Assembly: GCF_002776575.1 (NCBI RefSeq)
Contig: NZ_CP022548.1
Location: forward strand, 1,503,001-1,567,000
From: Sphingorhabdus sp. YGSMI21
GTDB taxonomy: Bacteria; Pseudomonadota; Alphaproteobacteria; Sphingomonadales; Sphingomonadaceae
Reading direction: 5' to 3'
DNA: 64,000 nucleotides
The notes beneath the pieces were generated by a model that did not search any database, was not told the DNA's origin, and saw nothing but the letters and a program-made list of their open reading frames with translations. Numbering within the stretch: position 1 is the stretch's first letter; each line of letters starts with the position of its first letter. Position numbers and translations under genes: made by a program. This document shows, piece after piece, positions 1 through 64,000 of the stretch.

Positions 1-204
1 TTTCTGGAGCGCTATGATCGTTTTAACGATGCCATCCAGGCAATCGCCGATATGCCAGGTCCAACAGCTGATTTACTCCATAAATTTCTGGCACAAAATG
101 CCGGATCACTGTCAGCACGCGCACGGAAGATAGAATTTGCAGCGCTATCTGATCATGAAGTGGCGGTAATTGAAAAGCACTACGCCGAGATATTCGATAC
201 CTGA
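1..204 (+). CDS. C-terminal fragment of a probable Fic-family protein (5' end outside the window)
   Basis: Frame 1 is open from the first base to a TGA at 202-204 and gives 67 residues. The pattern of a DMPG motif, a helix, a stretch rich in Ser-Ala-Arg and a FAALSDHE motif close to the end resembles the C-terminal helical extension of Fic/DOC-type AMP-transferases. The catalytic HPFxxGNGR motif would lie upstream and cannot be seen, so the family call is from memory of the tail only. If the tRNA fragment just downstream is an attachment site, this gene belongs to the integrated element. Fic proteins are common cargo of such elements. Confidence 0.45.
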   Translation, partial: FLERYDRFNDAIQAIADMPGPTADLLHKFLAQNAGSLSARARKIEFAALSDHEVAVIEKHYAEIFDT

Positions 205-568
205 ACAGGCCATGTTGTCATGCCGGCGAAATGCCTTGGCTTATCCGCCGGGCCACAAGTATTAAGTAATTGAAATAATGCTTAAATATTCCAGTTTCTG
301 ACCAACAGGCTGCAAGTCCATAATGACCAATAATCATCATTGTGGGCCTTTTTGTGGGCTTTTTCGATCTCCGCATTGAAATAATACATATAAATCAATG
401 GATTAAGGCCTCAATTCGAGTCCTCTTCTGGGCACCATATTTTCATTCGCAACACGCACCAAATAAAATCCCCACCAACCCCACGGCCGTCAACCGACCT
501 GCGCACCCCCCGCCACCATCCTTATTGCAAGTCATTCGCAACTGATGTACTGGGCCTGACGGTCAGTC
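205..568. other. Intergenic stretch holding an attachment-site-like tRNA 3' end
   Basis: No convincing gene lies in these 364 bases. The part from about 205 to 400 is AT-richer than its surroundings. It carries two direct copies of TGTGGGC (341-347 and 353-359), each followed by a run of T or C-T bases, like the arm-type repeats seen next to some tyrosine-recombinase attachment sites. From 415 to 437 the sequence is a tRNA 3' end, listed separately. The rest, up to the sigma-factor gene, shows no feature I recognise. Confidence 0.5.
415..437 (+). mobile_element. Attachment-site remnant: duplicated 3' end of a tRNA (tRNA-Leu-like)
   Basis: The 23 bases have exact tRNA 3'-end architecture: a 7-base T-loop TTCGAGT (415-421), a 5-base stem strand CCTCT (422-426), a 7-base acceptor strand TCTGGGC (427-433), then A and CCA (434-437). 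The bases just upstream (CTCAA) do not pair with CCTCT, so there is no tRNA body here. It is a copied 3' end, as left by a tyrosine-recombinase element that integrated into a tRNA gene. The acceptor and T-stem bases fit tRNA-Leu genes that begin GCCCAGA. The CCA faces right, so the element should lie to the left and resident chromosome to the right. Confidence 0.6.
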
Positions 569-1084
569 ATGTCTATCAACGCCACCGCCTTGTCGCGTCT
601 GTTGCTTGCAGAACGCCAGTCGCTGCTCCGGCAGCTCAGCCGGCTTGTCGGGCGGGACGGGGCCGAGGATGTGGCGCAGAAATTGTGGCTCAAGGTCCAG
701 GCGGTCCGGGACGATCCCCCGATCCTCAACAAGCGGGCCTATTTGCGGCGGCTGGCGCATAATGTCGCGGTGGATCATATCAAGAGCGACCGGCGCAAGA
801 CGGCGGTTGCCCAGCATGCGGAGGCTTTGCTGTGGGGGCAGGATCATGAGCCGGGGCCGGACCGCATTGTGGAATCGCGGGAAACGCTGCAGCGGGTGCG
901 GGATGCGCTGGCCAGTCTTCCCGAGCCGACGCGCACGATATTGCACCTCACCCGCATGGAAGGGCTGACCCAGCGGGAAACCGCTGAGCGGGTCGGGGTG
1001 AGTTCGACCACGGTCGAAAATCACCTGCGGCGGGCGTTGCGCGAGCTTGCCCAGGTCCGGGACGGTGATCCCGCCGGGGAATAA
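569..1084 (+). CDS. ECF RNA polymerase sigma factor, FecI type
   Basis: A 171-residue sigma factor with region 2 at about residues 10-75 (AEDVAQKLWLKV core, then the HNVAVDHIKSDRR promoter-melting segment) and region 4 at about 115-165, with a helix-turn-helix in GLTQRETAERVGVSSTTVE. It lies directly upstream of a FecR-type anti-sigma/regulator and a TonB-dependent receptor with an N-terminal signalling domain, the classic order for cell-surface signalling. It is expected to direct RNA polymerase to the receptor promoter at about 2200-2330 when ligand binds the receptor. The downstream haem oxygenase points to haem as the signal. Confidence 0.92.
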   Translation: MSINATALSRLLLAERQSLLRQLSRLVGRDGAEDVAQKLWLKVQAVRDDPPILNKRAYLRRLAHNVAVDHIKSDRRKTAVAQHAEALLWGQDHEPGPDRIVESRETLQRVRDALASLPEPTRTILHLTRMEGLTQRETAERVGVSSTTVENHLRRALRELAQVRDGDPAGE

Positions 1085-1177
1085 TATTCCGTATATCTGC
1101 TTGGGAAAATAGGGTCGGCAGGCGTCTAATCTTATAGGGCTGCTGAAACCGGCAACCCGTTCGCATCAATTTGTAAT

Positions 1178-2197
1178 ATGAACATGAAGAAACAGGCCAT
1201 TCCGATACCCAATTCCTCTGAGCAAAACCAGCATGCCGACCTTGACGAGCAGGCGCGATACTGGATCGTCCGCCTCGTTTCGAAGGAAATGAGCCAGCGG
1301 GAACTGGAAGATCTGGAAGCATGGCTGGCAGAGCATGAAAGCCATGCCGCCGCCTTTGCCCGCGAACGCGCGCTCTGGCAGGATCTGGACATGGTTGCCG
1401 AGGGACCGGCCAGCCGCCCGATGCCGGCCGCCGGGATGCGCCCGAAGCCGCTGCAAAAAAGGCCGCGCCTGTCGCGCCGCCGTCTGGTGCGCGCCCTGCC
1501 ACTGGCGCTGACCGCCAGTTTCATCGCGCTCTTTTACGGCCCGGTCTTGCTGCTGGAAATGCAGTCCGATTTCCGCACGGCTGCCGGCGAGACGCGCAGC
1601 ATCGCGCTGTCCGATGGGTCGACCGTCATGCTCGACAGCGCCAGCGCGATTGCCGTGGATATGCAGGGACGGAACCGGACCATCCGCTTGCTGGAGGGCC
1701 GCGCATGGTTCGACGTCCGGCATGAATCCCGTCCGTTTCTGGTGGAAGCGATGGACGGGGTGACGCGCGATATTGGCACTGCTTTCGAAGTCATGGAGCA
1801 GGATGACAGCGTCCAGGTTTCCGTCACCGAAGGCGCGGTCGAAGTGCAGGGCCGGGCGCGCGGCGCGGCGCATCTGCTGGAGGCGGGAGAGCGGGCGCGC
1901 TATTCCGATAGCGACGTCGTTCCGCTGCCCTCCCGACCCGTCTCGGCGATGGCGTCATGGCGCAAGGGGGAATTGCTGCTAAACCAGCAGCCTGTGGAAG
2001 ACGCCATTCAGCAGATTGCCCGCTATCGCGCCGCACCGGTCTGGCTGTGGGGCGATTTTGACGATCTGCCGACGGTGAGCGGTGTGTTCCTGATCTCCCG
2101 TCCGGACGAAGCGCTGGCAACCATTGCCCGGATGCGCAGCCTGGAGCGGGTGGAATTGCCCGGCGGCGCGCTGCTGCTGCGCCCCAAGGAAAAATAA
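1178..2197 (+). CDS. FecR-family transmembrane sigma-factor regulator
   Basis: A 339-residue protein. Residues about 25-70 form the cytoplasmic N-terminal domain (DUF4880-like, YWIVRLVSKEMSQ then EDLEAWL) that binds the sigma factor. One hydrophobic segment lies at about 108-128. The periplasmic FecR domain follows (about 135-225, with the typical DGSTVMLDSASAIAV and EGRAWFDV elements), then a C-terminal STN-like region (about 265-330) that touches the receptor signalling domain. It sits 93 bp after the sigma gene. A second ATG at 1184 is an equally possible start. It should relay ligand occupancy of the receptor at 2330-5893 to the sigma factor. Confidence 0.92.
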   Translation: MNMKKQAIPIPNSSEQNQHADLDEQARYWIVRLVSKEMSQRELEDLEAWLAEHESHAAAFARERALWQDLDMVAEGPASRPMPAAGMRPKPLQKRPRLSRRRLVRALPLALTASFIALFYGPVLLLEMQSDFRTAAGETRSIALSDGSTVMLDSASAIAVDMQGRNRTIRLLEGRAWFDVRHESRPFLVEAMDGVTRDIGTAFEVMEQDDSVQVSVTEGAVEVQGRARGAAHLLEAGERARYSDSDVVPLPSRPVSAMASWRKGELLLNQQPVEDAIQQIARYRAAPVWLWGDFDDLPTVSGVFLISRPDEALATIARMRSLERVELPGGALLLRPKEK

Positions 2198-2329
2198 TTT
2201 TTTCCGGGGCATTGGGAAAATTGCTTCGGCATCAGTCTACCTTCTGACAGTTAGTGCGATTGACTCGCATTAGCGATAACGGGACGCCTGACCAACGGTG
2301 TCCTGATGCTCTGAAGGGATTGCAAGACG

Positions 2330-5300
2330 ATGATTTCAAAAAATGGCCGTGACAGACGGACGATCAATATTGTGCGGCATATGATGCTGGCCGGTACCGC
2401 GCTGAACTTCGTGACGCCGGTGGCGGCTGTCGCGCAGGACCAGACCACGGCAGCCGACGATATGCGGCATGATTTCGATATCGCCGCCCAGACGCTGCGC
2501 GGCGCGCTGCGGCAGGTCATGCAACAGGGCAATATTCAGGTCGGTTTTGAAGCCAGCGAAGTCGATGGCAAGCGCTCGGCCTCCGTGTCGGGCAATATGG
2601 ATGTGAACAGCGCCCTGTCCGCCCTGCTTGCAGGCACCGGCCTGACCTATCGACGGCTCACCAACGGATCGGTGGTGATCGTGCCCGCTGCGGCAGAGGA
2701 TGATGGCACGGTCCAGCTTCCTACCCTCAAGGTCGAAGGTAGCGGCGGAACCGCGGGCAGCGGCGGGACTTCCGGACGCGGCAACGGCGTCGCTTCGCGC
2801 GACGCACCCTATCGCAGCGCGGCCTCGACCGCCCATATTTCGGCCGAGCAGATCCAGCAGAACCGTGGCACCTCGCCGGGCGATTTCCTGCGCGGGGTTC
2901 CCGGCGTGCTGAATGGCGACAATCGCAACTCCGGCGCGCTGGATGTCAATATTCGCGGGATGCAGGGGATGGACCGCGTGCCGGTGGTGATTGACGGCTC
3001 GCTGCAGCAGTCGACCGTCTATCGCGGCTATTCCGGCGTCGCCGGCCGGACCTATCTCGACCCCGATCTGGTCGGCAGTATCACGATCGAGAAAGGCCCT
3101 AGCGCGGCAGCAGACGGGGTCGGCGCCACCGGCGGCGTGGTGCGAGCGAACACACTCAGCGCCAATGATCTGGTGGCCGAAGACAAGAATTTCGGCATTC
3201 GTTTCAAGGCGGGTATGCAAGGCAATAATGTCGATATACCGGCGGTGGGCACGCTCGGTACCGGCAACGGGTCCGACGAGCGTTATGCCCGGCCCGACAT
3301 GCTGGACCTGAACGGCTATAATTTCAGTATCGCCACTGCGTATCGCTCGGATGCGTTTGATCTCGTCGGGGCTGTTGCGCGCCGCAAGACCGGCAATTAT
3401 TTCGGTGGCGAACATGGCGAAGTGCCCGCAGGCAGCAGCCGCTACCAGCATGGCGAGGAAGTGCTCAGTAGCTCGCAGGACAACACATCAATCTTGCTAC
3501 GCAGCGTGATCCGGCCAAACGACGATCTCGCTCTGGATCTGTCCTATATGCGCTACGAGAGCGATTTCGGCGAAATGATGCCGTCGCAGATCGTCCGGTT
3601 CGGTGGCGCTTTGCAAGCGCCGCTCAGCCGGACCCATGTGAACACCTATACCGGTCGTTTGCGCTGGGATCCCGCCGACAATGACCTTATCGACCTCCAT
3701 CTCGACAGCTGGGCGACGGATAATTTCACCAGTATCGAAACGCTCTATCGTTTCGAACTCCCCAACGGGACGGTGATCAACGACGATGCCGCTTTCCAAA
3801 GCCAGTCCAATCGCTGGGGCTTGCGGCTCTGGAACGATTCTCGCTTTGATACCGGGATCGGCGCGCTCGCGCTTAGCTATGGCGGTTCTTACACACGCGA
3901 GCGGCTGAAGCCGCCTCCAGGATGGGAGGATTACAAGGGCAACTCGGGTTACAGCGATTTTGTCGAACCGCGCGACGGCTGGCGCAATGAATATAGCGCC
4001 TATATTTCGGGCGAGCTCAAGCCGACTGACTGGCTCACGTTCAATGCAGCGATGCGCTACACGAAGGTAAAGTCCCACGACAATAATCTGGTCGATGTTT
4101 CTACCGGATCGTCCGACGACCGGGACAGGGCGACCGGCTATAATGACGAGAATAACAGCGGTTTCTCGCCCATTGCCTCGGTCATTGTGGAGCCGCTGCC
4201 CGGATTGCAGTTTTTCGCCCGCTATGCCGAAGCGATCCGCGCGCCGAGCCTGTTTGAATCGACGTCCGGCTTCTCTTTCTATCCCGATCCGGACAATCCG
4301 GCACGCGCAGAGCGGTCGCGCAACAGCGAGATCGGCCTCAACTACCAGACCGATTCGCTGATTGTCTCGGACGACGTCCTGCAGGCGCGGCTCAGCTATT
4401 ATTCCAATCATGTGGATGACTATCTGACGCGCGGTACCAGCGATGGCCTGACGTCGGTAATCAATATCGACAGCGCCGAGTTCCAGGGCGCGGAGCTTTC
4501 GCTGCGCTACGACACGGGTGGCGTCTATGCCGAACTGGCCGGCTCGGTCCTGACCTATGAAGAGTTCTGCACCGAAGCGGGAGCATGCCGGGAAGGGGGA
4601 ACCGCGAACAGCTATATCCCGTCGCACCTTCCTCCGAAAAACAGCCTGTCGGCGACGCTTGGCGCACGCCTGTTCGACGAGCGGCTGCACGTCGGCGGGC
4701 GTTATACCCATATGGGGGATCGCGGCAACACGATCTATACATTTGGCGGTTCCTTAACGGTTGTCGATTGGGAGCCCTATGATGTGTTCGATCTGTTCGG
4801 GGATTTCCGGATCGATGACCGGATGAGCGTGGAATTCGGAATCGATAATATTACCGACCGCTATTATATGGACGCGCTGACACTGGGCCTGATGCCTTCA
4901 CCGGGCCGCACTTTCCGGCTCGGCTTTACCGGTGCTTTCGGAGGTCCGGCCAAAGCGGAATCCGACAACCAGCGCCAGCGGGCGATGGAATCCTATCTGC
5001 TCGGAAAATCGGCTGCCGGGTCTTTCGATGGCGACTGGAGCGGCTTCTATCTCGGCGCAACCGCAGGTTATGCCGATATTTCTCGAAAAGGCACGACCAC
5101 CGACGGTGCCGGCAATGCGGATGCCGTCGCCGCCACCGAGAGCGCCGATCTGAGCCATGGCGACATGCAATGGGGCGCGTTCGCGGGCTATAATTACGAT
5201 CTCGGCGGTGGCTGGATTGCCGGTGCCGAGGCCGATTTCAGCCTGATGCAGGGCAATGCGATGCGCTATGCGATCTCTGAAGAAATCCAGACCACTGCCA

Positions 5301-5893
5301 ACGGCTTTTACAATCTCGCTGCCGATCAGGAAGCGCAGGCGTCGATGGAATATGATTCACAGTGGATGGCCACAGCGCGCGGGCGGATCGGCTATGCAAC
5401 CGGCCGGGCTCTGTTCTACGGAACCGGCGGTCTTGCCTTCCTGAAGGAGAAGCAGACCCGCGGGCAGTATATTGACACCTATGACGTTAAAAACCTGTCC
5501 CAGGCCAATCCCTACGGCTATCTGACCGAGCTCTCCTTTACCGAAACAGACAGCAAGACGCGCACCGGCTGGACGCTCGGTGCGGGTGCGGAAATCGCTC
5601 TTGGCAAGAATATCTCGCTGCGTGGCGAATATAGTTACGCCCGGTTTGGGCAGAAGGACTTCCTGTTTGAAGAGGCCCGGTCCGGAGTCGGCAAGTCCTT
5701 CAGCTATGATGAGATCGTCGGATATGGTCCGCCCACCATATTCAATATCCCGGGAATCGGGATCATCGAAATCCCGAACCCGATCTACGAACAGGTTACG
5801 CAGGTCGGCACCTCCGACATCGAAAACGGCCGCCGGGCCGCCAGCAAGGCCGATGTTCACGGGCTGAAAATCGGCCTTTCCTTCCGCTTCTGA
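2330..5893 (+). CDS. TonB-dependent receptor (haem-type transducer) fused to a C-terminal Omp25-like beta-barrel
   Basis: The protein has 1187 residues, some 300 more than usual for a TonB-dependent transducer. In order: signal peptide (about 1-36), STN signalling domain (about 45-105), a Gly/Ser-rich linker, plug domain (about 155-275, with RGMQGMDRVPVVIDG) and a 22-strand barrel that closes with RTFRLGFTGAF near residue 870. After a short linker the chain restarts at about residue 899 with DWSGFYLGATAGYA, the opening of the Omp25/Omp31 (outer-membrane immunogenic) 8-strand family. It continues through WMATARGRIGYA, GWTLGAGAEIAL and NISLRGEYSYARFG to a final aromatic HGLKIGLSFRF. There is no stop or frameshift at the junction. 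Haem oxygenase downstream suggests a haem receptor. Confidence 0.88.
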   Translation: MISKNGRDRRTINIVRHMMLAGTALNFVTPVAAVAQDQTTAADDMRHDFDIAAQTLRGALRQVMQQGNIQVGFEASEVDGKRSASVSGNMDVNSALSALLAGTGLTYRRLTNGSVVIVPAAAEDDGTVQLPTLKVEGSGGTAGSGGTSGRGNGVASRDAPYRSAASTAHISAEQIQQNRGTSPGDFLRGVPGVLNGDNRNSGALDVNIRGMQGMDRVPVVIDGSLQQSTVYRGYSGVAGRTYLDPDLVGSITIEKGPSAAADGVGATGGVVRANTLSANDLVAEDKNFGIRFKAGMQGNNVDIPAVGTLGTGNGSDERYARPDMLDLNGYNFSIATAYRSDAFDLVGAVARRKTGNYFGGEHGEVPAGSSRYQHGEEVLSSSQDNTSILLRSVIRPNDDLALDLSYMRYESDFGEMMPSQIVRFGGALQAPLSRTHVNTYTGRLRWDPADNDLIDLHLDSWATDNFTSIETLYRFELPNGTVINDDAAFQSQSNRWGLRLWNDSRFDTGIGALALSYGGSYTRERLKPPPGWEDYKGNSGYSDFVEPRDGWRNEYSAYISGELKPTDWLTFNAAMRYTKVKSHDNNLVDVSTGSSDDRDRATGYNDENNSGFSPIASVIVEPLPGLQFFARYAEAIRAPSLFESTSGFSFYPDPDNPARAERSRNSEIGLNYQTDSLIVSDDVLQARLSYYSNHVDDYLTRGTSDGLTSVINIDSAEFQGAELSLRYDTGGVYAELAGSVLTYEEFCTEAGACREGGTANSYIPSHLPPKNSLSATLGARLFDERLHVGGRYTHMGDRGNTIYTFGGSLTVVDWEPYDVFDLFGDFRIDDRMSVEFGIDNITDRYYMDALTLGLMPSPGRTFRLGFTGAFGGPAKAESDNQRQRAMESYLLGKSAAGSFDGDWSGFYLGATAGYADISRKGTTTDGAGNADAVAATESADLSHGDMQWGAFAGYNYDLGGGWIAGAEADFSLMQGNAMRYAISEEIQTTANGFYNLAADQEAQASMEYDSQWMATARGRIGYATGRALFYGTGGLAFLKEKQTRGQYIDTYDVKNLSQANPYGYLTELSFTETDSKTRTGWTLGAGAEIALGKNISLRGEYSYARFGQKDFLFEEARSGVGKSFSYDEIVGYGPPTIFNIPGIGIIEIPNPIYEQVTQVGTSDIENGRRAASKADVHGLKIGLSFRF

Positions 5894-5912
5894 CCTCATC
5901 GGAGACATTGTG

Positions 5913-6512
5913 ATGACTGATATGACTGACACTCTCGAACCGTCGCGGGCGAAACGGCTCAAGGCTTTGACGCACGACGTGCATGACGCGCTGGACAAGT
6001 CCGTGATGGAGGCATCCAGTTTTGATGATTTACCAGGCTATAGCCGCTTTGTGCAGATGCAATGGGCATTCCACCGTGACATCGACGCGCTATATGACGA
6101 CGCGGGGCTGCAGGCGGTTCTCCCCGGATTGCAGCACCGGCGCCGGAGAGCGCTGATTGCGGCGGATCTTGTGGATCTCGGGCTGGCGCTGCCCCAGCTC
6201 GGGGACGATCCGGCCTTTGCCGCCGGAAAGGAAGCCGATCTGCCCACGGCGCTCGGCTGGCTCTATGTGGCCGAGGGTTCCAACATGGGGGCGGCGCTGC
6301 TGCGTAAACAGGCGGCCAGGATGGGGCTGTCGGACACGCATGGTGCGCGGCATCTCGCGCCAGCAGAGATCGGGCCGGCAGCGCATTGGCGGGCATTTAC
6401 AGCTGCATTGGACGCTGTCGCGCTGACCGATGCCGAGGAAGCGCGGGTGGTGCAGGGCGCACAATCTGCCTTTGCCCGGGTCCAGGATCTGGCCCATGCC
6501 TGTCTTGGTTGA
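5913..6512 (+). CDS. Biliverdin-producing haem oxygenase
   Basis: A 199-residue protein matching the length of bacterial haem oxygenases (HemO/HmuO/BphO group). These open the haem ring to biliverdin, CO and iron in the cytoplasm. The N-terminal KALTHDVHDALD segment supplies the candidate proximal His. The GWLYVAEGSNMGAALL segment matches the conserved distal-helix and glycine region of the family. I chose the ATG at 5913, which has a GGAGA ribosome site 7 bases upstream; a GTG lies just before it at 5910. It follows the receptor by 19 bp and overlaps the next gene, so iron is released from haem taken up by the receptor in the same transcription unit. Confidence 0.88.
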   Translation: MTDMTDTLEPSRAKRLKALTHDVHDALDKSVMEASSFDDLPGYSRFVQMQWAFHRDIDALYDDAGLQAVLPGLQHRRRRALIAADLVDLGLALPQLGDDPAFAAGKEADLPTALGWLYVAEGSNMGAALLRKQAARMGLSDTHGARHLAPAEIGPAAHWRAFTAALDAVALTDAEEARVVQGAQSAFARVQDLAHACLG

Positions 6513-6948
6513 GCGCGTTCCGGAGAAAACCGACGGGCAGGAGCTGCTGAAGCGCAGCCGAACGGCACGAATATTCTGGCTGGTGCTCGGGCTGTTGCTT
6601 GTGGGTGTGGGCTTTGTCGGCGCCTTTCTGCCGCTGCTGCCGACCGTCGATTTCCTGATCCTGGCGCTGGCCTGTTTTGCGCGGTCATCGCCCAGGCTGG
6701 AAGCCTGGCTTCTGAACCATCCGCGCTTCGGACCGGGTTTGCGGGCCTGGCGGGAAGAGCGGGCGATATCGCGCAAGGCACGCATCACCTCATGGTGCGG
6801 CATGGCTTTCGGCTATGGCCTGTTCCTGTTCGCCGCCCGTCCGGACTGGCTGCCGGCTAGCCTGGTCGGCATCGCCGTGCTGGCCAGCGCCTTGTGGGTC
6901 GCCAGCCGCCCGTTGCCCCGCCAGATGCTGGCCAGTGGCGACGAATAG
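6496..6948 (+). CDS. DUF454 (YbaN-family) inner-membrane protein
   Basis: A 150-residue membrane protein. The first hydrophobic segment (about 27-48) is followed by the family signature FLPLLPTVDFLILALACF and the basic stretch SPRLEAWLLNHPRFG with GLRAWREERAI. Two more hydrophobic segments lie near the C-terminus. The start at 6496 overlaps the haem-oxygenase stop by 17 bases, showing translational coupling. YbaN/DUF454 proteins of unknown function commonly sit beside haem-uptake genes, and this position supports that link. Its biochemical role is not known to me. Confidence 0.85.
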   Translation: MPVLVERVPEKTDGQELLKRSRTARIFWLVLGLLLVGVGFVGAFLPLLPTVDFLILALACFARSSPRLEAWLLNHPRFGPGLRAWREERAISRKARITSWCGMAFGYGLFLFAARPDWLPASLVGIAVLASALWVASRPLPRQMLASGDE

Positions 6949-6956
6949 TGAAACAT

Positions 6957-7730
6957 ATGCAGCTGCTCGATAAGGCAAGGGTGACGGTGCCGCCGGTCGC
7001 AGCCGTTCCGCCGGCCCCGCAACGGATGGCGGAGTCCGGGCCGATATACGAACACGGGCAATATAGCAGCGCATCCGCCGTCAACCGTTCCACCGCCTTC
7101 ACTCTGACCCTCGCGTTTCACGCGCTCGTGCTGGGCGGCTTTTTCATTCACCGCGGGGCTAGCCAGGTGAAGCTCGATACGCCGGCACTGGCCGTGTTTG
7201 ATATCGCGCCGCCAGCGGCGCCGCCAGAACCGAGCAGCGAAGTTCCCCCCGGCCCGCAGCAGGTGGAGAAGGAAATGCCGGATTTCGAACCGGTCGAGCA
7301 GGATATCGAACTGCCGGTCATTCGGCTTGCCAGCGACAATCCGATATCCGTACAGCCGCAATTGCCCGATCCGGGACCTCCGGTTGAACAGACCAGCGCG
7401 CCGGAAAATAGCCCGGTTCCACCGGCACCACAGCTGAGCAGTGCTGAAACTAGCTGGCAAGCGCGGCTTCTGGCGCATCTCGAGAAATTCCGCCGCTATC
7501 CCGCCGGAGCAAAAGCGCGCCGCGAACAGGGCGTGGCCTATATCCGGTTCCGGATGGACCGGGAGGGGCGGCTGGTCAGCGCGCAACTGTCCCGGTCCTC
7601 GGGCTCGCGGCGGCTGGACAAGGCCGCGCTGGAAACGATCCGGCGTGCGGCCCCGTTTCCAAAGCCACCGCAGGATTGGCCCGACAAGCAGCTGGAACTG
7701 ACCGCGCCAGTCGAGTTTTTCATCCGGTGA
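6957..7730 (+). CDS. tonB: TonB-family energy transducer
   Basis: A 257-residue protein with an N-terminal cytoplasmic stretch, a single membrane anchor (about residues 42-62, TAFTLTLAFHALVLGGFFI), a long Pro/Glu-rich periplasmic spacer and a C-terminal TonB domain (about 165-257). The last contains RRYPAGAKARREQG, VSAQLSRSSGSRRLDKAAL and a closing ELTAPVEFFIR. It couples the proton-motive force, through ExbB/ExbD encoded elsewhere, to the haem receptor of this locus. The ATG at 6957 is preferred; a GTG at 6948 overlaps the stop of the previous gene. The location suggests a TonB dedicated to haem uptake. Confidence 0.9.
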   Translation: MQLLDKARVTVPPVAAVPPAPQRMAESGPIYEHGQYSSASAVNRSTAFTLTLAFHALVLGGFFIHRGASQVKLDTPALAVFDIAPPAAPPEPSSEVPPGPQQVEKEMPDFEPVEQDIELPVIRLASDNPISVQPQLPDPGPPVEQTSAPENSPVPPAPQLSSAETSWQARLLAHLEKFRRYPAGAKARREQGVAYIRFRMDREGRLVSAQLSRSSGSRRLDKAALETIRRAAPFPKPPQDWPDKQLELTAPVEFFIR

Positions 7731-7735
7731 AGACG

Positions 7736-7757
7736 GGGGCAGTGACAATGCTGCCCC
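7736..7757 (+). terminator. Possible transcription terminator after the haem locus
   Basis: GGGGCAG (7736-7742) and CTGCCCC (7751-7757) form a perfect 7-bp stem with an 8-base loop, five bases after the tonB stop. No T-run follows, so it is either Rho-dependent or simply a stable hairpin. The operon must end somewhere before the next gene at 7896. Confidence 0.35.
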
Positions 7758-7895
7758 GCAACCTGCCCGCCGGCGCCATTGGTTCCGCCCAGCGCGCGCG
7801 GAATTTGCGCCGGTAGATTCCCTTCCGTTTCTCGGCCTTGATCCGGCAGATCGGCAGCAAAAGCTAAACTCCCGGTAGAAACGCCCGTTAACGCA

Positions 7896-9551
7896 ATGGG
7901 TAGGGATGATTATTGCGTGAAACATATATTTGGTCTTGGCTTGTTATCGGTCTGGAGAGAGCTCTCTTCAGCCAGCCGCGATGTCATCATCCTGTCGATA
8001 GTGGCGGTGGGCAGCTGGTTGTTGATCATAGGCAGCGAGGCCGATAGCCGGTTTCATGACTGGGCCGTTCAACGTTCAGCCCACGCCATCGATCACGTCA
8101 TTCTGGCCTTCATTCTATTTTCAATATGTTCGACCATTTTTGCCACGCGACGTTTTGCGGATCAGCGTGCGGCAAATCTTGCGCGCGACGCTGCGGAGCA
8201 GCATCTTCTCGTCAAGGTCTTCGAAGACCCGCTGACCGGGTTGCTCAATCGCATCAAGTTTCAGCGACTGGTCGAGGACAAGCTGGCTGCCAATAGTGAA
8301 ACCCAAGCGCAGAGCGCGGTATTCTATCTCGATCTGGACGGCTTCAAATATGTGAATGATACTTTCGGCCATAGCGTCGGTGATGTCATCCTGCAGAAGG
8401 TCACGCAGCGGCTCCATCTGGCGATGCGGGAAGTCAATCTCGACGGCGCGCGGACCGAAGATGTGCTTGTCTGCCGTATGGGTGGTGATGAGTTCACCAT
8501 ATTCCTGAATAATTTTGAATCCCCCGCACTGCCGCGGAAAATCGCGCAGAGGATTTTGCGGGCGATGGCCGAGCCGTTCGAACTGGGTTCGAAAAGCATC
8601 TCGATCAGTTGCAGCATCGGCGTGGCGATGAGCCCCGAATTCGGCTTCGATTTTACCGAATTGCTGCGGGCCGCGGACGCCGCCATGTATCATGCGAAAA
8701 ATGACGGGAAGAATTGTGTCACCGTTTATTCCAAAGCGCTGGACGACGATGCGCTTCGGCTATCCAATCTGGAACAGGGGCTGCGGACGGCTTTGGCGGA
8801 CGACCAGTTCGAACTTTATTTCCAGCCGGTTTTCGATTCCCGCACGCTCAAAATCTCTTCCGCAGAAGCGCTCATTCGCTGGAACCATCCGACATCCGGG
8901 CTGATAATGCCCGATACATTCATCCCAGTCGCGGAAAAGCTGAACATCATCAATGACATTGGCGAGTGGGTGCTGATCGAGGCGATCAAGCGGATCGCGA
9001 AATGGTCAGGCGAAGGCATACCGATCAAGCTTTCGATCAATGTATCGCCGAACCAGCTGCGCCAGATGGAATTTGCCGCTCTGGTCAAGGCCTCGCTGGC
9101 ATATTGGAAGGCCAAGCCCGAACTGCTGGAGCTCGAAGTCACCGAAAGCGCCTTCATGGAGCAGATGGAAATGGCCGCAGACCGTTTCACCCGGCTTAGC
9201 TCGATTGGCGTGTCGCTGGCCATGGACGATTTCGGTACCGGCTATTCCAATCTCGCAAAATTGACACAGCTGCCCTTCAAGCGATTGAAGCTTGACCGGT
9301 CGCTGCTGACGGGGCTGGTGGAAAGAAACGACAAGCGGACGCTGGTCCATGCGATCGTCGCTCTGGCTTCCGGACTGAACCTCCAGTCGGTGGTGGAAGG
9401 GGTCGAGACCGAAGAGCAGCTTTCCATCCTCCGGGTGATGGGTTGCGACCATGTTCAGGGCTATCTTCTCTCCAAACCCTTAAAAGAAGCGGAGTTTGTC
9501 CGTTTACTGGAACAGCAGGCGTTCGAGCCGATGCAGGCTTCGGGGCGATAA
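7896..9551 (+). CDS. Membrane-bound GGDEF-EAL cyclic-di-GMP enzyme
   Basis: A 551-residue protein with two membrane segments (about 29-47 and 64-83) but no large periplasmic sensor, then a GGDEF domain (about 105-270) and an EAL domain (about 285-540). The diguanylate-cyclase motif RMGGDEF is intact. An RTED sequence upstream lies six rather than five residues before GGDEF, so a canonical inhibitory I-site is doubtful. The EAL domain has the full set of metal and catalytic motifs: EALIRW, NVSPNQL, ELEVTES, DDFGTGYSN, EGVETEEQ and QGY. It could therefore make or break c-di-GMP. Its stop overlaps the start of the receptor gene (TAATG), so it belongs to the signalling operon. A GTG at 7917 is an alternative start. 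Confidence 0.9.
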   Translation: MGRDDYCVKHIFGLGLLSVWRELSSASRDVIILSIVAVGSWLLIIGSEADSRFHDWAVQRSAHAIDHVILAFILFSICSTIFATRRFADQRAANLARDAAEQHLLVKVFEDPLTGLLNRIKFQRLVEDKLAANSETQAQSAVFYLDLDGFKYVNDTFGHSVGDVILQKVTQRLHLAMREVNLDGARTEDVLVCRMGGDEFTIFLNNFESPALPRKIAQRILRAMAEPFELGSKSISISCSIGVAMSPEFGFDFTELLRAADAAMYHAKNDGKNCVTVYSKALDDDALRLSNLEQGLRTALADDQFELYFQPVFDSRTLKISSAEALIRWNHPTSGLIMPDTFIPVAEKLNIINDIGEWVLIEAIKRIAKWSGEGIPIKLSINVSPNQLRQMEFAALVKASLAYWKAKPELLELEVTESAFMEQMEMAADRFTRLSSIGVSLAMDDFGTGYSNLAKLTQLPFKRLKLDRSLLTGLVERNDKRTLVHAIVALASGLNLQSVVEGVETEEQLSILRVMGCDHVQGYLLSKPLKEAEFVRLLEQQAFEPMQASGR

Positions 9552-11650
9552 TGACAATTGCGAGTGTTCCTATCAAGATGAAAAAACTTAGCAGATCGGC
9601 TGTCGGGTCGATCGCGTTTCTCTCTCTGTCCGCAACAGCGGCGCACGCGCAGCTGGACGCGCCGGACGAGGATGATGTCGTCGAGTCCGGCCAGGATGAC
9701 TCCCTGCTCGATATGCAGCTGGAAGAACTGCTGACGCTGGAGGCGACATCGGTTGCCAAAAAGCGCCAGAAAGTAAGCGAGTCTGCGGCGGCTGTTTTCA
9801 TCATCACCCAGGAAGATATCCGCCGTTCGACTGCGAGTTCCATCCCTGATCTGCTCCGTATGGTTCCCGGTTTAGAGGTCGCGACATTGCAAAATTCGGT
9901 GATCGCGGTCACCGCTCGCGGGTTCAGCGGACGGTTCGGCAATTCGGTTCTCGTTATGGTCGATGGTCGGACCATCTATACCAACAACCTGTCCGGTGTC
10001 CGCTGGGATCAGCTGATGCTGCCGCTCGATGAAATCGAACGGATCGAGGTTGTTCGTGGACCGGGTGCTGCCCTTTGGGGTAGCAATGCGGTCAATGGTG
10101 TCATCAATATCATTTCCAAACATGGCAGCGATTTGCAGGGCGGCACAGCGGATGTCCGCATCGGGCTGACAAAACAGCAGGCCAATGGCTCCTACGGAGG
10201 CCGTTTTGACGAGAATATCAGCTATCGCATTTATGCCAACGCGACCTTTACCGATGGTTTGCGCGACGGCAATGGCGACAAGCTGGCGGGCCGATATCAT
10301 GGCAGGGCGATCGGCGGGCGGATGGATTACGAGCCCAGTGGAGCGGACGCTTTCACCCTGGCTGCGGAATATTCGAAAGGTGATTTTGACATACCGGCGC
10401 TGGTTGTCAGGCAGGACCTCCTGAACCCGGGTTATGATCCCGATCTTCTCGACGGCCGTTTTTCGGCATTTCATGTCCTCGGCCGGTGGACGCATGAAGT
10501 TAGCGAGGATCTGGACTGGTCGTTTCAGGCCTATTATGACCGTTCGACGCGGTTCGAATATGATGCGGATATCCAGCAGGACATGGTTGATCTCGATTTC
10601 GGCCTGCGCTGGAAAGCCAGCGACACACATGAAATCAATGTCGGACTGGCCGCCCGCTCGTCGGTCGATACGCTGGTCGCGGACGGGAGTTTCAAGCTGA
10701 GCAACGAACGGCGCAGCGACCAGTGGCTGAGCGGCTATATCCAGGACGATATCACGCTGATTCCGGACAGTTTGCGCCTGACCGCCGGGTCGAAGATCGA
10801 ATTCAACAGCTTCAGCGGTACCGAACTGCAGCCGAGCGCCCGGCTATTCTATCGTCCGGCAGAAAATTTTGCCGTCTGGGCGGGCGTATCGCGAGCCGCG
10901 CGAACACCATCCGGTTTCGAACGGGATGCGGAGCTGCGGCTGACCGTTGGACTGCCTGATACGCCCGGCAATCCGTTTTCCATACCGATCTATCCGGTTC
11001 TCTTCGGCGATCCCGATCTGAAGTCGGAACGCTCGACCTCCTATGAGGCCGGTTTCCGGGCCCAGATTGCCGATGGCTGGTCGCTGGATGTCGCCGCCTA
11101 CAGAAATATCTATTCCCGGATCGTATCTTTGGGCCAAACCGGTCAGAACCTGATTTTTCAGGAGCCGCTTACCGCCCCCGTTGGTATCGAATTGCCCGTG
11201 GCTTTCAACAACAACGGGCTGGCCAAGACCTGGGGTGCCGAGATTGCCTTGTCTGGCAGAATTGCGCTCTGGTGGAATATCGACGTCGCATATTCACATC
11301 TGGATATGAAAACCGGACAGGTTGACGGTCTTACGTCTCCCGGGACGACCATTGTCGACCCGAATCTGTCGCCGGAAAATCAGCTGAGCATTCGCAACGC
11401 TATCGACTTCGGTGACAAATTTTCCTTCGACAGCCAGTTCCGGCATGTGGGAGCCCTGGAAGGGTCGGTGCCCAGCTACAACAGCGCCGATATCCGCCTG
11501 ACATACCGGCCGATCGAAACGGTCGAACTGTCGCTCATCGGTGAAAATCTGTTGCAAAAACGCCGACTGGAATATTTCCAGGAAGTTTTTCCCGCACCCG
11601 CCGAATATGTTTCGAGAACCGCCTCGATTCAAGCCCGCGTTCGATTTTAG
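9551..11650 (+). CDS. TonB-dependent receptor of the signalling operon
   Basis: A 699-residue outer-membrane receptor. A signal peptide runs to about residue 36 (cleavage near AAHA-Q), with a second possible ATG at 9578 (MKKLSRS). An acidic linker (DAPDEDDVVESGQDD) and a plug domain (about 65-180, with VMVDGRTIYTN and ERIEVVRGPGAALWGSNAVNGVINII) come before the barrel, which ends in a terminal Phe (ARVRF). There is no STN domain, so it does not signal through a FecR partner. It is followed 12 bp later by a YfiR-family gene, an association found in several proteobacteria. Its ligand is unknown, and the operon suggests that its substrate or activity feeds into envelope sensing. Confidence 0.88.
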   Translation: MTIASVPIKMKKLSRSAVGSIAFLSLSATAAHAQLDAPDEDDVVESGQDDSLLDMQLEELLTLEATSVAKKRQKVSESAAAVFIITQEDIRRSTASSIPDLLRMVPGLEVATLQNSVIAVTARGFSGRFGNSVLVMVDGRTIYTNNLSGVRWDQLMLPLDEIERIEVVRGPGAALWGSNAVNGVINIISKHGSDLQGGTADVRIGLTKQQANGSYGGRFDENISYRIYANATFTDGLRDGNGDKLAGRYHGRAIGGRMDYEPSGADAFTLAAEYSKGDFDIPALVVRQDLLNPGYDPDLLDGRFSAFHVLGRWTHEVSEDLDWSFQAYYDRSTRFEYDADIQQDMVDLDFGLRWKASDTHEINVGLAARSSVDTLVADGSFKLSNERRSDQWLSGYIQDDITLIPDSLRLTAGSKIEFNSFSGTELQPSARLFYRPAENFAVWAGVSRAARTPSGFERDAELRLTVGLPDTPGNPFSIPIYPVLFGDPDLKSERSTSYEAGFRAQIADGWSLDVAAYRNIYSRIVSLGQTGQNLIFQEPLTAPVGIELPVAFNNNGLAKTWGAEIALSGRIALWWNIDVAYSHLDMKTGQVDGLTSPGTTIVDPNLSPENQLSIRNAIDFGDKFSFDSQFRHVGALEGSVPSYNSADIRLTYRPIETVELSLIGENLLQKRRLEYFQEVFPAPAEYVSRTASIQARVRF

Positions 11651-11662
11651 GGAAGCGGGGGA

Positions 11663-12190
11663 ATGAATCTGTTGCACTGGTTTTTGAAAATGGGGATGGC
11701 TACAGCGGTGTTGGCCGTGTTGTTGGCGCAACCGCTGCACGCCCAGTCGAGCCGTTCCAATGGCCTGAAGGCGGCGATTATATATAATGTGCTCCGTTTT
11801 GTCAGTTTTCCCGAGGGCAGCAACAGCGGTTCGCTAAATCTCTGCGTCGCCCGCCGTATGAGCGCGACAAGAGAAGTGGCGGCCCTGAATAGAAAACTGG
11901 TTGGCAAGCGGCCTATCGAGGTCCGCTATATTGATCCGGGTGTGTCGGACCTGTCGGGCTGCCACGTGGCCTATGTCGGATCCAGCACGCCGGCACAAAT
12001 CGGCCGCATCAGACAGCGCGGCCTGTTGCTGATCGGCGACGATCATGATTTTATCCGCGCCGGCGGTGCCATCGGCCTGGTGAAATTCGGAAACCAGATC
12101 CGTTTTGAGGTGAATGCCGGTTCGGCCCGCCAGTCCGGCATAGCGATCAGCTCGAAATTGCTTCGGCTGGCTTCGAGGGTGAAGCAATGA
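11663..12190 (+). CDS. YfiR-family periplasmic protein (DUF4154)
   Basis: A 175-residue protein with a signal peptide (about 1-27, ending LHAQ) and a DUF4154 domain: KAAIIYNVLRFVSFPEG near the start, LNLCVARR, a GCHVAYVGSS element, LLLIGDDHDFI, then GAIGLVKFGNQIRFEVN and ISSKLLRLA. In Pseudomonas, YfiR sits in the periplasm and represses the diguanylate cyclase YfiN through YfiN's CHASE8 domain. Here the next gene, overlapping by 4 bases, has a YfiN-like N-terminal region but kinase output. I infer that this protein regulates that kinase. A strong GGGGGA ribosome site precedes the start. Confidence 0.85.
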   Translation: MNLLHWFLKMGMATAVLAVLLAQPLHAQSSRSNGLKAAIIYNVLRFVSFPEGSNSGSLNLCVARRMSATREVAALNRKLVGKRPIEVRYIDPGVSDLSGCHVAYVGSSTPAQIGRIRQRGLLLIGDDHDFIRAGGAIGLVKFGNQIRFEVNAGSARQSGIAISSKLLRLASRVKQ

Positions 12191-14523
12191 TGAAAATGTT
12201 CCATCTCTCCGCGCTCAAGCATATGCCATTCCGGTCGAAGCTGACCCTGTTTACCCTGGCAACCGCAGCCTTTGCACTGCTGATGTCGTCGGTCGGCTTG
12301 CTTGGCCTGCAATATTATTACAATCAGATCGCCGCCCAGCAGCGATATAATCAGGTTGCCGAAGTGCTTGCGGCAAATCTGAGCGCCGCGATCCTGTTCG
12401 ATGACAAGATTGCTGCGAACGAGAGCCTGAGTTCCGTTCGCGGCATCAATGACCTGCTGTGGGTCGGTGCCTATGATGCGTCCGGCCGCAAAGTCGCATC
12501 CTTTGCCAACGAGGAGTCCATCGTTTCCGCTGGCGCAGACCGGTCGCGGGAAAGCGACATGGGGGATACGCAGATCATTGCCCCCGTGATGGCAAATGGC
12601 GAAAGGGTCGGCGAATTACGCGTTGCGGCTCATCGCAAGACCCTGGGGACCATTGTTGCCGATAGTGCGCCGAGTACGATCATCATGTTCATCATCTGCA
12701 TCACGCTGGCATTTTTCGTGGCGCGCTTTCTGGGGAAAATGGTGTTTCGCCCGCTCGCCAGCATGTCCCAGTCGATGGAACGCATTGGCCGGTCTGGCAA
12801 TTTCTCGCTCCGTCTGGCCAGCGATGCGGATCCGGACTTCAACGTCATTGTCCGCAGCTTCAACAGGATGCTTGGCGAGATCGAAAAGCGGAACGGAGAA
12901 TTGTCGCAATCTGCCGAACGGCTGGAAAAGGCAAGGGACGAGGCGGAACATGCCAATCTGGCGAAATCGCAGTTTCTGGCCAATATGAGCCATGAATTGC
13001 GGACGCCGCTAAACGCCATCATCGGTTACACCGAAGTGCTGCAGGAAGAATTGCACGCCGCGGGCATGGACAGTTCCATCGACGATATCAAATGGATCTA
13101 CAGCTCTGCCCAGCAGCTTCTGGGCCTGATCAACGGCATTCTCGACCTGTCTAAGATCGAAGCCGGCGGCATGGAAATCGAATATCATGATTTCGACCTT
13201 GCCACGCTGATGGACGAAGTGGTTGCCATGCTTGAGCCGATTGCCTCAGCCAAGGGCAACAAGCTGATGATGCAGATGGACGATACGATTCAGATGCTAC
13301 GATCCGACTCCACCAAATTGCGCCAATGCCTGCTGAATCTTGGCAGCAATGCCTGCAAGTTCACCGAAAATGGGCATATTGTCATCGTCGTGCGGAAAAA
13401 GGAGGATGACATCATGTTCTCCATTTCCGACACGGGTATCGGCATGTCGCAGGAACAGATGGATCGGTTGTTCAAGCCTTTCTCGCAGGCCGATTCTACC
13501 ACCACGCGGTTGTTCGGCGGCACTGGTCTCGGCTTGTCGATCACCGGTCATTTCGCCGAAATGCTGGGCGGCAGCGTCAAAGTGGAAAGTTCGCTGGGCA
13601 CCGGTTCGACATTCAGCCTGCGGGTCAAGGCAAATGCCCTGCCCGACGCGCCGGGGCAGGATTCCGGCGGATCAGAGGTTATGGACATGCTCGACGCGCA
13701 GGAACGCTTCCGGTCAAGTTCCCTGCCACTGGCGCTGGTCATCGAAGACGAGCCGAGCGCACAGCGGCTTTTGTCGCGGCTGGTCGAGCAGGCGGGTTAT
13801 AATGTGATGACTGCTGCGAACGGCGAAGAGGGGTTGGAGAAAGCGGACATCTATCGGCCGGATCTGATATTTCTGGATATCGACCTTCCGAAGGTAGACG
13901 GCTGGCAGGTACTGGATGCGCTGGAAGCCGACAGCAGCTTGAGTTCCATTCCGACCATTGTGGTGAGTGTCGATGACAACCGTCGCCGAGCGCTGGAAAA
14001 AGGTGCCTGCGATCATTTCGTCAAACCGGTAAACCGGGTCGATTTTTCGGATATCCTGTCGCTTTATTCGCTGCGCCAGAAGGGCAAGGTCCTCATCGTC
14101 GATGACGACGAGGGCACCGTCCATCTATACCAGCGCGCGATTGCGCAGATGGGCTACAGCACGCGCGCCGTTCAGAGCGGAGCTAAGGCAATGGCCATAT
14201 TGGCGGATGAAAAAATCGATTTTGTTGTCACCGATCTGAAGATGCCGGATGTGAGCGGTTTCGAGCTTCTGGATCATATATCGCAAATGGACAGCGAGGT
14301 CCGGCCACCCGTATTCGTCGTCACGGGCAAGCTTCTGAACGACTCTGAACGGGCAAAGCTCGAAGGAAAAGTCGCCAGAATCCTGCCCAAAAATGGCATC
14401 AGCCCGAGAAAACTGGTCGCCAGCATCGGCGCTTTTGGCGATCATGACGATCCGGAAAAGAACGGCCGGAACAGGGACGAATCTCCCTCGATATTGACCA
14501 CAGGAACTGGAAGCAGGCCTTGA
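12187..14523 (+). CDS. Hybrid histidine kinase with CHASE8-like sensor, HAMP and two receiver domains
   Basis: A 778-residue protein. A membrane segment at about 20-40 is followed by a periplasmic domain of about 120 residues (AEVLAANLSAAILFDDKIAA, then GVGAYDASGR-type CHASE8 features), a second membrane segment (about 160-182) and HAMP. The HisKA box is FLANMSHELRTPLNAIIGY (His near residue 271), followed by an ATPase domain with NLGSNACKFTENG, DTGIGM and FGGTGLGLSI. Two receiver domains close it. The first has LVIEDE and a phosphate-accepting Asp in LIFLDIDLPK. The second has LIVDDD and an Asp in FVVTDLKMPD. The gene overlaps the YfiR gene and the following response regulator, so all three are co-translated. 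Confidence 0.9.
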   Translation: MMKMFHLSALKHMPFRSKLTLFTLATAAFALLMSSVGLLGLQYYYNQIAAQQRYNQVAEVLAANLSAAILFDDKIAANESLSSVRGINDLLWVGAYDASGRKVASFANEESIVSAGADRSRESDMGDTQIIAPVMANGERVGELRVAAHRKTLGTIVADSAPSTIIMFIICITLAFFVARFLGKMVFRPLASMSQSMERIGRSGNFSLRLASDADPDFNVIVRSFNRMLGEIEKRNGELSQSAERLEKARDEAEHANLAKSQFLANMSHELRTPLNAIIGYTEVLQEELHAAGMDSSIDDIKWIYSSAQQLLGLINGILDLSKIEAGGMEIEYHDFDLATLMDEVVAMLEPIASAKGNKLMMQMDDTIQMLRSDSTKLRQCLLNLGSNACKFTENGHIVIVVRKKEDDIMFSISDTGIGMSQEQMDRLFKPFSQADSTTTRLFGGTGLGLSITGHFAEMLGGSVKVESSLGTGSTFSLRVKANALPDAPGQDSGGSEVMDMLDAQERFRSSSLPLALVIEDEPSAQRLLSRLVEQAGYNVMTAANGEEGLEKADIYRPDLIFLDIDLPKVDGWQVLDALEADSSLSSIPTIVVSVDDNRRRALEKGACDHFVKPVNRVDFSDILSLYSLRQKGKVLIVDDDEGTVHLYQRAIAQMGYSTRAVQSGAKAMAILADEKIDFVVTDLKMPDVSGFELLDHISQMDSEVRPPVFVVTGKLLNDSERAKLEGKVARILPKNGISPRKLVASIGAFGDHDDPEKNGRNRDESPSILTTGTGSRP

Positions 14524-15251
14524 TGATGCAGAACAACCATCCGATCGAACCCGCTGTCGTGAAAATTCTTGTCGTCGATGACGTGGAGGCGAACCGTGCC
14601 CTTTTGTGTCGCCGGCTGGGCAAGGCAGGTTTTGTGGCCGCGGCCGTTGACAGCGGTATGGCGGCGCTCCAGTCAATCGAGGAATCCCTCCCCGATATCG
14701 TCCTGCTCGACTATATGATGCCGACGATGAACGGGGTCGAGGTCCTGAAACAGTTGCGGGACCGCGATGCGACCAAGTCGCTGCCGGTGATCATGGTCAC
14801 CGCCCGCACGGAAGGCGAGGCAGTGGTCGAGGCCCTGTCCGCAGGTGCCGACGATTATGTAACCAAGCCGATCGATTTTGAAGTGCTCTGCGCGCGCATG
14901 GCATCGCAACTGAGCAAAAAACAGGACGCGGTGGAAATCCGGCGCACAAACAATGTTCTGGACGAGCGCGTCATCATTCGCAGCATGGCGCTGGCCGACA
15001 TCCAGAACGAGTTGCAGGACGAGATTGCCCGGCGGCGCAAGCTGGAAGAGAAGCTGGCCGCTCTGACCGAGGGCGGATTGCACGTGGCGGACAAGAATGG
15101 TTCTGCCGATCTGGCTGGGGATCTCACCGAAATCGATGGTCTGGTTGCAAGCATCTTCCAGGTTGCTTCCGAAGGCGGCCAGGTCAATCTGGCAATGCTG
15201 CTGAATCTGAAGGAAAAAGTCGCCGGGGCGCGCCGGAAGGCCGGCGCCTAG
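14523..15251 (+). CDS. Response regulator with receiver domain and coiled-coil C-terminal region
   Basis: A 242-residue protein. The receiver domain (about 12-130) has LVVDDVEANRALL, the acceptor Asp in IVLLDYMMP, the MVTAR switch Thr and Lys in YVTKPIDF. The remaining 110 residues show no DNA-binding or enzymatic domain. They are rich in charged helix (ELQDEIARRRKLEEKLAAL) and end in a basic tail. The ATG at 14523 overlaps the kinase stop (TGATG). It is the likely end point of the hybrid kinase phosphorelay. The output may be by protein contact, possibly with the GGDEF-EAL protein of the same operon; that partner is my guess. Confidence 0.85.
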   Translation: MMQNNHPIEPAVVKILVVDDVEANRALLCRRLGKAGFVAAAVDSGMAALQSIEESLPDIVLLDYMMPTMNGVEVLKQLRDRDATKSLPVIMVTARTEGEAVVEALSAGADDYVTKPIDFEVLCARMASQLSKKQDAVEIRRTNNVLDERVIIRSMALADIQNELQDEIARRRKLEEKLAALTEGGLHVADKNGSADLAGDLTEIDGLVASIFQVASEGGQVNLAMLLNLKEKVAGARRKAGA

Positions 15252-15639
15252 CCAAATTCACGGCTTTTCGCGCCGGACCGGAATTGGCAATTGTGAAACC
15301 GGCCGGGTGGCGATCTGTTTATCCGGTGATCGGACAATGTCGCCTTAACCTGCTGTATCCGGCGGATTTCCGATGCAGGTTCAATCTCAGCGCAGCTTGC
15401 AGGGATATCGTCATTTTCAAACAACAACACGATTCTGGGACATGTATCGCAAGATGGCTGCACTACACCTATGCTTGGCTCTTCAAAACGGGCCGGCTGG
15501 GCTTGTCATTGTGCATGTCGGCGCATCGCCGATTGACCTGCTTCGCAGGCGAGGCAATGGCCTGGCATAACCAGCCTGCCGTGCGCCACCTTTTTGCTCT
15601 GCATGACAATGTGCTGCAGCCAACCCCGGGAACGACAAA
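15252..15639. other. Long intergenic region with an IclR-type operator
   Basis: These 388 bases separate the signalling operon from the first gene of the catabolic region. They contain one near-perfect copy of the 17-bp palindrome (15320-15336) and a partial half-site TATCCGGCGGATT starting at 15356. No small gene with a believable start and ribosome site was seen. The distance from the operator to the next start (about 300 bp) implies a long untranslated leader or an unseen second promoter. Confidence 0.5.
15320..15336. promoter_or_regulatory. IclR-type operator, copy 1 (upstream of the AllA-like/methyltransferase/MFS genes)
   Basis: TATCCG-GTGAT-CGGACA is a 6-5-6 inverted repeat matching the recurrent motif TRTCCG-N5-CGGAYA at every arm position. 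It is the leftmost copy and marks the left edge of the proposed regulon. Confidence 0.65.
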
Positions 15640-16218
15640 ATGACCGACCAGAAAATCATTCATTTGCCGCTGATCGAGGCCAGCGCCGAGGCATTGGCAC
15701 CATTCGGCCAGATTATCGGCAGCGACAGCGGAGTGAAGCCGGTGGCCGTTGATTTCTACAAGGGCGCGGTGGCCATGTCCTATCCGGTGAAATTCCAATG
15801 CGAACATCCGGTCGAGGTGTCGCTGGCCAATCTCGGTTTCCGCCCCGGCGAAGTCCGTTATATGGAGCGGCATTTCCAGCATACACAGGCGTTCATCCCG
15901 CTCGGCGGAAGACCGTTCGTTGCGGTCATGGCTCCTCCGAATGATAGCGACCTGCCGGACCTATCCTCGGTAAAGGCCTTCCTGTTCGACGGATCAGCCG
16001 GCTTCCAACTCAATCTCGGAACCTGGCACGAATTCCCCTTTGCGCTGCAGCCTGACACGGAAATGATCGTTCTGCTTTCCAGTCAAACCGGCTATGATCT
16101 GAAAGCCAAAGACGCGGTGACCGAAGAAGCATTCGGTCCCGATCTGGACAAGAAGGATATCGCCGCGCGCACGGGTACATTGTTCCAATTCGAGTGTAAG
16201 GAGTTTAGAAATGGTTGA
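15640..16218 (+). CDS. AllA-family (ureidoglycolate lyase-like) protein
   Basis: A 192-residue protein of the ureidoglycolate-lyase cupin family. The signature RHFQHTQAFIPLGGRPFVAVMAPP carries the His residues that usually surround the active site, and GTWHEFPFAL supplies another His. In classical allantoin breakdown AllA splits ureidoglycolate into glyoxylate and urea. Here there is no allantoicase or urea gene next to it. It is the first gene before a small unknown protein and a methyltransferase, and overlaps the former by 8 bases. The real substrate may therefore differ, with the fold call firmer than the reaction. Confidence 0.75.
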   Translation: MTDQKIIHLPLIEASAEALAPFGQIIGSDSGVKPVAVDFYKGAVAMSYPVKFQCEHPVEVSLANLGFRPGEVRYMERHFQHTQAFIPLGGRPFVAVMAPPNDSDLPDLSSVKAFLFDGSAGFQLNLGTWHEFPFALQPDTEMIVLLSSQTGYDLKAKDAVTEEAFGPDLDKKDIAARTGTLFQFECKEFRNG

Positions 16219-16567
16219 GCGCAAGAATCAGGATCGAACGAGCCGATCCAAGGGCAGCCAGCCGATTGTTTTCGAAGATGAAAGACAGGATGCGCTGGCG
16301 GGCATGGTGCTGTCGCTTCTCGGCGAAGTAATGGTCCTGAAGGACCGGCTTGACGCGAACGAGCGGATGCTGGAATCTGCCGGTTTGCACGGCCCCGAGG
16401 ACGTCGACCGTTTTTCGCCCGATTCTGCCGTGAACCAGCACCGCGGCGCATATCGGCAAGCCATATATGACCGTGTGCTCGGCAGCGCGCTGGAACGGCT
16501 GCTCCCCGAATCCCTGGTGGAGCAAACCGCATATGACGGCGTCGTAAGCGAAGTGGCATCCGACTGA
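16211..16567 (+). CDS. Small methyltransferase-associated protein, copy 1 (unknown function)
   Basis: A 118-residue soluble protein without signal peptide or known domain. The central segment LLGEVMVLKDRLDANERMLESAGL aligns with LAGDLCVVRDRLDSAERVAKANGL in the 43505-43876 product, including the spacing of the charged residues. Both genes are adjacent to related methyltransferases (16594-17784 and 43873-45102). A GTAAGGAG ribosome site supports the start at 16211. The helical heptad-like pattern suggests a small helical partner protein, perhaps a subunit of the methyltransferase. That is inference from context only. Confidence 0.7.
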   Translation: MVERKNQDRTSRSKGSQPIVFEDERQDALAGMVLSLLGEVMVLKDRLDANERMLESAGLHGPEDVDRFSPDSAVNQHRGAYRQAIYDRVLGSALERLLPESLVEQTAYDGVVSEVASD

Positions 16568-16593
16568 ATAATATTGGCGAAAGGACCCAAATC

Positions 16594-17784
16594 ATGCAGA
16601 AACAGCTCAATCACGCACATTTCGGCCATCCGGTCATGCCGCAGGCGACGCATGACGAACAGGCCATGGAGGACCATTTTCTGGCGATGCGGGCATGGAC
16701 CAACCGCAATGTCGATCCGCTCGACCGCCGCCTGCTCGACGAGGTTATCGTGCCAGAGGTCGAAGCCGCGACAAGCAAGAAACCGACAAGCAGCGCGCAT
16801 GTCCGCAAATCGCTGGAAGCCCATCCGCTGCACCAATATTGGCTCACTCTGTCGCTCCACTACCAGGACCGCATCTGGCGCTCGATCGATGGTTCGATAG
16901 CGCGCCAATATGAAGAACTGGCCGAGAAGGTGGAACAGCAGACCAGTGCCCCGATCGGCAGTCTGACGCTTGACCCCGATCTCGAAATTCCCCGTTATAT
17001 CGGCGAGTTCGACCATCACCGCATGCCGGGCAGCTATACCATCGATACGGCGGAAAATGACTTCCGGGCCGGCGCGCTTTATGACCGTTTCTCTTCGACC
17101 TATCTGCGCAATATGAACGGTGGCTGGAAAAACGACGGGCGCGGCCACACGCTCGCCAGCCATATGAAAGATTTCTATCCGGACTTCGAACCGAAACGCA
17201 TTCTCGATCTGGGTTGTTCGATCGGCCAGAGCACGGTGGCCATTGCCAGCGCCTATCCGGATGCCGAGATCCACGCGATTGACCTTGGTGCGCCTATGCT
17301 GCGCTATGGCCATGCCAGAGCGGAAGCCATGGGGGTTCCTATCCATTTCAGCCAGCAGAATGCCGAATGCACCAATTTTGAAGATGCAAGCTTCGATCTC
17401 GTGACCTCCTCGGCCATGTTCCACGAGACCTCGGCCAAGGGCATGCGGGCGATCATGCGCGAATGCCACCGGCTGCTGCGTCCAGGCGGGATTATGTGCC
17501 ACGTGGAAGTACCTCCCCGGCATGAACATCTCTCTCTCTGGGACCAGATGCGCTGTGACTTTGAATCTCATTACAACAACGAACCGTTCATGACATCCCT
17601 CGCCCGGACCGACTGGGTAGAAGTGGCGGAAAAAGCGGGCTTTGAACGCGAAAACGTCCTGGTGGGATACCGCAAGGGTGTACCCGAACTGAAGGTCGAC
17701 CGTGCCGATTTCTTCACTGAAGGCCATCCCGAAGGCCGGACGCTACTCGGCAGCTGGTACGCCTGTTCGGCGCAAAAAGCCTAA
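16594..17784 (+). CDS. Class I SAM-dependent methyltransferase with a large N-terminal domain, copy 1
   Basis: A 396-residue protein. The C-terminal half (about 195-330) is a class I methyltransferase: motif I ILDLGCSIGQSTV, acidic residue in IHAIDLGAPM, a FDLVTSSAMFHET segment and RLLRPGGIMCHVEV. The first 190 residues form a domain I cannot name, containing ATHDE near the start and PRYIGEFDHHRMPG just before the catalytic part. These motifs recur in the product of 43873-45102. The gene follows its small partner by 26 bp with an AAAGGA ribosome site. The methyl acceptor is unknown; O- or N-methylation of the catabolised compound is possible. Confidence 0.85.
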   Translation: MQKQLNHAHFGHPVMPQATHDEQAMEDHFLAMRAWTNRNVDPLDRRLLDEVIVPEVEAATSKKPTSSAHVRKSLEAHPLHQYWLTLSLHYQDRIWRSIDGSIARQYEELAEKVEQQTSAPIGSLTLDPDLEIPRYIGEFDHHRMPGSYTIDTAENDFRAGALYDRFSSTYLRNMNGGWKNDGRGHTLASHMKDFYPDFEPKRILDLGCSIGQSTVAIASAYPDAEIHAIDLGAPMLRYGHARAEAMGVPIHFSQQNAECTNFEDASFDLVTSSAMFHETSAKGMRAIMRECHRLLRPGGIMCHVEVPPRHEHLSLWDQMRCDFESHYNNEPFMTSLARTDWVEVAEKAGFERENVLVGYRKGVPELKVDRADFFTEGHPEGRTLLGSWYACSAQKA

Positions 17785-17795
17785 GCGTTGAAAAC

Positions 17796-17835
17796 AACGG
17801 CCTGCAGCGCGATTCCGGTCCCGCAGCAGGCCGTT
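17796..17835 (+). terminator. Hairpin between methyltransferase and MFS genes (terminator or attenuator)
   Basis: AACGGCCTGC (17796-17805) and GCAGGCCGTT (17826-17835) form a perfect 10-bp stem with a 20-base loop, followed by TCCCG rather than a long T-run. Since the next gene lies on the same strand 48 bases later, it may reduce rather than end transcription. Confidence 0.45.
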
Positions 17836-17882
17836 TCCCGCTTTCTGGCAGACCGCGAAAGTCCCCATATTCCGGAGTTGCG

Positions 17883-19250
17883 ATGACCGTTTCAATCCAT
17901 TCGGCGGACTCCCCGGTTTCCCAAGGCGTAATGCTCAAATACGGCATCGGGCAACTCGGCGCCCAGATTTTTCGCGACACGCCCGCAGTCCTTCTTCCGA
18001 TATTCATGATCACCATGCTCGGTATTCCTGCGTGGCTGGCCGGCCTGGCGATCATGGCACCCAAATTATGGTTGGTTATCTGCGATCCTCTGGTTGGGTC
18101 CTTTTCCGACCGGCTGGAATCCCGCTTCGGCCGTTCTCCGATGCTGGCGGTGGGCGCCGTTGCATCCTCGATCGGCTTTTTTGCATTGTTCACGGTATCG
18201 GATTTTGGTTCGCCCTGGCTGGCAGCGGCCGTGGTTTCTCTGACCTTCTTGCTGGCCCAGACGGGTTTCAGCGCTTTTTCTGTTCCCTATCTTGCCCTGG
18301 CCGGTGAACTGTCCCGCGACACGCACGAGCGGACGAAGATATTGGTGTACCGGATGATCTTCACCATGATCGGCCTGATACTCGGCATTGGTGTTGCCCA
18401 GCCAATGGCCGAATGGTTCGGTGGCGGCCGTTTCGGCTGGATGGCGATGGGTGCAGTGCTGGCTATAGTCTGTGCTTTCACCATGCTGACCACGGCGCTC
18501 AGCCTTTGGCGGTTTCGCGCGCCCCGGAAGGTGCAGGAACAGGTCGGTATGATCGAGCAGTTGCGGCGCGGCTGGCGAAACAAGCCATTCATGATGATAA
18601 ACATGACCAACTTCTTCCAGTCGATCGGGTCGTCATGCTCCTTCTCGGTGGTCGGTCTGATCTTCATCTACTCGATTGGCGACATTTCCCTGCTTTGGCC
18701 CTTCATGGTCGCGATGACCGTTGGATCGCTGCTCAGCCAGCCGGTCTGGCTTGCCAAGTCCAGACGCTATGGGAAACTCCCGGTATTTGTCTTTGCTTGC
18801 ATCGCCTGGGGCCTGGTCACGCTTAGCTGGCTGGCGCTGGGTACGTTCGGAGACACAAGCTGGGCCGTCCCCGTGCTCGGGCAGGTGCGCATCGAGGTGA
18901 TACTGGTTATCCTGCGCGCAGTGCTGATCGGCATCTTTAATTCCGGCTTTGTCCTGCTGGCAATATCCCTGTTCACCGATACGCTGAACTTTGGTAGCCA
19001 ACCGGACCAGGCACCGCAGGAGGGAAGCCTGTCCGGCATGTGGTCCGCCTCGGAGAAACTGGCCTTTGCCATCGGACCGCTCATCAGCGGTGCCGTCCTC
19101 TCCCTGTTCGGCTTCATGTCATCGACCGGCGGCGCAATCGAACAGTCGGAGACGGCCATTAACGGTGTCATTCTCTGTTATTCGCTCATTCCGGCGGCTA
19201 TCGTGATGATCAGCCTGGTCTGTCTGCGCCGATACAGCAAGATCATGTAA
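17883..19250 (+). CDS. MFS transporter, GPH/MelB-like, copy 1
   Basis: A 455-residue polytopic protein with about 12 membrane segments. The loop after helix 2 reads LVGSFSDRLESRFGRSPM, and FRDTPAVLLPIFMI in the first helix is shared in form with the carrier at 28509-29900. These features fit the glycoside-pentoside-hexuronide:cation symporter branch (MFS_2). A GGAG ribosome site lies 6 bases before the start. It is in line with the AllA-like and methyltransferase genes. Substrate cannot be read from sequence; two further members of this branch lie at 19404-20780 and 28509-29900. Confidence 0.85.
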   Translation: MTVSIHSADSPVSQGVMLKYGIGQLGAQIFRDTPAVLLPIFMITMLGIPAWLAGLAIMAPKLWLVICDPLVGSFSDRLESRFGRSPMLAVGAVASSIGFFALFTVSDFGSPWLAAAVVSLTFLLAQTGFSAFSVPYLALAGELSRDTHERTKILVYRMIFTMIGLILGIGVAQPMAEWFGGGRFGWMAMGAVLAIVCAFTMLTTALSLWRFRAPRKVQEQVGMIEQLRRGWRNKPFMMINMTNFFQSIGSSCSFSVVGLIFIYSIGDISLLWPFMVAMTVGSLLSQPVWLAKSRRYGKLPVFVFACIAWGLVTLSWLALGTFGDTSWAVPVLGQVRIEVILVILRAVLIGIFNSGFVLLAISLFTDTLNFGSQPDQAPQEGSLSGMWSASEKLAFAIGPLISGAVLSLFGFMSSTGGAIEQSETAINGVILCYSLIPAAIVMISLVCLRRYSKIM

Positions 19251-19355
19251 ACCGAACCGGCTATCACCCTATAGAGGCATGCTCGCTCCGGGCGGGGTCC
19301 AACAGTTTTTGACAAAGGTTCTCGCAGTGCGGCCGGGTGAGCGAGCGCACGTGAA

Positions 19356-19387
19356 ACCGATATGTCCGAGCCGGCGGGACAGTCGGT
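19356..19387. terminator. Hairpin between convergent MFS genes
   Basis: Nested inverted repeats ACCGA (19356-19360) with TCGGT (19383-19387), and TGTCC (19363-19367) with GGACA (19377-19381), lie in the 153-base gap between two convergent genes. It probably stops transcription from both sides, though no clear T-run is present. Confidence 0.45.
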
Positions 19388-19403
19388 ATCGCCAGCATCT
19401 GTC

Positions 19404-20780
19404 TCAGGAGTCTTTCACATCCGGATAGCGCCCGCCGATCTTGTAGAAGCTGATGCATATCGCGTTACAGGCAAAGAAGAAAACCGGCAGGATCGTGAAG
19501 CAGAAATACAGCGCATTGACTGCGGATTCGGGCTGCTGGACGATATCGCCCCCGGTTGTCGGCAGATAGTTGGAAAAGCTGAGATAGGCACCAACCGCCG
19601 CAACGCCCAGCGCAAATGTGGTCTTCTCGATGACGGCGATGACACTGGACAGCAGGCCTTCCCGTCGCAGTCCCGTGACCTCCCGGTCATGCGCCAGACT
19701 ATCGACGAACATGGATATCGAAAGCAGGATCATGCCCCCTGACCCCAATCCACTGATTATGCCCCTCCAAATGATCCCCCAGGTGGTGATCGAACTGTCG
19801 GTGGTCAACCAGCTCAGCGAGCCGATCGCCATCATCAGCAAGCCGATAATATAGGCGTTGCGTTTGCCCATCTTCCGCTCCATCCACAGCCAGAGCGGCA
19901 TTGAGAGTGCGGTGGAAATATTCTGCGCCAGCGCCAGCTGCATCTGGCCGGTATAGCCGATGAGCAGGACGTTCAGCTTGAACAGCAGGCCGGTCGTGGC
20001 GAGGCTCGCGAAGGCGAGGAACTGGAAAATCTTGGCAGCGACGATCGCGACAAACGGTTTGTTGCGATAAATCTGCTTGAGGGACGCCCAGCTGATCGCC
20101 GGCTCGGGTTCTTTCGATGCCTCGATATGCGGAGCCTTGGCGGTTCCGAGAAAAGAAGCGAACATCGCCGAGCCAATGACCAGCGCCATCACCCAGCCCA
20201 TGATCATATAGCCATTCGCATCCGCACCACCCCAGGAGATCAGCGCCGCCGTTCCTGCCATGGCCAGCACCTGTCCCAACGATACGAACAATGTACGGAA
20301 GGATAAAAGCCGGGATCGCTGATATTTCGATCCGGTCATCTCTGACGGCATCGCCATATAGGGCACGTTGAACAGCGAGTAGCCGGTTGAATAGAGGATT
20401 AGCGCCAGAAACATGTAAAGCGAGATATAATCGTCGTCCATTGCCGGCGGGGAGAAAATGGCCAGAAAGGACAGTGCCGAAATCAGTGCGCCGGCGAGCA
20501 GATAGGGGCGGCGCCTTCCCCATTTTGAACGGGTCTTGTCGCTCATCGAACCGATGACGAAATCGGCGATTGCATCATATAGTTTTGACGCCATCAGCAG
20601 ATAACCGGCAATCTCGGCGTCTTTGCCCAATACCGTGGTCATGAAGGCCGGGAAATAGGTGGTAACGCCATTCAGCATGATCGATACGCCGACCGTGCCG
20701 ACTCCGAAGCCAAGGCAGATGCTCATCGGCAACTTCGGATCCGAAGTTCCGTCCGGATTCATATGTTGCGCTTTGCTCAT
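19404..20780 (-). CDS. MFS transporter, GPH/MelB-like, copy 2
   Basis: A 458-residue membrane protein with about 12 helices. FVIGSMSDKTRSKWGRRRPYLL after helix 2 is the characteristic GPH symporter loop, and GYSLFNVPYMAMPSEMT after helix 4 is also typical. I place the start at 20780 (MSKAQHMNPD), with an AAGGA ribosome site about 9 bases upstream; a TTG-initiated extension would begin at 20801. It is convergent with the related carrier at 17883-19250 and stands alone downstream of the 347-base gap. Likely an importer for the regulon's substrate or an intermediate. Confidence 0.85.
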   Translation of the reverse strand: MSKAQHMNPDGTSDPKLPMSICLGFGVGTVGVSIMLNGVTTYFPAFMTTVLGKDAEIAGYLLMASKLYDAIADFVIGSMSDKTRSKWGRRRPYLLAGALISALSFLAIFSPPAMDDDYISLYMFLALILYSTGYSLFNVPYMAMPSEMTGSKYQRSRLLSFRTLFVSLGQVLAMAGTAALISWGGADANGYMIMGWVMALVIGSAMFASFLGTAKAPHIEASKEPEPAISWASLKQIYRNKPFVAIVAAKIFQFLAFASLATTGLLFKLNVLLIGYTGQMQLALAQNISTALSMPLWLWMERKMGKRNAYIIGLLMMAIGSLSWLTTDSSITTWGIIWRGIISGLGSGGMILLSISMFVDSLAHDREVTGLRREGLLSSVIAVIEKTTFALGVAAVGAYLSFSNYLPTTGGDIVQQPESAVNALYFCFTILPVFFFACNAICISFYKIGGRYPDVKDS

Positions 20781-21127
20781 TCCGGCACATCCTTTTGGCA
20801 ACAGGCGGCCTGCGCCCTGATCAATTTGGGTAGAAAGATTGGAGAAGGCGCGAAGATTGGTGTCCTGAGCCGATCGGGGATCGTCCCGGCGCTGTCCGTG
20901 ATCACAACGTCCGCTCGTTTGCGCGAGGATGGATCTGCTTTTCCCATTTGTAAACCAGTGGCAGTCTGTGCGCCGTATTTCTTGTCTACTGCATTATTTG
21001 CTCGCAGGCCGGATAGCGGGGCTACCGTCTTTTACCATACCCACCGCAGGGGCGAACCGGGCAAGGCGCCAAGCCTGGTATCGGGTTCGGAGATTTGGCC
21101 GGGACCAGCTGGGGCCCCGGCCGTATT
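20781..21127. other. Intergenic region upstream of the GPH carrier, with a weak operator-like sequence
   Basis: These 347 bases lie between two genes on the minus strand. The best match to the 17-bp palindrome is TGCTCG-CAGGC-CGGATA at 20999-21015, whose left arm is degraded. No gene, RNA or repeat was recognised in the remainder. The promoter for the carrier at 20780 should be here. Confidence 0.4.
20999..21015. promoter_or_regulatory. Weak IclR-type operator candidate
   Basis: TGCTCG-CAGGC-CGGATA: the right arm is perfect and the left arm matches at 4 of 6 positions. It lies about 220 bases upstream of the carrier start at 20780. It could be a chance match. Confidence 0.25.
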
Positions 21128-22495
21128 TCAGGCCTGCTCCGCCAGCGCCGGATCGAGCAGCAGAGCCGTCTCTGTTTTTGCCAACCGGGCCCGGATCATT
21201 CCCTGCCATGCGATGGCGTATAGGGCGGAACCGATAAGCAGGCTTGGGATCGCCACAATCGCGATTGACCAGCCGACCTGTGCGGCATCCCCCAGCACAT
21301 GTTCCGTAACTGTAGCGATCAACAAGGGGCCGCAGGCCGCGCCAATCAACGTGTTAAGGATCAGTGTCAGGGAAATGGAGCTGCCGCGCATCTGAGGCGG
21401 TACGATGGCTTGCAGGGTTGCAAACATCACCGTGCCGACCACCGAGAAAACGGCCGCGCTGGAAGCCACCAACAGAGTGGCGACATAGACATTGTCCACC
21501 ATGACGGCGAGGGCAGAAGGAACCGCCAGTAACGGTGTCAAAGACAAGATCCGGAAACGGGTCATGACCTTGCCGGATTTCATAGACCGGTCGAGCAGAT
21601 ACCCGCCGAGCAACGGACCGATAGCAGCAAAGCCGATGGAAAACGGGCCCAGCCAGGCACCCAGAAATGCGGGCGATGCGCCGAAACCGCGCATCAGCAT
21701 TGCCGGTGCCCAGGAACCGGCTCCATAAGCAACCAGAAAAACGATGGCAAAAGCGAAATATAGCGGCAGGAATACACCACGATTGCGCCAGAAAAATTGC
21801 GCTTCCGCTACACCGGGCAGCGCCGCTTTCGCCGGTGTGACGGCTGTTAGTGCCTGCCGGGCCGGTTCGCGGGTCGTCGCGAGTCCCAGAGCCACCAGCA
21901 ATCCCACAGCGCCGCATATCACGAAAGTCGTACGCCAGGGGGCCAGATCGCCAATCAGCGGCATAGCGGCAAAGCCACCGGCGACGGCTACGGCAATGAT
22001 CAGGCCGGTCACCGAAATCGCGATCCCGTTCGCCAGTCCCTGTCCCATCATGTAAATGCTGATGGGACGGCCGCGCTTTTCCGGAGGAAACATGTCGGCG
22101 ATCAGCGAGATGGCGCAAGGCCCCAGAGCCGCTTCGCCCAGTCCGACCATCAGCCGCGCAGCAAATAGTTCACCGAAATTGGTGGCATAGCCGCTGGCTA
22201 TGGTGGCGATGCTCCAGATTGCAATGCCTGCGACCAGCAGACGCTTGCGCGATGTCCGGTCGGCGAGCAGTCCCATGGGAAGGCCCATGAAGGCGTAGAA
22301 CACACCAAAGGCCAGGCCTTGTAACAAGCCGATCTGTACGTCGCTTATGCCCAGGTCGAGGCGGACCGGATCGACAACGATGTTCAGGATTGCACGATCG
22401 ATGACCGAAAATATGCCTGCGAGAAACAACAGGCTGACCATCCACCACGCAGAGGCGGGCCTTGGCCACACCACCGATGTTGCGTTGGCGCTCAT
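21128..22495 (-). CDS. MFS transporter, spinster/MFS_1-like
   Basis: A 455-residue carrier with about 12 helices. The first helix FLAGIFSVIDRAILNIVV followed by LGISDVQIGLLQGLAFGVFY, then GLLADRTSRKRLL, is the pattern of the spinster-like MFS group that is abundant in sphingomonads. The central cytoplasmic loop holds a basic stretch with TREPAR. Its start overlaps the preceding phosphotransferase gene by 4 bases, so it is the last gene of a four-gene minus-strand operon (25464 down to 21128). Export or import of a small organic acid or aromatic compound is typical of the group, but the substrate is unknown. Confidence 0.85.
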   Translation of the reverse strand: MSANATSVVWPRPASAWWMVSLLFLAGIFSVIDRAILNIVVDPVRLDLGISDVQIGLLQGLAFGVFYAFMGLPMGLLADRTSRKRLLVAGIAIWSIATIASGYATNFGELFAARLMVGLGEAALGPCAISLIADMFPPEKRGRPISIYMMGQGLANGIAISVTGLIIAVAVAGGFAAMPLIGDLAPWRTTFVICGAVGLLVALGLATTREPARQALTAVTPAKAALPGVAEAQFFWRNRGVFLPLYFAFAIVFLVAYGAGSWAPAMLMRGFGASPAFLGAWLGPFSIGFAAIGPLLGGYLLDRSMKSGKVMTRFRILSLTPLLAVPSALAVMVDNVYVATLLVASSAAVFSVVGTVMFATLQAIVPPQMRGSSISLTLILNTLIGAACGPLLIATVTEHVLGDAAQVGWSIAIVAIPSLLIGSALYAIAWQGMIRARLAKTETALLLDPALAEQA

Positions 22496-23505
22496 AGCAG
22501 CCCCGCGTCTCTGGCGCGAGTCTTGATATAGTCTCCGAGCCAGTCAAGATTGCGGAAGCGCAATGTGCCGCGTCCGACCGATACCGAACTATGAGCCATG
22601 CCGGCGACGAGACGAAATGCTTTGGCCATCATGAACAATTCGCCATTTTCGATTTCCAGCGGGGTGAAGGGGCGGACCGACTGATAACCGGCTTCGAACG
22701 CTTCGCCATAGGCAGGTGAGAAATCATAGAAGAGATTGCCCCAGACATAATTTTTGACATCCTGCATCAGAAAATCTTCGCCAGCGGCATCAAAATCGAG
22801 GAATGTGATCGTGCCTTCATCGTCGACATGGACATTGCTTGGGTGGAAATCGCGATGGCAGATACCCATCGGCACTCCGGCATCGGCCAGTTCCTGCAGT
22901 CTGTTGTCGAGGGCCGATGCAATGATCGGATAGTCCCGGAGATCGTCGGGTCGATCATAGACGAAATCGAGTAGGGCGGGCAGGCAGATATTATAGTCGC
23001 GGGCCGTGTCCGTCGTGAAGTTATGGCCGGTCCCGGCATGCTCGATACCCAGCAGATGCATTTTGGCAAATTGCGCGCCAATCTGTGCGGCCGTATCCTC
23101 GCTCAGCATTTCGCCGAATTTCTTGCCCGGTGCCCAGTCGTACAGGGCGAGGGCCCGGTCACCTTCCGGTGAGGAGGCCTTGAAATAGAGACTGCCGTCA
23201 TGTTGCGGTACCGCGACCGAAGCAGGAAACTCACGATCTTTCAGAAAGGCGAGAAAATCGAGTTCATAGGCGACGTCATCGACATCGCGATAGGTTTTGC
23301 GCCACACCCGCAGCGCATATTTCGTTTTGGCGTCCTGCACCAGATAAACATCGTTCATTCCGCGATACAGAAGCCACGCCTCGACCTTGCCCGAGACGGG
23401 ATAACGCGCGGCCACCTCACGGGCAATGAAGTCGGGGTGGACGACGGAGTGCGAAATCTGCGCAACCGGCAGTGCGGAATCAATCGAAGAAGAGGCGAAG
23501 TTCAT
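22492..23505 (-). CDS. Phosphotransferase of the APH/choline-kinase fold
   Basis: A 337-residue kinase-fold protein. The catalytic loop reads CHRDFHPSNVHV and the metal-binding Asp is in ITFLDFDAAGED, both intact, while the N-terminal lobe contains YRGMNDVYLVQDAKTKYALRVWR. Such proteins phosphorylate small molecules (aminoglycosides, homoserine, choline, macrolides). The operon neighbours are a hydrolase, a serine hydrolase and a carrier, with no resistance genes. A role in phosphorylating the catabolic substrate or an intermediate is therefore as likely as drug resistance. The start overlaps the upstream hydrolase by 26 bases and has an AGGAAAG ribosome site. Confidence 0.8.
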   Translation of the reverse strand: MNFASSSIDSALPVAQISHSVVHPDFIAREVAARYPVSGKVEAWLLYRGMNDVYLVQDAKTKYALRVWRKTYRDVDDVAYELDFLAFLKDREFPASVAVPQHDGSLYFKASSPEGDRALALYDWAPGKKFGEMLSEDTAAQIGAQFAKMHLLGIEHAGTGHNFTTDTARDYNICLPALLDFVYDRPDDLRDYPIIASALDNRLQELADAGVPMGICHRDFHPSNVHVDDEGTITFLDFDAAGEDFLMQDVKNYVWGNLFYDFSPAYGEAFEAGYQSVRPFTPLEIENGELFMMAKAFRLVAGMAHSSVSVGRGTLRFRNLDWLGDYIKTRARDAGLL

Positions 23506-24283
23506 TGGCTATTCTTTCCTGTGCAAATTCAAAAATATCTCGGTTCAGATCAGACATGTGACAAATGGTGATGCCGGGGATGAGTGCGGCCGCTTCGAGC
23601 GACGCTTCACGCAACTGCTCATCGGGCTGTAGCAGCAGCGCTGGCAAAGTCAGCCCGGTTATTCGTGTGTAATCGTAGGACCAGACGCCGCGATAGGCCC
23701 AGCTGGAACGGTCCAGCATCCAGGCTTTGTCCGCAAAGGAACGGATGGCCCGTTCGAGCGGAACGCGCCGGTCACGCTGGCCGACGACATAATCCCACAA
23801 ACGGGGCAACATCGACAAGATGGCTGTGCCTTCATCGTCGTTGGCCGGGGTTTCCACAGCGTTTCTCAACAATTCGGCCCGCTTTTCTTCGGGATACATG
23901 GGTATGCCGGTCATCGCGACGCGCGCTACCTTGTCGCTGCGCAACAACGCCAGTTCGATAGTCAACAGAGAACCGGTGTGAAAACCATATACATCAATCG
24001 GACCTGCGATGGCGAGCGCGTCGATAGCGTCCGAGAAGGCGGCCGCATAGCCGGCCATGTCAAGCGGAGCAGGCGGGGGGTCGGACATGCCATAGCCCGG
24101 CGTATCAAAAGCGATGACCCGGCGATCTGTCGCAAGGGCTTCCATCAGCAGTTCATATTCATAGGATGAAGACGGATTCTGGTGCAGCAGGATCAGCGTC
24201 GGAGCGGACGGGCCTTCCGGGGCGGCCTCGCGATAGTGCATCTGGCCGTAGCGGCACTGTGTATAGGCGCGCTGCACCTTCAT
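23480..24283 (-). CDS. Alpha/beta-hydrolase-fold protein with His at the nucleophile elbow, copy 1
   Basis: A 267-residue protein of the alpha/beta-hydrolase fold: strand and oxyanion turn ILLHQNPSSSYEYE, then AFDTPGYGMSDPP. At the nucleophile elbow, where GxSxG is expected, it reads YGFHTGSLL, so His stands in place of Ser. The same substitution (YGTHTGARI) occurs in the product of 34097-34954. A late His in ITICHMSDL could be the base, but it is not certain. It overlaps the upstream serine-hydrolase gene by 4 bases. The reaction may be hydrolysis by another mechanism, a lyase step or none. Confidence 0.8.
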   Translation of the reverse strand: MKVQRAYTQCRYGQMHYREAAPEGPSAPTLILLHQNPSSSYEYELLMEALATDRRVIAFDTPGYGMSDPPPAPLDMAGYAAAFSDAIDALAIAGPIDVYGFHTGSLLTIELALLRSDKVARVAMTGIPMYPEEKRAELLRNAVETPANDDEGTAILSMLPRLWDYVVGQRDRRVPLERAIRSFADKAWMLDRSSWAYRGVWSYDYTRITGLTLPALLLQPDEQLREASLEAAALIPGITICHMSDLNRDIFEFAQERIANELRLFFD

Positions 24284-25464
24284 TCGATGCCGGCCAATAT
24301 CATGTTGGGCAGAGCTGAATCATCCCACTGGTAACTGGGTGTGCCGATGCGAACGATCACAAGCTGCTCTGAAGGGACTATATAAACCCGCTGGCCTGCC
24401 GAGCCATCGAGAAAATAGACATCGTCACGCGCAAATGGCTCGGCCGCAGGGACTACGGCATTGATGCCTTTGCCATAGGTTCGGCCCGGATTGTGCGGGC
24501 TTCCGCGCCATATCTGCCAGCCGTAATTGGCATTGGCCGGCGACGGCGCGAGCATCCGCTTGATCCAGTCTCGCGGTACGACCTGCTCTGTTCCGGCGCG
24601 ACCGTGGTTGAGCAACAGGAGGCCAATGCGCAGCCAGTCCTGAGCGGTTGCTATCAGGCAACAGGAATAGCGCGGTGAGCCGCCGGCACGGTCCAGCCAC
24701 AAGGAGGCGTCGCGGGCACCGATCGGCTGCCAGATCGAGCGGGACAGCCAATCCGCATAGCGCATGCCGGTCGCCCCCTCGATGGCCCAGCCAAGCATCG
24801 CCGTATTGCCATTGGCGTAACAGAATTCCTGCTGCGGGACACAACCATCCGGCCAGCGGGCAACCGCCGCTCCGAGATCGTTTCCGAAACTATACTGCCA
24901 ATAGGGACCATCACTGGCGCTAGCAAAAGGCGGGGTCTGCATGCCGCTGGCCATTTCCAGAAAGGCGCGAACCGGTCTGGAGCCTCTCGGCGTTCCCCGC
25001 ATCGTGGGTATATAATCGGAAATCGGATCGTCTACGCTTTCGATGTGGCCGGCAGCGACCGCCGTGCCAACCGCCAGCGCTACAACGGTTTTTGCCATGG
25101 ATGCTGTTTCGTAACGGGATTCCGGAGAAAATATGTCCCAATATTTCTCCAGTTGCAGCTTGCCATCTTTCCAGACCAGAAGCGCATAGCTTTTCTCGGT
25201 TTCAGCCAGTTTGATAGCTGCGTCCAACGCGGAAGCCCTGATTGCTGGCATCCGGGCCGACTGAAATGGCTCTGCATTGCCGCCCGCGACGTGCTCTTGC
25301 GGTTGATACCAGTCGATATCCTTGACCAGCGTCGATAGCGGAAAATCGGCGCGCCGCTGCTCGACCAGTTCGACCTGTTGCGCACTGGGCCACACAGGCA
25401 GCGGATCCTGAGCGGACGCGGCGCTGGCCAAGGTAACAGCAAGTAAAGTGACGACCTTACGCAT
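24280..25464 (-). CDS. Exported serine hydrolase of the beta-lactamase/DD-peptidase fold
   Basis: A 394-residue protein with a signal peptide (about 1-18, ending ASA-Q). The SxxK motif is SMAK (in YETASMAKTVVAL) near residue 135, and a CYANGNTAML segment lies where the YxN motif is expected, then FLDGSAGQRVYIVPS near the C-terminus. This is the esterase/6-aminohexanoate-dimer-hydrolase branch of the family, acting in the periplasm on esters or amides. It is the first gene of the four-gene operon that continues with two cytoplasmic enzymes and a carrier, which suggests a first processing step of an imported compound. Confidence 0.8.
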   Translation of the reverse strand: MRKVVTLLAVTLASAASAQDPLPVWPSAQQVELVEQRRADFPLSTLVKDIDWYQPQEHVAGGNAEPFQSARMPAIRASALDAAIKLAETEKSYALLVWKDGKLQLEKYWDIFSPESRYETASMAKTVVALAVGTAVAAGHIESVDDPISDYIPTMRGTPRGSRPVRAFLEMASGMQTPPFASASDGPYWQYSFGNDLGAAVARWPDGCVPQQEFCYANGNTAMLGWAIEGATGMRYADWLSRSIWQPIGARDASLWLDRAGGSPRYSCCLIATAQDWLRIGLLLLNHGRAGTEQVVPRDWIKRMLAPSPANANYGWQIWRGSPHNPGRTYGKGINAVVPAAEPFARDDVYFLDGSAGQRVYIVPSEQLVIVRIGTPSYQWDDSALPNMILAGIE

Positions 25465-25577
25465 TTCGGACTGGAGGCCTCATGAATTGGTATGTTCAAG
25501 TGACAACATGACGGGACATGATGGCTTTGGATATTCAGCGTTATTGAATGACCGTCTATCGGGCACCGTTCCAAGAC

Positions 25578-25608
25578 AAAAAAAGGGGCGGCACAATCGC
25601 GCCGCCCC
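25578..25608 (-). terminator. Rho-independent terminator of the TonB-dependent receptor gene
   Basis: On the minus strand, GGGGCGGC (25608-25601) pairs with GCCGCCCC (25592-25585), an 8-bp GC stem with an 8-base loop, immediately followed by a run of seven T. It lies 24 bases after the receptor stop codon. It is the clearest terminator in the window. Confidence 0.92.
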
Positions 25609-25631
25609 TCTCGTTTGTCAGGCTTTTTCGG

Positions 25632-28220
25632 TTAGAATTTAAAGCCTGCCTTGATCCCGACGGTACGCAACTCGGGAAGACCAAGGTTCAAATAACCGTA
25701 AGGGCCGGTCAATGAGAAGTCCGGCGTCAGCAACGAATTCTGTGCGATGGAGGTATATTGCTTGTTGTTGAGAAGGTTTTTCGCAAAAACTTCCAGCGTC
25801 AGATCGCCTTTGGTGAAGCCGATCCGGCCGTTGACTACAGCTCTGCCCTTGATCCAGGTCAGGTTTGCAGCATCTACAAATTGCTTGGATTTGTAGTTTA
25901 CGTCAGTCCGGATGAACCAGCCACCATTGTCCCAATTTTCAATGTCGCCGAAAAACTCGATACCTACCGAACCCGAGTATTTGGACGTCAGAGCCAGCTG
26001 ATTGCCTTCGAAACCGTCGTCAATGACACCGGTCAGCAATGAGATGGACGGATCCGCGAAGCTCTGGATCGAGCTGTCATTGATCGCGCCTGCTGCTGTG
26101 ATGTTTACGCCTTCGACCGGGCTCGCAACAACGTCAAGTTCGACACCCCAGAGGTCCACGTCGCCGGTGTTTGCAACACCATTGATGATCTGTGGCAGGT
26201 TGGTCGTTGGATCGATGAAAATAGCCGAGCGGAGGTTATACTGGTCGGACCAATCCGCCTTGTAAACCGCGAGGCTGCCGCGAAGCAGGCCGTTGAAGAA
26301 CGAACCCTTGAGGCCGACTTCATAGTTTGTCAGCTTCTCCGGGGTCGTCAAAACGCCCAGCCCGATGCCGGCTGCTGCCGCCACTTCGCCCGGCGAACCG
26401 GTGAAGAAGGAGGTGTTGAACGACGTGATGCTGACGTTTGCTGCCTTTGCCCACGACGCGTAAATCATGACATCGGGATTGATGTCATAGTTGATGATCA
26501 CGCGCGGCTGGAAGTTGTTGAACTTTTCGGAGTAGAACGATTCCAGCGGAGCAAAGGTACCGGCTGGCAGTCCGAAGCTGTTGTTGGCAGCGATGGTCAG
26601 CGGCGTAGCACCGGCATAGGCAAAAATCTCGTCCTGTTGGTAGCGGCCTTCTGCACTGATCGTCAGACTGTCGGTCACTTCGTAGCTGAGACTTCCGAAG
26701 ACGCTCTTGGTGACCGATTTGCCAGGCGCCTTGATACTGCTGCCACTGCGTGGTGCAGAAAATTGTTCCTCGCCGTAGATGCTGACCAGGTCATTTTTGG
26801 TGATGGCTTTCAGATAGCTGACGCCAAGCATCGCCTGCAGCGGGCCGCCATTGTCATAGGATGCACGGAATTCCTGAGAGAAATCCTCATTTTCGCGTTC
26901 GACGAGGAACGGAAAGTTGAATTCTGCGCGCGCGCCCGGGATGCCAGCGCCTGGATTGTCGAGCGAAGTGCTGTCATAATTGTCGAGATCGGCCAACTGG
27001 CTGTAAATCTCGTAGTTATAGCCGGTCAACGACGACAGTGTGATGCCGGTGTCACCGATTTCATAATCAACCGTCATGTTCAGGTGGTAATATTTGCGCT
27101 TCAAGCCATAGCCGTCAACGCCTTCACCTGGCGATGTAACGCGAGCGGTGTAGTCGTTCAGACGGTCAGCAAGCAGACCATCTTCCACAGTATTCTGCGC
27201 AGGGCTGAAACCGGCTGGAAGGCCCGGCACACCACCGCAGATATAAGGGCGCACGACCCGGGTTTCCGAAGCATCGACACCTGCCGTAAAGCCGTTGAGG
27301 TTGCAGTTTGAGCTGCTGGGGACAATGACGGTGCCGTTGGTTGTGCCGGAATTAAACGGGATGTTCAGCGCGCCGTTGTCGGAACGCACTTCATAAGCCG
27401 ACAACATGCCTTGGGCCGATGGGCCGTCATCATCTTCCGAATAAAGGCCGAAGGTGCTGATTTTCAAGCTGTCGGATGGCGTGAATTCGAGCTGGAGCGT
27501 ACCGGTGCGGGTCTGCTGATCGCCCAGAGTTTCAGACGGATTGGCCTGGTTGGTATAGGAGCCGTCCGTTTTCCAGCCGCGACCGGTTGCCCGGAAGCCG
27601 AGAACGTCTTCGATGATCGGGCCCTCTAGCGACAGCGACAGATCATAGCTGTTGCGGGTGCCGGCTGAGGCACTGACCGAGCCGCCAAAATAGTCGGCGG
27701 GCGCTTTGGTCACGACATTGACGGCACCGGCGAAGGTGTTCCGTCCGAAATAAGCCGATTGCGGCCCTTTCAAAATCTCGATTCGTGCTGGATCGGTCAC
27801 TGCGTTGACAGCCGTGGCAGATGCAACGGGAACGCCGTTGATGAAGGTCGCAGTCAGCGTCGATGTAGTCGTTGACGGCGTAAATCCACGCAGTGAAATC
27901 TGCTGGAACGAGCGGTCGTTTCGACCAGAGTTCACGTTATTCACGTTAATGCCTGGCGTGTTTTCCACCAGATCGTTGATCGATGTTATGCCCTTGGCTT
28001 CGATCGTCTCGCTCGTCATCGCGGTAATTGCGATTGGCGTCTTCAGCAGATTTTCTTCACGCTTACGTGCCGTAACCACGATAACACCCGGAGCTTCTGC
28101 GGCTGCGGCTTCTGTTTCCTGTGCATGAGCTGCGCCAGCTGGCAAAGCCAAGCTGGTGGTCGCCGCAGCAATCGCCACTAGTGAGCAACTTAACTTGCTC
28201 GTCATTGTAAGATATTTCAT
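25632..28220 (-). CDS. TonB-dependent receptor of the catabolic region
   Basis: An 862-residue outer-membrane receptor. I use the start at 28220 (MKYLTMTSK), which gives a clean signal peptide cleaved at about AAHA-Q; an upstream in-frame start at 28247 is less likely. The plug domain (about 45-165) contains ITVTARKREE-type features (VIVVTARKREENLLKTPIAI), VENTPGINVNNVNSG and PARIEILKGPQSAYFGRNTFAGAVNVVTK. The barrel ends in GIKAGFKF. This is the large sphingomonad receptor group often found in aromatic and natural-product degradation regions. It lies divergent to the MFS gene at 28509 and should import the regulon's substrate across the outer membrane. Confidence 0.9.
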   Translation of the reverse strand: MKYLTMTSKLSCSLVAIAAATTSLALPAGAAHAQETEAAAAEAPGVIVVTARKREENLLKTPIAITAMTSETIEAKGITSINDLVENTPGINVNNVNSGRNDRSFQQISLRGFTPSTTTSTLTATFINGVPVASATAVNAVTDPARIEILKGPQSAYFGRNTFAGAVNVVTKAPADYFGGSVSASAGTRNSYDLSLSLEGPIIEDVLGFRATGRGWKTDGSYTNQANPSETLGDQQTRTGTLQLEFTPSDSLKISTFGLYSEDDDGPSAQGMLSAYEVRSDNGALNIPFNSGTTNGTVIVPSSSNCNLNGFTAGVDASETRVVRPYICGGVPGLPAGFSPAQNTVEDGLLADRLNDYTARVTSPGEGVDGYGLKRKYYHLNMTVDYEIGDTGITLSSLTGYNYEIYSQLADLDNYDSTSLDNPGAGIPGARAEFNFPFLVERENEDFSQEFRASYDNGGPLQAMLGVSYLKAITKNDLVSIYGEEQFSAPRSGSSIKAPGKSVTKSVFGSLSYEVTDSLTISAEGRYQQDEIFAYAGATPLTIAANNSFGLPAGTFAPLESFYSEKFNNFQPRVIINYDINPDVMIYASWAKAANVSITSFNTSFFTGSPGEVAAAAGIGLGVLTTPEKLTNYEVGLKGSFFNGLLRGSLAVYKADWSDQYNLRSAIFIDPTTNLPQIINGVANTGDVDLWGVELDVVASPVEGVNITAAGAINDSSIQSFADPSISLLTGVIDDGFEGNQLALTSKYSGSVGIEFFGDIENWDNGGWFIRTDVNYKSKQFVDAANLTWIKGRAVVNGRIGFTKGDLTLEVFAKNLLNNKQYTSIAQNSLLTPDFSLTGPYGYLNLGLPELRTVGIKAGFKF

Positions 28221-28395
28221 AATTCGAACCCTTCCGGATATGTTCAAGTCCTTTGCCGGGACCTGCTGGATTTAAAAATGCAAGCGGTAACGCTGATTTA
28301 AGTCCACCCCCGCTATCCAAGTCGGACCTTCTTGGCCTCAACTCGCCACCATATCTCCGGCGACACGTCATTCGTTACAATTGCGTTTCGGTCAC

Positions 28396-28412
28396 TATCC
28401 ACCACGCGACCA
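28396..28412. promoter_or_regulatory. Weak IclR-type operator candidate between receptor and MFS genes
   Basis: TATCCA-CCACG-CGACCA matches the palindrome at 9 of 12 arm positions. A second truncated look-alike, TATCCAAGTCGG, lies at 28314-28325. The region is the divergent promoter of the receptor (28220) and the MFS gene (28509), exactly where better copies sit elsewhere in the cluster. Confidence 0.3.
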
Positions 28413-28508
28413 ATCGGCGCTAGTCAAGCACCGCAAGCCTATGAACGGTCCACTAAGTTGCCAGCTAATGTAAAAATCATGAGTCGATGGTGTGGAGTAT
28501 TCAGTGCG

Positions 28509-29900
28509 ATGACAGATTCACATATTGCCGAGGCCGAAGATCGGCAACGCTCCGGACTGGCTGTCCAGACCAAGGCCGGCTTCGGCGTCGGACAGATTGC
28601 TGGGCAATTGTTCCGGGATGCCCCTTCGCTGTTGCTCTTGTTTTATCTGACCAGTATTCTCGGCATCGAACCGGCCTTGGCCGGAGCCGTCATTTTCATT
28701 CCGAAAGTTCTGTTCGGAGCGGGGTTCGACCTGACAGTAGGGCTGGTATCAGATCGCTATGCCGCCCGATTTGCACGCCGTCGGTGGTTGCTGGTCGGTG
28801 CCATCGCCGCTCCCTTTGCCATGTTGGGCGCCTTTACCGTGCCGGAAGGCTCCCAGTTTCTCCAGCTGGCCTGGGTGTTTATCAGCTTCAGTTTCTATAT
28901 GGCGGTATTCTCCACATTCTCGGTGCCCTATCTCGCGCAATTTGCCGAAATGACCGACAGTCCGGCAGAGCGGACAGAATTGATGGCCTGGAAACACGGC
29001 TTTACCGGGGTCGGAGTGTTGCTCGGTTCGGCGGGTACACCGGTCATGATCCACATTCTGGGTGGCGGTCGATCTGCTTACATATGGTCGATCGGCATAA
29101 TCGGTCTGGTCTGTTCAATCGCTTTGCTGACCGCCTGGTACAGTGCCGGCAAGATTCCTGACCGTCAGAACACCGCCAAGCCATTGGAACCGAGAGAACT
29201 TCTCAAGGTTTTTTCCGATCGCCGCTTTGTAATATTGTGCCTCTCGGCTGTCATCATGACGGTCGCGGCAGGCATATCCTACGCCAGCTTCGCCTTTTTC
29301 GTCACGTTCGCCATGGGACGCAGCGACGCTTTCGTCCAGATCGGGATCATTTCCACGATCATGGCGTTCGTGGTCATGGCCGGCGCACCCACCTGGGTCT
29401 ATGTGGCGAAATGGCTGGGCAAGAAACGGACCTATATCGTCGCGGCAACCTGTCACGGTCTGGTGCTTATCTGCTGGGGAACATATGCGGACAGTCCGAT
29501 CTACTTCGCTTATATAATGGCCGGACTTCTGGCGCTGTTCAATTCCGGCTGGGGGCTTATCATCCTGTCGATGCTCTCCGATGCGATTGCACGTTCGCGT
29601 GAGGAACGAGGGGAAAATCGGGCGGGAGCCTATTCCGCGGTGTGGTCGATTATCGAAAAAGCCGGTATCGCGGCGGGCGGTACCCTGGTCGTTGGCGGCA
29701 TTTTGTCGCTCACCGGTTTTGATACCGAATCGGCAAAACAGGGGATCGCCCAGAGCGCCGACGCCATTCAGGGAATTGTTCTCGCCTACGCCTTTATACC
29801 CGGCATCGCGAAAATCGTGACGGCGGGTCTTATCTGGATATTCATGCCGGATGACGATCTTGTGAAACCTGCGCCTGTCGAGTTTGTCGATGAAGACTGA
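28509..29900 (+). CDS. MFS transporter, GPH/MelB-like, copy 3
   Basis: A 463-residue carrier with about 12 helices. LFRDAPSLLLLFYLTSILGI near the start parallels the first helix of the 17883-19250 carrier, and GLVSDRYAARFARRRWLLVG is the loop after helix 2. The start at 28509 (MTDSHIAEAE) has a GGAG 11 bases upstream; an in-frame ATG at 28479 is an alternative. Its stop codon overlaps the next gene, an oxidoreductase, by 11 bases, tying transport to intracellular metabolism. Confidence 0.85.
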   Translation: MTDSHIAEAEDRQRSGLAVQTKAGFGVGQIAGQLFRDAPSLLLLFYLTSILGIEPALAGAVIFIPKVLFGAGFDLTVGLVSDRYAARFARRRWLLVGAIAAPFAMLGAFTVPEGSQFLQLAWVFISFSFYMAVFSTFSVPYLAQFAEMTDSPAERTELMAWKHGFTGVGVLLGSAGTPVMIHILGGGRSAYIWSIGIIGLVCSIALLTAWYSAGKIPDRQNTAKPLEPRELLKVFSDRRFVILCLSAVIMTVAAGISYASFAFFVTFAMGRSDAFVQIGIISTIMAFVVMAGAPTWVYVAKWLGKKRTYIVAATCHGLVLICWGTYADSPIYFAYIMAGLLALFNSGWGLIILSMLSDAIARSREERGENRAGAYSAVWSIIEKAGIAAGGTLVVGGILSLTGFDTESAKQGIAQSADAIQGIVLAYAFIPGIAKIVTAGLIWIFMPDDDLVKPAPVEFVDED

Positions 29901-30924
29901 ATCAATAGGCCTGGCCCTGGTCGGCTGCGGCAGAATCAGCGCCGCTCATCTTGCTGCCGTTTCCGAGCTCGATCCCGCCTTCCGGCTTGTCGTGACCGTC
30001 GATCCGGATCTGACTGCAGCGCAAGCGGCTGCCGAGCCATTTGGCGCCAGTGCTTTTGCCGATGTTACCGAGGCGCTGACCCAGCCAGGCATTGATGCGG
30101 TGCTGATAGCAAGCCCCAATGGCATGCATTTCGAGCAGGCCCGCACGGCAATCGCGGCCGGCAAACATGTCCTGGTCGAAAAACCGCTTGCCGAGACCGG
30201 CGCGCAGGCATTGCAACTCAGTAAAGCGGCAGTCGAAGCCGGCGTGATTTTGGCTGCAGGGCATACATTCCGGCATGGGCCTGCGGTCCGGACATTGATG
30301 GAACGCTTGCCGGGCTTCGGCAAGCTCCTGGCGGTTGAAGTCAGTCAATGCGTCTTCTGGGATGGACCCCAGGCCCCCTGGTGGGCAGACCGGAAACCGG
30401 ATGACAGTCTGATTCTTTCGCTCTTTGCACCGCATGCGCTTGATTTTGTGCAGCTGGTCATGGGGCGCGACGACCCATTGCGCGTGCATGTCGAGGCTGC
30501 GCGCCACCAGTCCGGCTGGCAGGCCGAGGACGAAGCCATGATGCTGTTCGCCTATCCAGAGCGGAAAATGGCCAGCGTGCATATATCCTATAACCAGCCG
30601 CACGTGCATGATCGAAAGACATTGTTTTTCGATCAGGGGGTAGCCGAAATTCAGGACGGCGAACTGTTGCGCTGGAACAATGAACTGCTGGTAGAGCCAC
30701 CGGCCGGAACCTTCACGGACAGCAGCAAGATGGGCGGACGGGATCTGTCCCATTATTTCACTGCGCAACTGATGGAATTTGCGAAAGCCGTCAGAGGCGA
30801 GCCCCATCATTGTCCGACGGGACAGGATGCCGCCCGGCTGATTGGACTGATTGACCTTGTGCGCGAAAAGGCGCTGCACAATAGCGCGGACGCGATCGCG
30901 CCAAACCCTATGGAGAAGAATTGA
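29890..30924 (+). CDS. Gfo/Idh/MocA-family NAD(P)-dependent oxidoreductase
   Basis: A 344-residue enzyme. The Rossmann start is LALVGCGRISAAHLAAV, and the family EKP motif appears in GKHVLVEKPLAETG, providing the conserved catalytic Lys. GHTFRHGPAV and ALDFVQLVMG belong to the substrate-binding C-terminal domain. Members oxidise or reduce sugars, inositols or related polyols, and a few act on other cyclic alcohols. The start at 29890 lies inside the MFS gene end and the stop overlaps the next gene. This is a translationally coupled three-gene unit: MFS carrier, oxidoreductase, SUMF1-domain protein. Confidence 0.87.
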   Translation: MKTESIGLALVGCGRISAAHLAAVSELDPAFRLVVTVDPDLTAAQAAAEPFGASAFADVTEALTQPGIDAVLIASPNGMHFEQARTAIAAGKHVLVEKPLAETGAQALQLSKAAVEAGVILAAGHTFRHGPAVRTLMERLPGFGKLLAVEVSQCVFWDGPQAPWWADRKPDDSLILSLFAPHALDFVQLVMGRDDPLRVHVEAARHQSGWQAEDEAMMLFAYPERKMASVHISYNQPHVHDRKTLFFDQGVAEIQDGELLRWNNELLVEPPAGTFTDSSKMGGRDLSHYFTAQLMEFAKAVRGEPHHCPTGQDAARLIGLIDLVREKALHNSADAIAPNPMEKN

Positions 30925-31748
30925 TGTTCCTAATCTTATTCCTCGCATCTGCGGCAGCAGATCGGGCAGGAGAATCGCCGCGATTCCCACCCGTTCGAGC
31001 AGGTGCCGCCTTTTCCGAATGTGCCGAATGTCCGGAGATGGTGGTCATCCCACCAGGCGAATTTGTCATGGGGTCCTCCCAGCAAGAGCGCGACGAGCTG
31101 GGCGTGATGGAGATGTTCGACAAGATGGAATCGCCCCAGCACAAGGTATCGATCGGCTATTATTATGCGGTCGGCCGCTATTCGGTCACTTTCGACGAAT
31201 GGGATGCGTGCGTAGCGGAAGGCGGTTGCAACGGCTATTCTCCCGATGATTCGGGATGGGGAAGGGGCCGCCGTCCCGTCATCAACGTCAACTATGCCGA
31301 TACGCAGGCTTATCTATCGTGGCTGAGCGCCAGAACGGGTCAGAAATATCGGCTGCTCAGCGAGGCCGAGTGGGAACATGCGGGCCGGGGTGGCACCGAT
31401 ACATGGTACCCCTTTGGCGACAGTATCGATCCGACCAAGGCGAATTATGGCCATAATCTTGACCGAACGACACCGGTCGGCAGCTATTCGCCGAACGGTT
31501 TCGGATTGCACGACATGACAGCCAATACAGCGCAGTGGGTTCAGGATTGTCACCATGATGATTATGTCGGCGCTCCGACCGACGGCTCTGCCTGGCTGAG
31601 CGGAGACTGCAAATTGCGTAATGTGCGGGGCGGAGGCTGGAGCCTGCAGGGATGGAGCGTGCGCGTCGCCCAGCGTATTGGTGACCCACCGGAGGCCCGG
31701 AATTCGCATCTCGGATTTCGTGTGGCCCGGGACTTGCCGCAACCCTGA
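30924..31748 (+). CDS. Exported SUMF1/formylglycine-generating-enzyme-fold protein without the catalytic Cys pair
   Basis: A 274-residue protein with a short signal-like N-terminus (MFLILFLASAAADRAG) and the SUMF1 fold: MVVIPPGEFVMGSSQQERDE, YAVGRYSVTFDEWDACV, RLLSEAEWEHAGRGG, GLHDMTANTAQWVQD and NVRGGGWSLQG. True formylglycine-generating enzymes carry two Cys in the segment after the RGGSW-like motif; here that segment (WSVRVAQRIGDPPEARNSHLG) has none. It is therefore more like the non-sulfatase members (EgtB, PvdO types), with unknown chemistry. Its start overlaps the Gfo/Idh stop (TGATG). Confidence 0.78.
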   Translation: MFLILFLASAAADRAGESPRFPPVRAGAAFSECAECPEMVVIPPGEFVMGSSQQERDELGVMEMFDKMESPQHKVSIGYYYAVGRYSVTFDEWDACVAEGGCNGYSPDDSGWGRGRRPVINVNYADTQAYLSWLSARTGQKYRLLSEAEWEHAGRGGTDTWYPFGDSIDPTKANYGHNLDRTTPVGSYSPNGFGLHDMTANTAQWVQDCHHDDYVGAPTDGSAWLSGDCKLRNVRGGGWSLQGWSVRVAQRIGDPPEARNSHLGFRVARDLPQP

Positions 31749-31750
31749 TC

Positions 31751-32533
31751 TCATCTGCCGCCGGCGACATCCAAAGTGGTGCCAGTGATATAGCTTGCTT
31801 CTCGGGATGCGAGGAAGGTTACGGCACTGGCGACCTCCTCCGGCGTGCCAAGTCGGTGCATCGGCACCATACGGATCGGACTATATTCCAGGCCGTCCTC
31901 GTGCATTTTCTGCAGATAGGGGCCGGCCAGTTCGGTATCAATCGGTCCGGGAGCAACCGCATTTATTGTGATGCCGTGGTCGGCGAGTTCGATCGCCATA
32001 TCACGAACAAAGCCGATCACGCCGGCTTTGGCAGTGGAATAGGCACAAGCTCCAGTGTGAAAAGCATTCCACACTGTTCCGTTACGCGCACCGGACGACA
32101 GGCAGATGATCCGACCATATTGCCGGTCCATCATCGCCGGAAGGGCGGCTCTCGTGCACAGGAACATCGAGCGCAGACTGAGCCGCATGGTATAGTCCCA
32201 ATCTTCGACGCTCATGTCCCAAATTCGACCTGAGCGGCCACCGCCCACATTGTTCACCAATATATCGGGCATGAACCCGGCCTCTTTCGCTTCTGCATAT
32301 AGTTGCGTCACGGCGGCTTCGTCGGTGACGTCGCAGGTCACGCTGAGCAGGTCCGCCTTATTTCCGGTGAACAGCGCCTCGGCCTCGGAGAGGCGCCTTG
32401 GATCGTTGTCGACGAGCACCACACGGGCACCCTGGCGCGCCAAATCCAGGGCGCTGGCCTTGCCGATACCCAGTCCCGCACCGGTAATCAGAGCAGTGTG
32501 ACCGGAAAGCCCGAAGGAGAGTTCTTTGTTCAT
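31751..32533 (-). CDS. Short-chain dehydrogenase/reductase (SDR)
   Basis: A 260-residue classical SDR. The cofactor motif is TGAGLGIGKA, the NNVGGG strand is present, and the active-site Tyr-Lys lies in CAYSTAKAGVIG with the upstream Ser in ICLSSGARNG. An Asp after the second strand (VVLVDNDPRR) predicts a preference for NAD(H). It closes with YITGTTLDVAGGR. The ATG at 32533 is preferred over a GTG at 32539. It is transcribed away from the NCS1 permease gene; the shared intergenic region contains two IclR-type operators. It should oxidise an alcohol intermediate of the pathway. Confidence 0.88.
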   Translation of the reverse strand: MNKELSFGLSGHTALITGAGLGIGKASALDLARQGARVVLVDNDPRRLSEAEALFTGNKADLLSVTCDVTDEAAVTQLYAEAKEAGFMPDILVNNVGGGRSGRIWDMSVEDWDYTMRLSLRSMFLCTRAALPAMMDRQYGRIICLSSGARNGTVWNAFHTGACAYSTAKAGVIGFVRDMAIELADHGITINAVAPGPIDTELAGPYLQKMHEDGLEYSPIRMVPMHRLGTPEEVASAVTFLASREASYITGTTLDVAGGR

Positions 32534-32582
32534 CTGCACACGCTAATATAGTCCTTATCCCAGGCGGGCAGGATTGCCGTGA

Positions 32583-32599
32583 TGTCCGCTCTGCGGAAA
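32583..32599. promoter_or_regulatory. IclR-type operator, copy 2 (SDR/permease divergent promoter, SDR side)
   Basis: TGTCCG-CTCTG-CGGAAA is a 6-5-6 inverted repeat with 11 of 12 arm positions in the consensus. It lies 50 bases upstream of the SDR start, with its centre 60 bp from the copy at 32643-32659. Confidence 0.65.
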
Positions 32600-32642
32600 T
32601 CACGGATTTTTTGAGGAACACGCGTGGTCAAGCTTCTGTGCA

Positions 32643-32659
32643 TATCCGAACAGCGGATA
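32643..32659. promoter_or_regulatory. IclR-type operator, copy 3 (perfect palindrome)
   Basis: TATCCG-AACAG-CGGATA is a perfect 6-bp inverted repeat around a 5-base spacer, the best copy in the window. It lies 77 bases upstream of the proposed GTG start of the NCS1 permease. Confidence 0.75.
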
Positions 32660-32735
32660 AGGCGCAGGTTTCCATAAACCGTTGGCCACCAAACATGGTC
32701 TCGTGTCTCGCTTGATCGCATGCAAGGGGGCGCTA

Positions 32736-34082
32736 GTGGGATTTGATCTGAAAAAGTGGTGGACGCTGGACGAAGCCATGGAAGCCGAATCGGCCGACAA
32801 TCCCTTTGCTCCGGTCACCGACGAGCAGCGGCAAGACACCACGCCGATGCTGGCGCTGGCTTTTGGCTGGGGCTTCCTGATCACCGGCCTGATCGCTGGC
32901 GGTCAGATCGGGTCCGGGCTCGCATTCTGGCCCGATTTCATTCTCGCGACCTTCGTCGGGAATCTGATCAACTTCGTGATCGGTGCGCTGGTTGCCTTTA
33001 TGGCCTATAAAACCGCCTGCAATTCAGGCCTGCTCTACCAGTTCGTCTATGGACGCGTCGGGGTTTATCTGCCGGTGATTTTTGTCGCCTTGCTGCTTAC
33101 CGGATGGCAGGCGATCATCGTCGGTGCCTTTGGCTTCACCTTTGCCCAGAGTTTCGAGAGTCCACTCTTCTATGCGGTAGCCATCGCCGGTGGCCTGCTG
33201 TTTACGGCCACAGCCTATTTCGGGGTCAAGGGAATCGAGAAAGTAAGTCTCCCCTCGGTCGTCGTGCTGGTACTGGTCGGCCTCTATGCAATCTACCTGA
33301 ACGTAGACAATGCCGGCGGGATGTCGGCTTTTCTCGCCCTGTCCCGCGATACGGCGGAGAAGACCCCGATGTCCTTTCCGACAGCAGTCAATCTGGTTGT
33401 CGGGTCCTGGGTGGTCGGGGCCGTCGTAATGGCGGAATATGCCCGTTTTGCCAAAAAGGCATGGGTGGCAATCGCCATTCCTTTCATCGTTATGATTGTC
33501 GCCCAATGGTTTTTACAGATTGTCGGCGCGATGGGTTCTGTCGTATCCGGCTCTCCCGATTTCACGACCTATCTGCTCAACCAGGGCATGATCGTCGCCG
33601 GTCTCGGCATCCTTGGAATGAGTCTTGCGCTCTGGACCACCGGCAATGCCAATCTCTATTTGCCAGCGATACAGACCGCTGCAGTGATGCGCCGTCCAAA
33701 ACGGGTGATGGTAGTGGTCTGGGGGTTGCTGGGTACGGTTCTGGGGCTCGGCCTTTACCAATATTTTCTTGACTGGATCAATCTGCTGGCGGCGTTGGTT
33801 CCGCCATTGGTCGGACCGCTGATTGTCGACTATTATCTGGTTCACAAAGGCAAATATGATGCGATCGATCTGCCCCGGCTACACCGGTGGAACCGGAGCG
33901 CGATAGCGTCCTATCTGGCAGGTGCATTTTTCGCCTATGCACATTTGAATGGATTGCTCACGCTGCCCGAGCAGTTGATTCCCTCTCTGTTCGGACTGCT
34001 GGTATCGATGCTGAGCTATGCCGCCATTTGCGCCGTGGCGGCCCTTCTGGGCAGGAAAGTCGGCTATTCCAGCATGGCGTAG
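32736..34082 (+). CDS. NCS1-family permease (purine/cytosine/allantoin/hydantoin type)
   Basis: A 448-residue membrane protein with about 12 helices. The opening FDLKKWWTLDEA, then MLALAFGWGFLITGLIAGGQIGSG and NLINFVIGALVAFMAYKTACNSGLL fit the cytosine-permease (CodB) side of the NCS1 family, which imports nucleobases, hydantoins or allantoin by Na+ or H+ symport. The GTG at 32736 is the likely start, with AAGGGGG 5 bases upstream; a TTG further upstream at 32682 would overlap the promoter. The gene is driven from an operator-bearing promoter, so the substrate of this region probably includes a nitrogen-containing ring or ureide. Confidence 0.85.
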   Translation: MGFDLKKWWTLDEAMEAESADNPFAPVTDEQRQDTTPMLALAFGWGFLITGLIAGGQIGSGLAFWPDFILATFVGNLINFVIGALVAFMAYKTACNSGLLYQFVYGRVGVYLPVIFVALLLTGWQAIIVGAFGFTFAQSFESPLFYAVAIAGGLLFTATAYFGVKGIEKVSLPSVVVLVLVGLYAIYLNVDNAGGMSAFLALSRDTAEKTPMSFPTAVNLVVGSWVVGAVVMAEYARFAKKAWVAIAIPFIVMIVAQWFLQIVGAMGSVVSGSPDFTTYLLNQGMIVAGLGILGMSLALWTTGNANLYLPAIQTAAVMRRPKRVMVVVWGLLGTVLGLGLYQYFLDWINLLAALVPPLVGPLIVDYYLVHKGKYDAIDLPRLHRWNRSAIASYLAGAFFAYAHLNGLLTLPEQLIPSLFGLLVSMLSYAAICAVAALLGRKVGYSSMA

Positions 34083-34096
34083 AAACGGGACCGTTC

Positions 34097-34954
34097 CTAT
34101 ATCCGGTCGATATTACGGTCCAGAAAAGCTGCGATGGCAGTTGCCTTCAGACCCGGCCCGGGTGCGACGCTGACAACCTCCCCGCACGGGAGAAGTTCGA
34201 GTGCCGTTTCGACTGCTGCCTTGAGGGCCGGCAGCTCGGCTTCCGGTTTGAGCAGCAGAGTGGGTACGTTGAGTTGCGGCATTCGTTCGAAGGCCCGATA
34301 GTTGAATGCTGCCAGATAGGGCCTGGAATAGCTGTCCAGCGCCTTCAGCACGTCCAGTGTGATGCGGTGCAATATTTCCGGCGGCGGCATCGGAACAGAC
34401 AGCCGGTTGTCCGGGGACTTCAGAAAATGGGGGAAATATAGCGCCTGGTCGCGGCAAAAATTGAAAGCCCAGATCAGGTGACGGCCATATTCATCCGGTT
34501 CCACTTTTGGTGCATAATTGGTGATGATCTGTTCGCGCAATTCATCTTCATATTCGGTGATTCCATCGAGCATGACCGTCCCGCTCTTTTCGGGAAAAGC
34601 TACGCCGAATTCGCATGCAATGCGGGCACCGGTATGGGTTCCGTATATATGAGCCTTGTTCAGTCCCAGGACGGCCATCATCCGATTTACGGAATCGGCA
34701 AAATAGGGGATGTCGGGTGTTTCCAGGGCGGGGATATCGGAGTCGCCGTTGCCCAGCGTATCGGGTGCAATGATCGAACCGCGAAACCCTGCTTCGGCCA
34801 GTTCCCGCATCAGGTCCTGCATGAACCATGATGATGCAGGCGATGCGTGCAGCAATATGAGGGGGATGATATTTTTGTCCCCTTCCAATATCCGCAAGTG
34901 AATCTGGCCTTCTTCGAGTTCGACGAAGGCGCGGCTGATTTTCTGTTCTGTCAT
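34097..34954 (-). CDS. Alpha/beta-hydrolase-fold protein with His at the nucleophile elbow, copy 2
   Basis: A 285-residue alpha/beta-hydrolase-fold protein with LILLHASPASSWFMQ and IIAPDTLGNGDSD. Its nucleophile elbow reads IYGTHTGARIA, with His instead of Ser, as in the 23480-24283 product. The C-terminal region (VVSVAPGPGLKATAIAAFL) has no His where the catalytic base is normally found. So two members of the usual triad are missing, and simple serine hydrolysis is unlikely. It is divergent from the M24 peptidase-like gene across an operator-bearing promoter. Confidence 0.8.
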   Translation of the reverse strand: MTEQKISRAFVELEEGQIHLRILEGDKNIIPLILLHASPASSWFMQDLMRELAEAGFRGSIIAPDTLGNGDSDIPALETPDIPYFADSVNRMMAVLGLNKAHIYGTHTGARIACEFGVAFPEKSGTVMLDGITEYEDELREQIITNYAPKVEPDEYGRHLIWAFNFCRDQALYFPHFLKSPDNRLSVPMPPPEILHRITLDVLKALDSYSRPYLAAFNYRAFERMPQLNVPTLLLKPEAELPALKAAVETALELLPCGEVVSVAPGPGLKATAIAAFLDRNIDRI

Positions 34955-35003
34955 TTGATCAAGTTAGGCCGTTGGGCGGGGGAAAATGCCGACACGACGA
35001 TCC

Positions 35004-35020
35004 TATCCAACAGTCGGATA
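35004..35020. promoter_or_regulatory. IclR-type operator, copy 4
   Basis: TATCCA-ACAGT-CGGATA matches 11 of 12 arm positions. It lies between the start of the minus-strand hydrolase (34954) and the plus-strand M24 gene (35069), about 50 bases from each. Confidence 0.68.
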
Positions 35021-35068
35021 GGGCCGAGAGAGGTTCCCATACCGTTCGACCAGCTGCGACATCAGGGC

Positions 35069-36364
35069 ATGCCAAAAACGTCCCAGTCCGATGATATGTC
35101 CTTGCTCCGCGGGCTCGAAGACCGCGGACCGATGAACATGGAGCGGGCGCTGCAGGTGATGGAATTGCACGGGCTCGACGGGATCGTCGTCGGCGCGCCG
35201 GAAAATGTTTTTCACATGACCGGGCACTGGCCGCAGATCGCGCGGACCCGCATCGGCCAGCCGCCGGGTACATTCGCCATGCTGACACGACGGAATATCG
35301 AGGAAATAGGCTTGGTAACCAGCAGCTTTCTCTATTTCTACACATGGTCCGACGGTCGTATGCGTGCCGACGTCGAGCCTTGGCTTTATAACGGTCTGGG
35401 TGATGAAGGCGACTTCAGCCCGGCGCCCCGCTACGATTTTTGTGCCGACCAGGGGGCTGTGCCGCTGAGCTCGCTCGAGAGCCATCGGAGAGCGATGTTA
35501 GATGCCGGCCTGGCGCAACGGCAGGGTTTCCACGATGCCGGCGCGGCACTCGTGCGAGCGATTCAGGATTTGGGCCTGTGGAAGGGCCGGATCGGTTTTG
35601 ATGATCCGGTCGTCAAGGAGATAGCCTTGCGCCACGAGATGCCGGGCGATTTGGTTCCGGCCGACAATATCCTGCGGGAAATCCGATTGATTAAATCGCC
35701 GCTCGAGATTGCCCTGATGCGGCGGGCAGCCGAAGCCAATGTCCAGGCGCTCAACGCGGTTGGCGCGGCGGTACGGGCCGGTGCTACCCACCGCGATTTG
35801 CAAAACCTGTATCTCGCTGAGACCGCGACGCGGGGAAACAAGGCGGTTTTCTTGAACGTCGACCGCGTTTCCTCTGAACTGTCAGCAGAAGCCATCAGGG
35901 ACGGCCAGGCCTTGTTTCTTGACGGGGTCAGCCACTTCATGAACTATCACGGCGATTTTGCCCGTACGGTTTTTGTCGGGGAACCAACCCCCACCGCCCG
36001 TCGCGCTGCGGAAGCGGCGGCTTTCGGTTGGTCTGCCATCCGCGAAAATCTGCGCCCCGGTCTCCGCTATTCCGAGATCGTATCGATGGGGCAGGAGGCC
36101 GTGACCAAAAAAGGCTTCGGGGTTACCATCGGCTTTGGCCCGCATAGCGTGGGGCTGGCCCACACCGACGAACCCGGCGAACTGGCGGGCGGTTTTTACC
36201 GCAAGCCGGATATTGTCCTCGCACCCGGCATGATCCTGAGTGTCGATTGCCCGGTACTGGATACCGGCATTGGCGGATCCGCCCATTGCGAAGACCTGAT
36301 GCTGATCACGGCGGACGGTGCCGAACCTATTCACTCCTTACACGAACCGGTGATAATCATATGA
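35069..36364 (+). CDS. M24-family metallopeptidase-like protein (Xaa-Pro peptidase/creatinase fold)
   Basis: A 431-residue protein with an N-terminal creatinase-like domain (about 10-165) and a C-terminal pita-bread domain. Possible metal ligands are Asp in LFLDGVSHF and GDFARTVF, His in FGPHSVGLAHTDEP and Glu in HCEDLMLI; the fourth position reads SVDCPV, with Asp in place of Glu. This fold includes Xaa-Pro peptidases, creatinase and related C-N hydrolases. The start at 35069 was chosen because earlier in-frame starts would run through the operator; 35096 is an alternative. It is the first gene of a four-gene operon with two luciferase-like oxygenases and a hydrolase. Confidence 0.82.
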   Translation: MPKTSQSDDMSLLRGLEDRGPMNMERALQVMELHGLDGIVVGAPENVFHMTGHWPQIARTRIGQPPGTFAMLTRRNIEEIGLVTSSFLYFYTWSDGRMRADVEPWLYNGLGDEGDFSPAPRYDFCADQGAVPLSSLESHRRAMLDAGLAQRQGFHDAGAALVRAIQDLGLWKGRIGFDDPVVKEIALRHEMPGDLVPADNILREIRLIKSPLEIALMRRAAEANVQALNAVGAAVRAGATHRDLQNLYLAETATRGNKAVFLNVDRVSSELSAEAIRDGQALFLDGVSHFMNYHGDFARTVFVGEPTPTARRAAEAAAFGWSAIRENLRPGLRYSEIVSMGQEAVTKKGFGVTIGFGPHSVGLAHTDEPGELAGGFYRKPDIVLAPGMILSVDCPVLDTGIGGSAHCEDLMLITADGAEPIHSLHEPVIII

Positions 36365-37200
36365 ACAGACATTTTATACTATCGGCTACAATCGCGCAGC
36401 CGGAACTCAATGACCCGGCGTGGGCCGACAGCGTGTTGGGCGCGGCCGAGCGCGCCGGCGTCGACCTTGCCGTGCTGGGAGCGCCCGGTTCCCTGCCATT
36501 CGATCCCATGGTGATTGCCGCCTGGGCCGCCCCGATGACACAAAAAATAGGTCTGGCGCCTTGCGTGTCCACGGCAGTCGCGCATCCTTTCCATGCGGCT
36601 CGTTCATTGTCGGCAATCGACTTCCTGTCGTCCGGACGGGCAGCCTGGAACCCGGTGACCGGTACCGGGCATGAGCAGCCGGTAACCGCAGATATGGTGG
36701 CTGCAGCCCGCAGCTTGTGGGACGGTTGGGCCGATGATGCATTGATCATCGACAAGGAAAGCGGCCGTTATCTCGATTCGTCCAAAGTGCGACTCAGCAA
36801 TTATGAAGGGCCCTATTTCAAAGTAAGGGGCCCGCTCAACGCGGCTCGCCCCTTGCAGGGACATCCGTTGCTCGTGTGCGATGCGTCCTCCCCGTTTGAC
36901 ATCGGCGGAACCGACCTTTTGATACTCGAGGAAGGACAGGCAGCGCTTCCGGGCACAAACTGCCTGCGGCGGGCCGGAAGTGATCTTGATGTTGCAGCAC
37001 TCGTGACGGAATTCGAAGCAGGAGACATTGCCGGCGTGCACTGGACACTCGAAAATCCCGGCGAGAGCATCCGCGCGATTGCGGAATTTTCTGAAAAAAT
37101 TGTCGGCTTTCGTCAGACGCTGAATTCCGGGGAGACTTTGCGCGAGAGGCTGTGCCTCCCCCTCTCTGGCCAACTGATTTCTGAAGGAGCCTTCGCATGA
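36361..37200 (+). CDS. Short luciferase-like (LLM) protein, probable partner subunit
   Basis: A 279-residue protein of the bacterial-luciferase fold: ERAGVDLAVLGAPG, PMTQKIGLAPCVSTAVAHPFHAARSLSAIDFLSSGRAAWNPVTG corresponds to the core of flavin-dependent monooxygenases. It is about 140 residues shorter than the enzyme encoded by the next gene (422 residues), with which it overlaps by 4 bases. It also lacks the usual C-terminal segment. It may be a second, non-catalytic or regulatory subunit, as in heterodimeric luciferase, or a reduced monooxygenase. Start at 36361 (ATGA overlap with the upstream gene). Confidence 0.75.
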   Translation: MNRHFILSATIAQPELNDPAWADSVLGAAERAGVDLAVLGAPGSLPFDPMVIAAWAAPMTQKIGLAPCVSTAVAHPFHAARSLSAIDFLSSGRAAWNPVTGTGHEQPVTADMVAAARSLWDGWADDALIIDKESGRYLDSSKVRLSNYEGPYFKVRGPLNAARPLQGHPLLVCDASSPFDIGGTDLLILEEGQAALPGTNCLRRAGSDLDVAALVTEFEAGDIAGVHWTLENPGESIRAIAEFSEKIVGFRQTLNSGETLRERLCLPLSGQLISEGAFA

Positions 37201-38465
37201 CCAAGCAGATACATTTATGGGCATTTCTCCAAGGCATTGGTCACTATCCCAGCGGCTGGCGCCATGCCGACGCTACCCCGCAAGATGTGTTCAGCATGGA
37301 CTATTACAAATCTGTCGGCCAACTCGCCGAACGCGGCCGGTTCGACTCCATTGTATTTGGCGACCAGTTGCAATCGCGCGGCGCGAATGGTCATACACCG
37401 GAGCGGGTGGCCATTCCGACTCTCGACCCCATCGCCCTTCTGGCCGCGATGGGAGCGGTTACCAAACATATCGGGCTGGTCGCCACGGTATCGACAACAT
37501 ATTTCGAGCCGGAAGCAGTCGCAGAGCGTTTTGCGACGCTCGACCGGATCACCGGCGGCCGCGCCGGCTGGAATATCGTCACCACCGCGCACCCGGCCTC
37601 GGCCTGGAATTTCGGGCAGGATGAAATGCCCGAGAAATCTACTCGCTATGCCCGGGCCAACGAATTTGTTGAAGCAGCGTGCGGGCTGTGGGATAGCGCC
37701 AGCTCGGATGGCAATCCCGCACCCGTTCAGTATCGCGGCGAGCACATCACGATGGATGCGAGCATGCCCGGGCCGCTCCTGCCGCAAGGTCGGCCAATAT
37801 TGGTTCAGGCCGGTCAGTCGCCGGATGGTCGAGCCTTCGCAGCGGCGACCGCCGAAGCAATTTTCTGTCCCGCGCCGACCAAGGAAGACGGAATCGCATT
37901 TCGCAATGATATGCATGCGCGCATTTCTGCCGCTGGTCGCGATCCGGAAGCGGTCAAGATCATGCCAGGCCTGTCGTTCATTCTGGCAGATTCAGAAGAA
38001 GAAGCGATAGCCAAGGACGAAGCCATTCTCGATCTGGCGGACGAGGCCTTGTGCATCGAATATCTCGGCGAATCGATCGGCTTCTGGCTGGGCGGACATG
38101 ATCCGAAAGAACCAATTCCATTTGACGATATTGTGGCAGGGACCGAATTTCCTGTGGCTGACATCACCCGTATGCTGGAAAAACCGGCGGCAAGCGGGAT
38201 TGCGCTTGGCGAATTTGCATCAAAACATGTGCGCACTCCGCGGGGGCACACGGTCTTCCGTGGCACCCCGCAGCAGCTGGCCGACCGGATGATTGACTGG
38301 ATCGATTCGGGGGCCTGCGACGGATTCACCCTGCAACCCGCCTATATGCCCGGCGAGCTGGAAATTTTTGTCGATCAGGTAGTACCCCTGCTCCAGCAGG
38401 CGGGCCGCCTGCGGCTCGATTATCCCGGACCGACCCTGCGGGATACGATGGGAATTGCAGCATGA
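37197..38465 (+). CDS. FMN-dependent monooxygenase of the NtaA/SnaA/DszA (LLM) family
   Basis: A 422-residue enzyme of full family length. Its features are HLWAFLQGIGHYPSGWRH, RGRFDSIVFGDQL, LVATVSTTYFEPEAVAERFATLDRITGGRAGWNIVTT (flavin-site core), RYARANEFVEAACGLW and the late VFRGTPQQLADRMIDWIDSGACDGFTL. This group uses reduced FMN supplied by a separate reductase to oxygenate amines, sulfur compounds or N-heterocycles; examples are nitrilotriacetate, EDTA and dibenzothiophene sulfone monooxygenases. No flavin reductase is seen in the window, so it must come from elsewhere. It overlaps its neighbours on both sides by 4 bases. Confidence 0.88.
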   Translation: MTKQIHLWAFLQGIGHYPSGWRHADATPQDVFSMDYYKSVGQLAERGRFDSIVFGDQLQSRGANGHTPERVAIPTLDPIALLAAMGAVTKHIGLVATVSTTYFEPEAVAERFATLDRITGGRAGWNIVTTAHPASAWNFGQDEMPEKSTRYARANEFVEAACGLWDSASSDGNPAPVQYRGEHITMDASMPGPLLPQGRPILVQAGQSPDGRAFAAATAEAIFCPAPTKEDGIAFRNDMHARISAAGRDPEAVKIMPGLSFILADSEEEAIAKDEAILDLADEALCIEYLGESIGFWLGGHDPKEPIPFDDIVAGTEFPVADITRMLEKPAASGIALGEFASKHVRTPRGHTVFRGTPQQLADRMIDWIDSGACDGFTLQPAYMPGELEIFVDQVVPLLQQAGRLRLDYPGPTLRDTMGIAA

Positions 38466-39442
38466 CCGCGTTACGCCGTATCGGCGTAGCGGCCGCCTTG
38501 CTGGTGCTCGTGGTTGGCGGTCTCGTTTTGTCTTTGCGCCTTGGCGCATGGAACACGGATCGCGACGAAGTAACTGCAAAATGGGCTCAGGGCCCGTCAA
38601 AATTCATCTCGATTGATGATGTGCCGATCCATTATCGGGACGAGGGGGAGGGGCCTGTCGTTGTGCTGCTGCACGGCAGCATAGTCAGTCTTCACGAATG
38701 GGACGCCGTGGCCGAACGGCTCAAGGGACGGTTTCGTGTAATCCGTTTTGACTGGGCCCCTTATGGACTTTCCGGGCCGGATCCCAAGGGTGTCTATACG
38801 ACCGCACGTGCCGCAGAGTTGATGGACGGCTTGCTGAAAGCGCTAGAGGTTGAAAAATTTGCTCTGGTGTCGACGTCAAACGGAGCGAATGTCGCACTGG
38901 AATATAACCGGCAATTTCCCGGTAACGCGACGGCGATGGCCTTTTCTGTCCTGCCGCTCGAGCGGCCCAGCCAGGATCGCGAGATCGACTGGCGATTGCA
39001 GCTGATGCTGCCGTTTCACAAGCATCTGGTTCCGGACTGGCGTTCGCATCTATTCTACCGGCTGGTCCTGGAAGATACCACGCCGGATAGTTTCAAACCG
39101 ACGGCGGCGATGGTGGATCAAATCTACGACTTGAACAATTTGCCCGGCGCTTTGGATCGACAGAAGTCCTATATCGCATCCAATACCAAATTGTTTCAGA
39201 CAACGGATGTAGCGGCGATCGCCGAGACTGTCACGGTACCGGTGCTGCTGCAATGGTGTGCCTATGACACGGTTATTTCCCAGACGGCGCGGCAGTCGGT
39301 TGACCGCTTCACCAACACCAAGGTTGATCTGATCGAATATGATGATCTGGGTCATTTCCCGATGTGGGAAGATCCCGATCGCTTTACCGCCGACATGATA
39401 GCCTTTTTCGATCGCGAGTTGCCCGTCGTCGCAACCGAATAA
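38462..39442 (+). CDS. Membrane-anchored alpha/beta hydrolase
   Basis: A 326-residue hydrolase with an N-terminal membrane anchor (about 5-27) and the motifs VVLLHGSIVSLHEW, RFDWAPYGLSGPDPKG, the nucleophile elbow VSTSNGANVALEY (SxSxG rather than GxSxG, Ser kept), an acid in QWCAYDTVI and His in YDDLGHFPMWEDP. The triad looks complete. Last gene of the M24-LLM-LLM-hydrolase operon; it is followed by a bidirectional terminator. A related exported hydrolase lies at 51030-52073. Probably cleaves an ester, amide or C-C bond in a product of the monooxygenase. Confidence 0.83.
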   Translation: MTALRRIGVAAALLVLVVGGLVLSLRLGAWNTDRDEVTAKWAQGPSKFISIDDVPIHYRDEGEGPVVVLLHGSIVSLHEWDAVAERLKGRFRVIRFDWAPYGLSGPDPKGVYTTARAAELMDGLLKALEVEKFALVSTSNGANVALEYNRQFPGNATAMAFSVLPLERPSQDREIDWRLQLMLPFHKHLVPDWRSHLFYRLVLEDTTPDSFKPTAAMVDQIYDLNNLPGALDRQKSYIASNTKLFQTTDVAAIAETVTVPVLLQWCAYDTVISQTARQSVDRFTNTKVDLIEYDDLGHFPMWEDPDRFTADMIAFFDRELPVVATE

Positions 39443-39453
39443 GATCGATTATC

Positions 39454-39490
39454 GCGTTCCGGTGCGCCCCAAACGCGCCGGAACGCATTT
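39454..39490. terminator. Bidirectional terminator between convergent genes
   Basis: GCGTTCCGGTGCG (39454-39466) pairs with CGCGCCGGAACGC (39474-39486) over 13 bp with one T-G wobble and a 7-base loop; ATTTT follows on the plus strand. It separates the plus-strand hydrolase from the minus-strand DUF1838 gene. Confidence 0.8.
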
Positions 39491-40399
39491 TCAGTTCCGG
39501 TAGATTTCGGCCTCGCGTGCCAGCCCGCCAATCGGGTCCGCCGCCATAGCAGGATCGGATTCGGCCAGCATCGCCCGCCAGTCTTCCGGCATGTCGGAGT
39601 AACGAGACACTTTCTCACCCACGCTGCGCAAGGTCTGCGTTCCGGCTCCAGCCGGCATTTTCAGCCAGCGGGCATAGTCTGTCACATCGCCGCCATATCC
39701 CGTGGCGCTGGCAAAGCTTATATCGGGGCTCAGGGCTTCCGCTGCCGGGCTACTGATAATGCTCATGTCATTGAGTACCCGATTGCTTTGGCCAGGCGTT
39801 TCCACAATGGCCCGGCTATGCGTCTGGAAACTGACGGTTTGGCCCACGCGATAAAAAACCTCTGGCACATGCTCCAGCGTGAAACGTGATCCGCCGATAT
39901 TCTCGGGTAAATGGAGCGTATTGTTGCTGTCATATTTGAAATGATTGGGGCCGACCGGAGCGAATGGCAGGTCGATCATTTCTCCGGTAATCGGATTGCG
40001 CAACTGTTCGGTTCGCTTCGCGCTACCGAGAGCTGTCCGAAAGCCCAATTCATATTGGGAAACATCCAGCGTGCCGTCTGCATTGGGTTTGACCAGCATG
40101 ACCGCGCCAAAAACCAGTTCGCAAATCGGAATCAGATTGGCGCCCTGCTGTGCGTAATTGCGACCACGGAAATACCAGAAGACCGGCCCGGCATCGGTGC
40201 GCAAACGCATTCTGCGCATGAGCGCAACTCTGCTGGCTTGATCCGTCGGAATATCCTTTTCGCGCAACAACTGGTTGGGCACCAGTGGTTCCGCTACACT
40301 CATTGCCGCTGCGGCGCTCCCTGCCATGCCGAGCGAAATTCCGCCGGCGAGCATGGTTCTGCGACTCAATAATGCGCATTCGTCATTCGGGTCAAACAT
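39491..40399 (-). CDS. Tat-exported DUF1838-family protein, copy 1
   Basis: A 302-residue protein with a twin-arginine signal (SRRTMLAGGISLGMAGSAAAA). The mature part contains VFWYFRGRNYAQ, FGAVMLVKPN, YELGFRTALGSAKRTEQLRNPITGE and YDVTDYARWLKMP-like segments typical of DUF1838, a family of unknown function found in sphingomonads and relatives. The product of 45289-46317 is a second, more distant member. Export by Tat suggests folding, perhaps with a cofactor, before transport. It is divergent from the DUF1330 gene, with an operator between them. Confidence 0.78.
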   Translation of the reverse strand: MFDPNDECALLSRRTMLAGGISLGMAGSAAAAMSVAEPLVPNQLLREKDIPTDQASRVALMRRMRLRTDAGPVFWYFRGRNYAQQGANLIPICELVFGAVMLVKPNADGTLDVSQYELGFRTALGSAKRTEQLRNPITGEMIDLPFAPVGPNHFKYDSNNTLHLPENIGGSRFTLEHVPEVFYRVGQTVSFQTHSRAIVETPGQSNRVLNDMSIISSPAAEALSPDISFASATGYGGDVTDYARWLKMPAGAGTQTLRSVGEKVSRYSDMPEDWRAMLAESDPAMAADPIGGLAREAEIYRN

Positions 40400-40483
40400 G
40401 GCAATCGGTCCTCTCTGGATAGAGTAGCTTCAAGCCAGTTTGCTATCGGTCCTCCCTGCAGGCCGACCAGACAAGCTCGCTCC

Positions 40484-40500
40484 TGTCCGCCAGTCGGATA
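40484..40500. promoter_or_regulatory. IclR-type operator, copy 5
   Basis: TGTCCG-CCAGT-CGGATA matches all 12 arm positions of TRTCCG-N5-CGGAYA. It lies 84 bases upstream of the DUF1838 start (40399) and 72 bases upstream of the DUF1330 start (40573). Confidence 0.72.
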
Positions 40501-40572
40501 GGATGCCCTGCTGCCCCATCAGGGTGCTGTGCCTGTTCTAAGTTTCTCGCGAACAGAGGAAGGGTGAAACAG

Positions 40573-40863
40573 ATGCCAGCATGGTTTGTGATTAACGCCT
40601 ACGTCCATGACCGGGAGCCGTTCGCGAAGATCTATTCTCCTGCCACGGCAAAACTCGCCGGGGAAATGGGCGGGAAATATATCGTGCGGGGGCGCGGTGG
40701 CGAGGTTCTGGAGGGTAGTGCCGAGGACGGGGCCAGCGCGGTCATCATCGAGTGGCCGGACCGTGAGACAGCGCTCAAATTCTGGCATTCTCCGGAATAT
40801 GCGGAAATCAAGAAGCTGCGGGACGGACTGGCCGATGTAACGGTCACACTCGTAGAGGGTTAA
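40573..40863 (+). CDS. DUF1330 (dimeric alpha-beta barrel) protein
   Basis: A 96-residue protein matching the DUF1330 pattern: PAWFVINAYVHDREPFAKIY, GGKYIVRGRGGEVLEG, SAVIIEWPDRETALKFWHSPEYAEIKKLR. These small ferredoxin-like proteins dimerise and sometimes act as lactonase-like or isomerase-like enzymes; most have no known reaction. The ATG at 40573 is preferred, as the GAGGAAGGG ribosome site ends 9 bases before it; a GTG at 40564 overlaps that site. It is followed 22 bp later by an exported esterase gene. Confidence 0.85.
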   Translation: MPAWFVINAYVHDREPFAKIYSPATAKLAGEMGGKYIVRGRGGEVLEGSAEDGASAVIIEWPDRETALKFWHSPEYAEIKKLRDGLADVTVTLVEG

Positions 40864-40885
40864 ATCTGCTGGAGAGCATTTTCTG

Positions 40886-41860
40886 ATGAAATTTCTTGTC
40901 GCTCTATTTGCCTTGCTGTTCGCTGTCATGCACCCGTCCGTTGCGGGGGCCGAGCCGGTCTCATCCACCGGGGTGCGCGAGCTGGCACCGGTCCCGGTCT
41001 GGCCCGATGGCGTTCCGTCAATGGCCGGCTGGCCCGGCCTGACCAATGTACCCGTGACAGAGGAACTTCGAGAAAATGGTGAACAGGTCTGGAATGTTAC
41101 CGTTCCGACTCTGCAGCCCTTTTTACCCGACCCGAACAAGGCCAATGGCATGGCCGTTGTCATCGCGCCCGGCGGCGGTTTTCGTCTGCTGGCTATTCAT
41201 CATGAAGGGACACGTGTCGCCCGCTGGTTCGCCGCTCGCGGTGTCGCCGCATTCGTTCTCAAATACCGGTTGATCCAGACGCCTCCGGGCGAAAGCAACG
41301 AACAGATGCGGCAGCGCGTGCAGCAAACTCTTGCTCCGGGTATTGGTGGAGAGCCCGGTGTCGCAGATGCCAAAGAATCGTTGCGCATCGTGCGTGCCAA
41401 TGCGCGGCGCTGGCAGATTAGTCCCGCGAAAATCGGTGTTGTCGGTTTTTCCGCTGGTGGCCATATTGCGGCGATGACAATGTTCGGCCCGCTTGCGGAG
41501 CGCCCGGCCTTTGCCGGCATGATATATGGCATGCCGTTCAGTGATCCGGCGCCGGAAATTCCGGCAGCCAATCTTCCTTATCCCGAAGGTACGCCCAGCG
41601 AGCCATGGCTGCAGCCCCCCGCCACGCCGGCCCCCGACCGCCTGCCTCCGATGTTCCTGGCGATGGCGCAGGATGACCTTGCGGTGGGAATCGGGTTTCG
41701 CGCCTTTTATGATAAGCTGTTCGCGGCGGGTTACCGGCCGGAAATGCATCTATATGGGAAAGGCGAGCACGCTTTCGGCATGGCGAAGAGCGATATTACC
41801 GCTGATTTGTGGCCGGAGCAATTTCTGTCCTGGGCGGAAATGGTGCTGGCGGAGGACTGA
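40886..41860 (+). CDS. Exported alpha/beta hydrolase (acetyl-esterase/BD-FAE type)
   Basis: A 324-residue protein with a signal peptide (about 1-23, ending AGA-E). The oxyanion-hole region is MAVVIAPGGGFRLLAIHHEG, the nucleophile elbow VVGFSAGGHIAAMT (GxSxG), and the end of the fold has a candidate Asp in MAQDDLAV and His in YGKGEHAFGM. This is the family of acetyl-xylan-esterase-like and prolyl-oligopeptidase-like hydrolases. It probably removes an acyl or ester group in the periplasm before uptake. Transcribed with the DUF1330 gene from the operator-bearing promoter. Confidence 0.85.
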   Translation: MKFLVALFALLFAVMHPSVAGAEPVSSTGVRELAPVPVWPDGVPSMAGWPGLTNVPVTEELRENGEQVWNVTVPTLQPFLPDPNKANGMAVVIAPGGGFRLLAIHHEGTRVARWFAARGVAAFVLKYRLIQTPPGESNEQMRQRVQQTLAPGIGGEPGVADAKESLRIVRANARRWQISPAKIGVVGFSAGGHIAAMTMFGPLAERPAFAGMIYGMPFSDPAPEIPAANLPYPEGTPSEPWLQPPATPAPDRLPPMFLAMAQDDLAVGIGFRAFYDKLFAAGYRPEMHLYGKGEHAFGMAKSDITADLWPEQFLSWAEMVLAED

Positions 41861-41896
41861 AACGGTTCCGGCTCGCTATCGCTCACCCGCTCGCGG

Positions 41897-42325
41897 CTAC
41901 CGGTCGCCGGTTTCCAGATAATCGATCAGCTGTTTGCGCTTTTCGGCGTCGGATATGCCGGCGAAGGCCATGATGGTGCCGGGAACGGTGGCAGAAGGTT
42001 TGGCCAGAAATCTGTCCAGTTCTTCACGGGTCCAGATCTTGTCCAGTCCTGCCATAGCCTTGCTATAGTTGTAATCCTCGACTGACCCGGCCGGGCGACC
42101 GACCACATTTTGCAAATTGGGCCCGGTCTTCCTCGGACCTTTGGCGTCCAGCGAGTGGCAGGCGGCGCATTGCATGAACAGCATTTTTCCCAGACCGGCT
42201 TTCGGGGTTGTCGAGGCAAGGTCCACAGATGCGTCCGTCGCGGAATCATTCTCCGGCTGGGTACTGCATGCCGCAAGAGAGAAGCATATCGCTGCAGCGA
42301 TGACCCTGTTCGAAGCATTTACCAT
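41897..42325 (-). CDS. Lipoprotein c-type cytochrome
   Basis: A 142-residue protein with a lipoprotein signal (AICFSLAAC lipobox near residue 20), a single haem-binding CAACH in MLFMQCAACHSLDAKGP and an expected distal Met in GTIMAFAGISDA, so one haem c per chain in the class I fold. It faces the periplasm. It may accept electrons from a periplasmic or membrane dehydrogenase; the VAO-type flavoprotein at 46419-47978 is a candidate partner by family habit, but that protein has no signal peptide, so the link is weak. It is divergent to the hydrolase at 42553. Confidence 0.87.
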   Translation of the reverse strand: MVNASNRVIAAAICFSLAACSTQPENDSATDASVDLASTTPKAGLGKMLFMQCAACHSLDAKGPRKTGPNLQNVVGRPAGSVEDYNYSKAMAGLDKIWTREELDRFLAKPSATVPGTIMAFAGISDAEKRKQLIDYLETGDR

Positions 42326-42516
42326 GATGATTATGTCCTATTGTCTGCCGTCGATTATATTTGCCTGCAGGCGGGCATTGCCAGTCTGCAACGCTTTCCC
42401 GAGAAAGAGCAATCAATTTACCGGATTCGCGCCGGAAATGGGAATTATGATGGCTGATATGTCCACGCAGTGAATAGATTCTTCGCGCTTTCACCAGATG
42501 GATTCAGCGTGGAATA

Positions 42517-42533
42517 TCGCTAGGGTGGACAGA
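42517..42533. promoter_or_regulatory. Weak IclR-type operator candidate before a Tat-exported hydrolase
   Basis: TATCGC-TAGGG-TGGACA matches 9 of 12 arm positions and ends 20 bases before the hydrolase start at 42553. It is close to the start codon for an activator site and more suited to repression; it may be a chance match. Confidence 0.3.
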
Positions 42534-42552
42534 ACAGAATCCTGGAGGCCCC

Positions 42553-43497
42553 ATGAACGGCAAGAATAGATTCAAACAATATGCGGAGCAATCACTGGCC
42601 ATATCCCGGCGTACGGCATTGATGGGCTTTGCAACAATGGCGACTGCAGCGGTCGCGCACAAAGCGGGCGCCGGAAAGATGGCTCCTGAGTATGTGAATT
42701 TCACCCTCCACGCACCCGACGGACGCGAGATTACGGTCTTTGACTGGTCACCCGTTGTTCGAGCAGTCGGAACGATCGCATTTTCCCACGGCGCGGCTTC
42801 CTCGCCCGACAAATATAGACGTCTGATCGAACCGTGGGTGGCAAAAGGCTGGCGCGTGCTGGCACCGCTTCATGTGGATTCGAAGGATCATCCCGATACC
42901 GCAAACTACCAAGGTCTGGCGAGCTGGAAAGCGCGAATCGAAGATATGCGGGCGCTGTCCGCTTATCTTGGCACGGAACATTATATAGCTGCCGGCCACA
43001 GCTATGGCGGTCTGGTGGCGCTCACTCTTGGCGGATCGCAAGCCATAGCGCCGAAGGGCGTCGAAGGTCCGCTCGGTGACGAAAAGGTTAAGGCCGTGAT
43101 AGCTTTTTCGCCACCCGCTCCGATTCCCGTTCTGGTGACGAGGGAAGGCTATGGAACTCTTGCGGTTCCGGCCCTCATCCAGACGGGAACACTAGATATT
43201 GTACCGGGCATCACCGATTTGGGTGCAGATGGCTGGAAAGGGCATCTGGCACCTTTTGAAGCGGCAGCGCCTGGCGGGGACCGCTACGGACTGGTGCTGG
43301 ACGGCGTTGACCATTATTTTGGCGGCGCGATCTGCGATCAGGACCGGCCGGGCCCGCCGCAGCTTGCCCAGCTTGACGTGGCAGTCAATCTGTCGACTTT
43401 GTTCCTGCAGGCCCACGGCCTCGGTCAGGAGGCCATGCAGAGGGAACTTGAATCCCATACAAGCGACCGGTTGCCGGTCCTCCTTATGAGCAAATAG
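42553..43497 (+). CDS. Tat-exported alpha/beta hydrolase
   Basis: A 314-residue protein with a twin-arginine signal (ISRRTALMGFATMATAAVAH). The fold shows AFSHGAASSPDKYRRL, the elbow YIAAGHSYGGLVALTLGG (canonical GxSxG) and a late His in DGVDHYFGGAICDQ. It resembles chlorophyllase-like or dienelactone-hydrolase-like esterases. It has a strong GGAGG ribosome site 6 bases upstream. It is convergent with the small protein/methyltransferase pair and is probably another periplasmic esterase of the substrate-processing set. Confidence 0.82.
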   Translation: MNGKNRFKQYAEQSLAISRRTALMGFATMATAAVAHKAGAGKMAPEYVNFTLHAPDGREITVFDWSPVVRAVGTIAFSHGAASSPDKYRRLIEPWVAKGWRVLAPLHVDSKDHPDTANYQGLASWKARIEDMRALSAYLGTEHYIAAGHSYGGLVALTLGGSQAIAPKGVEGPLGDEKVKAVIAFSPPAPIPVLVTREGYGTLAVPALIQTGTLDIVPGITDLGADGWKGHLAPFEAAAPGGDRYGLVLDGVDHYFGGAICDQDRPGPPQLAQLDVAVNLSTLFLQAHGLGQEAMQRELESHTSDRLPVLLMSK

Positions 43498-43504
43498 GCG
43501 CGGC

Positions 43505-43876
43505 CTATCCCCGGGCAATTTCTTCGATTGTCTCGCGATAGCCGCGCTCGCTTTCCTGTTCGGCCGCTTCATTGGCCTCTTTGCGCATCAGGGAGTACAT
43601 GCGCGCCAGCAGATCCTGCCGTCGGGCCTCGCGCTCTTCCAGCGCCTGCTGGTCCAGTTTCAGCGCCTCGATACCGGCGGCCAGATCGAGCCCGTTTGCC
43701 TTGGCCACCCGCTCCGCCGAATCCAGACGATCACGCACCACGCACAGGTCGCCGGCCAGCACCATGATCATCGACATGACCTGGTCCATTCCCGGCGTGT
43801 CGTAGAATTGCGGGCGTTTGCCACGCGCATCACGGATTACATGGGGTCGGTCATCCTGCATCTGTTCGAAACTCAT
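43505..43876 (-). CDS. Small methyltransferase-associated protein, copy 2 (unknown function)
   Basis: A 123-residue soluble protein related to the 16211-16567 product through LAGDLCVVRDRLDSAERVAK followed by ANGL, then a highly charged helical tail (QALEEREARRQDLLARMYSL). I place the start at 43876 (MSFEQMQDD), overlapping the methyltransferase stop as ATGA; an in-frame start further upstream would lie deep within that gene. The tight coupling to a methyltransferase is kept in both copies, although gene order is reversed (here the methyltransferase is first). A complex between the two proteins is the simplest explanation. Confidence 0.72.
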   Translation of the reverse strand: MSFEQMQDDRPHVIRDARGKRPQFYDTPGMDQVMSMIMVLAGDLCVVRDRLDSAERVAKANGLDLAAGIEALKLDQQALEEREARRQDLLARMYSLMRKEANEAAEQESERGYRETIEEIARG

Positions 43877-45102
43877 GCCGCCATCTCCTGCTCTATCGCT
43901 TTTTCGGCGATCAATACTTCCCAACCGCCACCGGGAGCATATTCGCCAGCGGTAAATTCGCGATCCGCGACTTCGCCAGCGCTTTTCTCGTCATAACCAT
44001 CCGAACCGGCAGCAAATTCCATAACCGCCATGGGTGCAGTATCAAATTTTATCGCGTCGGCGTTGAAACCGGCGCGCCTGGCCAGAGCGACCTGATCCAT
44101 TTCGCGCATCGCACCCCAGAAAGGTTCGTTATTATACCAGGTTTCATTGTCGAGAATGAACTGGGTGAACGGATCCATCAGGTCGAAAGGTGGCAAGTCG
44201 GCATGGATCATCATGCCACCAGGCGCCAGCAGGCGATGGCATTCCTCGAAAATGCGCGGCATCGCCTTGCCGCTGGTTTCGTGCAGCAGGATATGGCTGA
44301 CCACCAGATCGAAATGATCGTCGGGAAAGCTTGTTTGCTCGGCATTCATCTGGGCGAAATTGACTTCATGTCCCATCGCTGCAGCGCGGGCATGGGCATA
44401 GCGCACCACCGGCCCGCCGACATCAATGCCCCAGACTTCGGCGTCCGGGAAATACTCCTTGTAAGGCAGGGTCGCATGGCCGACGGTGCAACCCATGTCG
44501 AGAATACGCAATGGCCGGAAATCCGGATTGTTGCGGCGCAGATAATTGCATACCGAGCGACCCATGTCGTCATTATCTGGCCCCATATATCCCATCGCAT
44601 AAAGATAGACGCCGCGGTCATAGAGCGCGCCGGCGGTGATATCCTGCTCTGTGATTTCGCTGGTATATCCACCGGGCATGCAGTGGATGTCGAGGGCGGT
44701 GATATAGCGCGGCGGGACAAAATCGTCCGGAATTTCCAGTTTGGCATTGCTGGAAGCTGATAATTTTTTCGCGGCTTCGAGCAATTCGGGCAATTGCCGG
44801 TCAATGGAGACATTGACCGACTCCCACAATATTTCCTGCGCAATCCGGTTGGCCGACGCGTAATGCTGGAAATAGAGGTTCTTCACCATCGCCGAACGGA
44901 TATCCCGCCGGTCGGCCGGTTCGCGACCATGTTCTTTCTGGAAAGCAGGCTTGACCTGCCCGTTATAAACCGGCGTCAGCCCCGGCAGCAGAGTGGATTG
45001 AATAAACCCTTTAAAACTCTTCGTAAATTCCTCGCGGGCTGCTTCATCATGCGTAGCCTTCGGCAAAGCTCCATGATCGGCCTGTTGAAATATGTTCAGC
45101 AT
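43873..45102 (-). CDS. Class I SAM-dependent methyltransferase with a large N-terminal domain, copy 2
   Basis: A 409-residue protein related along its length to the 16594-17784 product. The shared motifs are ATHDE near the start, PRYITALDIHCMPGGY before the catalytic domain, motif I ILDMGCTVGHATL, the acidic WGIDVGGPVVRYAHARAAAMG, the FDLVVSHILLHETSGKAM segment and RLLAPGGMMIHADLPP. Three ATG codons stand close together (45114, 45105, 45102); the last has GGAG 6 bases upstream and is preferred. It is divergent from the DUF1838 gene at 45289 with an operator between them. Confidence 0.85.
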   Translation of the reverse strand: MLNIFQQADHGALPKATHDEAAREEFTKSFKGFIQSTLLPGLTPVYNGQVKPAFQKEHGREPADRRDIRSAMVKNLYFQHYASANRIAQEILWESVNVSIDRQLPELLEAAKKLSASSNAKLEIPDDFVPPRYITALDIHCMPGGYTSEITEQDITAGALYDRGVYLYAMGYMGPDNDDMGRSVCNYLRRNNPDFRPLRILDMGCTVGHATLPYKEYFPDAEVWGIDVGGPVVRYAHARAAAMGHEVNFAQMNAEQTSFPDDHFDLVVSHILLHETSGKAMPRIFEECHRLLAPGGMMIHADLPPFDLMDPFTQFILDNETWYNNEPFWGAMREMDQVALARRAGFNADAIKFDTAPMAVMEFAAGSDGYDEKSAGEVADREFTAGEYAPGGGWEVLIAEKAIEQEMAA

Positions 45103-45183
45103 CATTGACTCCATCGCTATGGTCAGCGTTTCCTGTGCCTATGCTAGTTTACCAAGCGGGGCACTACAAGACGATCAGCCTTC

Positions 45184-45200
45184 TATCCGGCAGGCGAATA
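45184..45200. promoter_or_regulatory. IclR-type operator, copy 6
   Basis: TATCCG-GCAGG-CGAATA matches 11 of 12 arm positions. It lies between the methyltransferase start (45102) and the DUF1838 start (45289), about 80-90 bases from each. Confidence 0.65.
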
Positions 45201-45288
45201 GCCAGTGCATTTTGATGTCTGGGCTTCCTGGAATAGAGAACAAGTGTGATCGAGTTGAACAAATTCATCATATTTTCTGGAGACGAAA

Positions 45289-46317
45289 ATGGACAAATTT
45301 AATCTGAGTCGTCGTGAAAGTCTGGGCCTTGCCGCTTTTGCAACGGGCATGGCGGCCGTACCGGGCGTGGCCAGCGCGCGCAGCAAGAAACCTGCCGTCG
45401 ATTTCGTCACAGATATTGATTTCAAAGACCCCAAGTGGACGCGAGATACCTACGCGCGGATCGACGGCGACATTGACCCCACCAAGGAGAAATGCGGCTG
45501 GATCAAGGGCAAGGCCATGGGTGTCCGTCCGAACGAGAAAATCCGCACGCTCTTCGGTGTCGAGGGCTTCAGCTTCGTCCGGATGAAAAAGCTGGAAGAT
45601 GGCAGTTACCGCCGGATGCTCCGCGAGATCGTATTCTATACCGATCTGGAAACCGGCGAAGTGATGGACAAATGGCACAATCCCTATACCGACGAAACGG
45701 TGAAGGTAGTGCCGATTGCCAATGATCCCTTCAACTTCACGATCAGCGAATATGCACCCGAGGGACCCTCTTACGGCGGGCTGAATACCGACCTTCGCGA
45801 GCGTGAACCGTTTCTGCAGGATTGGGAATATGGTCCCAATGGCACAATGATTCTGAACACCGGCATTGATCTTATGTACCCCAATGCGCTGCAGCCCAGC
45901 CAGTGGCCGCGTGAATCGGCTGGCGCGATGAACCGGGTCTCGGAACATTTCATCTATGTCGTCGAGAAGGCGGATGTCGAAAATCCCGAACTCACCCATA
46001 TCCCGCATATCGGGAGCTGGTCGCGGATTACCCCTTGGCTGCCGTGGATGCTGATGGGGCAGGCCGAAGGCCATATCAGCTATTTTACCCATTTCCAGAC
46101 CATCCCGGAAGGCGTCGCAGGCTTGCCCGCCCACCTGGTCAAGGCGGCACGGGACATGGACGAGAAATGGCTGAGCGCGCCAACCGAAGATTATGGCCCG
46201 TCGCTGTCCAGTCTTGAAGTCTACGCCCGCGAGCAGACGCCCGCGCCCGTGCCGGAAGGTTGGGAACCTCCCAAGGCTCCGCCCGCGCCAGCCGGTTTCC
46301 CGCCGCGCAAAGACTGA
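45289..46317 (+). CDS. Exported DUF1838-family protein, copy 2
   Basis: A 342-residue protein with a twin-arginine-like signal (SRRESLGLAAFATGMAAVPG, cleavage near VASA). The mature part has TYARIDGDIDPTKEK, GWIKGKAMGVRPNEKI, EGFSFVRMKKLEDGSY and the YTDLETGEVMDKWHNPYTDE segment, typical of DUF1838. The C-terminal tail is rich in Pro. It is longer than the 39491-40399 copy by some 40 residues. As with that copy, it faces an operator-bearing divergent promoter, here shared with a methyltransferase gene. The function is unknown. Confidence 0.8.
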   Translation: MDKFNLSRRESLGLAAFATGMAAVPGVASARSKKPAVDFVTDIDFKDPKWTRDTYARIDGDIDPTKEKCGWIKGKAMGVRPNEKIRTLFGVEGFSFVRMKKLEDGSYRRMLREIVFYTDLETGEVMDKWHNPYTDETVKVVPIANDPFNFTISEYAPEGPSYGGLNTDLREREPFLQDWEYGPNGTMILNTGIDLMYPNALQPSQWPRESAGAMNRVSEHFIYVVEKADVENPELTHIPHIGSWSRITPWLPWMLMGQAEGHISYFTHFQTIPEGVAGLPAHLVKAARDMDEKWLSAPTEDYGPSLSSLEVYAREQTPAPVPEGWEPPKAPPAPAGFPPRKD

Positions 46318-46329
46318 ATTTTACCTATC

Positions 46330-46366
46330 GCATGTGCCGGGACAGCAGTTCCCGGCACATGCATTT
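46330..46366. terminator. Terminator between convergent genes
   Basis: GCATGTGCCGGGA (46330-46342) and TCCCGGCACATGC (46350-46362) form a perfect 13-bp stem with a 7-base loop; ATTT follows. It separates the DUF1838 gene from the minus-strand FAD oxidase gene. Confidence 0.8.
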
Positions 46367-46418
46367 AGAGTGAGCTAACGGTCGGCGAAAATAAGGCGAG
46401 CCAGAAGATGAGTCGATC

Positions 46419-47978
46419 TTAGAGGCCCAGAGCGCCCGGGTTCATCAGCCCCTCAGGATCCAATTCCTGCTTCACGGCCTTCACCAGTCCGAGCGCCCGG
46501 GAATCCAGCCGTGTCAGATACGGATAGGCGCGACCGATCTGGAAATGAGCCGCCCCGAAGTTCTGGAGCAAGGCGATAATCGACTCTTTCAAGCTATTGG
46601 CATATTCGCGAGCTTCGGCATTCTCCTGAAAACCCGGGATATTGCCCAGATGCTCCTCGCCTAGGGTCTGCCGGTGGTAGCTGCTGCGATGATCGGGCCA
46701 ATATAGGGCAATCTCATACAGAAATCCGGCGGGACCGGCGGGAGAGAACATTGTGCCCAGCCAGACGCCCAGACGATCCATTTCCGGCTGCCGGTCCTGG
46801 ACGAGCGCGTGAAAGGCGGTGTTGAACGCAACAACCTTGTCATGGTTCAAAATGCCGTGCACCGGAACCCAGCGCTCCCCTCCAGGGCCCAGGATATTGG
46901 TCAATGGAGCAAAGGGCATGGCCCGGACAAATGTCGGCATGCTGTTGGCGATTTCCCGCCCCACATCGGCAAGCAGATGACGAAGCCGCCGGGCCTTGGC
47001 CGCGGCATCGGCCGGATCAAAGCCCTCGACAATGAAATGGCACATATAGGCACCGGACCGCATCGGATCTTCGCCCGCGACCGCCATCCGCATCAACTGG
47101 GCGAGCCCCTGCAGCTTGCGCGGCGCTTTGCGCATCACTTCGGCAGCGATCTTCAGCCGCGCAGCAAGGCCTTCCTGCCGGCCGATCTGTCCCTGGGACA
47201 GCGCAAGATCGAGGCCGAAATGGGAATCGTCCAGCCGTTCTGCCTGGGCAATGCGCACGGCTGCATGGTAGGATTCAAAATCGTCAAAGGCAAAGCTCAG
47301 CGGTTCGCAATGATCCAGCGTCCGGATCAGCGGCAGGGTGATTGCCGTCTTCAAACCAAAGGCACCGCAGTCGCCGGTAAAGAGGCCAGTGAGATCCGGG
47401 CCGTAAAAGCGGGTCGATCCGGCGGCACTGCTGTTGATCAAGTCCCCGTTTGCAAGCACCACCTCCATCGAAAGAGCGGAGTGGGCGGAAACGCCATGCG
47501 CAGCGCTGCCATGGCTCACCGTATTCTGGCTCATGCTGCCACCGACCGTGGCAGCGAGACCGGAAAAAGGACCCCAGAAGGGCGTGCGCAATTTTTCTGC
47601 GTCCAGCGCTTCTTTCAGCTTTGCCCAGCTGGTGCCCGCGCCGACGGTTACCAGCAAATTTGCCGAGTCGATCTGGATGTCATCCAGAGCGCCGAGATCG
47701 AAAAGGATATGACCTCCGTCCGGGTAGAGATAAGCATCGGTATAGGACGCGCCTCCGCCCCGCGGAACTATCGCCACGCCCGCGGCAGCGCAAAGCCGAA
47801 CCACCGCCTGCACCTGCTCGGCGGAAAGCGGTTTCGCGACGGCCAGCGGCAGTCCGCCCGAGCGGTAAACATCATTGGCATAGTATTGCAGGTCATCCAC
47901 ATTGGTGAGCAGCCCTTGCTTGCCCAGCAGTTTTCCCAGCTGCTCTGTCAATTCTGCCTGTTTCTTGTTGCCGGTCAT
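46419..47978 (-). CDS. FAD-linked oxidase/dehydrogenase of the VAO/PCMH fold
   Basis: A 519-residue flavoprotein. The FAD-binding half (about 45-220) has AIVPRGGGASYTDAYL, LLVTVGAGTSWAKL and GSMSQNTVSHGSAAHGV; the closing ELDPEGLMNPGALG is the C-terminal FAD-oxidase signature. The family includes 4-cresol dehydrogenase, vanillyl-alcohol oxidase and lactate/glycolate dehydrogenases. The start at 47978 (MTGNKKQ) is chosen because it lies 73 bases downstream of an operator; in-frame codons further upstream would run through it. It may oxidise a phenolic alcohol or hydroxy acid. It lies downstream of, but apart from, the LeuCD/amidohydrolase operon. Confidence 0.83.
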   Translation of the reverse strand: MTGNKKQAELTEQLGKLLGKQGLLTNVDDLQYYANDVYRSGGLPLAVAKPLSAEQVQAVVRLCAAAGVAIVPRGGGASYTDAYLYPDGGHILFDLGALDDIQIDSANLLVTVGAGTSWAKLKEALDAEKLRTPFWGPFSGLAATVGGSMSQNTVSHGSAAHGVSAHSALSMEVVLANGDLINSSAAGSTRFYGPDLTGLFTGDCGAFGLKTAITLPLIRTLDHCEPLSFAFDDFESYHAAVRIAQAERLDDSHFGLDLALSQGQIGRQEGLAARLKIAAEVMRKAPRKLQGLAQLMRMAVAGEDPMRSGAYMCHFIVEGFDPADAAAKARRLRHLLADVGREIANSMPTFVRAMPFAPLTNILGPGGERWVPVHGILNHDKVVAFNTAFHALVQDRQPEMDRLGVWLGTMFSPAGPAGFLYEIALYWPDHRSSYHRQTLGEEHLGNIPGFQENAEAREYANSLKESIIALLQNFGAAHFQIGRAYPYLTRLDSRALGLVKAVKQELDPEGLMNPGALGL

Positions 47979-48324
47979 TGGTTCGATTGCTCCATTATCA
48001 AACTGCTGGATGCGGGGCCAGGATTGCACGCGAAATGGTGCGGTCGGCTTTATCCGTTGGTCGGTCAGCGCAAGGCGGGTTTTGCCCGATCCCTGCGCGG
48101 CTGTCCACGTTCGATGCAAAGGCTGCGCGGGCCAGTCCGCCGGTTGGCCGAAATGGAACGGGTCTGGCCAATATCCCGGAGTTACAGGCCGGTACCGAGA
48201 ATGGCGGTCATAAAAACATTGGTCTCTTGCGCGGTCATCGGGCGCCGCGCGGCGACTGCGTGACTTTGGCTGTGGCTGACACGCCGCCCTTGGAGCTTGA
48301 AGCTTTCGGGACTTTTGGCGCGCG
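47979..48324. other. Intergenic region upstream of the FAD oxidase
   Basis: These 346 bases lie between two minus-strand genes. They contain an IclR-type operator (48051-48067), which should belong to the promoter of the FAD oxidase gene. Open frames on the opposite strand run through here but have no ribosome site or recognisable product. No terminator was clear after the isochorismatase-like gene. Confidence 0.5.
48051..48067. promoter_or_regulatory. IclR-type operator, copy 7
   Basis: TATCCG-TTGGT-CGGTCA matches 11 of 12 arm positions of the consensus and lies 73 bases upstream of the FAD oxidase start at 47978. Confidence 0.62.
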
Positions 48325-48969
48325 CTAGGCGGCGTTCGGCTTACCGAGCTTTTGCAGAAAGGCTATGGTCTCTTCTTCACTGACGACATCTGCATATTTG
48401 GCATTCATGTCGAACAGATTGGCGTCATGGGGGGCTTCATGCCGGTCGCCGCACGCATCGGCGACAACCGCTGTGCGAAATCCGTGCGACATGGCATCGA
48501 CGCAGCTCGCCCGCACGCAGCCGCTGGTAGTGAGGCCGGTCAGCAGCACGCTGTCGATGCCCATCGCGGTGAGGGTGGAGGCGAGAGATGTGCCGAAAAA
48601 GGCGCTGGGATATTGCTTGGTGATGACGAGTTCATCTTCCTGCGGTTCCAGTCCTTTGGCGAAGGCGCCCATCGGATTGCCCTCGATGAAATAGCGCAGT
48701 GGCGCCGCCTTCTCGAAAAAACGTCCGCCATCAATCGCGCTCGGGTGATAGGAAACCCCGGTCAGGATGACGGGGATTCCCGCCGCCCGGGCCGCTTCGC
48801 GTACCCGCAGGGCAGACGCCAGCGCATCCTCTACATCGGAATATAGATCGCAGTCGGGATCGAAATAGCCCTGGCAAAAATCGATCATAAGCAGGGCAGG
48901 TCGATCACCAAAGCCGACTTTGTTGTTATAAGCGCGGCGGTAGTTTTCCACCAGGTCTTCTTCGCTCAT
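48325..48969 (-). CDS. Isochorismatase-fold amidohydrolase (N-carbamoylsarcosine amidase/maleamate amidase type)
   Basis: A 214-residue protein with the cysteine-hydrolase triad: Asp in LMIDFCQGYF, Lys in VITKQYPSAFFG and Cys in TTSGCVRASCVD. The RTAVVADACGDRHEAPHDANLFDMNAKYADVVS region is characteristic of the N-carbamoylsarcosine amidohydrolase group, which also contains maleamate amidase of nicotinate degradation. The reaction should release ammonia from a primary amide or carbamoyl group. It overlaps the LeuD-like gene by 4 bases and closes the operon hydrolase-LeuC-LeuD-amidase, fitting an order in which an amide of an unsaturated diacid is hydrolysed and the diacid then hydrated. Confidence 0.85.
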   Translation of the reverse strand: MSEEDLVENYRRAYNNKVGFGDRPALLMIDFCQGYFDPDCDLYSDVEDALASALRVREAARAAGIPVILTGVSYHPSAIDGGRFFEKAAPLRYFIEGNPMGAFAKGLEPQEDELVITKQYPSAFFGTSLASTLTAMGIDSVLLTGLTTSGCVRASCVDAMSHGFRTAVVADACGDRHEAPHDANLFDMNAKYADVVSEEETIAFLQKLGKPNAA

Positions 48970-49595
48970 TGCGCACTCTCACTTTCGTAAAGCCAAGGCT
49001 GATCCTGGCGCTGCCGGATTTCAAAATCGCGAATATCATCCGCTTTCTGATTCAATATCTGGGCGGTCTCGTCCCAGCCATTGATCAGTGCCAGTTTGCG
49101 CTCCGGCGGGATGTCGAAATCGAAAATCTCTTTTTCACCTGCAACAACCTTCTGGTTTTCGAGGTCGATAGTCAATGCCAGTCCCTCTTTTGCAAGTGTC
49201 ATCAGCTTCCGCACGACAAAGTCGGGCAGAGTGACTGGCAGGATGCCATTGCGCAGGCAGTTGCCGTAGAAAATTTCACCGAAACTGGACGCGATGACGC
49301 TGCGGATGCCGAACCCGAGCAGCGCCCATACAGCCTGTTCACGGCTTGATCCTGATCCGAAATTGGCCCCGGTCAGCAATATCGGAGCTTCGTTGAAGGG
49401 TTCGCGATTGAGAATGAACCCCGGATCTGGCGCACCGTCGCTGCCGAAGCGCCAGTCGTGAAACGCATATTGCCCCAGTCCTTCGCGCGCCGTGATCAGC
49501 AGAAAGCGCGCCGGAAATATGATGTCTGTATCAATATTATCCTGTTCCAGCGGTGCTGCCATTCCGGAAAGCGTAGTGAAAGGCTGCGGTTTCAT
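48966..49595 (-). CDS. Small subunit of a LeuCD-type hydro-lyase
   Basis: A 209-residue protein of the aconitase swivel-domain family: LEQDNIDTDIIFPARFL near the start, GANFGSGSSREQAVWALLGFGIRSVIASSFGEIFYGNC in the centre. In leucine synthesis the small subunit pairs with LeuC to isomerise isopropylmalate, but the same architecture serves maleate, citraconate and dimethylmaleate hydratases. The C-terminal substrate region (ERKLALINGWDETAQIL) departs from the usual leucine-pathway pattern with GLDDIGLTL. Its placement among amidases and oxygenases favours a catabolic hydratase. It overlaps both neighbours by 4 bases. Confidence 0.85.
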   Translation of the reverse strand: MKPQPFTTLSGMAAPLEQDNIDTDIIFPARFLLITAREGLGQYAFHDWRFGSDGAPDPGFILNREPFNEAPILLTGANFGSGSSREQAVWALLGFGIRSVIASSFGEIFYGNCLRNGILPVTLPDFVVRKLMTLAKEGLALTIDLENQKVVAGEKEIFDFDIPPERKLALINGWDETAQILNQKADDIRDFEIRQRQDQPWLYESESAQ

Positions 49596-51001
49596 TGCGC
49601 CAGTTTCCTTACATCGGTGATACAGCCGCTGACCGCGGCCGCAGCAGCCATGGCAGGGCTCATCAGATGGGTGCGACCGCCTGCTCCCTGACGGCCTTCG
49701 AAATTGCGGTTCGACGTGCTGGCGCAGCGGTCGCCCGGTTGCAGCCGGTCATCGTTCATTGCCACGCACATCGAGCAGCCCGGTTTTCGCCATTCAAAAC
49801 CGGCCTCCCTGAAAATCCGGTCCAGCCCTTCGGCTTCTGCTTGAACAAGCGTGGCGCCCGAACCAGGCACGACAATCGCTTTCACTTGCGGCATAACTGA
49901 ACGGCCTTTGGCGATCGCAGCGGCAGCGCGCAAGTCCTCGATACGTCCGTTTGTGCACGAACCTATGAAGACATGGCTGATGGTGGTGCCGGTGATCGGC
50001 TTTCCGGATTCCAACCCCATATAATCCAGCGCCGACCGGACCTGTTTATGCTTTGATCTATCCGCTATTGCCACAGGGTCGGGTAGCAGACTGCCAATCG
50101 ATATCGCCTGATCAGGTGTGGTGCCCCAGGTTACCTGCGGTTCGACCGCGTCCAGATCGAGTTGGATATGTTTGTCATATCGGGCGCCCTCATCGGTTGC
50201 CAGATCCAGCCAATATGCTGCTGCGCGCTCCCACGAGGCACCTTTGGGCGCCAGACGGCGTCCTTTCACGAATGCGAGCGTTGTCTGATCCGGTGCCACC
50301 AGACCGATGCGGCTCCCGGCCTCGATTGTCAGATTACACAGAGTCATCCGTTCTGCCATCGACATGGCCGAGACCGCCGGGCCGGAATATTCCACTGCAT
50401 AGCCGGATGCGCCGTTGGTACCGATTTGTGCGATCAGCGCCAACGCGATATCCTTCGCCGCGACAAATAGGTTCGGTTTCCCGGACAGCTCAACCAGCAT
50501 CGTCCGCGCCTTTTTCTGGCGCAGGCATTGGGTGGCCATGACAGTGCCGCATTCGCTGGCTCCTATGCCAAAAGCCAAGGCTCCGAAGGCGCCATGCGTA
50601 GTCGTATGGCTGTCACCACAGACGATCGTGGTACCGGGCAGGGTGAAACCGCTTTCCGGGCCGATCACATGGACGATACCCTGATCGGAGCTTTGCAGGG
50701 CGGCGTAGGGAACCGCAAATTCCGCGACATTGCTTTCCAACTCGGCCACCTGCGCGCGTGCAAGCGGGTCTTCTATCCTGTCTTCGCGATTGCGGGTCGG
50801 GACGGCGTGGTCGGCCACGGCGTAATGGGTTAGCGGCCGACGCAATTGCCGTCCCGATGCGCGCAAAGACGCAAAAGCCTGTGGACTGGAAACTTCATGC
50901 ACAAGATGACGGTCGATATAGATCAGGGATTCATCGTCGGCGAGATCGCTGACACGATGGCTGTCCCACAGTTTTTCGTAAAGCGTTCGGGCTGACGCCA
51001 T
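49592..51001 (-). CDS. Large (Fe-S) subunit of a LeuCD-type hydro-lyase
   Basis: A 469-residue protein, the normal LeuC length when the start MASARTLYEKLWDSHRV at 51001 is used. AGGAG stands 9 bases upstream; MNMASA from 51007 is nearly as good. The three Cys of the [4Fe-4S] cluster are in IGSCTNGR and KPGCSMCVAMN, and GDSHTTTHGAFGALAFG is the aconitase-superfamily motif. Together with the small subunit it should hydrate or dehydrate a cis-dicarboxylic acid. A true leucine-pathway leuC is not excluded, but no leuB or leuA gene is nearby and the surrounding genes are catabolic. Confidence 0.87.
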   Translation of the reverse strand: MASARTLYEKLWDSHRVSDLADDESLIYIDRHLVHEVSSPQAFASLRASGRQLRRPLTHYAVADHAVPTRNREDRIEDPLARAQVAELESNVAEFAVPYAALQSSDQGIVHVIGPESGFTLPGTTIVCGDSHTTTHGAFGALAFGIGASECGTVMATQCLRQKKARTMLVELSGKPNLFVAAKDIALALIAQIGTNGASGYAVEYSGPAVSAMSMAERMTLCNLTIEAGSRIGLVAPDQTTLAFVKGRRLAPKGASWERAAAYWLDLATDEGARYDKHIQLDLDAVEPQVTWGTTPDQAISIGSLLPDPVAIADRSKHKQVRSALDYMGLESGKPITGTTISHVFIGSCTNGRIEDLRAAAAIAKGRSVMPQVKAIVVPGSGATLVQAEAEGLDRIFREAGFEWRKPGCSMCVAMNDDRLQPGDRCASTSNRNFEGRQGAGGRTHLMSPAMAAAAAVSGCITDVRKLAQ

Positions 51002-51029
51002 ATTCATGGTCTCCTGAAGGGCGCTGGAA

Positions 51030-52073
51030 TCAAGGCTGTGAGTCTTCCTGTACATGGCTGGAAATCACGCCTGCTTCGACATAGGCAGCGATCCACTGGG
51101 CAAACCGATCAGGCGATTCGAGTGGTGGATAGTGGCCAACATCGGGCATGATGATCCGCGATATCTGCGCCGAACCGAGGTAATTGGTAATCGCGTCAGC
51201 CGCACTTTCGGGAAGCAGCGCGTCCGCACCGCCCCAGATCAGAAAGGTCGGCGCGACAATTTTTGCCATTTCGATTTTTGCCTGCACGCCGTCGCCGATA
51301 CGCGCCACCATGGCGACAGGATGCTTTTCCGCCGTCCGGCGGTTCAAGTCATAATATTCCTTACGGGTCTTCGCGCTGATCCGTTCCGGATCTCCGGCGA
51401 AAAAGCCCAGATATTCATTCCAGAAATTCATGTCGGAAAAACCAGTTTCGCGGGACTTTTTGGCAGCTTCCACGAAGCTTTCGGGCATTACCAGATGGCT
51501 CGTATCGACCGGATCAGAAGGCGTGTTGGAGATGATCAGACGTTCGACCAGCTCGGGGCGTTTGGCGGCCAGATACATGCACATTGTGCCACCACTGGAC
51601 ACACCGATACATGTGAGCTTGTTGACGCCCAGCCTTTCCGCCAGTTTTTCTGCGATCTCGACGGGCTGGATATTTTCAGCGGCCTCATCGGATACACGGC
51701 CGGATAAGCCATAGCCGGGAATGTCATAGCGAATGATCCGGTAATCGGACTTCAGGATTTCGGTGATCCGGTCCCAGGTTCGGGTCGAACTGAGCGATCC
51801 GTGGACCATGAACAATACCGGTCCGCTGCCCTCATCCTTGTAATGAATTTCCAAGCCGCCAATGTCCATGTAGCGGCTTTCCTGGTCACCATAAAGTGTG
51901 CGCAATTCTTCGATAGTGAGGCGCGGCTGCGCGTCCTGCGAGGATGTAGCGGTGAGAGCGGCGGAGGTGACCGGCTGTTCCGATCGGGCTGCGGAGCACG
52001 CCGGCAAGCCGGCAAACAGGGCCGCCGCAGAGCAAGCCAAAATCAGTTTTCGAGGCCATCGAATATTGGACAT
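51030..52073 (-). CDS. Exported alpha/beta hydrolase
   Basis: A 347-residue protein beginning MSNIRWPRKLILACSAAALF with a lipobox-like GLPACSA, so probably a lipoprotein or secreted hydrolase. The fold shows LFMVHGSLSSTRTWDRI, RYDIPGYGLSGRVSD, the elbow LTCIGVSSGGTMCMY (canonical GxSxG), an acid in IWGGADALLP and His in MPDVGHYPPLESP. The start at 52073 has GGAG about 10 bases upstream; the in-frame start at 52088 is less well placed. First gene of the minus-strand operon with LeuC, LeuD and the amidase, and divergent from the deacetylase gene at 52433. Confidence 0.84.
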   Translation of the reverse strand: MSNIRWPRKLILACSAAALFAGLPACSAARSEQPVTSAALTATSSQDAQPRLTIEELRTLYGDQESRYMDIGGLEIHYKDEGSGPVLFMVHGSLSSTRTWDRITEILKSDYRIIRYDIPGYGLSGRVSDEAAENIQPVEIAEKLAERLGVNKLTCIGVSSGGTMCMYLAAKRPELVERLIISNTPSDPVDTSHLVMPESFVEAAKKSRETGFSDMNFWNEYLGFFAGDPERISAKTRKEYYDLNRRTAEKHPVAMVARIGDGVQAKIEMAKIVAPTFLIWGGADALLPESAADAITNYLGSAQISRIIMPDVGHYPPLESPDRFAQWIAAYVEAGVISSHVQEDSQP

Positions 52074-52216
52074 TGCGTTTTTCTCCATTGCATAGCTTGC
52101 GGCGATCCGGTCGATATCATAAATTGCGCCACCAACAGGACGGCGCACGAAATCCTCGACCACCACCGTTATTCCTATATTGAGTGACAGATCAGGTTTG
52201 AAGCCACTAGCGGGAA

Positions 52217-52233
52217 TGTCCGACTGGTGGGCA
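52217..52233. promoter_or_regulatory. Weak IclR-type operator candidate
   Basis: TGTCCG-ACTGG-TGGGCA has a perfect left arm and a right arm matching 4 of 6. It lies 89 bp from the good copy at 52306 and 144 bases upstream of the minus-strand operon, which could be its target. Confidence 0.35.
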
Positions 52234-52305
52234 CTCCGCGAACCGCAGGCAGATATAGGGCGAAAGGACGAAATGTGCCTGTGCAATACTGCTTGCCGTC
52301 GCCAT

Positions 52306-52322
52306 TGTCCGTATAGTGGACA
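52306..52322. promoter_or_regulatory. IclR-type operator, copy 8
   Basis: TGTCCG-TATAG-TGGACA is an inverted repeat matching 11 of 12 arm positions; extending it outward gives TTGTCC and GGACAA. It lies 110 bases upstream of the deacetylase start at 52433. Confidence 0.65.
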
Positions 52323-52432
52323 AAGACAGGCAAAATGTTGGGGTGGCAATGATAAATATGCTTCAACCGCGTGCAATGAGCCGCCAATATGAATTCCCAC
52401 TGGCCGGATTCGGCCAAGAACAGGTATTTTAA

Positions 52433-53347
52433 ATGGAATATGATTACGTCCCCCTGCCCGAGCGCCAGCCTCTAAAATGGCCCAATGGTGCGAAAGTCGC
52501 CTTGATCCTGACCTTTAATCTGGAGACTTGGGACCTTACAAAGGATACGGACAAGCCTTATTATGCTGGCGGTCCGTCGATTTTACCGGATATTCTTCCG
52601 GGAAACACTCCCGATTTTCCGAATTATAGCTGGCGCGAATATGGGCAGCGTGTCGGGATCTGGCGCCTGTTCGACCTGTTCGATAAGCTGGGAGTCAAGG
52701 CAAGCTGCACGACCAATGCGGTGACCTTCGAGCGGCGCAAGGCGATGACCGATGCAGTGCTCGAACGGGGCTGGGAACTGCTGACCCACAATTGGGAACA
52801 GGGTGAATTGCTGACCAATTTTGCCGGTGACCCGGCGAAAGAGCGCGAAATTGTGCTGCGGACACTCGACCAGTTTGAAAAATTCACCGGTCGCAAGTCG
52901 AAAGGCTGGTTGTCATCATCGTTGCGCGGCACGCTCCAGACGGCCGACATTCTCGCTGAATATGGCTGCAGCTTTTACTGCGATATCATGAATGACGACC
53001 AGCCATATATGCTGCGCACGCCGAACGGCCCGATTGTCTCGGTTCCCTATTCGAACGAGATCAATGATTTCACCTTCATTACACGCAAGAATTTTACCAC
53101 GGACCAGTTCCGTGATGCGTTGATTGAAGAACTGGATGTCTTGTATGAAGAAGGCAAGACCAGCGGCCGGATTATGAATGTCGGTCTCCACCCCCATGTT
53201 TCGGGCCGGGCACACCGTGTGCGGGCGCTCCGCGAATTCATCGAACATGCCAAGTCTTTGCCTGGTGTGTGGTGGGCAACGCGTGAAGAAATTGCCGAAT
53301 GGTATCGGGCCAACCACGAGAGTCACATTCCCGGGCAACTGGGATGA
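52433..53347 (+). CDS. Polysaccharide-deacetylase-fold hydrolase (PuuE allantoinase-like)
   Basis: A 304-residue protein of the metal-dependent deacetylase fold in the branch of the purine-pathway allantoinase PuuE: WPNGAKVALILTFNLETWD near the start, RVGIWRLFDLFDKLGVKASCTTNA, WELLTHNWEQGEL, GWLSSSLRGTL and the late MNVGLHPHVSGRAHRVRALREFIEHAK. The metal-binding pattern is not fully canonical: the first motif has NLETWD rather than the usual TFDD, and the HxxxH motif is changed to HNWEQ. The true substrate is likely a C-N bond in a ring or amide, possibly different from allantoin. First gene of an operon with an FAD monooxygenase and an aldehyde dehydrogenase; stop and next start overlap (ATGA). 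Confidence 0.8.
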   Translation: MEYDYVPLPERQPLKWPNGAKVALILTFNLETWDLTKDTDKPYYAGGPSILPDILPGNTPDFPNYSWREYGQRVGIWRLFDLFDKLGVKASCTTNAVTFERRKAMTDAVLERGWELLTHNWEQGELLTNFAGDPAKEREIVLRTLDQFEKFTGRKSKGWLSSSLRGTLQTADILAEYGCSFYCDIMNDDQPYMLRTPNGPIVSVPYSNEINDFTFITRKNFTTDQFRDALIEELDVLYEEGKTSGRIMNVGLHPHVSGRAHRVRALREFIEHAKSLPGVWWATREEIAEWYRANHESHIPGQLG

Positions 53348-54495
53348 GCCGCACCGAAAAGATAGTGATTGTCGGCGGTGGCATTGCGGGAATGAGCACA
53401 GCTGCCGCGATTGCCAAGCAGGGCTTCTCTGTCGTGCTGCTCGAATCCGCTCCGGAATTTGGCGAGATAGGGGCCGGGGTTACTTTATCTCCCAACGCAA
53501 TGAAGGGCCTCGACTTTATCGGCGTATGTGAGGATGTCGCGGCCGCCGGTGTCGAACCGAGCCGGCAGCGCATCCAGCATTGGGAAGATGGACGGACACT
53601 GGTAACCATGGATCGTTCGACCCAGCGCGAAAAATATGGGGCGCCCTATGTCACTATCCACCGGGCAGACCTGCACGATCTGCTGACCGGTGCCGCGAGG
53701 GCAGCAGGCGTGGACATGCGCACCGACAGCGCGGTAGTCGACAGCGAGGGAGCAACCGCGATCCTTGCTGACGGAAGTCGGGTAACGGGCGACCTGTTGA
53801 TCGGTGCTGACGGCGTGAAATCGGTTATTCGCCAGCGCTTTGAACCAGCAGAGCCGCATTTTACCGGGCATGTCGCCTGGCGCGCACTCGTCCCGGTAAC
53901 GCCGGAGCTGCAAAGCCTGTCCGATTTTCCCGGTATCATCATCGGGCCCGGGGCAATGATCACCCGCTATAATATTCGCGGCAGCAGCGCGATGAATCTG
54001 GTTTTCTTCGCCCGCCAGGAGGGGTGGACGGATGATGGCTGGGCAATTCCCGCGGATCCTGCCGAGATCGAGACCATCTACGCGGACTGGTGCGACGATG
54101 CGGCAAAATTGATCGCGGCGGCCTGCAAGCAGCCGATGTTCAAATGGGCGATCAACGCGCGATCGGCGCTGCCGAACTGGATCATTGACAATCAGGTGAC
54201 GTTGATCGGTGACGCCGCGCACGCCATGACACCATTTCTCGGCCATGGCGCGGCCTGCGGCATTGAAGATGCCATCATCATGGCGCGGGCTCTGGCGGCC
54301 TCGGCGGACATTGCTGAGGGTTTGTCGCGCTATCAGGCGGCTCGGCATGAACGGGCAACCTGGATCCAGTCGGAATCAAATGCCAACGCCGACCGGATGC
54401 AGGCGCAAGATGCCGCCTTATTCGGAATCGGCGAGACAAAGGACGAGGAATCGCTCGGACTTTTCAATTATGACTGTCGTACGGAGCCAGTGTAA
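53344..54495 (+). CDS. FAD-dependent aromatic monooxygenase (salicylate hydroxylase/6-hydroxynicotinate monooxygenase type)
   Basis: A 383-residue class A flavoprotein monooxygenase. The dinucleotide motif is IVIVGGGIAGMSTAAAIAKQG, the second FAD/NAD(P)H motif is LLIGADGVKSVIR, and the third is TLIGDAAHAMTPFLGHGAACGIEDA. The length and order match the salicylate 1-hydroxylase, 6-hydroxynicotinate 3-monooxygenase and MHPCO group, which hydroxylates or opens hydroxylated aromatic or pyridine rings. Start at 53344 overlaps the deacetylase stop. The neighbouring amidase and LeuCD-type hydratase would suit the products of a cleaved N-heterocycle, though no ring-cleaving dioxygenase is present in the window. 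Confidence 0.87.
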   Translation: MSRTEKIVIVGGGIAGMSTAAAIAKQGFSVVLLESAPEFGEIGAGVTLSPNAMKGLDFIGVCEDVAAAGVEPSRQRIQHWEDGRTLVTMDRSTQREKYGAPYVTIHRADLHDLLTGAARAAGVDMRTDSAVVDSEGATAILADGSRVTGDLLIGADGVKSVIRQRFEPAEPHFTGHVAWRALVPVTPELQSLSDFPGIIIGPGAMITRYNIRGSSAMNLVFFARQEGWTDDGWAIPADPAEIETIYADWCDDAAKLIAAACKQPMFKWAINARSALPNWIIDNQVTLIGDAAHAMTPFLGHGAACGIEDAIIMARALAASADIAEGLSRYQAARHERATWIQSESNANADRMQAQDAALFGIGETKDEESLGLFNYDCRTEPV

Positions 54496-56000
54496 TGAGT
54501 GAATCAACAGCATTTGACGGCCATGAAATCGCACCGGAAACGGGCGCGTTTCTGGACAAGCGCGGCAAGTTGCTGATCGGCGGCCAATGGGTCGACGGCA
54601 GCGGCGTCATGGCAAACCGCGATCCGGCAACGGGAATGGTGCTTGCCGAGTTCGAAACCGGGGGGGCGGCAGAAGTGGACAGAGCCGTGGCAGCCGCGCG
54701 CTTGGCTTTTCGGGGTCCTTGGCGCCGGATGACGGCATCGGAGCGGATGGCCCTGATGACACGACTGGCGCGGATCATGGAACAGAAGGCGCAACTGCTG
54801 ACCGAACTGGATATCCTCGACAACGGAATGCCGAGTTTCATCGCTGGACTGACGACCACCAATTGTGTGGAGATGGTCGATTATTACGCCGGCGCGATCA
54901 TGCGGATCGAGGGGTCGACCATGGTCCCGCCGCGGCATATTGCAGCAGAAACCGAAGCGCTCACCTACACGTTGAAAGAACCGGTCGGTGTGGTCGGGCA
55001 GATCGTGCCTTGGAACGTGCCGTTGTCTACCGCGATTCTGAAGCTGGCACCGGCGCTGGCGGCGGGTTGCACTGTGGTGATGAAACCATCGGAGGAAACA
55101 CCGCTGTCCGCGCTCGCGCTCGGCCAGATGATAATTGAAGCCGGTTTCCCCGCAGGCGTCGTTAATATTGTCAATGGTCTGGGGGCCGAAGCGGGTGCGG
55201 CGCTGGCGGCGCATGATGATGTCGATAAAATTTCCTTTACCGGATCCACCCGGACCGGTCGGGCGATTATCCAGGGGGCCATGGGCAATCTGAAGAAAGT
55301 GTCGCTGGAACTAGGCGGCAAAAGTCCGGTAGTCGTCATGCCCGATGCAGATTTGAACCTGGCAATTCCCGGTGTCGCTATGGCGACGTTCTTTTTGCAG
55401 GGCCAGAACTGTATGGCGGGCACCCGGATATTCGCGCATGCCGACATCCACGACGCACTGCTGGAGGGGCTGGCCGCTTTTGCTGACGCGATGACATTGG
55501 GTCATGGGCTGGACCCTGCGACACAGCAGGGGCCGATGGTCTCGGCTGCCCATGCCGACAAGGTAATGGGCTTTATCGAGCGGGCCAAACAGTCCGGTGC
55601 CAATCTGCTGGCCGGCGGCGAACGGCTGGAACGGCCGGGCAATTTCATCCGGCCGACGATTTTTACCGGATGTACCCGGGATATGGAAGTCATGCGCGAC
55701 GAAATTTTCGGTCCGGTTATGGCCGTGCAAAAGTTCGACACGCTCGACATCGATGCCATAGCAAACCTCGCCAATGATACGCCTTATGGCCTATCAGCCA
55801 GCGTCTGGACCCAAGATATATCGACCGCGCACCGCGTCGTCAGCCGGGTGCGCGCCGGTCATGTCTCGATCAATTGCCATGGTGCAGTCGGAACGAATGT
55901 CCCGTTTGGCGGATATGGCCAGTCGGGCTGGGGTCGGGAATTCGGGGCCGCCGGCCTGGAAGCCTATCTGGAAACCAAGGCGGTAACAGCGCGCCTCTAG
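54495..56000 (+). CDS. Aldehyde dehydrogenase, copy 1
   Basis: A 501-residue NAD(P)-dependent aldehyde dehydrogenase. The catalytic Glu is in SLELGGKSPVVV and the catalytic Cys in QGQNCMAGTR; the cofactor segment is VGVVGQIVPWNVPL with KPSEETPLSAL and FTGSTRTGRAI. PFGGYGQSGWGREFG near the end completes the family. It shares the operon with the deacetylase and FAD monooxygenase (start overlaps the stop of the latter, TAATG). It should oxidise an aldehyde from ring or side-chain breakdown to an acid. A second, related aldehyde dehydrogenase is encoded at 61943-63448. Confidence 0.9.
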   Translation: MSESTAFDGHEIAPETGAFLDKRGKLLIGGQWVDGSGVMANRDPATGMVLAEFETGGAAEVDRAVAAARLAFRGPWRRMTASERMALMTRLARIMEQKAQLLTELDILDNGMPSFIAGLTTTNCVEMVDYYAGAIMRIEGSTMVPPRHIAAETEALTYTLKEPVGVVGQIVPWNVPLSTAILKLAPALAAGCTVVMKPSEETPLSALALGQMIIEAGFPAGVVNIVNGLGAEAGAALAAHDDVDKISFTGSTRTGRAIIQGAMGNLKKVSLELGGKSPVVVMPDADLNLAIPGVAMATFFLQGQNCMAGTRIFAHADIHDALLEGLAAFADAMTLGHGLDPATQQGPMVSAAHADKVMGFIERAKQSGANLLAGGERLERPGNFIRPTIFTGCTRDMEVMRDEIFGPVMAVQKFDTLDIDAIANLANDTPYGLSASVWTQDISTAHRVVSRVRAGHVSINCHGAVGTNVPFGGYGQSGWGREFGAAGLEAYLETKAVTARL

Positions 56001-56029
56001 CCTTATCAGCCTTCACCTTCCCTTTAGGG

Positions 56030-56806
56030 TCAGTTGTTGCTGAGCCCGTGACTGATTGCTGCGGCTGTAGCCTTCAGATCATCCAGATAATTTTCCAGCG
56101 CGTCGGTCAGCTTCATTGCCGCGACGAAGAACACCATCGTCATGGCTGCTTCAAAATGCCCATTCTTGAAGATCGGAACGGCGATCGATGATGTTTTTCC
56201 CGGAGTCAGGTTGAAATGGTTGCGGCCTTGTGTTGCATAGCCCTCGTCCCTGATCTGCTGCACATTCAGGCCAATTTCCGCGGTGGAAAGATAATCGATG
56301 TCGATCTCCTGTGAAATACGCATGAAGCGCAGAATCATTTCGCGGTCTTCGTCCTGGGCAAAGGCCATAGACAATTTGCCCGATGCGCTGTCGAGTATCG
56401 GGACGGTAAAACCCGGATAATAATGTTCGAATGTCAGCGACGAATTTGCATGGGTGCTGTCGCGCAGCATCATGTTGCGGCCTACGCGAACGGCGATCGA
56501 AACGGGCCAGCCGACCCGTTTGGTCAAATCGACGATGTGGGGACGGGCCACACTGACGAGTTGGTCTTCATGCTGGAAACCTGTGGCGAGTGTTTGTACC
56601 AGCGCAGTTGCGCGATAGCGTTTGCGGGCCGGCTCCTGCTCCACCAGACCTTCATATAATAATGTCTGAACGATACGGCATGCGGTCGGATAAGGCACTT
56701 GGGCGGCCTTGGCGATTTCCATCATCGTCATCGAGCCGTGTCGGTTGATCGCCCGCAGGGCGGAAAACGCCCGTGTGATAGAGCGAATCGGTACACCTTT
56801 TTCCAT
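56030..56806 (-). CDS. IclR-family transcriptional regulator, proposed master regulator of the region
   Basis: A 258-residue protein. The N-terminal winged helix-turn-helix (about 5-70) reads SITRAFSALRAINRHGSMTMMEIAKAAQVPYPTACRIVQTL, and the rest is the IclR effector domain with SIAVRVGRNMMLRD, DSASGKLSMAFAQ, DEGYATQGRN and SIAVPIFKNGHFEAAMTMVFF. The start has AGGAGG 10 bases upstream. The 5' region (56807-56939) contains three operator-like repeats at 20-21 bp spacing, suggesting self-regulation. It is the only transcription factor in the catabolic region. I infer that it binds the TRTCCG-N5-CGGAYA copies from 15.3 to 61.9 kb and senses the substrate or an intermediate. Confidence 0.9.
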   Translation of the reverse strand: MEKGVPIRSITRAFSALRAINRHGSMTMMEIAKAAQVPYPTACRIVQTLLYEGLVEQEPARKRYRATALVQTLATGFQHEDQLVSVARPHIVDLTKRVGWPVSIAVRVGRNMMLRDSTHANSSLTFEHYYPGFTVPILDSASGKLSMAFAQDEDREMILRFMRISQEIDIDYLSTAEIGLNVQQIRDEGYATQGRNHFNLTPGKTSSIAVPIFKNGHFEAAMTMVFFVAAMKLTDALENYLDDLKATAAAISHGLSNN

Positions 56807-56861
56807 GATCGTCGTGCCTCCTTTGTGCCAAGCACAGAAAAGGTGGCATCAATAAACGATA

Positions 56862-56878
56862 TGTCCGCAAACAGAAAT
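56862..56878. promoter_or_regulatory. Third, weak repeat of the IclR operator array
   Basis: TGTCCG-CAAAC-AGAAAT has a perfect left arm but a poor right arm. Its centre is 21 bp from that of the next copy (56883-56899), so it stands on the same face of the helix, as in the triple operators of some IclR-family regulators. Confidence 0.4.
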
Positions 56879-56882
56879 TATT

Positions 56883-56899
56883 TAACCGCGTGTCGGATA
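56883..56899. promoter_or_regulatory. IclR-type operator, copy 9 (in front of the regulator gene)
   Basis: TAACCG-CGTGT-CGGATA matches 11 of 12 arm positions. Its centre (56891) is 20 bp from that of the copy at 56903-56919, two turns of the helix. It lies 77 bases upstream of the regulator start. Confidence 0.65.
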
Positions 56900-56902
56900 A
56901 AA

Positions 56903-56919
56903 AATCCGTTGTACGGAAA
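56903..56919. promoter_or_regulatory. IclR-type operator, copy 10 (in front of the regulator gene)
   Basis: AATCCG-TTGTA-CGGAAA is a 6-5-6 inverted repeat matching 10 of 12 arm positions. It adjoins copy 9, separated by three bases. Confidence 0.6.
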
Positions 56920-56939
56920 TTTTATTTGCCTGATGGATT

Positions 56940-57797
56940 TTAGCGCTTTGCCCATTTCTTCTCGAAGTCCCAGACCTCTTCAAAACCGATGAGGGAACAG
57001 AATTCGCTAAAGTCGAAAATGCCCTCCGGCTGCCCGATGCCCTCTTCCTTGAGGTCGATCAGCGCTTTCTCCATTGCAGCAGCGGCCGCCAGACTGGTCA
57101 GAGACGGGTAGATCGCGAAACTATAGCCTATTTCCGCCAAAACCGATGCGTTCGGGACAGGTGACTTCCCACCGTTGGACATATTTGCCATCACGGGTAT
57201 TGCAAAACTGGCACAGGCCTGACGCATTTCCTCTTCGCTGGTCAGCGCCTCCGGAAAAACTATATCTGCCCCGGCTTTCTCGTAGGCATCCAAACGACGC
57301 AGAACACCATCCATCCCTTCGCTTTCCCGGGCATCGGTGCGCGCGACGATGAGAAAATTCTCGTCTTCTTTGGCATCGACCGCGACCTTGATCTTCTCCA
57401 CCATATCTTCCAGCGGTATCAGGCGCTTGTACGGGGTGTGCCCGCATTTCTTCGGGAATTCCTGATCTTCCAGCTGAATCGCCGTCACACCGGAGGCTTC
57501 ATAGCCTTTTACGGTATGATGGACGTTCAAAAGGCCGCCATAGCCGGTGTCTCCGTCGGCGATCACTGCCGAGTTACTGGTGCGCGCCAGCGTTTCCATG
57601 CGGTTGCGCATCTCGGTATATGTGGCAATCCCGGCGTCAGGCAATCCCGACGCCGAAGCGGTCAACCAATATCCGGTACCATATACGACGTCGAAGCCGA
57701 CCTTGTTGGCGATCACTGCCGTAATCATGTCCTGGATACCCGGGATCACGAAAAATTTTCCCGAAGCGAGTTTTTCCCGCAAGATAGGGTTTGCCAT
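56940..57797 (-). CDS. Isocitrate-lyase/PEP-mutase-superfamily lyase (dimethylmalate or methylisocitrate lyase type)
   Basis: A 285-residue TIM-barrel lyase. The strand with metal-binding Asp is VIADGDTGYGG, and AIQLEDQEFPKKCGH contains the catalytic Cys (KKCGH) present in isocitrate, methylisocitrate and 2,3-dimethylmalate lyases but absent from oxaloacetate hydrolases or PEP mutase. IVARTDARES and DIVFPEALTSEEE complete the active site. The reaction should be retro-aldol cleavage of a malate- or isocitrate-like acid to pyruvate or glyoxylate plus a second acid. With the LeuCD-type hydratase it resembles the dimethylmaleate route of nicotinate fermentation. It is encoded just downstream of the HyuA/HyuB pair. 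Confidence 0.85.
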   Translation of the reverse strand: MANPILREKLASGKFFVIPGIQDMITAVIANKVGFDVVYGTGYWLTASASGLPDAGIATYTEMRNRMETLARTSNSAVIADGDTGYGGLLNVHHTVKGYEASGVTAIQLEDQEFPKKCGHTPYKRLIPLEDMVEKIKVAVDAKEDENFLIVARTDARESEGMDGVLRRLDAYEKAGADIVFPEALTSEEEMRQACASFAIPVMANMSNGGKSPVPNASVLAEIGYSFAIYPSLTSLAAAAAMEKALIDLKEEGIGQPEGIFDFSEFCSLIGFEEVWDFEKKWAKR

Positions 57798-57827
57798 TAT
57801 TGTCTGTCCTTGAAAATCAGGGTGTTC

Positions 57828-59693
57828 TTATTCAGCCGTCTGCCATTGCGGTTGCTTCGGCGCGGGCAGTCCGGTTTCCGCCAAACAATTGGCACGCAGT
57901 GTCTCGATATCGGGGCCATAGTTGAAGGTTGGCAAATCGCCGTCACGCGCATCACGCATCTCGGTGCGAAGGGCCTCGGTCGCCGACGAATCAACCTTGC
58001 CATCGGTCAAGACTACGCCGTAACGGCGCGCGCCTTCGGCGGTCACAAGACCCTGTTTCAGTTCAACCGCGAGCAATTCCGGATCGCGTTCCAGCGGGTC
58101 CCCCCAGCCGCCGCCGCCCCATGTCACGAAATGCAACTGGTCGCCGGCTCCCACTTCATAATCCTCGAGCTTGTTGCCTAGCACAATTTCGGTGCCGTCA
58201 TTCTTGACCAGCAATTTGCGCGCACGAGCGCCCGGTTCGCCGCCATTGACGCCCCAGGGCGGCACGAACCAGCGGTCATCATGGATGGCGATTACGCCGG
58301 GCTCGAGGAAACGATAGACCATGTTGATACCATTGCCGCCGCGGTGCAGGCCCGGTCCGCCGGAGTCTGCCACCGTCTCGTAGCGTTCGATTCGCAGCGG
58401 GAAATAGCGCTCCAGAAATTCGTTCGGGACGTTGGTGAAGCCGGGCCACAGCGAGTGTCCGTCCGGCCCGTCGCCCAGTGGACGCCCGGGAATGCCGCCA
58501 AAGCCAATCTGGAATAGCTGGAACCATTTGCCGTCCTTGTCGGTCCCGGCATAGAATAGATGGGGCGATGACGAGAAGCCCGCGGCGTTGAGAAATTCCG
58601 GAGTCTTTTGACCGAGCAAGCCACCGAGAATGTCGAACAGGCGGCCAAGCGCGTGGGTCCGTCCGGACAGGGCTGCCGGAAATTTCGGTTTCAGCAGCGA
58701 TCCTTCCGGGATGCGGACATCGATCAGATCATAAAATCCGTCGTTGAACAGGATTTGCGGATCGAAAACCATGATCATGTAGATGCCGAAGAACATCTTC
58801 ATCATATTTTCATTCAGCAGGAAGTTGATCGAAGCTTTGGATTGTGGATCGGTGCCATCGAAATCAAGAATGACCCGTCCGTTTTCGCGCCACATCGTAC
58901 AACGAATCTTGTAAGGACCATAGCCCATGCCGTCGTCGCAGATATAATCTTCAAAGCTGACCTTCTCTTCGCTAACCGATGTCTCGATCAATTTCTGCAT
59001 TGCGCGGTGGTTCCGTTCGAGCAGAAGGTCGGTGGCCGAAGCGTAAACATCTTCGCCAAAGCGGTCGCACAGTTCGACCACCCGGCGCGCTGCCACGCGG
59101 CAGGACGCAATTAGCGCGTTGAGATCTGCCTTGCACCAGTCCGGCGTACGGGTCTGGTGCATGATCAGCTTGATCAGATCTTCATTATATTCGCCGCTCT
59201 TCCAGATCTTGATTGGCGGGATGCGGACGCCTTCCTGAAAGATGCTGGTGGCGTCGATCGGCATCGATCCGGGTACTTTGCCACCGATATCGGACATATG
59301 GCCGAACATCGAAGTGTAGGCGACCAGACGGCCGTCCTTGAACACCGGCATCAGCACCAGCCAGTCGTTGGAGTGGCTGATCGCACCGGCCACCGAATAG
59401 GGATCGGAGAGGAAAATCAGGTCGCCTTCCTCGACGGTTCCATCAAAACCTTCGAGGAACGGGCCGATATAGCTCCCGAACTGGCCGACAATCATCCGGC
59501 CCTTGCTGTCGGCAATGAGCGGGAAGGCATCGCCTTGCTCGCGGATGCCCGGAGACATGGCGGTGCGAACCAACGTGGCGTCCATTTCAATACGTGCGTT
59601 GCGCAGCGCGTTTTCAATGACCTCCAGCGTAACGGGGTCGATCGCCACCCTGTTGAAGGGTGTTTCGTTAGATTGGATAATCTGTGCGGGCAT
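57828..59693 (-). CDS. HyuB-type subunit of an ATP-dependent hydantoinase/oxoprolinase/carboxylase
   Basis: A 621-residue protein of the hydantoinase B/oxoprolinase family: AIDPVTLEVIENALRNARIEMD near the start, IREQGDAFPLIAD, HSNDWLVLMPVFKDGRLVAY and MFGHMSDIGGKVPGSM, followed by PGFTNVPNEFLERYFPLRIERYETVADSGGPGLHRGG, the most conserved family block. With HyuA it forms enzymes that use ATP to open hydantoins, oxoproline or caprolactam, or to carboxylate acetone and acetophenone. It begins 10 bases after the HyuA-like stop and has a GAGGAGG ribosome site. Which of these reactions applies cannot be read from the sequence. Confidence 0.9.
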   Translation of the reverse strand: MPAQIIQSNETPFNRVAIDPVTLEVIENALRNARIEMDATLVRTAMSPGIREQGDAFPLIADSKGRMIVGQFGSYIGPFLEGFDGTVEEGDLIFLSDPYSVAGAISHSNDWLVLMPVFKDGRLVAYTSMFGHMSDIGGKVPGSMPIDATSIFQEGVRIPPIKIWKSGEYNEDLIKLIMHQTRTPDWCKADLNALIASCRVAARRVVELCDRFGEDVYASATDLLLERNHRAMQKLIETSVSEEKVSFEDYICDDGMGYGPYKIRCTMWRENGRVILDFDGTDPQSKASINFLLNENMMKMFFGIYMIMVFDPQILFNDGFYDLIDVRIPEGSLLKPKFPAALSGRTHALGRLFDILGGLLGQKTPEFLNAAGFSSSPHLFYAGTDKDGKWFQLFQIGFGGIPGRPLGDGPDGHSLWPGFTNVPNEFLERYFPLRIERYETVADSGGPGLHRGGNGINMVYRFLEPGVIAIHDDRWFVPPWGVNGGEPGARARKLLVKNDGTEIVLGNKLEDYEVGAGDQLHFVTWGGGGWGDPLERDPELLAVELKQGLVTAEGARRYGVVLTDGKVDSSATEALRTEMRDARDGDLPTFNYGPDIETLRANCLAETGLPAPKQPQWQTAE

Positions 59694-59703
59694 AAGTCCC
59701 TCC

Positions 59704-61752
59704 TCAGGCCAGGTTGATTAGAATATTGCCGACTTGATCGACGGTGCCGACGCAGTCCGCCTCGATCAGGGTGGTGGAGTCCATTTCGATTACGATCGCC
59801 GGTCCGGGAATTACGTCGCCGGCCAGCAGCTTGGAACGATCATAGATCACCGCCGCCTGCATTTTGCCGTCAGCCCAGAGCTGGTGATCGCGAATCTTCG
59901 CCGCCGCCGGGTCACCGTTGCCGCTTTTCAGCTTGGGTGCCGGCAGGTCCAGTTCTGGACCAAGCGCAACCGCACGGATATTAACCAGTTCATGGGCGCT
60001 TTCCATGTTGAAGGTGAACAGGCGGCGATGCTCTTCATCAAACCGGTCCGTCACCCCGGCAAGCCCGTCTGCCAACAGGCTCTTCTCGTCGATCGAGAGC
60101 GGCACTTCAAAAGCCTGACCCTCATAGCGGACATCCAGTTCAAACAGCGAGGTAATATCCTCGTCGGCAATGCCCTCTTCCATCAGTTCAGCGCGTGTCT
60201 GTGCGGATATTTCCTGCAGCAGGCCCATCACCTCTGCCTCGTCGGTTTCGTTGAAGCGGCGGGAGAAACTGCGGGCCGTTTCCGTGCGCATCCGGGTGGT
60301 AGCGTCACCTAGCGCACACAGTACACCGGGCGAAACCGGCGACACGGCTGGCCAGCTGTCCATCAAACGGGCCACCGCATTGACGTGAAGCGGTCCAGCG
60401 CCGCCGAATCCCATCAGCGCAAAGTGCCGCGGATCATAGCCTTGCTGGACCGAGATCATCCGCAAGGCGCCAAACATATTCTCGTTGACAATATCAATGA
60501 TGCCGCGGGCCGCTTCCATAAGGCTGATCCCCAGTGTATCCGCGATTTTCTGGATGGATTTTTCCGCGCCTTCGCGGTCGAGTGTGAACGATCCGCCCAG
60601 CAGGGATTCGGGTAGATAGCCCAATACTACATTGGCATCGGTAACGGTTGGCTCGGTGCCGCCCTTTCCATAAGCAACCGGACCAGGAACCGCGCCGGCC
60701 GATTCCGGACCAACGCGCAATGCGCCGGTGAGCTCGGGAACATAGGCGATGGAACCGCCGCCGGCGCCGACGGTCTTGACGTCGAGCGCCGATGCCCTAA
60801 CCGACAAATGGCCGACTTCGGTTGTCCGCTGCCGCCGCGCTTCCAGATTTTCGATCAGTGCCACGTCCGTCGAAGTGCCGCCGACATCCAGGGTCAGGAT
60901 ATTCTTGATGCCGGCGTTGCGGCCGACCCATATAGCGCCGGTGACACCGCCCGCAGGACCGGACATCAACAGCGAAACCGGATGGTCCTCCGCTTTTTCC
61001 GAGGACATAAGGCCACCATCCGAGCGAAGCAGAGACAGAGAGCCGTTCATTTCGCATGAGCGCAGGCTATCCCGCAGATTGCGCACATATTTGCCGACCA
61101 CCGGACGGACCGCTGCATTTGCAACCGTGGTCAGGGTCCGCTCATACTCCTGCATTTCGGGCAGGACTTGGTGGCTGAGAGAGAAGGGGATGTCGGGCAT
61201 GATCTCTGCCGCCAGTTCGCCGACGCGGATTTCATGCGCACCGTTCAGATAGGAATTGACCAGACTGACGGTGAGCGCTTCAATGCCGGAATTCTTGAGA
61301 TCTTCCAGCACCCGGCTGATCTCCTTTTCATCGATCGGGGTGATCTCCTCACCCTGGGCATTGATCCGTCCGGCGATTTCGAAACTGTCCTCGAGAGCGG
61401 CGAGCGGTTCGGGTTTCGGCCACACGATCCAGCCGGCCAAGCCGCCGGGTACGAAGCTGCGGGCAATCTGCATGATCTGGCGATAGCCATCGGTGGTGAT
61501 CAGCCCGACGCGCGCGCCTTTGCCTTCCAGCATGGCGTTGGTGGCAACGGTCGTACCGTGCAGGAAAAATTCGATCCCCGATGGACTGATGCTGGCTTCT
61601 TGGCAGATTGCATTGACGCCGTTCAGAATGCCTTGTGAACTATCCTGAGGAGTAGAAGGCGTCTTGTGTCGCCAGAAATTGCCATTTTCTTGATCAAGCA
61701 GTAACAGATCCGTAAACGTACCGCCGACGTCTACTCCCAAACGATAGGACAT
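59704..61752 (-). CDS. HyuA-type (ATP-binding) subunit of an ATP-dependent hydantoinase/oxoprolinase/carboxylase
   Basis: A 682-residue protein of the hydantoinase A family with an actin-like ATPase fold: the first phosphate loop is LGVDVGGTFTDLLL, HGTTVATNAMLE is the conserved loop after it, and ILTLDVGGTSTDVALIE is the second phosphate loop. It ends in VIEMDSTTLIEADCVG. This length (about 680) fits hydantoinase, caprolactamase and acetone-carboxylase-type subunits. First gene of a minus-strand operon HyuA-HyuB-lyase, with an operator about 100 bases upstream shared with the divergent aldehyde dehydrogenase gene. Confidence 0.9.
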   Translation of the reverse strand: MSYRLGVDVGGTFTDLLLLDQENGNFWRHKTPSTPQDSSQGILNGVNAICQEASISPSGIEFFLHGTTVATNAMLEGKGARVGLITTDGYRQIMQIARSFVPGGLAGWIVWPKPEPLAALEDSFEIAGRINAQGEEITPIDEKEISRVLEDLKNSGIEALTVSLVNSYLNGAHEIRVGELAAEIMPDIPFSLSHQVLPEMQEYERTLTTVANAAVRPVVGKYVRNLRDSLRSCEMNGSLSLLRSDGGLMSSEKAEDHPVSLLMSGPAGGVTGAIWVGRNAGIKNILTLDVGGTSTDVALIENLEARRQRTTEVGHLSVRASALDVKTVGAGGGSIAYVPELTGALRVGPESAGAVPGPVAYGKGGTEPTVTDANVVLGYLPESLLGGSFTLDREGAEKSIQKIADTLGISLMEAARGIIDIVNENMFGALRMISVQQGYDPRHFALMGFGGAGPLHVNAVARLMDSWPAVSPVSPGVLCALGDATTRMRTETARSFSRRFNETDEAEVMGLLQEISAQTRAELMEEGIADEDITSLFELDVRYEGQAFEVPLSIDEKSLLADGLAGVTDRFDEEHRRLFTFNMESAHELVNIRAVALGPELDLPAPKLKSGNGDPAAAKIRDHQLWADGKMQAAVIYDRSKLLAGDVIPGPAIVIEMDSTTLIEADCVGTVDQVGNILINLA

Positions 61753-61854
61753 AGCTTCCCCACATATTTACGCCTCGTGCGGGAATCGCACCGGCAAGGA
61801 TTTGGCGATATGGCTAAAGCAACTGTCGGCGATTGGGCTCATTTCGGATATTCT

Positions 61855-61871
61855 TATCCGACAAGCGATTT
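61855..61871. promoter_or_regulatory. IclR-type operator, copy 11
   Basis: TATCCG-ACAAG-CGATTT has a perfect left arm and a right arm with 3 to 4 matches. A further half-site CGGATA (61845-61850) lies four bases to its left in the opposite orientation. The site lies between HyuA (start 61752) and the aldehyde dehydrogenase (start 61943). Confidence 0.5.
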
Positions 61872-61942
61872 TTGTGCGGGTATGGATGGTGCTTTGCCGT
61901 CCGGGAAGTCAGGACGTTTGCACATAATGGAGGTATTTTGCC

Positions 61943-63448
61943 ATGGCTTTTGATCTAACCAGACTTCATCCGACAAATCAGCAGTTTCTCGCGCGCCGGG
62001 CGGCGGGAGAAGGTCTGCTTGCCGATGGCCAGTGGAAAGCATCCAGGGATGGAAAGACTTTTGATACGGTTGATCCTGCAACAGGCGCGGTAACCGGCAA
62101 GCTGTCTCTGGCCAGTTCGGCTGACGTCGACGAAGCCGTTGTGGCGGCCCGCGGAGCGCTGGCCGGATGGAAAGCTACGACGCCGGTCAACCGTTCGAAG
62201 ATTCTCTGGGCCATCGCCGACATTATCGAGGAAAATATCGATGCACTCGCCGAGCTGGAAAGCCTTGATCAGGGCAAGCCATTGTTTGTCGGACGCTGGG
62301 CAGAGATCCCCGGGGCGGTGAACCAGTTCCGTTTCTTTGCCGGACAGGCGATGAACATCGAGGGCCAGACGCTGGAAAGTTCGATCGATTATCAGCCGGC
62401 GGGCAAGCAGATGCGAACATGGACCACGCGCGAACCGGTCGGTGTTGTTGCCGCTATCGTGCCTTGGAATTCGCCGCTGGTGCTAACCGCCATGAAGCTG
62501 GCTCCCGCTCTGGCCGCGGGTTGCACGATCATCCTGAAGCCGGCCGAAGACACGTCGCTGACCGCCTTGCGCCTAGCGGAATTGATGAGCGAAGCGGGTC
62601 TTCCGGATGGTGTGCTTAATGTGATCACCGGTTTTGGTGCCGAAACCGGCGCCAGCCTTGCCGCGCACCCCGGCGTCGACAAAATTGCCTTTACCGGTTC
62701 GACGGCAACGGGACGCGCGATACTGGATGCAGCCAAGACAAATTTCAAGCGCGTCACGCTGGAACTGGGCGGCAAGTCGCCTTGCATTGTCATGGATGAC
62801 GCCGATCTCGAACTCGCCATCCCGGGCGTTGCCAACGCGATTTTCTTCAATGGCGGACAAGTTTGCATTGCCGGTTCGCGTCTCTATGCGCACAGCGCGA
62901 TTTATGACCGTCTGGTTGCCGGCGTAGTTGAATATGCCAAAGGGTTGAAAATGGGTCATGGTCTTGATCCCGAAACGCAAATGGGGCCGCTGGTTTCGGT
63001 CCGTCAGGCAGAACGGGTGGAAGGCTTTATCCAGCGTGCGCAGGCTGACGGAGCGACACTGCTTGCCGGCGGAGAGCGCAGCGGCGAAGCGGGAACCTTC
63101 ATTGCGCCCACGGTTTTGGCGGACGTTTCGCCCAATATGGAAATCGTCTGCGAGGAGGTGTTCGGGCCGGTTCTGGCGGTTCAGAAATTTGACGACGTGG
63201 ACGAAGTGATCGCTGCGGCCAATGACAGCGACTTCGGTCTTGCCGCCAGCGTCTGGACCGAAAGCCTTTCGAATGCCCATCGCATGAGCAGCGATATCAG
63301 GGCGGGAACCGTGTGGATCAATTGTCACGCTATGTACGATCCCTCGCTGGCCATCGGCGGTATCAAGCAATCAGGTTGGGGTCGTGATAGCGGCAAACAG
63401 GCGATGGACAATTATCTCGAATGGAAAACCGTTTGCGCCGCTGTCTAG
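61943..63448 (+). CDS. Aldehyde dehydrogenase, copy 2
   Basis: A 501-residue aldehyde dehydrogenase with the catalytic Glu in TLELGGKSPCIV, the catalytic Cys in NGGQVCIAGSR, the cofactor segment VGVVAAIVPWNSPL with KPAEDTSLTAL, FTGSTATGRAI and a terminal AIGGIKQSGWGRDSG. A GGAGG ribosome site stands 10 bases upstream. It is divergent from HyuA across the operator at 61855. It is more distant from the 54495-56000 enzyme than a recent duplicate would be, so the two probably act on different aldehydes of the same pathway. Confidence 0.9.
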   Translation: MAFDLTRLHPTNQQFLARRAAGEGLLADGQWKASRDGKTFDTVDPATGAVTGKLSLASSADVDEAVVAARGALAGWKATTPVNRSKILWAIADIIEENIDALAELESLDQGKPLFVGRWAEIPGAVNQFRFFAGQAMNIEGQTLESSIDYQPAGKQMRTWTTREPVGVVAAIVPWNSPLVLTAMKLAPALAAGCTIILKPAEDTSLTALRLAELMSEAGLPDGVLNVITGFGAETGASLAAHPGVDKIAFTGSTATGRAILDAAKTNFKRVTLELGGKSPCIVMDDADLELAIPGVANAIFFNGGQVCIAGSRLYAHSAIYDRLVAGVVEYAKGLKMGHGLDPETQMGPLVSVRQAERVEGFIQRAQADGATLLAGGERSGEAGTFIAPTVLADVSPNMEIVCEEVFGPVLAVQKFDDVDEVIAAANDSDFGLAASVWTESLSNAHRMSSDIRAGTVWINCHAMYDPSLAIGGIKQSGWGRDSGKQAMDNYLEWKTVCAAV

Positions 63449-63830
63449 TAACGGCTGGTTGAGCCGGTAGCATCCGACCCGCATTCTTGCATCACCCGAC
63501 GATATTGCCCGTCACCGTTCCCTTTGACGGAATCGGACATGCCCCGGTCCGACCAGATGCTGTTTACACGATCAGACAGGATGTGGCTGGACCATTGTCA
63601 TCGGCAATTATCGGCTCGGGTGTCCGCCAGTAATGGCTAGAGCACTGGGATTGCTGGACATATGGAGTGTTGCTGATCACACGTCCCGTCCTGGGCGCAG
63701 ACGGCAATTCGCGGATGCCCCGGATGACCTTCAATCACCGCAAGGCGGATACATCGCCAAGTGTCTGATCAGAAATAACGAATTTCAGTCCATAGAATAG
63801 GGGAATTGAAAAAGTTGGAGTCATAGTCAG
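63449..63830. other. Intergenic region before the last gene, with scattered operator half-sites
   Basis: These 382 bases hold several half-sites of the operator (CGGACA at 63534-63539, GGTCCGACCAG at 63546-63556, TGTCCGCCAGT at 63621-63631) but none forms a full 17-bp palindrome. No gene, RNA or terminator was identified. A promoter for the monooxygenase gene at 63831 is expected. Confidence 0.4.
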
Positions 63831-64000
63831 ATGAAGCGGGAACGCTGTCAGGTTGTAATTGCTGGAGCAGGACCGGTCGGTACGGTTATGGCTACATTAT
63901 TGGCGCAAATCGGTGTGGACGTCGTTGTGCTGGAGGCGGGCGCGGACTGTGCCCAGGATTTGCGGGCCTCGACTTTCCATCCGCCAACCCTTGAGATGCT
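63831..64000 (+). CDS. FAD-dependent aromatic monooxygenase, 5' part (gene runs off the window)
   Basis: Only the first 56 residues are visible. VVIAGAGPVGTVMATLLAQIG is the N-terminal FAD-binding motif (GxGxxG), followed by the acidic residue in VVVLEAG and RASTFHPPTLEML, which is the conserved start of the FAD_binding_3 family (PheA/TfdB/MhpA-like phenol and hydroxyphenylpropionate hydroxylases). A TTGGAG ribosome site lies 10 bases before the start. It suggests that the catabolic region continues beyond the right end of this window and includes hydroxylation of an aromatic ring. Confidence 0.85.
   Translation, partial: MKRERCQVVIAGAGPVGTVMATLLAQIGVDVVVLEAGADCAQDLRASTFHPPTLEM

Follow-up and report, generated by a model that had tools for sequence, protein, structure and literature searches.

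A recurrent palindrome as the probable operator of an IclR-family regulator in a catabolic gene island of Sphingorhabdus sp. YGSMI21

In the 64-kb stretch of contig NZ_CP022548.1 from Sphingorhabdus sp. YGSMI21 that was analysed here (the window), a 17-bp palindrome recurs in the gaps between catabolic genes. Its best explanation, which we consider very probable from its distribution in this and related genomes, is that of an operator of the single IclR-family protein encoded in the region, which would govern a local catabolic regulon. One palindrome would be read by one regulator dimer and, in response to what is presumably one shared inducer, the protein would act on the gene that encodes it and on about 26 other catabolic genes of the window, from about 14 operators located between 15.3 kb and a point past the right end of the window. 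The presumed binder of the motif is encoded as follows:

56030..56806, - strand, IclR-family regulator, 258 aa

The initial annotation had listed eleven copies of the inverted repeat TRTCCG-N5-CGGAYA. Re-reading of the letters located a palindrome at all eleven positions, with an exact fit to this pattern at three of them (15320, 32643 and 40484), while the remaining eight deviate by one mismatch (32583, 35004, 45184, 48051, 52306 and 56883), by two (56903) or by three (61855). The listed copies are thus real, whereas three further sites, at 42460, 52217 and 63735, had been overlooked. The description of the copies as intergenic holds for all eleven after correction of three over-long reading frames, whose starts were placed at 35069 (M24 gene), 47978 (FAD oxidase) and 52088 (abhydrolase), and the location midway between divergent genes, ascribed to most of them, applies to seven. 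The shared CAG of the spacers was equally borne out and is stronger among relatives. The spacer is under constraint with MCWGK at its centre, and the motif is better written as TATCCG-MCWGK-CGGATA, with A/G and C/T tolerated near the outer end of each arm. In agreement with the initial annotation, the first 15.2 kb contain no copy with up to one mismatch and two copies with two (6718, 7338). Two matches within coding sequence, at 36196 and 39981, were rejected since they are absent from the syntenic relative G008. Predicted operators are listed below with scores from a matrix that was constructed from relatives alone, with the copies of the window left out, and with the score of the G008 counterpart where it was obtained:

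15320..15336, left edge of the conserved island, 304 bp upstream of the AllA-like gene; score 17.7, G008 16.1
32583..32599, weaker second copy in the SDR (-)/NCS1 permease (+) gap; score 3.9, G008 4.7
32643..32659, SDR (-)/NCS1 permease (+) gap, perfect match; score 16.6, G008 weaker, 4.2
35004..35020, gap between an abhydrolase gene (-) and the M24-LLM-LLM-abhydrolase operon (+); score 18.4
40484..40500, upstream of the gene of an unknown 302-aa protein (-), with an esterase gene (+) at 386 bp; score 19.7, G008 14.8
42460..42476, degenerate site before abhydrolase gene 42553 (+), three mismatches; score 3.2, G008 9.6
45184..45200, methyltransferase (-)/DUF1838 (+) gap; score 20.7, G008 15.7
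48051..48067, 73 bp before the start (47978) of the FAD_binding_4 oxidase gene (-); score 11.9
52217..52233, second site in the abhydrolase/PuuE-like gap, two mismatches; score 4.5, G008 13.3
52306..52322, gap between a lipoprotein-like abhydrolase gene (-) and the PuuE-like-FAD monooxygenase-ALDH operon (+); score 11.0
56883..56899, 77 bp upstream of the iclR ATG; score 25.5, the highest in the window
56903..56919, second, weaker iclR-promoter copy, in tandem at 20 bp from 56883; score 4.9, G008 16.2
61855..61871, HyuA (-)/ALDH (+) gap, three mismatches with a weak right half; score 8.3
63735..63751, 79 bp before the corrected ATG (63831) of an FAD monooxygenase gene; score 12.6, G008 11.5

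With this matrix, the iclR promoter ranks first and six sites of the window score between 16.6 and 25.5, compared to a maximum of 8.3 for a reversed control. In 80 kb of flanking sequence, the best site reaches 12.4 and the next 7.2; the former is kept in G008 and precedes a gene common to relatives. Promoters with a site scoring 8 or more in the window also have one in G008, except for the SDR/NCS1 gap, where the counterpart is weak. The 17-mers at 48051, 52306 and 61855 are identical in both genomes, in the first case between diverged flanks, and the site at 35004 shows the same letters despite differing flanks. The counterpart of 40484 is found at almost the same place, that of 56903 is the stronger of the two and has an identical 20-bp offset, and the site at 63735 recurs at a similar offset before the FAD monooxygenase gene in six relatives. 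This gene extends past the end of the window. In G008, the site corresponding to 15320 is opposite an intact gene for cytochrome b561 that precedes AllA; no intact copy of the cytochrome gene was seen in the window.

In the 4.06-Mb genome, 66 sites match the pattern with up to one mismatch, compared to 40 for the pattern read backward. Nine of them fall into the window, which accounts for 1.6% of the genome (1.04 expected; P about 1e-6), and 57 are found outside; all nine are intergenic after correction of the three starts. Three of the four perfect matches in the genome are located in the window, and the only one elsewhere, at 2533033, was rejected as it lies in coding sequence, inside a trypsin-like protease reading frame. 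The equal frequency in unrelated sequence that the initial annotation had named as an argument against its proposal was not seen. When two mismatches are allowed, the window contains 24 matches, a number reached in none of 100 shuffles, which on average contained 8.85 (sd 2.76), and since that many would be expected, such matches by themselves carry little weight. The latter number is also what speaks for chance palindromes or a mobile repeat, an origin that we find hardly credible in view of the enrichment, the intergenic placement, the conservation and the flanks of the copies, which by eye look unrelated to one another.

The candidate binder contains the N-terminal helix-turn-helix (PF09339, HTH_IclR; 42.6 bits, cut-off 22) and the C-terminal effector domain (PF01614, IclR_C; 49 bits, cut-off 24) of the IclR family, and solved IclR proteins were matched by profile. 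Members of this family attach to palindromic operators in dimeric or tetrameric form. Its closest NCBIfam model is PRK09834, which we take to be MhpR, at 153.4 bits (cut-off 299), and the TIGR02431 model of PcaR/PcaU/PobR scores 75.4 bits, far under its cut-off of 284.75. As both values are below the curated cut-offs, the protein was assigned neither as equivalog of the first nor as member of the second. The stretch PYPTACRIVQT of its recognition helix is common to most relatives. The claim that the region encodes no other transcription factor stood up among 50 Pfam-scanned reading frames, most of them located in the region and some of them in the wrong frame, with a minority of those under 120 aa covered. 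A response regulator is encoded just outside, at 14520-15251. Elsewhere in the genome, only one other protein matches the regulator at E <= 0.01; this protein shares 25% identity with it, and nothing upstream of its gene scores above -5.2.

The link between motif and regulator, initially drawn by inference, gains strong support from the regulator promoters of relatives, from co-occurrence, from the placement of sites in relatives outside mapped genes, and from conservation in G008, each of which could have spoken against it. Among 80 relative loci encoding regulators of 46-86% identity, 45 carry a perfect copy within -150 to +10 of the regulator start and 56 a copy with up to one mismatch (0.19 expected), which is absent from this interval in the other 24; in many relatives the site is found at about -90. 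In a wider interval of -350 to +30, a site scoring at least 12 is missing from 16 of 83 loci. Within the genus, 8 of the 11 genomes that encode the regulator contain the perfect TATCCG-N5-CGGATA, compared to 3 of the 21 that lack it (P 0.0018); within the family, the corresponding numbers are 13 of 18 and 25 of 181 (P 3e-7). These P values are too small because related genomes, and hence the relatives used here as samples, are not independent. In regulator-bearing genus genomes, 13 of 15 perfect sites are located within 50 kb of the regulator. With G008 excluded, 133 sites in relatives score 14 or more, 70 of them before iclR and 63 elsewhere; of the latter, none falls inside orthologues mapped at 38% identity or more, though these cover 38% of the bases. 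Operon-internal genes used as controls (LeuD, FAD monooxygenase, ALDH 54495 and HyuB) have a site before one of 121 orthologues, compared to 60 of 86 for iclR. The palindromes could instead be operators of a regulator encoded elsewhere, with the IclR gene as merely one of its targets, since a site that looks autoregulatory could belong to a higher regulator and since the 25 regulator-less family genomes still contain a perfect match, a frequency at about background level. We judge this to be very improbable, as the motif tracks the IclR gene in genus and family, with most genus sites in its vicinity, and as its 17 bp and tandem spacing of about 20 bp, together with a PobR operator that fits the pattern, correspond to published IclR group 1 operators (as printed in PMC8222616).

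Beyond the genus, site conservation differs between promoters. A site scoring at least 10 precedes 13 of 19 methyltransferase, 5 of 6 DUF1838, 12 of 26 HyuA and 16 of 45 ALDH orthologues, and 3 of 7 in case of abhydrolase 42553. Sites with up to one mismatch precede 7 of 47 PuuE, 5 of 26 LeuC, 1 of 33 isochorismatase and 1 of 37 PrpB orthologues, and none in case of SDR (0/3), FAD oxidase (0/11) and abhydrolase (0/19), the latter two counted from uncorrected starts. These counts were made without G008 and without 7 of the 80 loci that duplicate genus stretches, from hits with at least 45% identity and at least 60% coverage and from upstream regions of at least 200 bases. This distribution could mean that only a core is functional, consisting of iclR, methyltransferase/DUF1838, HyuA/ALDH, M24 and the FAD monooxygenase at 63831, and that the weaker copies arose by chance or are decaying. 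Conservation outside the genus is indeed concentrated at the iclR, methyltransferase, DUF1838, HyuA and ALDH promoters, and in the window none of the sites at 56903, 32583, 42460 and 52217 reaches a score of 5. Still, we consider a restriction to this core less likely, since 42460 and 52217 are clearly better at the same place in G008, where 48051 and 52306 are letter-perfect.

With respect to the extent of the regulon, the proposal of a single unit of about 47 kb was right in assigning operators to many promoters, but a block of nine genes at 19.4-31.7 kb contains no clear operator (no site scores above 5.8) and the regulon extends past the right end of the window, with a further site 2 kb beyond it, at 65976 on the scale of the window. 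The block therefore probably splits the regulon into separate parts. Within the block, a weak candidate at 28396 between TonB receptor and MFS genes (score 2.8; G008 5.8) blurs its operator-free status. On the basis of these scores, the block would appear to be under little or no control by the IclR regulator.

As far as their letters reveal, regulator and operator appear to be a further example of familiar IclR-type control, close to the published operator of PobR, a protein that controls one promoter region. The operator of PobR from Acinetobacter baylyi, TTGTCCGATSATCGGACAR, with arms TGTCCG-N5-CGGACA (PMC8222616, Table 1), fits TRTCCG-N5-CGGAYA in arms and spacing with no mismatch, and both proteins share the family and a role in catabolic control. 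Conversely, our palindrome prefers A as its second letter (TATCCG), has CWG in the middle of its spacer, and forms about 14 operators. Similarly, the operators of IclR group 1 are described to have a core GKTYCRYW3-4RYGRAMC of 17-18 bp with T-Y-C-R arms, including a TGT-11-ACA subgroup, many tandem sites with centres 18-22 bp apart, a location mostly at -20 to -80 from the start and aromatic-type catabolic regulons (Suvorova and Gelfand, 2021, PMC8222616). Our 17-bp palindrome shares this geometry, with T-C-C-G of TATCCG/CGGATA at core positions, and the 20-bp spacing of 56883 and 56903 conforms to the tandem arrangement; at this distance the two would be on one helix face and would probably bind two dimers. 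Among 83 loci including that of the window, 25 second sites scoring at least 1 are located at 12-60 bp from 67 main sites, 12 of them at 20-22 bp, and most loci have none. What differs from group 1 are the centre and the outer letters TAT/ATA, which have no exact match among the four subgroup consensuses printed there; in its main text, that study mentions neither sphingomonads nor Novosphingobium. The printed MhpR site GGTGCACCTGGTGCACA is unlike the TATCCG palindrome (PMC8222616), and PheR of Sphingobium sp. SHPJ-2, in related bacteria also an IclR-family regulator of a catabolic cluster, is described to recognize a GCAACG motif at one operon promoter, which has no resemblance to it (PMC13273656).

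We lean towards a regulator that acts as an activator requiring a pathway compound. This preference stems from the nearest named models, PRK09834 and PcaR/PcaU/PobR, and from the position of most sites at about 50-110 bp before start codons. MhpR and the PcaR/PcaU/PobR group are activators, which argues against repression. Binding as a repressor that is released by a pathway compound is a less probable though realistic option, which would agree with sites close to start codons (23-50 bp) and with the repression of phenanthrene genes described for PheR (PMC13273656). Around the sites, promoter elements are so weak that they neither locate the operators relative to RNA polymerase nor favour one sign over the other.

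The genes that would be under this control include the following groups:

15640..19250, + strand, AllA-like, methyltransferase and MFS genes (Pfam/NCBIfam)
35069..39442, + strand, M24 peptidase-like protein, two LLM flavin monooxygenases and abhydrolase (Pfam/NCBIfam; corrected start)
48325..52088, - strand, operon of abhydrolase, LeuC, LeuD and isochorismatase-like amidase, the latter matching 3ot4/3uao
52433..56000, + strand, operon of PuuE-like amidohydrolase, FAD monooxygenase and aldehyde dehydrogenase
56940..61752, - strand, operon of HyuA, HyuB (N-methylhydantoinase/caprolactamase-like) and PrpB-like lyase
61943..63448, + strand, aldehyde dehydrogenase

The structures matched by the amidase are presumably those of maleamate amidase NicF, and the FAD monooxygenase of the 52433..56000 operon is related to 6-hydroxynicotinate 3-monooxygenase among others. 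The NCBIfam search covered part of the island proteins, and the reading frame at 43505-43924, initially labelled DUF1330, has no Pfam match. From the enzyme families, our guess at the probable role is the breakdown of a cyclic amide, imide or N-heterocycle, in which ring opening would lead to a maleamate-like half-amide and an alkylated maleate, followed by hydration and cleavage by the lyase. The recurrent partners HyuAB, PuuE-like protein, isochorismatase-like amidase, LeuCD, PrpB-like lyase and a maleate-isomerase-like protein point to one pathway, and scattered catabolic genes become one probable co-regulated unit, which narrows the search for the substrate. We tentatively propose that a single IclR lineage, with TATCCG-MCWGK-CGGATA as its operator, may govern such a pathway, via maleamate-like and alkylated maleate/malate intermediates to the PrpB-like lyase, in Novosphingobium, Sphingomonas, Sphingobium, Blastomonas and relatives and partly in Caulobacter, with operators recruiting species-specific accessory modules such as the NCS1 permease or M24 and flavin monooxygenases. 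In open-licence PubMed Central, we found no description of a pathway for this gene combination, no listed article with the term cyclic imide hydrolase, and neither an IclR protein with a TATCCG operator nor Parasphingorhabdus together with IclR. With this assignment, a regulator lineage that occurs in many sphingomonads has an operator that can be tested; beyond the operator and the clues to the substrate, the behaviour is that expected of an IclR regulator.

A different palindrome, TATCCCGAAAGCGGACA, is located near three of four more distant IclR paralogues and in reversed form near the fourth region. It was rejected as upstream operator of these paralogues (L027-L030), whose upstream stretches match it with 5 to 7 mismatches at best. 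Because the change in site does not cleanly follow the recognition helix, as in L135, which combines the usual helix with a half-shifted site, we make no claim of co-evolution for a shifted, TTCG-N5-CGAA-type palindrome that precedes the regulators L027/L143, L128, L136, L140 and partly L138.

All eleven palindromes quoted in the initial annotation were recovered at their positions. The pattern describing them, TRTCCG-N5-CGGAYA, is matched exactly by three, with one mismatch by six, with two by one and with three by the copy at 61855. Allowing for up to two mismatches, the window contains 24 matches compared to 8.85 in shuffles, and two-mismatch matches alone thus constitute weak evidence. Up to one mismatch yields 66 matches in the entire 4.06-Mb genome (40 for a control pattern), 9 of them in the window, where 1.04 would be expected. 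There are four perfect matches genome-wide, three in the window and the fourth within a protease ORF.

The motif recurs in front of relatives of the IclR-family regulator encoded at 56030-56806 (minus strand). Searching reference genomes once with 15 aligned regulators provided the best 80 of 105 loci (46-86% identity), from Novosphingobium, Sphingomonas, Sphingobium, Blastomonas, Caulobacter and others. Between -150 and +10 of the regulator start, 56 of these best 80 contain a copy with zero or one mismatch (0.19 expected at the rate of the window's genome) and 45 a perfect copy, although the inclusion of close relatives leaves fewer than 80 independent tests. Many copies are located about 90 bp upstream of the start, those of a subgroup at about 30 bp. 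A matrix was constructed exclusively from 51 distinct sites of relatives, which were initially chosen using the annotated pattern, with the copies of the window excluded. It displays TATCCG arms followed by C or A, C, an A/T center and the mirror image, and the five-base spacer is therefore constrained. When applied to the window, the iclR promoter ranks first (25.5), followed by 45184, 40484, 35004, 15320 and 32643 (20.7-16.6), compared to a maximum of 8.3 in the reversed window used as control. Three more distant regulators (loci L128, L136 and L140) carry an upstream palindrome of the TTCG-N5-CGAA type instead of TATCCG-N5-CGGATA, with a similar CAG center.

Among 32 genomes of the genus, perfect TATCCG-N5-CGGATA sites are found in 8 of 11 with a regulator relative (15 sites, 13 within 50 kb of the regulator) and in 3 of 21 without (3 sites). 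The equivalent numbers for 199 genomes of the family are 13/18 and 25/181. In the window's genome, the regulator has one other match at E <= 0.01, which is 25% identical and whose upstream stretch contains no site. These sequence comparisons tie the motif, very probably, to the IclR regulator as its predicted operator.

By sequence, the predicted operator is placed with the IclR group 1 motifs (PMC8222616). There, the PobR operator as printed agrees with TRTCCG-N5-CGGAYA and tandem palindromes 18-22 bp apart are reported, compared to 20 bp in the iclR pair of the window. Alongside 67 main sites, we found 25 second sites, 12 at 20-22 bp. The window operator is distinguished by an outer arm of TAT instead of TGT and by a conserved center. 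Given the group likeness, the PobR fit and the tandem spacing, the predicted regulon would be new but of a known kind.

The predicted regulon is likely both shared and local. In G008, a syntenic relative, the regulator is 95% identical. The 17-mers at 35004, 48051, 52306 and 61855 are identical, those at 35004 and 48051 despite diverged flanks, while 15320, 45184 and the iclR pair are retained with small changes. Proceeding gene by gene in both genomes, a site is present in at least one of the two species at almost all promoters from 32.5 to 61.9 kb; the site closest to the esterase at 40886 is 386 bp distant. Genes inside operons score at most 4.1, except for 36196 (12.5), located in coding sequence, whose G008 counterpart scores -3.2. 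The initial list of eleven copies stands but lacked three sites:

42460, site weak in the window and clear in G008
52217, additional site
63735, site 79 bp upstream of the corrected start of an FAD monooxygenase gene crossing the window end

We slightly favor a role of the regulator as activator rather than repressor. At 61845-61871, a further box CGGATATTCTTATCCG was noticed by eye left of the weak 61855 site, so that the operator may comprise three boxes, an arrangement reported for other IclR proteins.

Beyond the genus, sites with at most one mismatch precede orthologues of iclR (60/86), the methyltransferase (11/19) and DUF1838 (3/6), and sites scoring at least 10 also those of HyuA (12/26) and the ALDH at 61943 (16/45), compared to 1 of 121 operon-internal controls. 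Retention at up to one mismatch is poor for PuuE (7/47), LeuC (5/26), isochorismatase (1/33), PrpB (1/37), SDR (0/3), the FAD oxidase (0/11) and abhydrolase (0/19), with uncorrected starts used for the latter two. Out of 133 relatives' sites scoring at least 14, 70 are upstream of iclR, and although mapped orthologues cover 38% of bases, they contain none of the 63 others. Some relatives hold four to six sites inside a stretch of 20-40 kb.

At the left edge, the G008 counterpart of the 15320 site faces a cytochrome b561 gene. This gene is intact in G008 (stretch L031:13774-14397) and overlaps the start of the AllA-like gene. No intact copy was seen in the window, where 15251-15640 is shorter than in G008 with the operator still in front. 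The island also includes a block conserved in G008:

19404-31748, nine genes (MFS transporters, APH-like kinase, abhydrolase, beta-lactamase-like esterase, TonB receptor, GFO/IDH oxidoreductase, FGE-sulfatase-like)

No clear operators were found for these genes in the window and G008 (maximum score 5.8). Position 28396, flanked by the TonB receptor gene and by an MFS gene for which the ORF start is probably placed too early, may represent a weak site, with three mismatches and scores of 2.8 in the window and 5.8 in G008.

At genome position 1568976, about 2 kb past the window, a site upstream of a flavin amine oxidase gene is also retained in G008, and the predicted regulon thus extends beyond the window:

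L053:1055-3515 (stretch shortly beyond the right end of the window), genes for a maleate-isomerase/arylmalonate-decarboxylase-like protein and for a flavin amine oxidase, the latter gene with an operator of its own

Among solved structures, the former protein is nearest, weakly, to maleate isomerase (48.6 bits). Recurrent partners of the regulator are a PuuE-like amidohydrolase, two ALDHs, a PrpB-like lyase, an FAD monooxygenase, an isochorismatase-like amidase, HyuAB and LeuCD. For HyuA, the nearest matches are N-methylhydantoinase (467 bits) and caprolactamase (533 bits, below the cut-off of 1000). Among the proteins run, curated NCBIfam cut-offs were passed only by LeuC and the LLM protein at 37197, the latter off the proposed route. 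Taken together, the partners, the maleate-isomerase-like protein and the HyuA likenesses tentatively suggest a pathway, for which we would give somewhat less than even chances, where a cyclic amide or imide ring would be opened, the half-amide hydrolysed, an alkylated maleate hydrated and the product cleaved by the lyase. A 302-aa protein (39491-40399), for which Pfam and NCBIfam gave no match, has an N-terminus that by eye appears twin-arginine-like.
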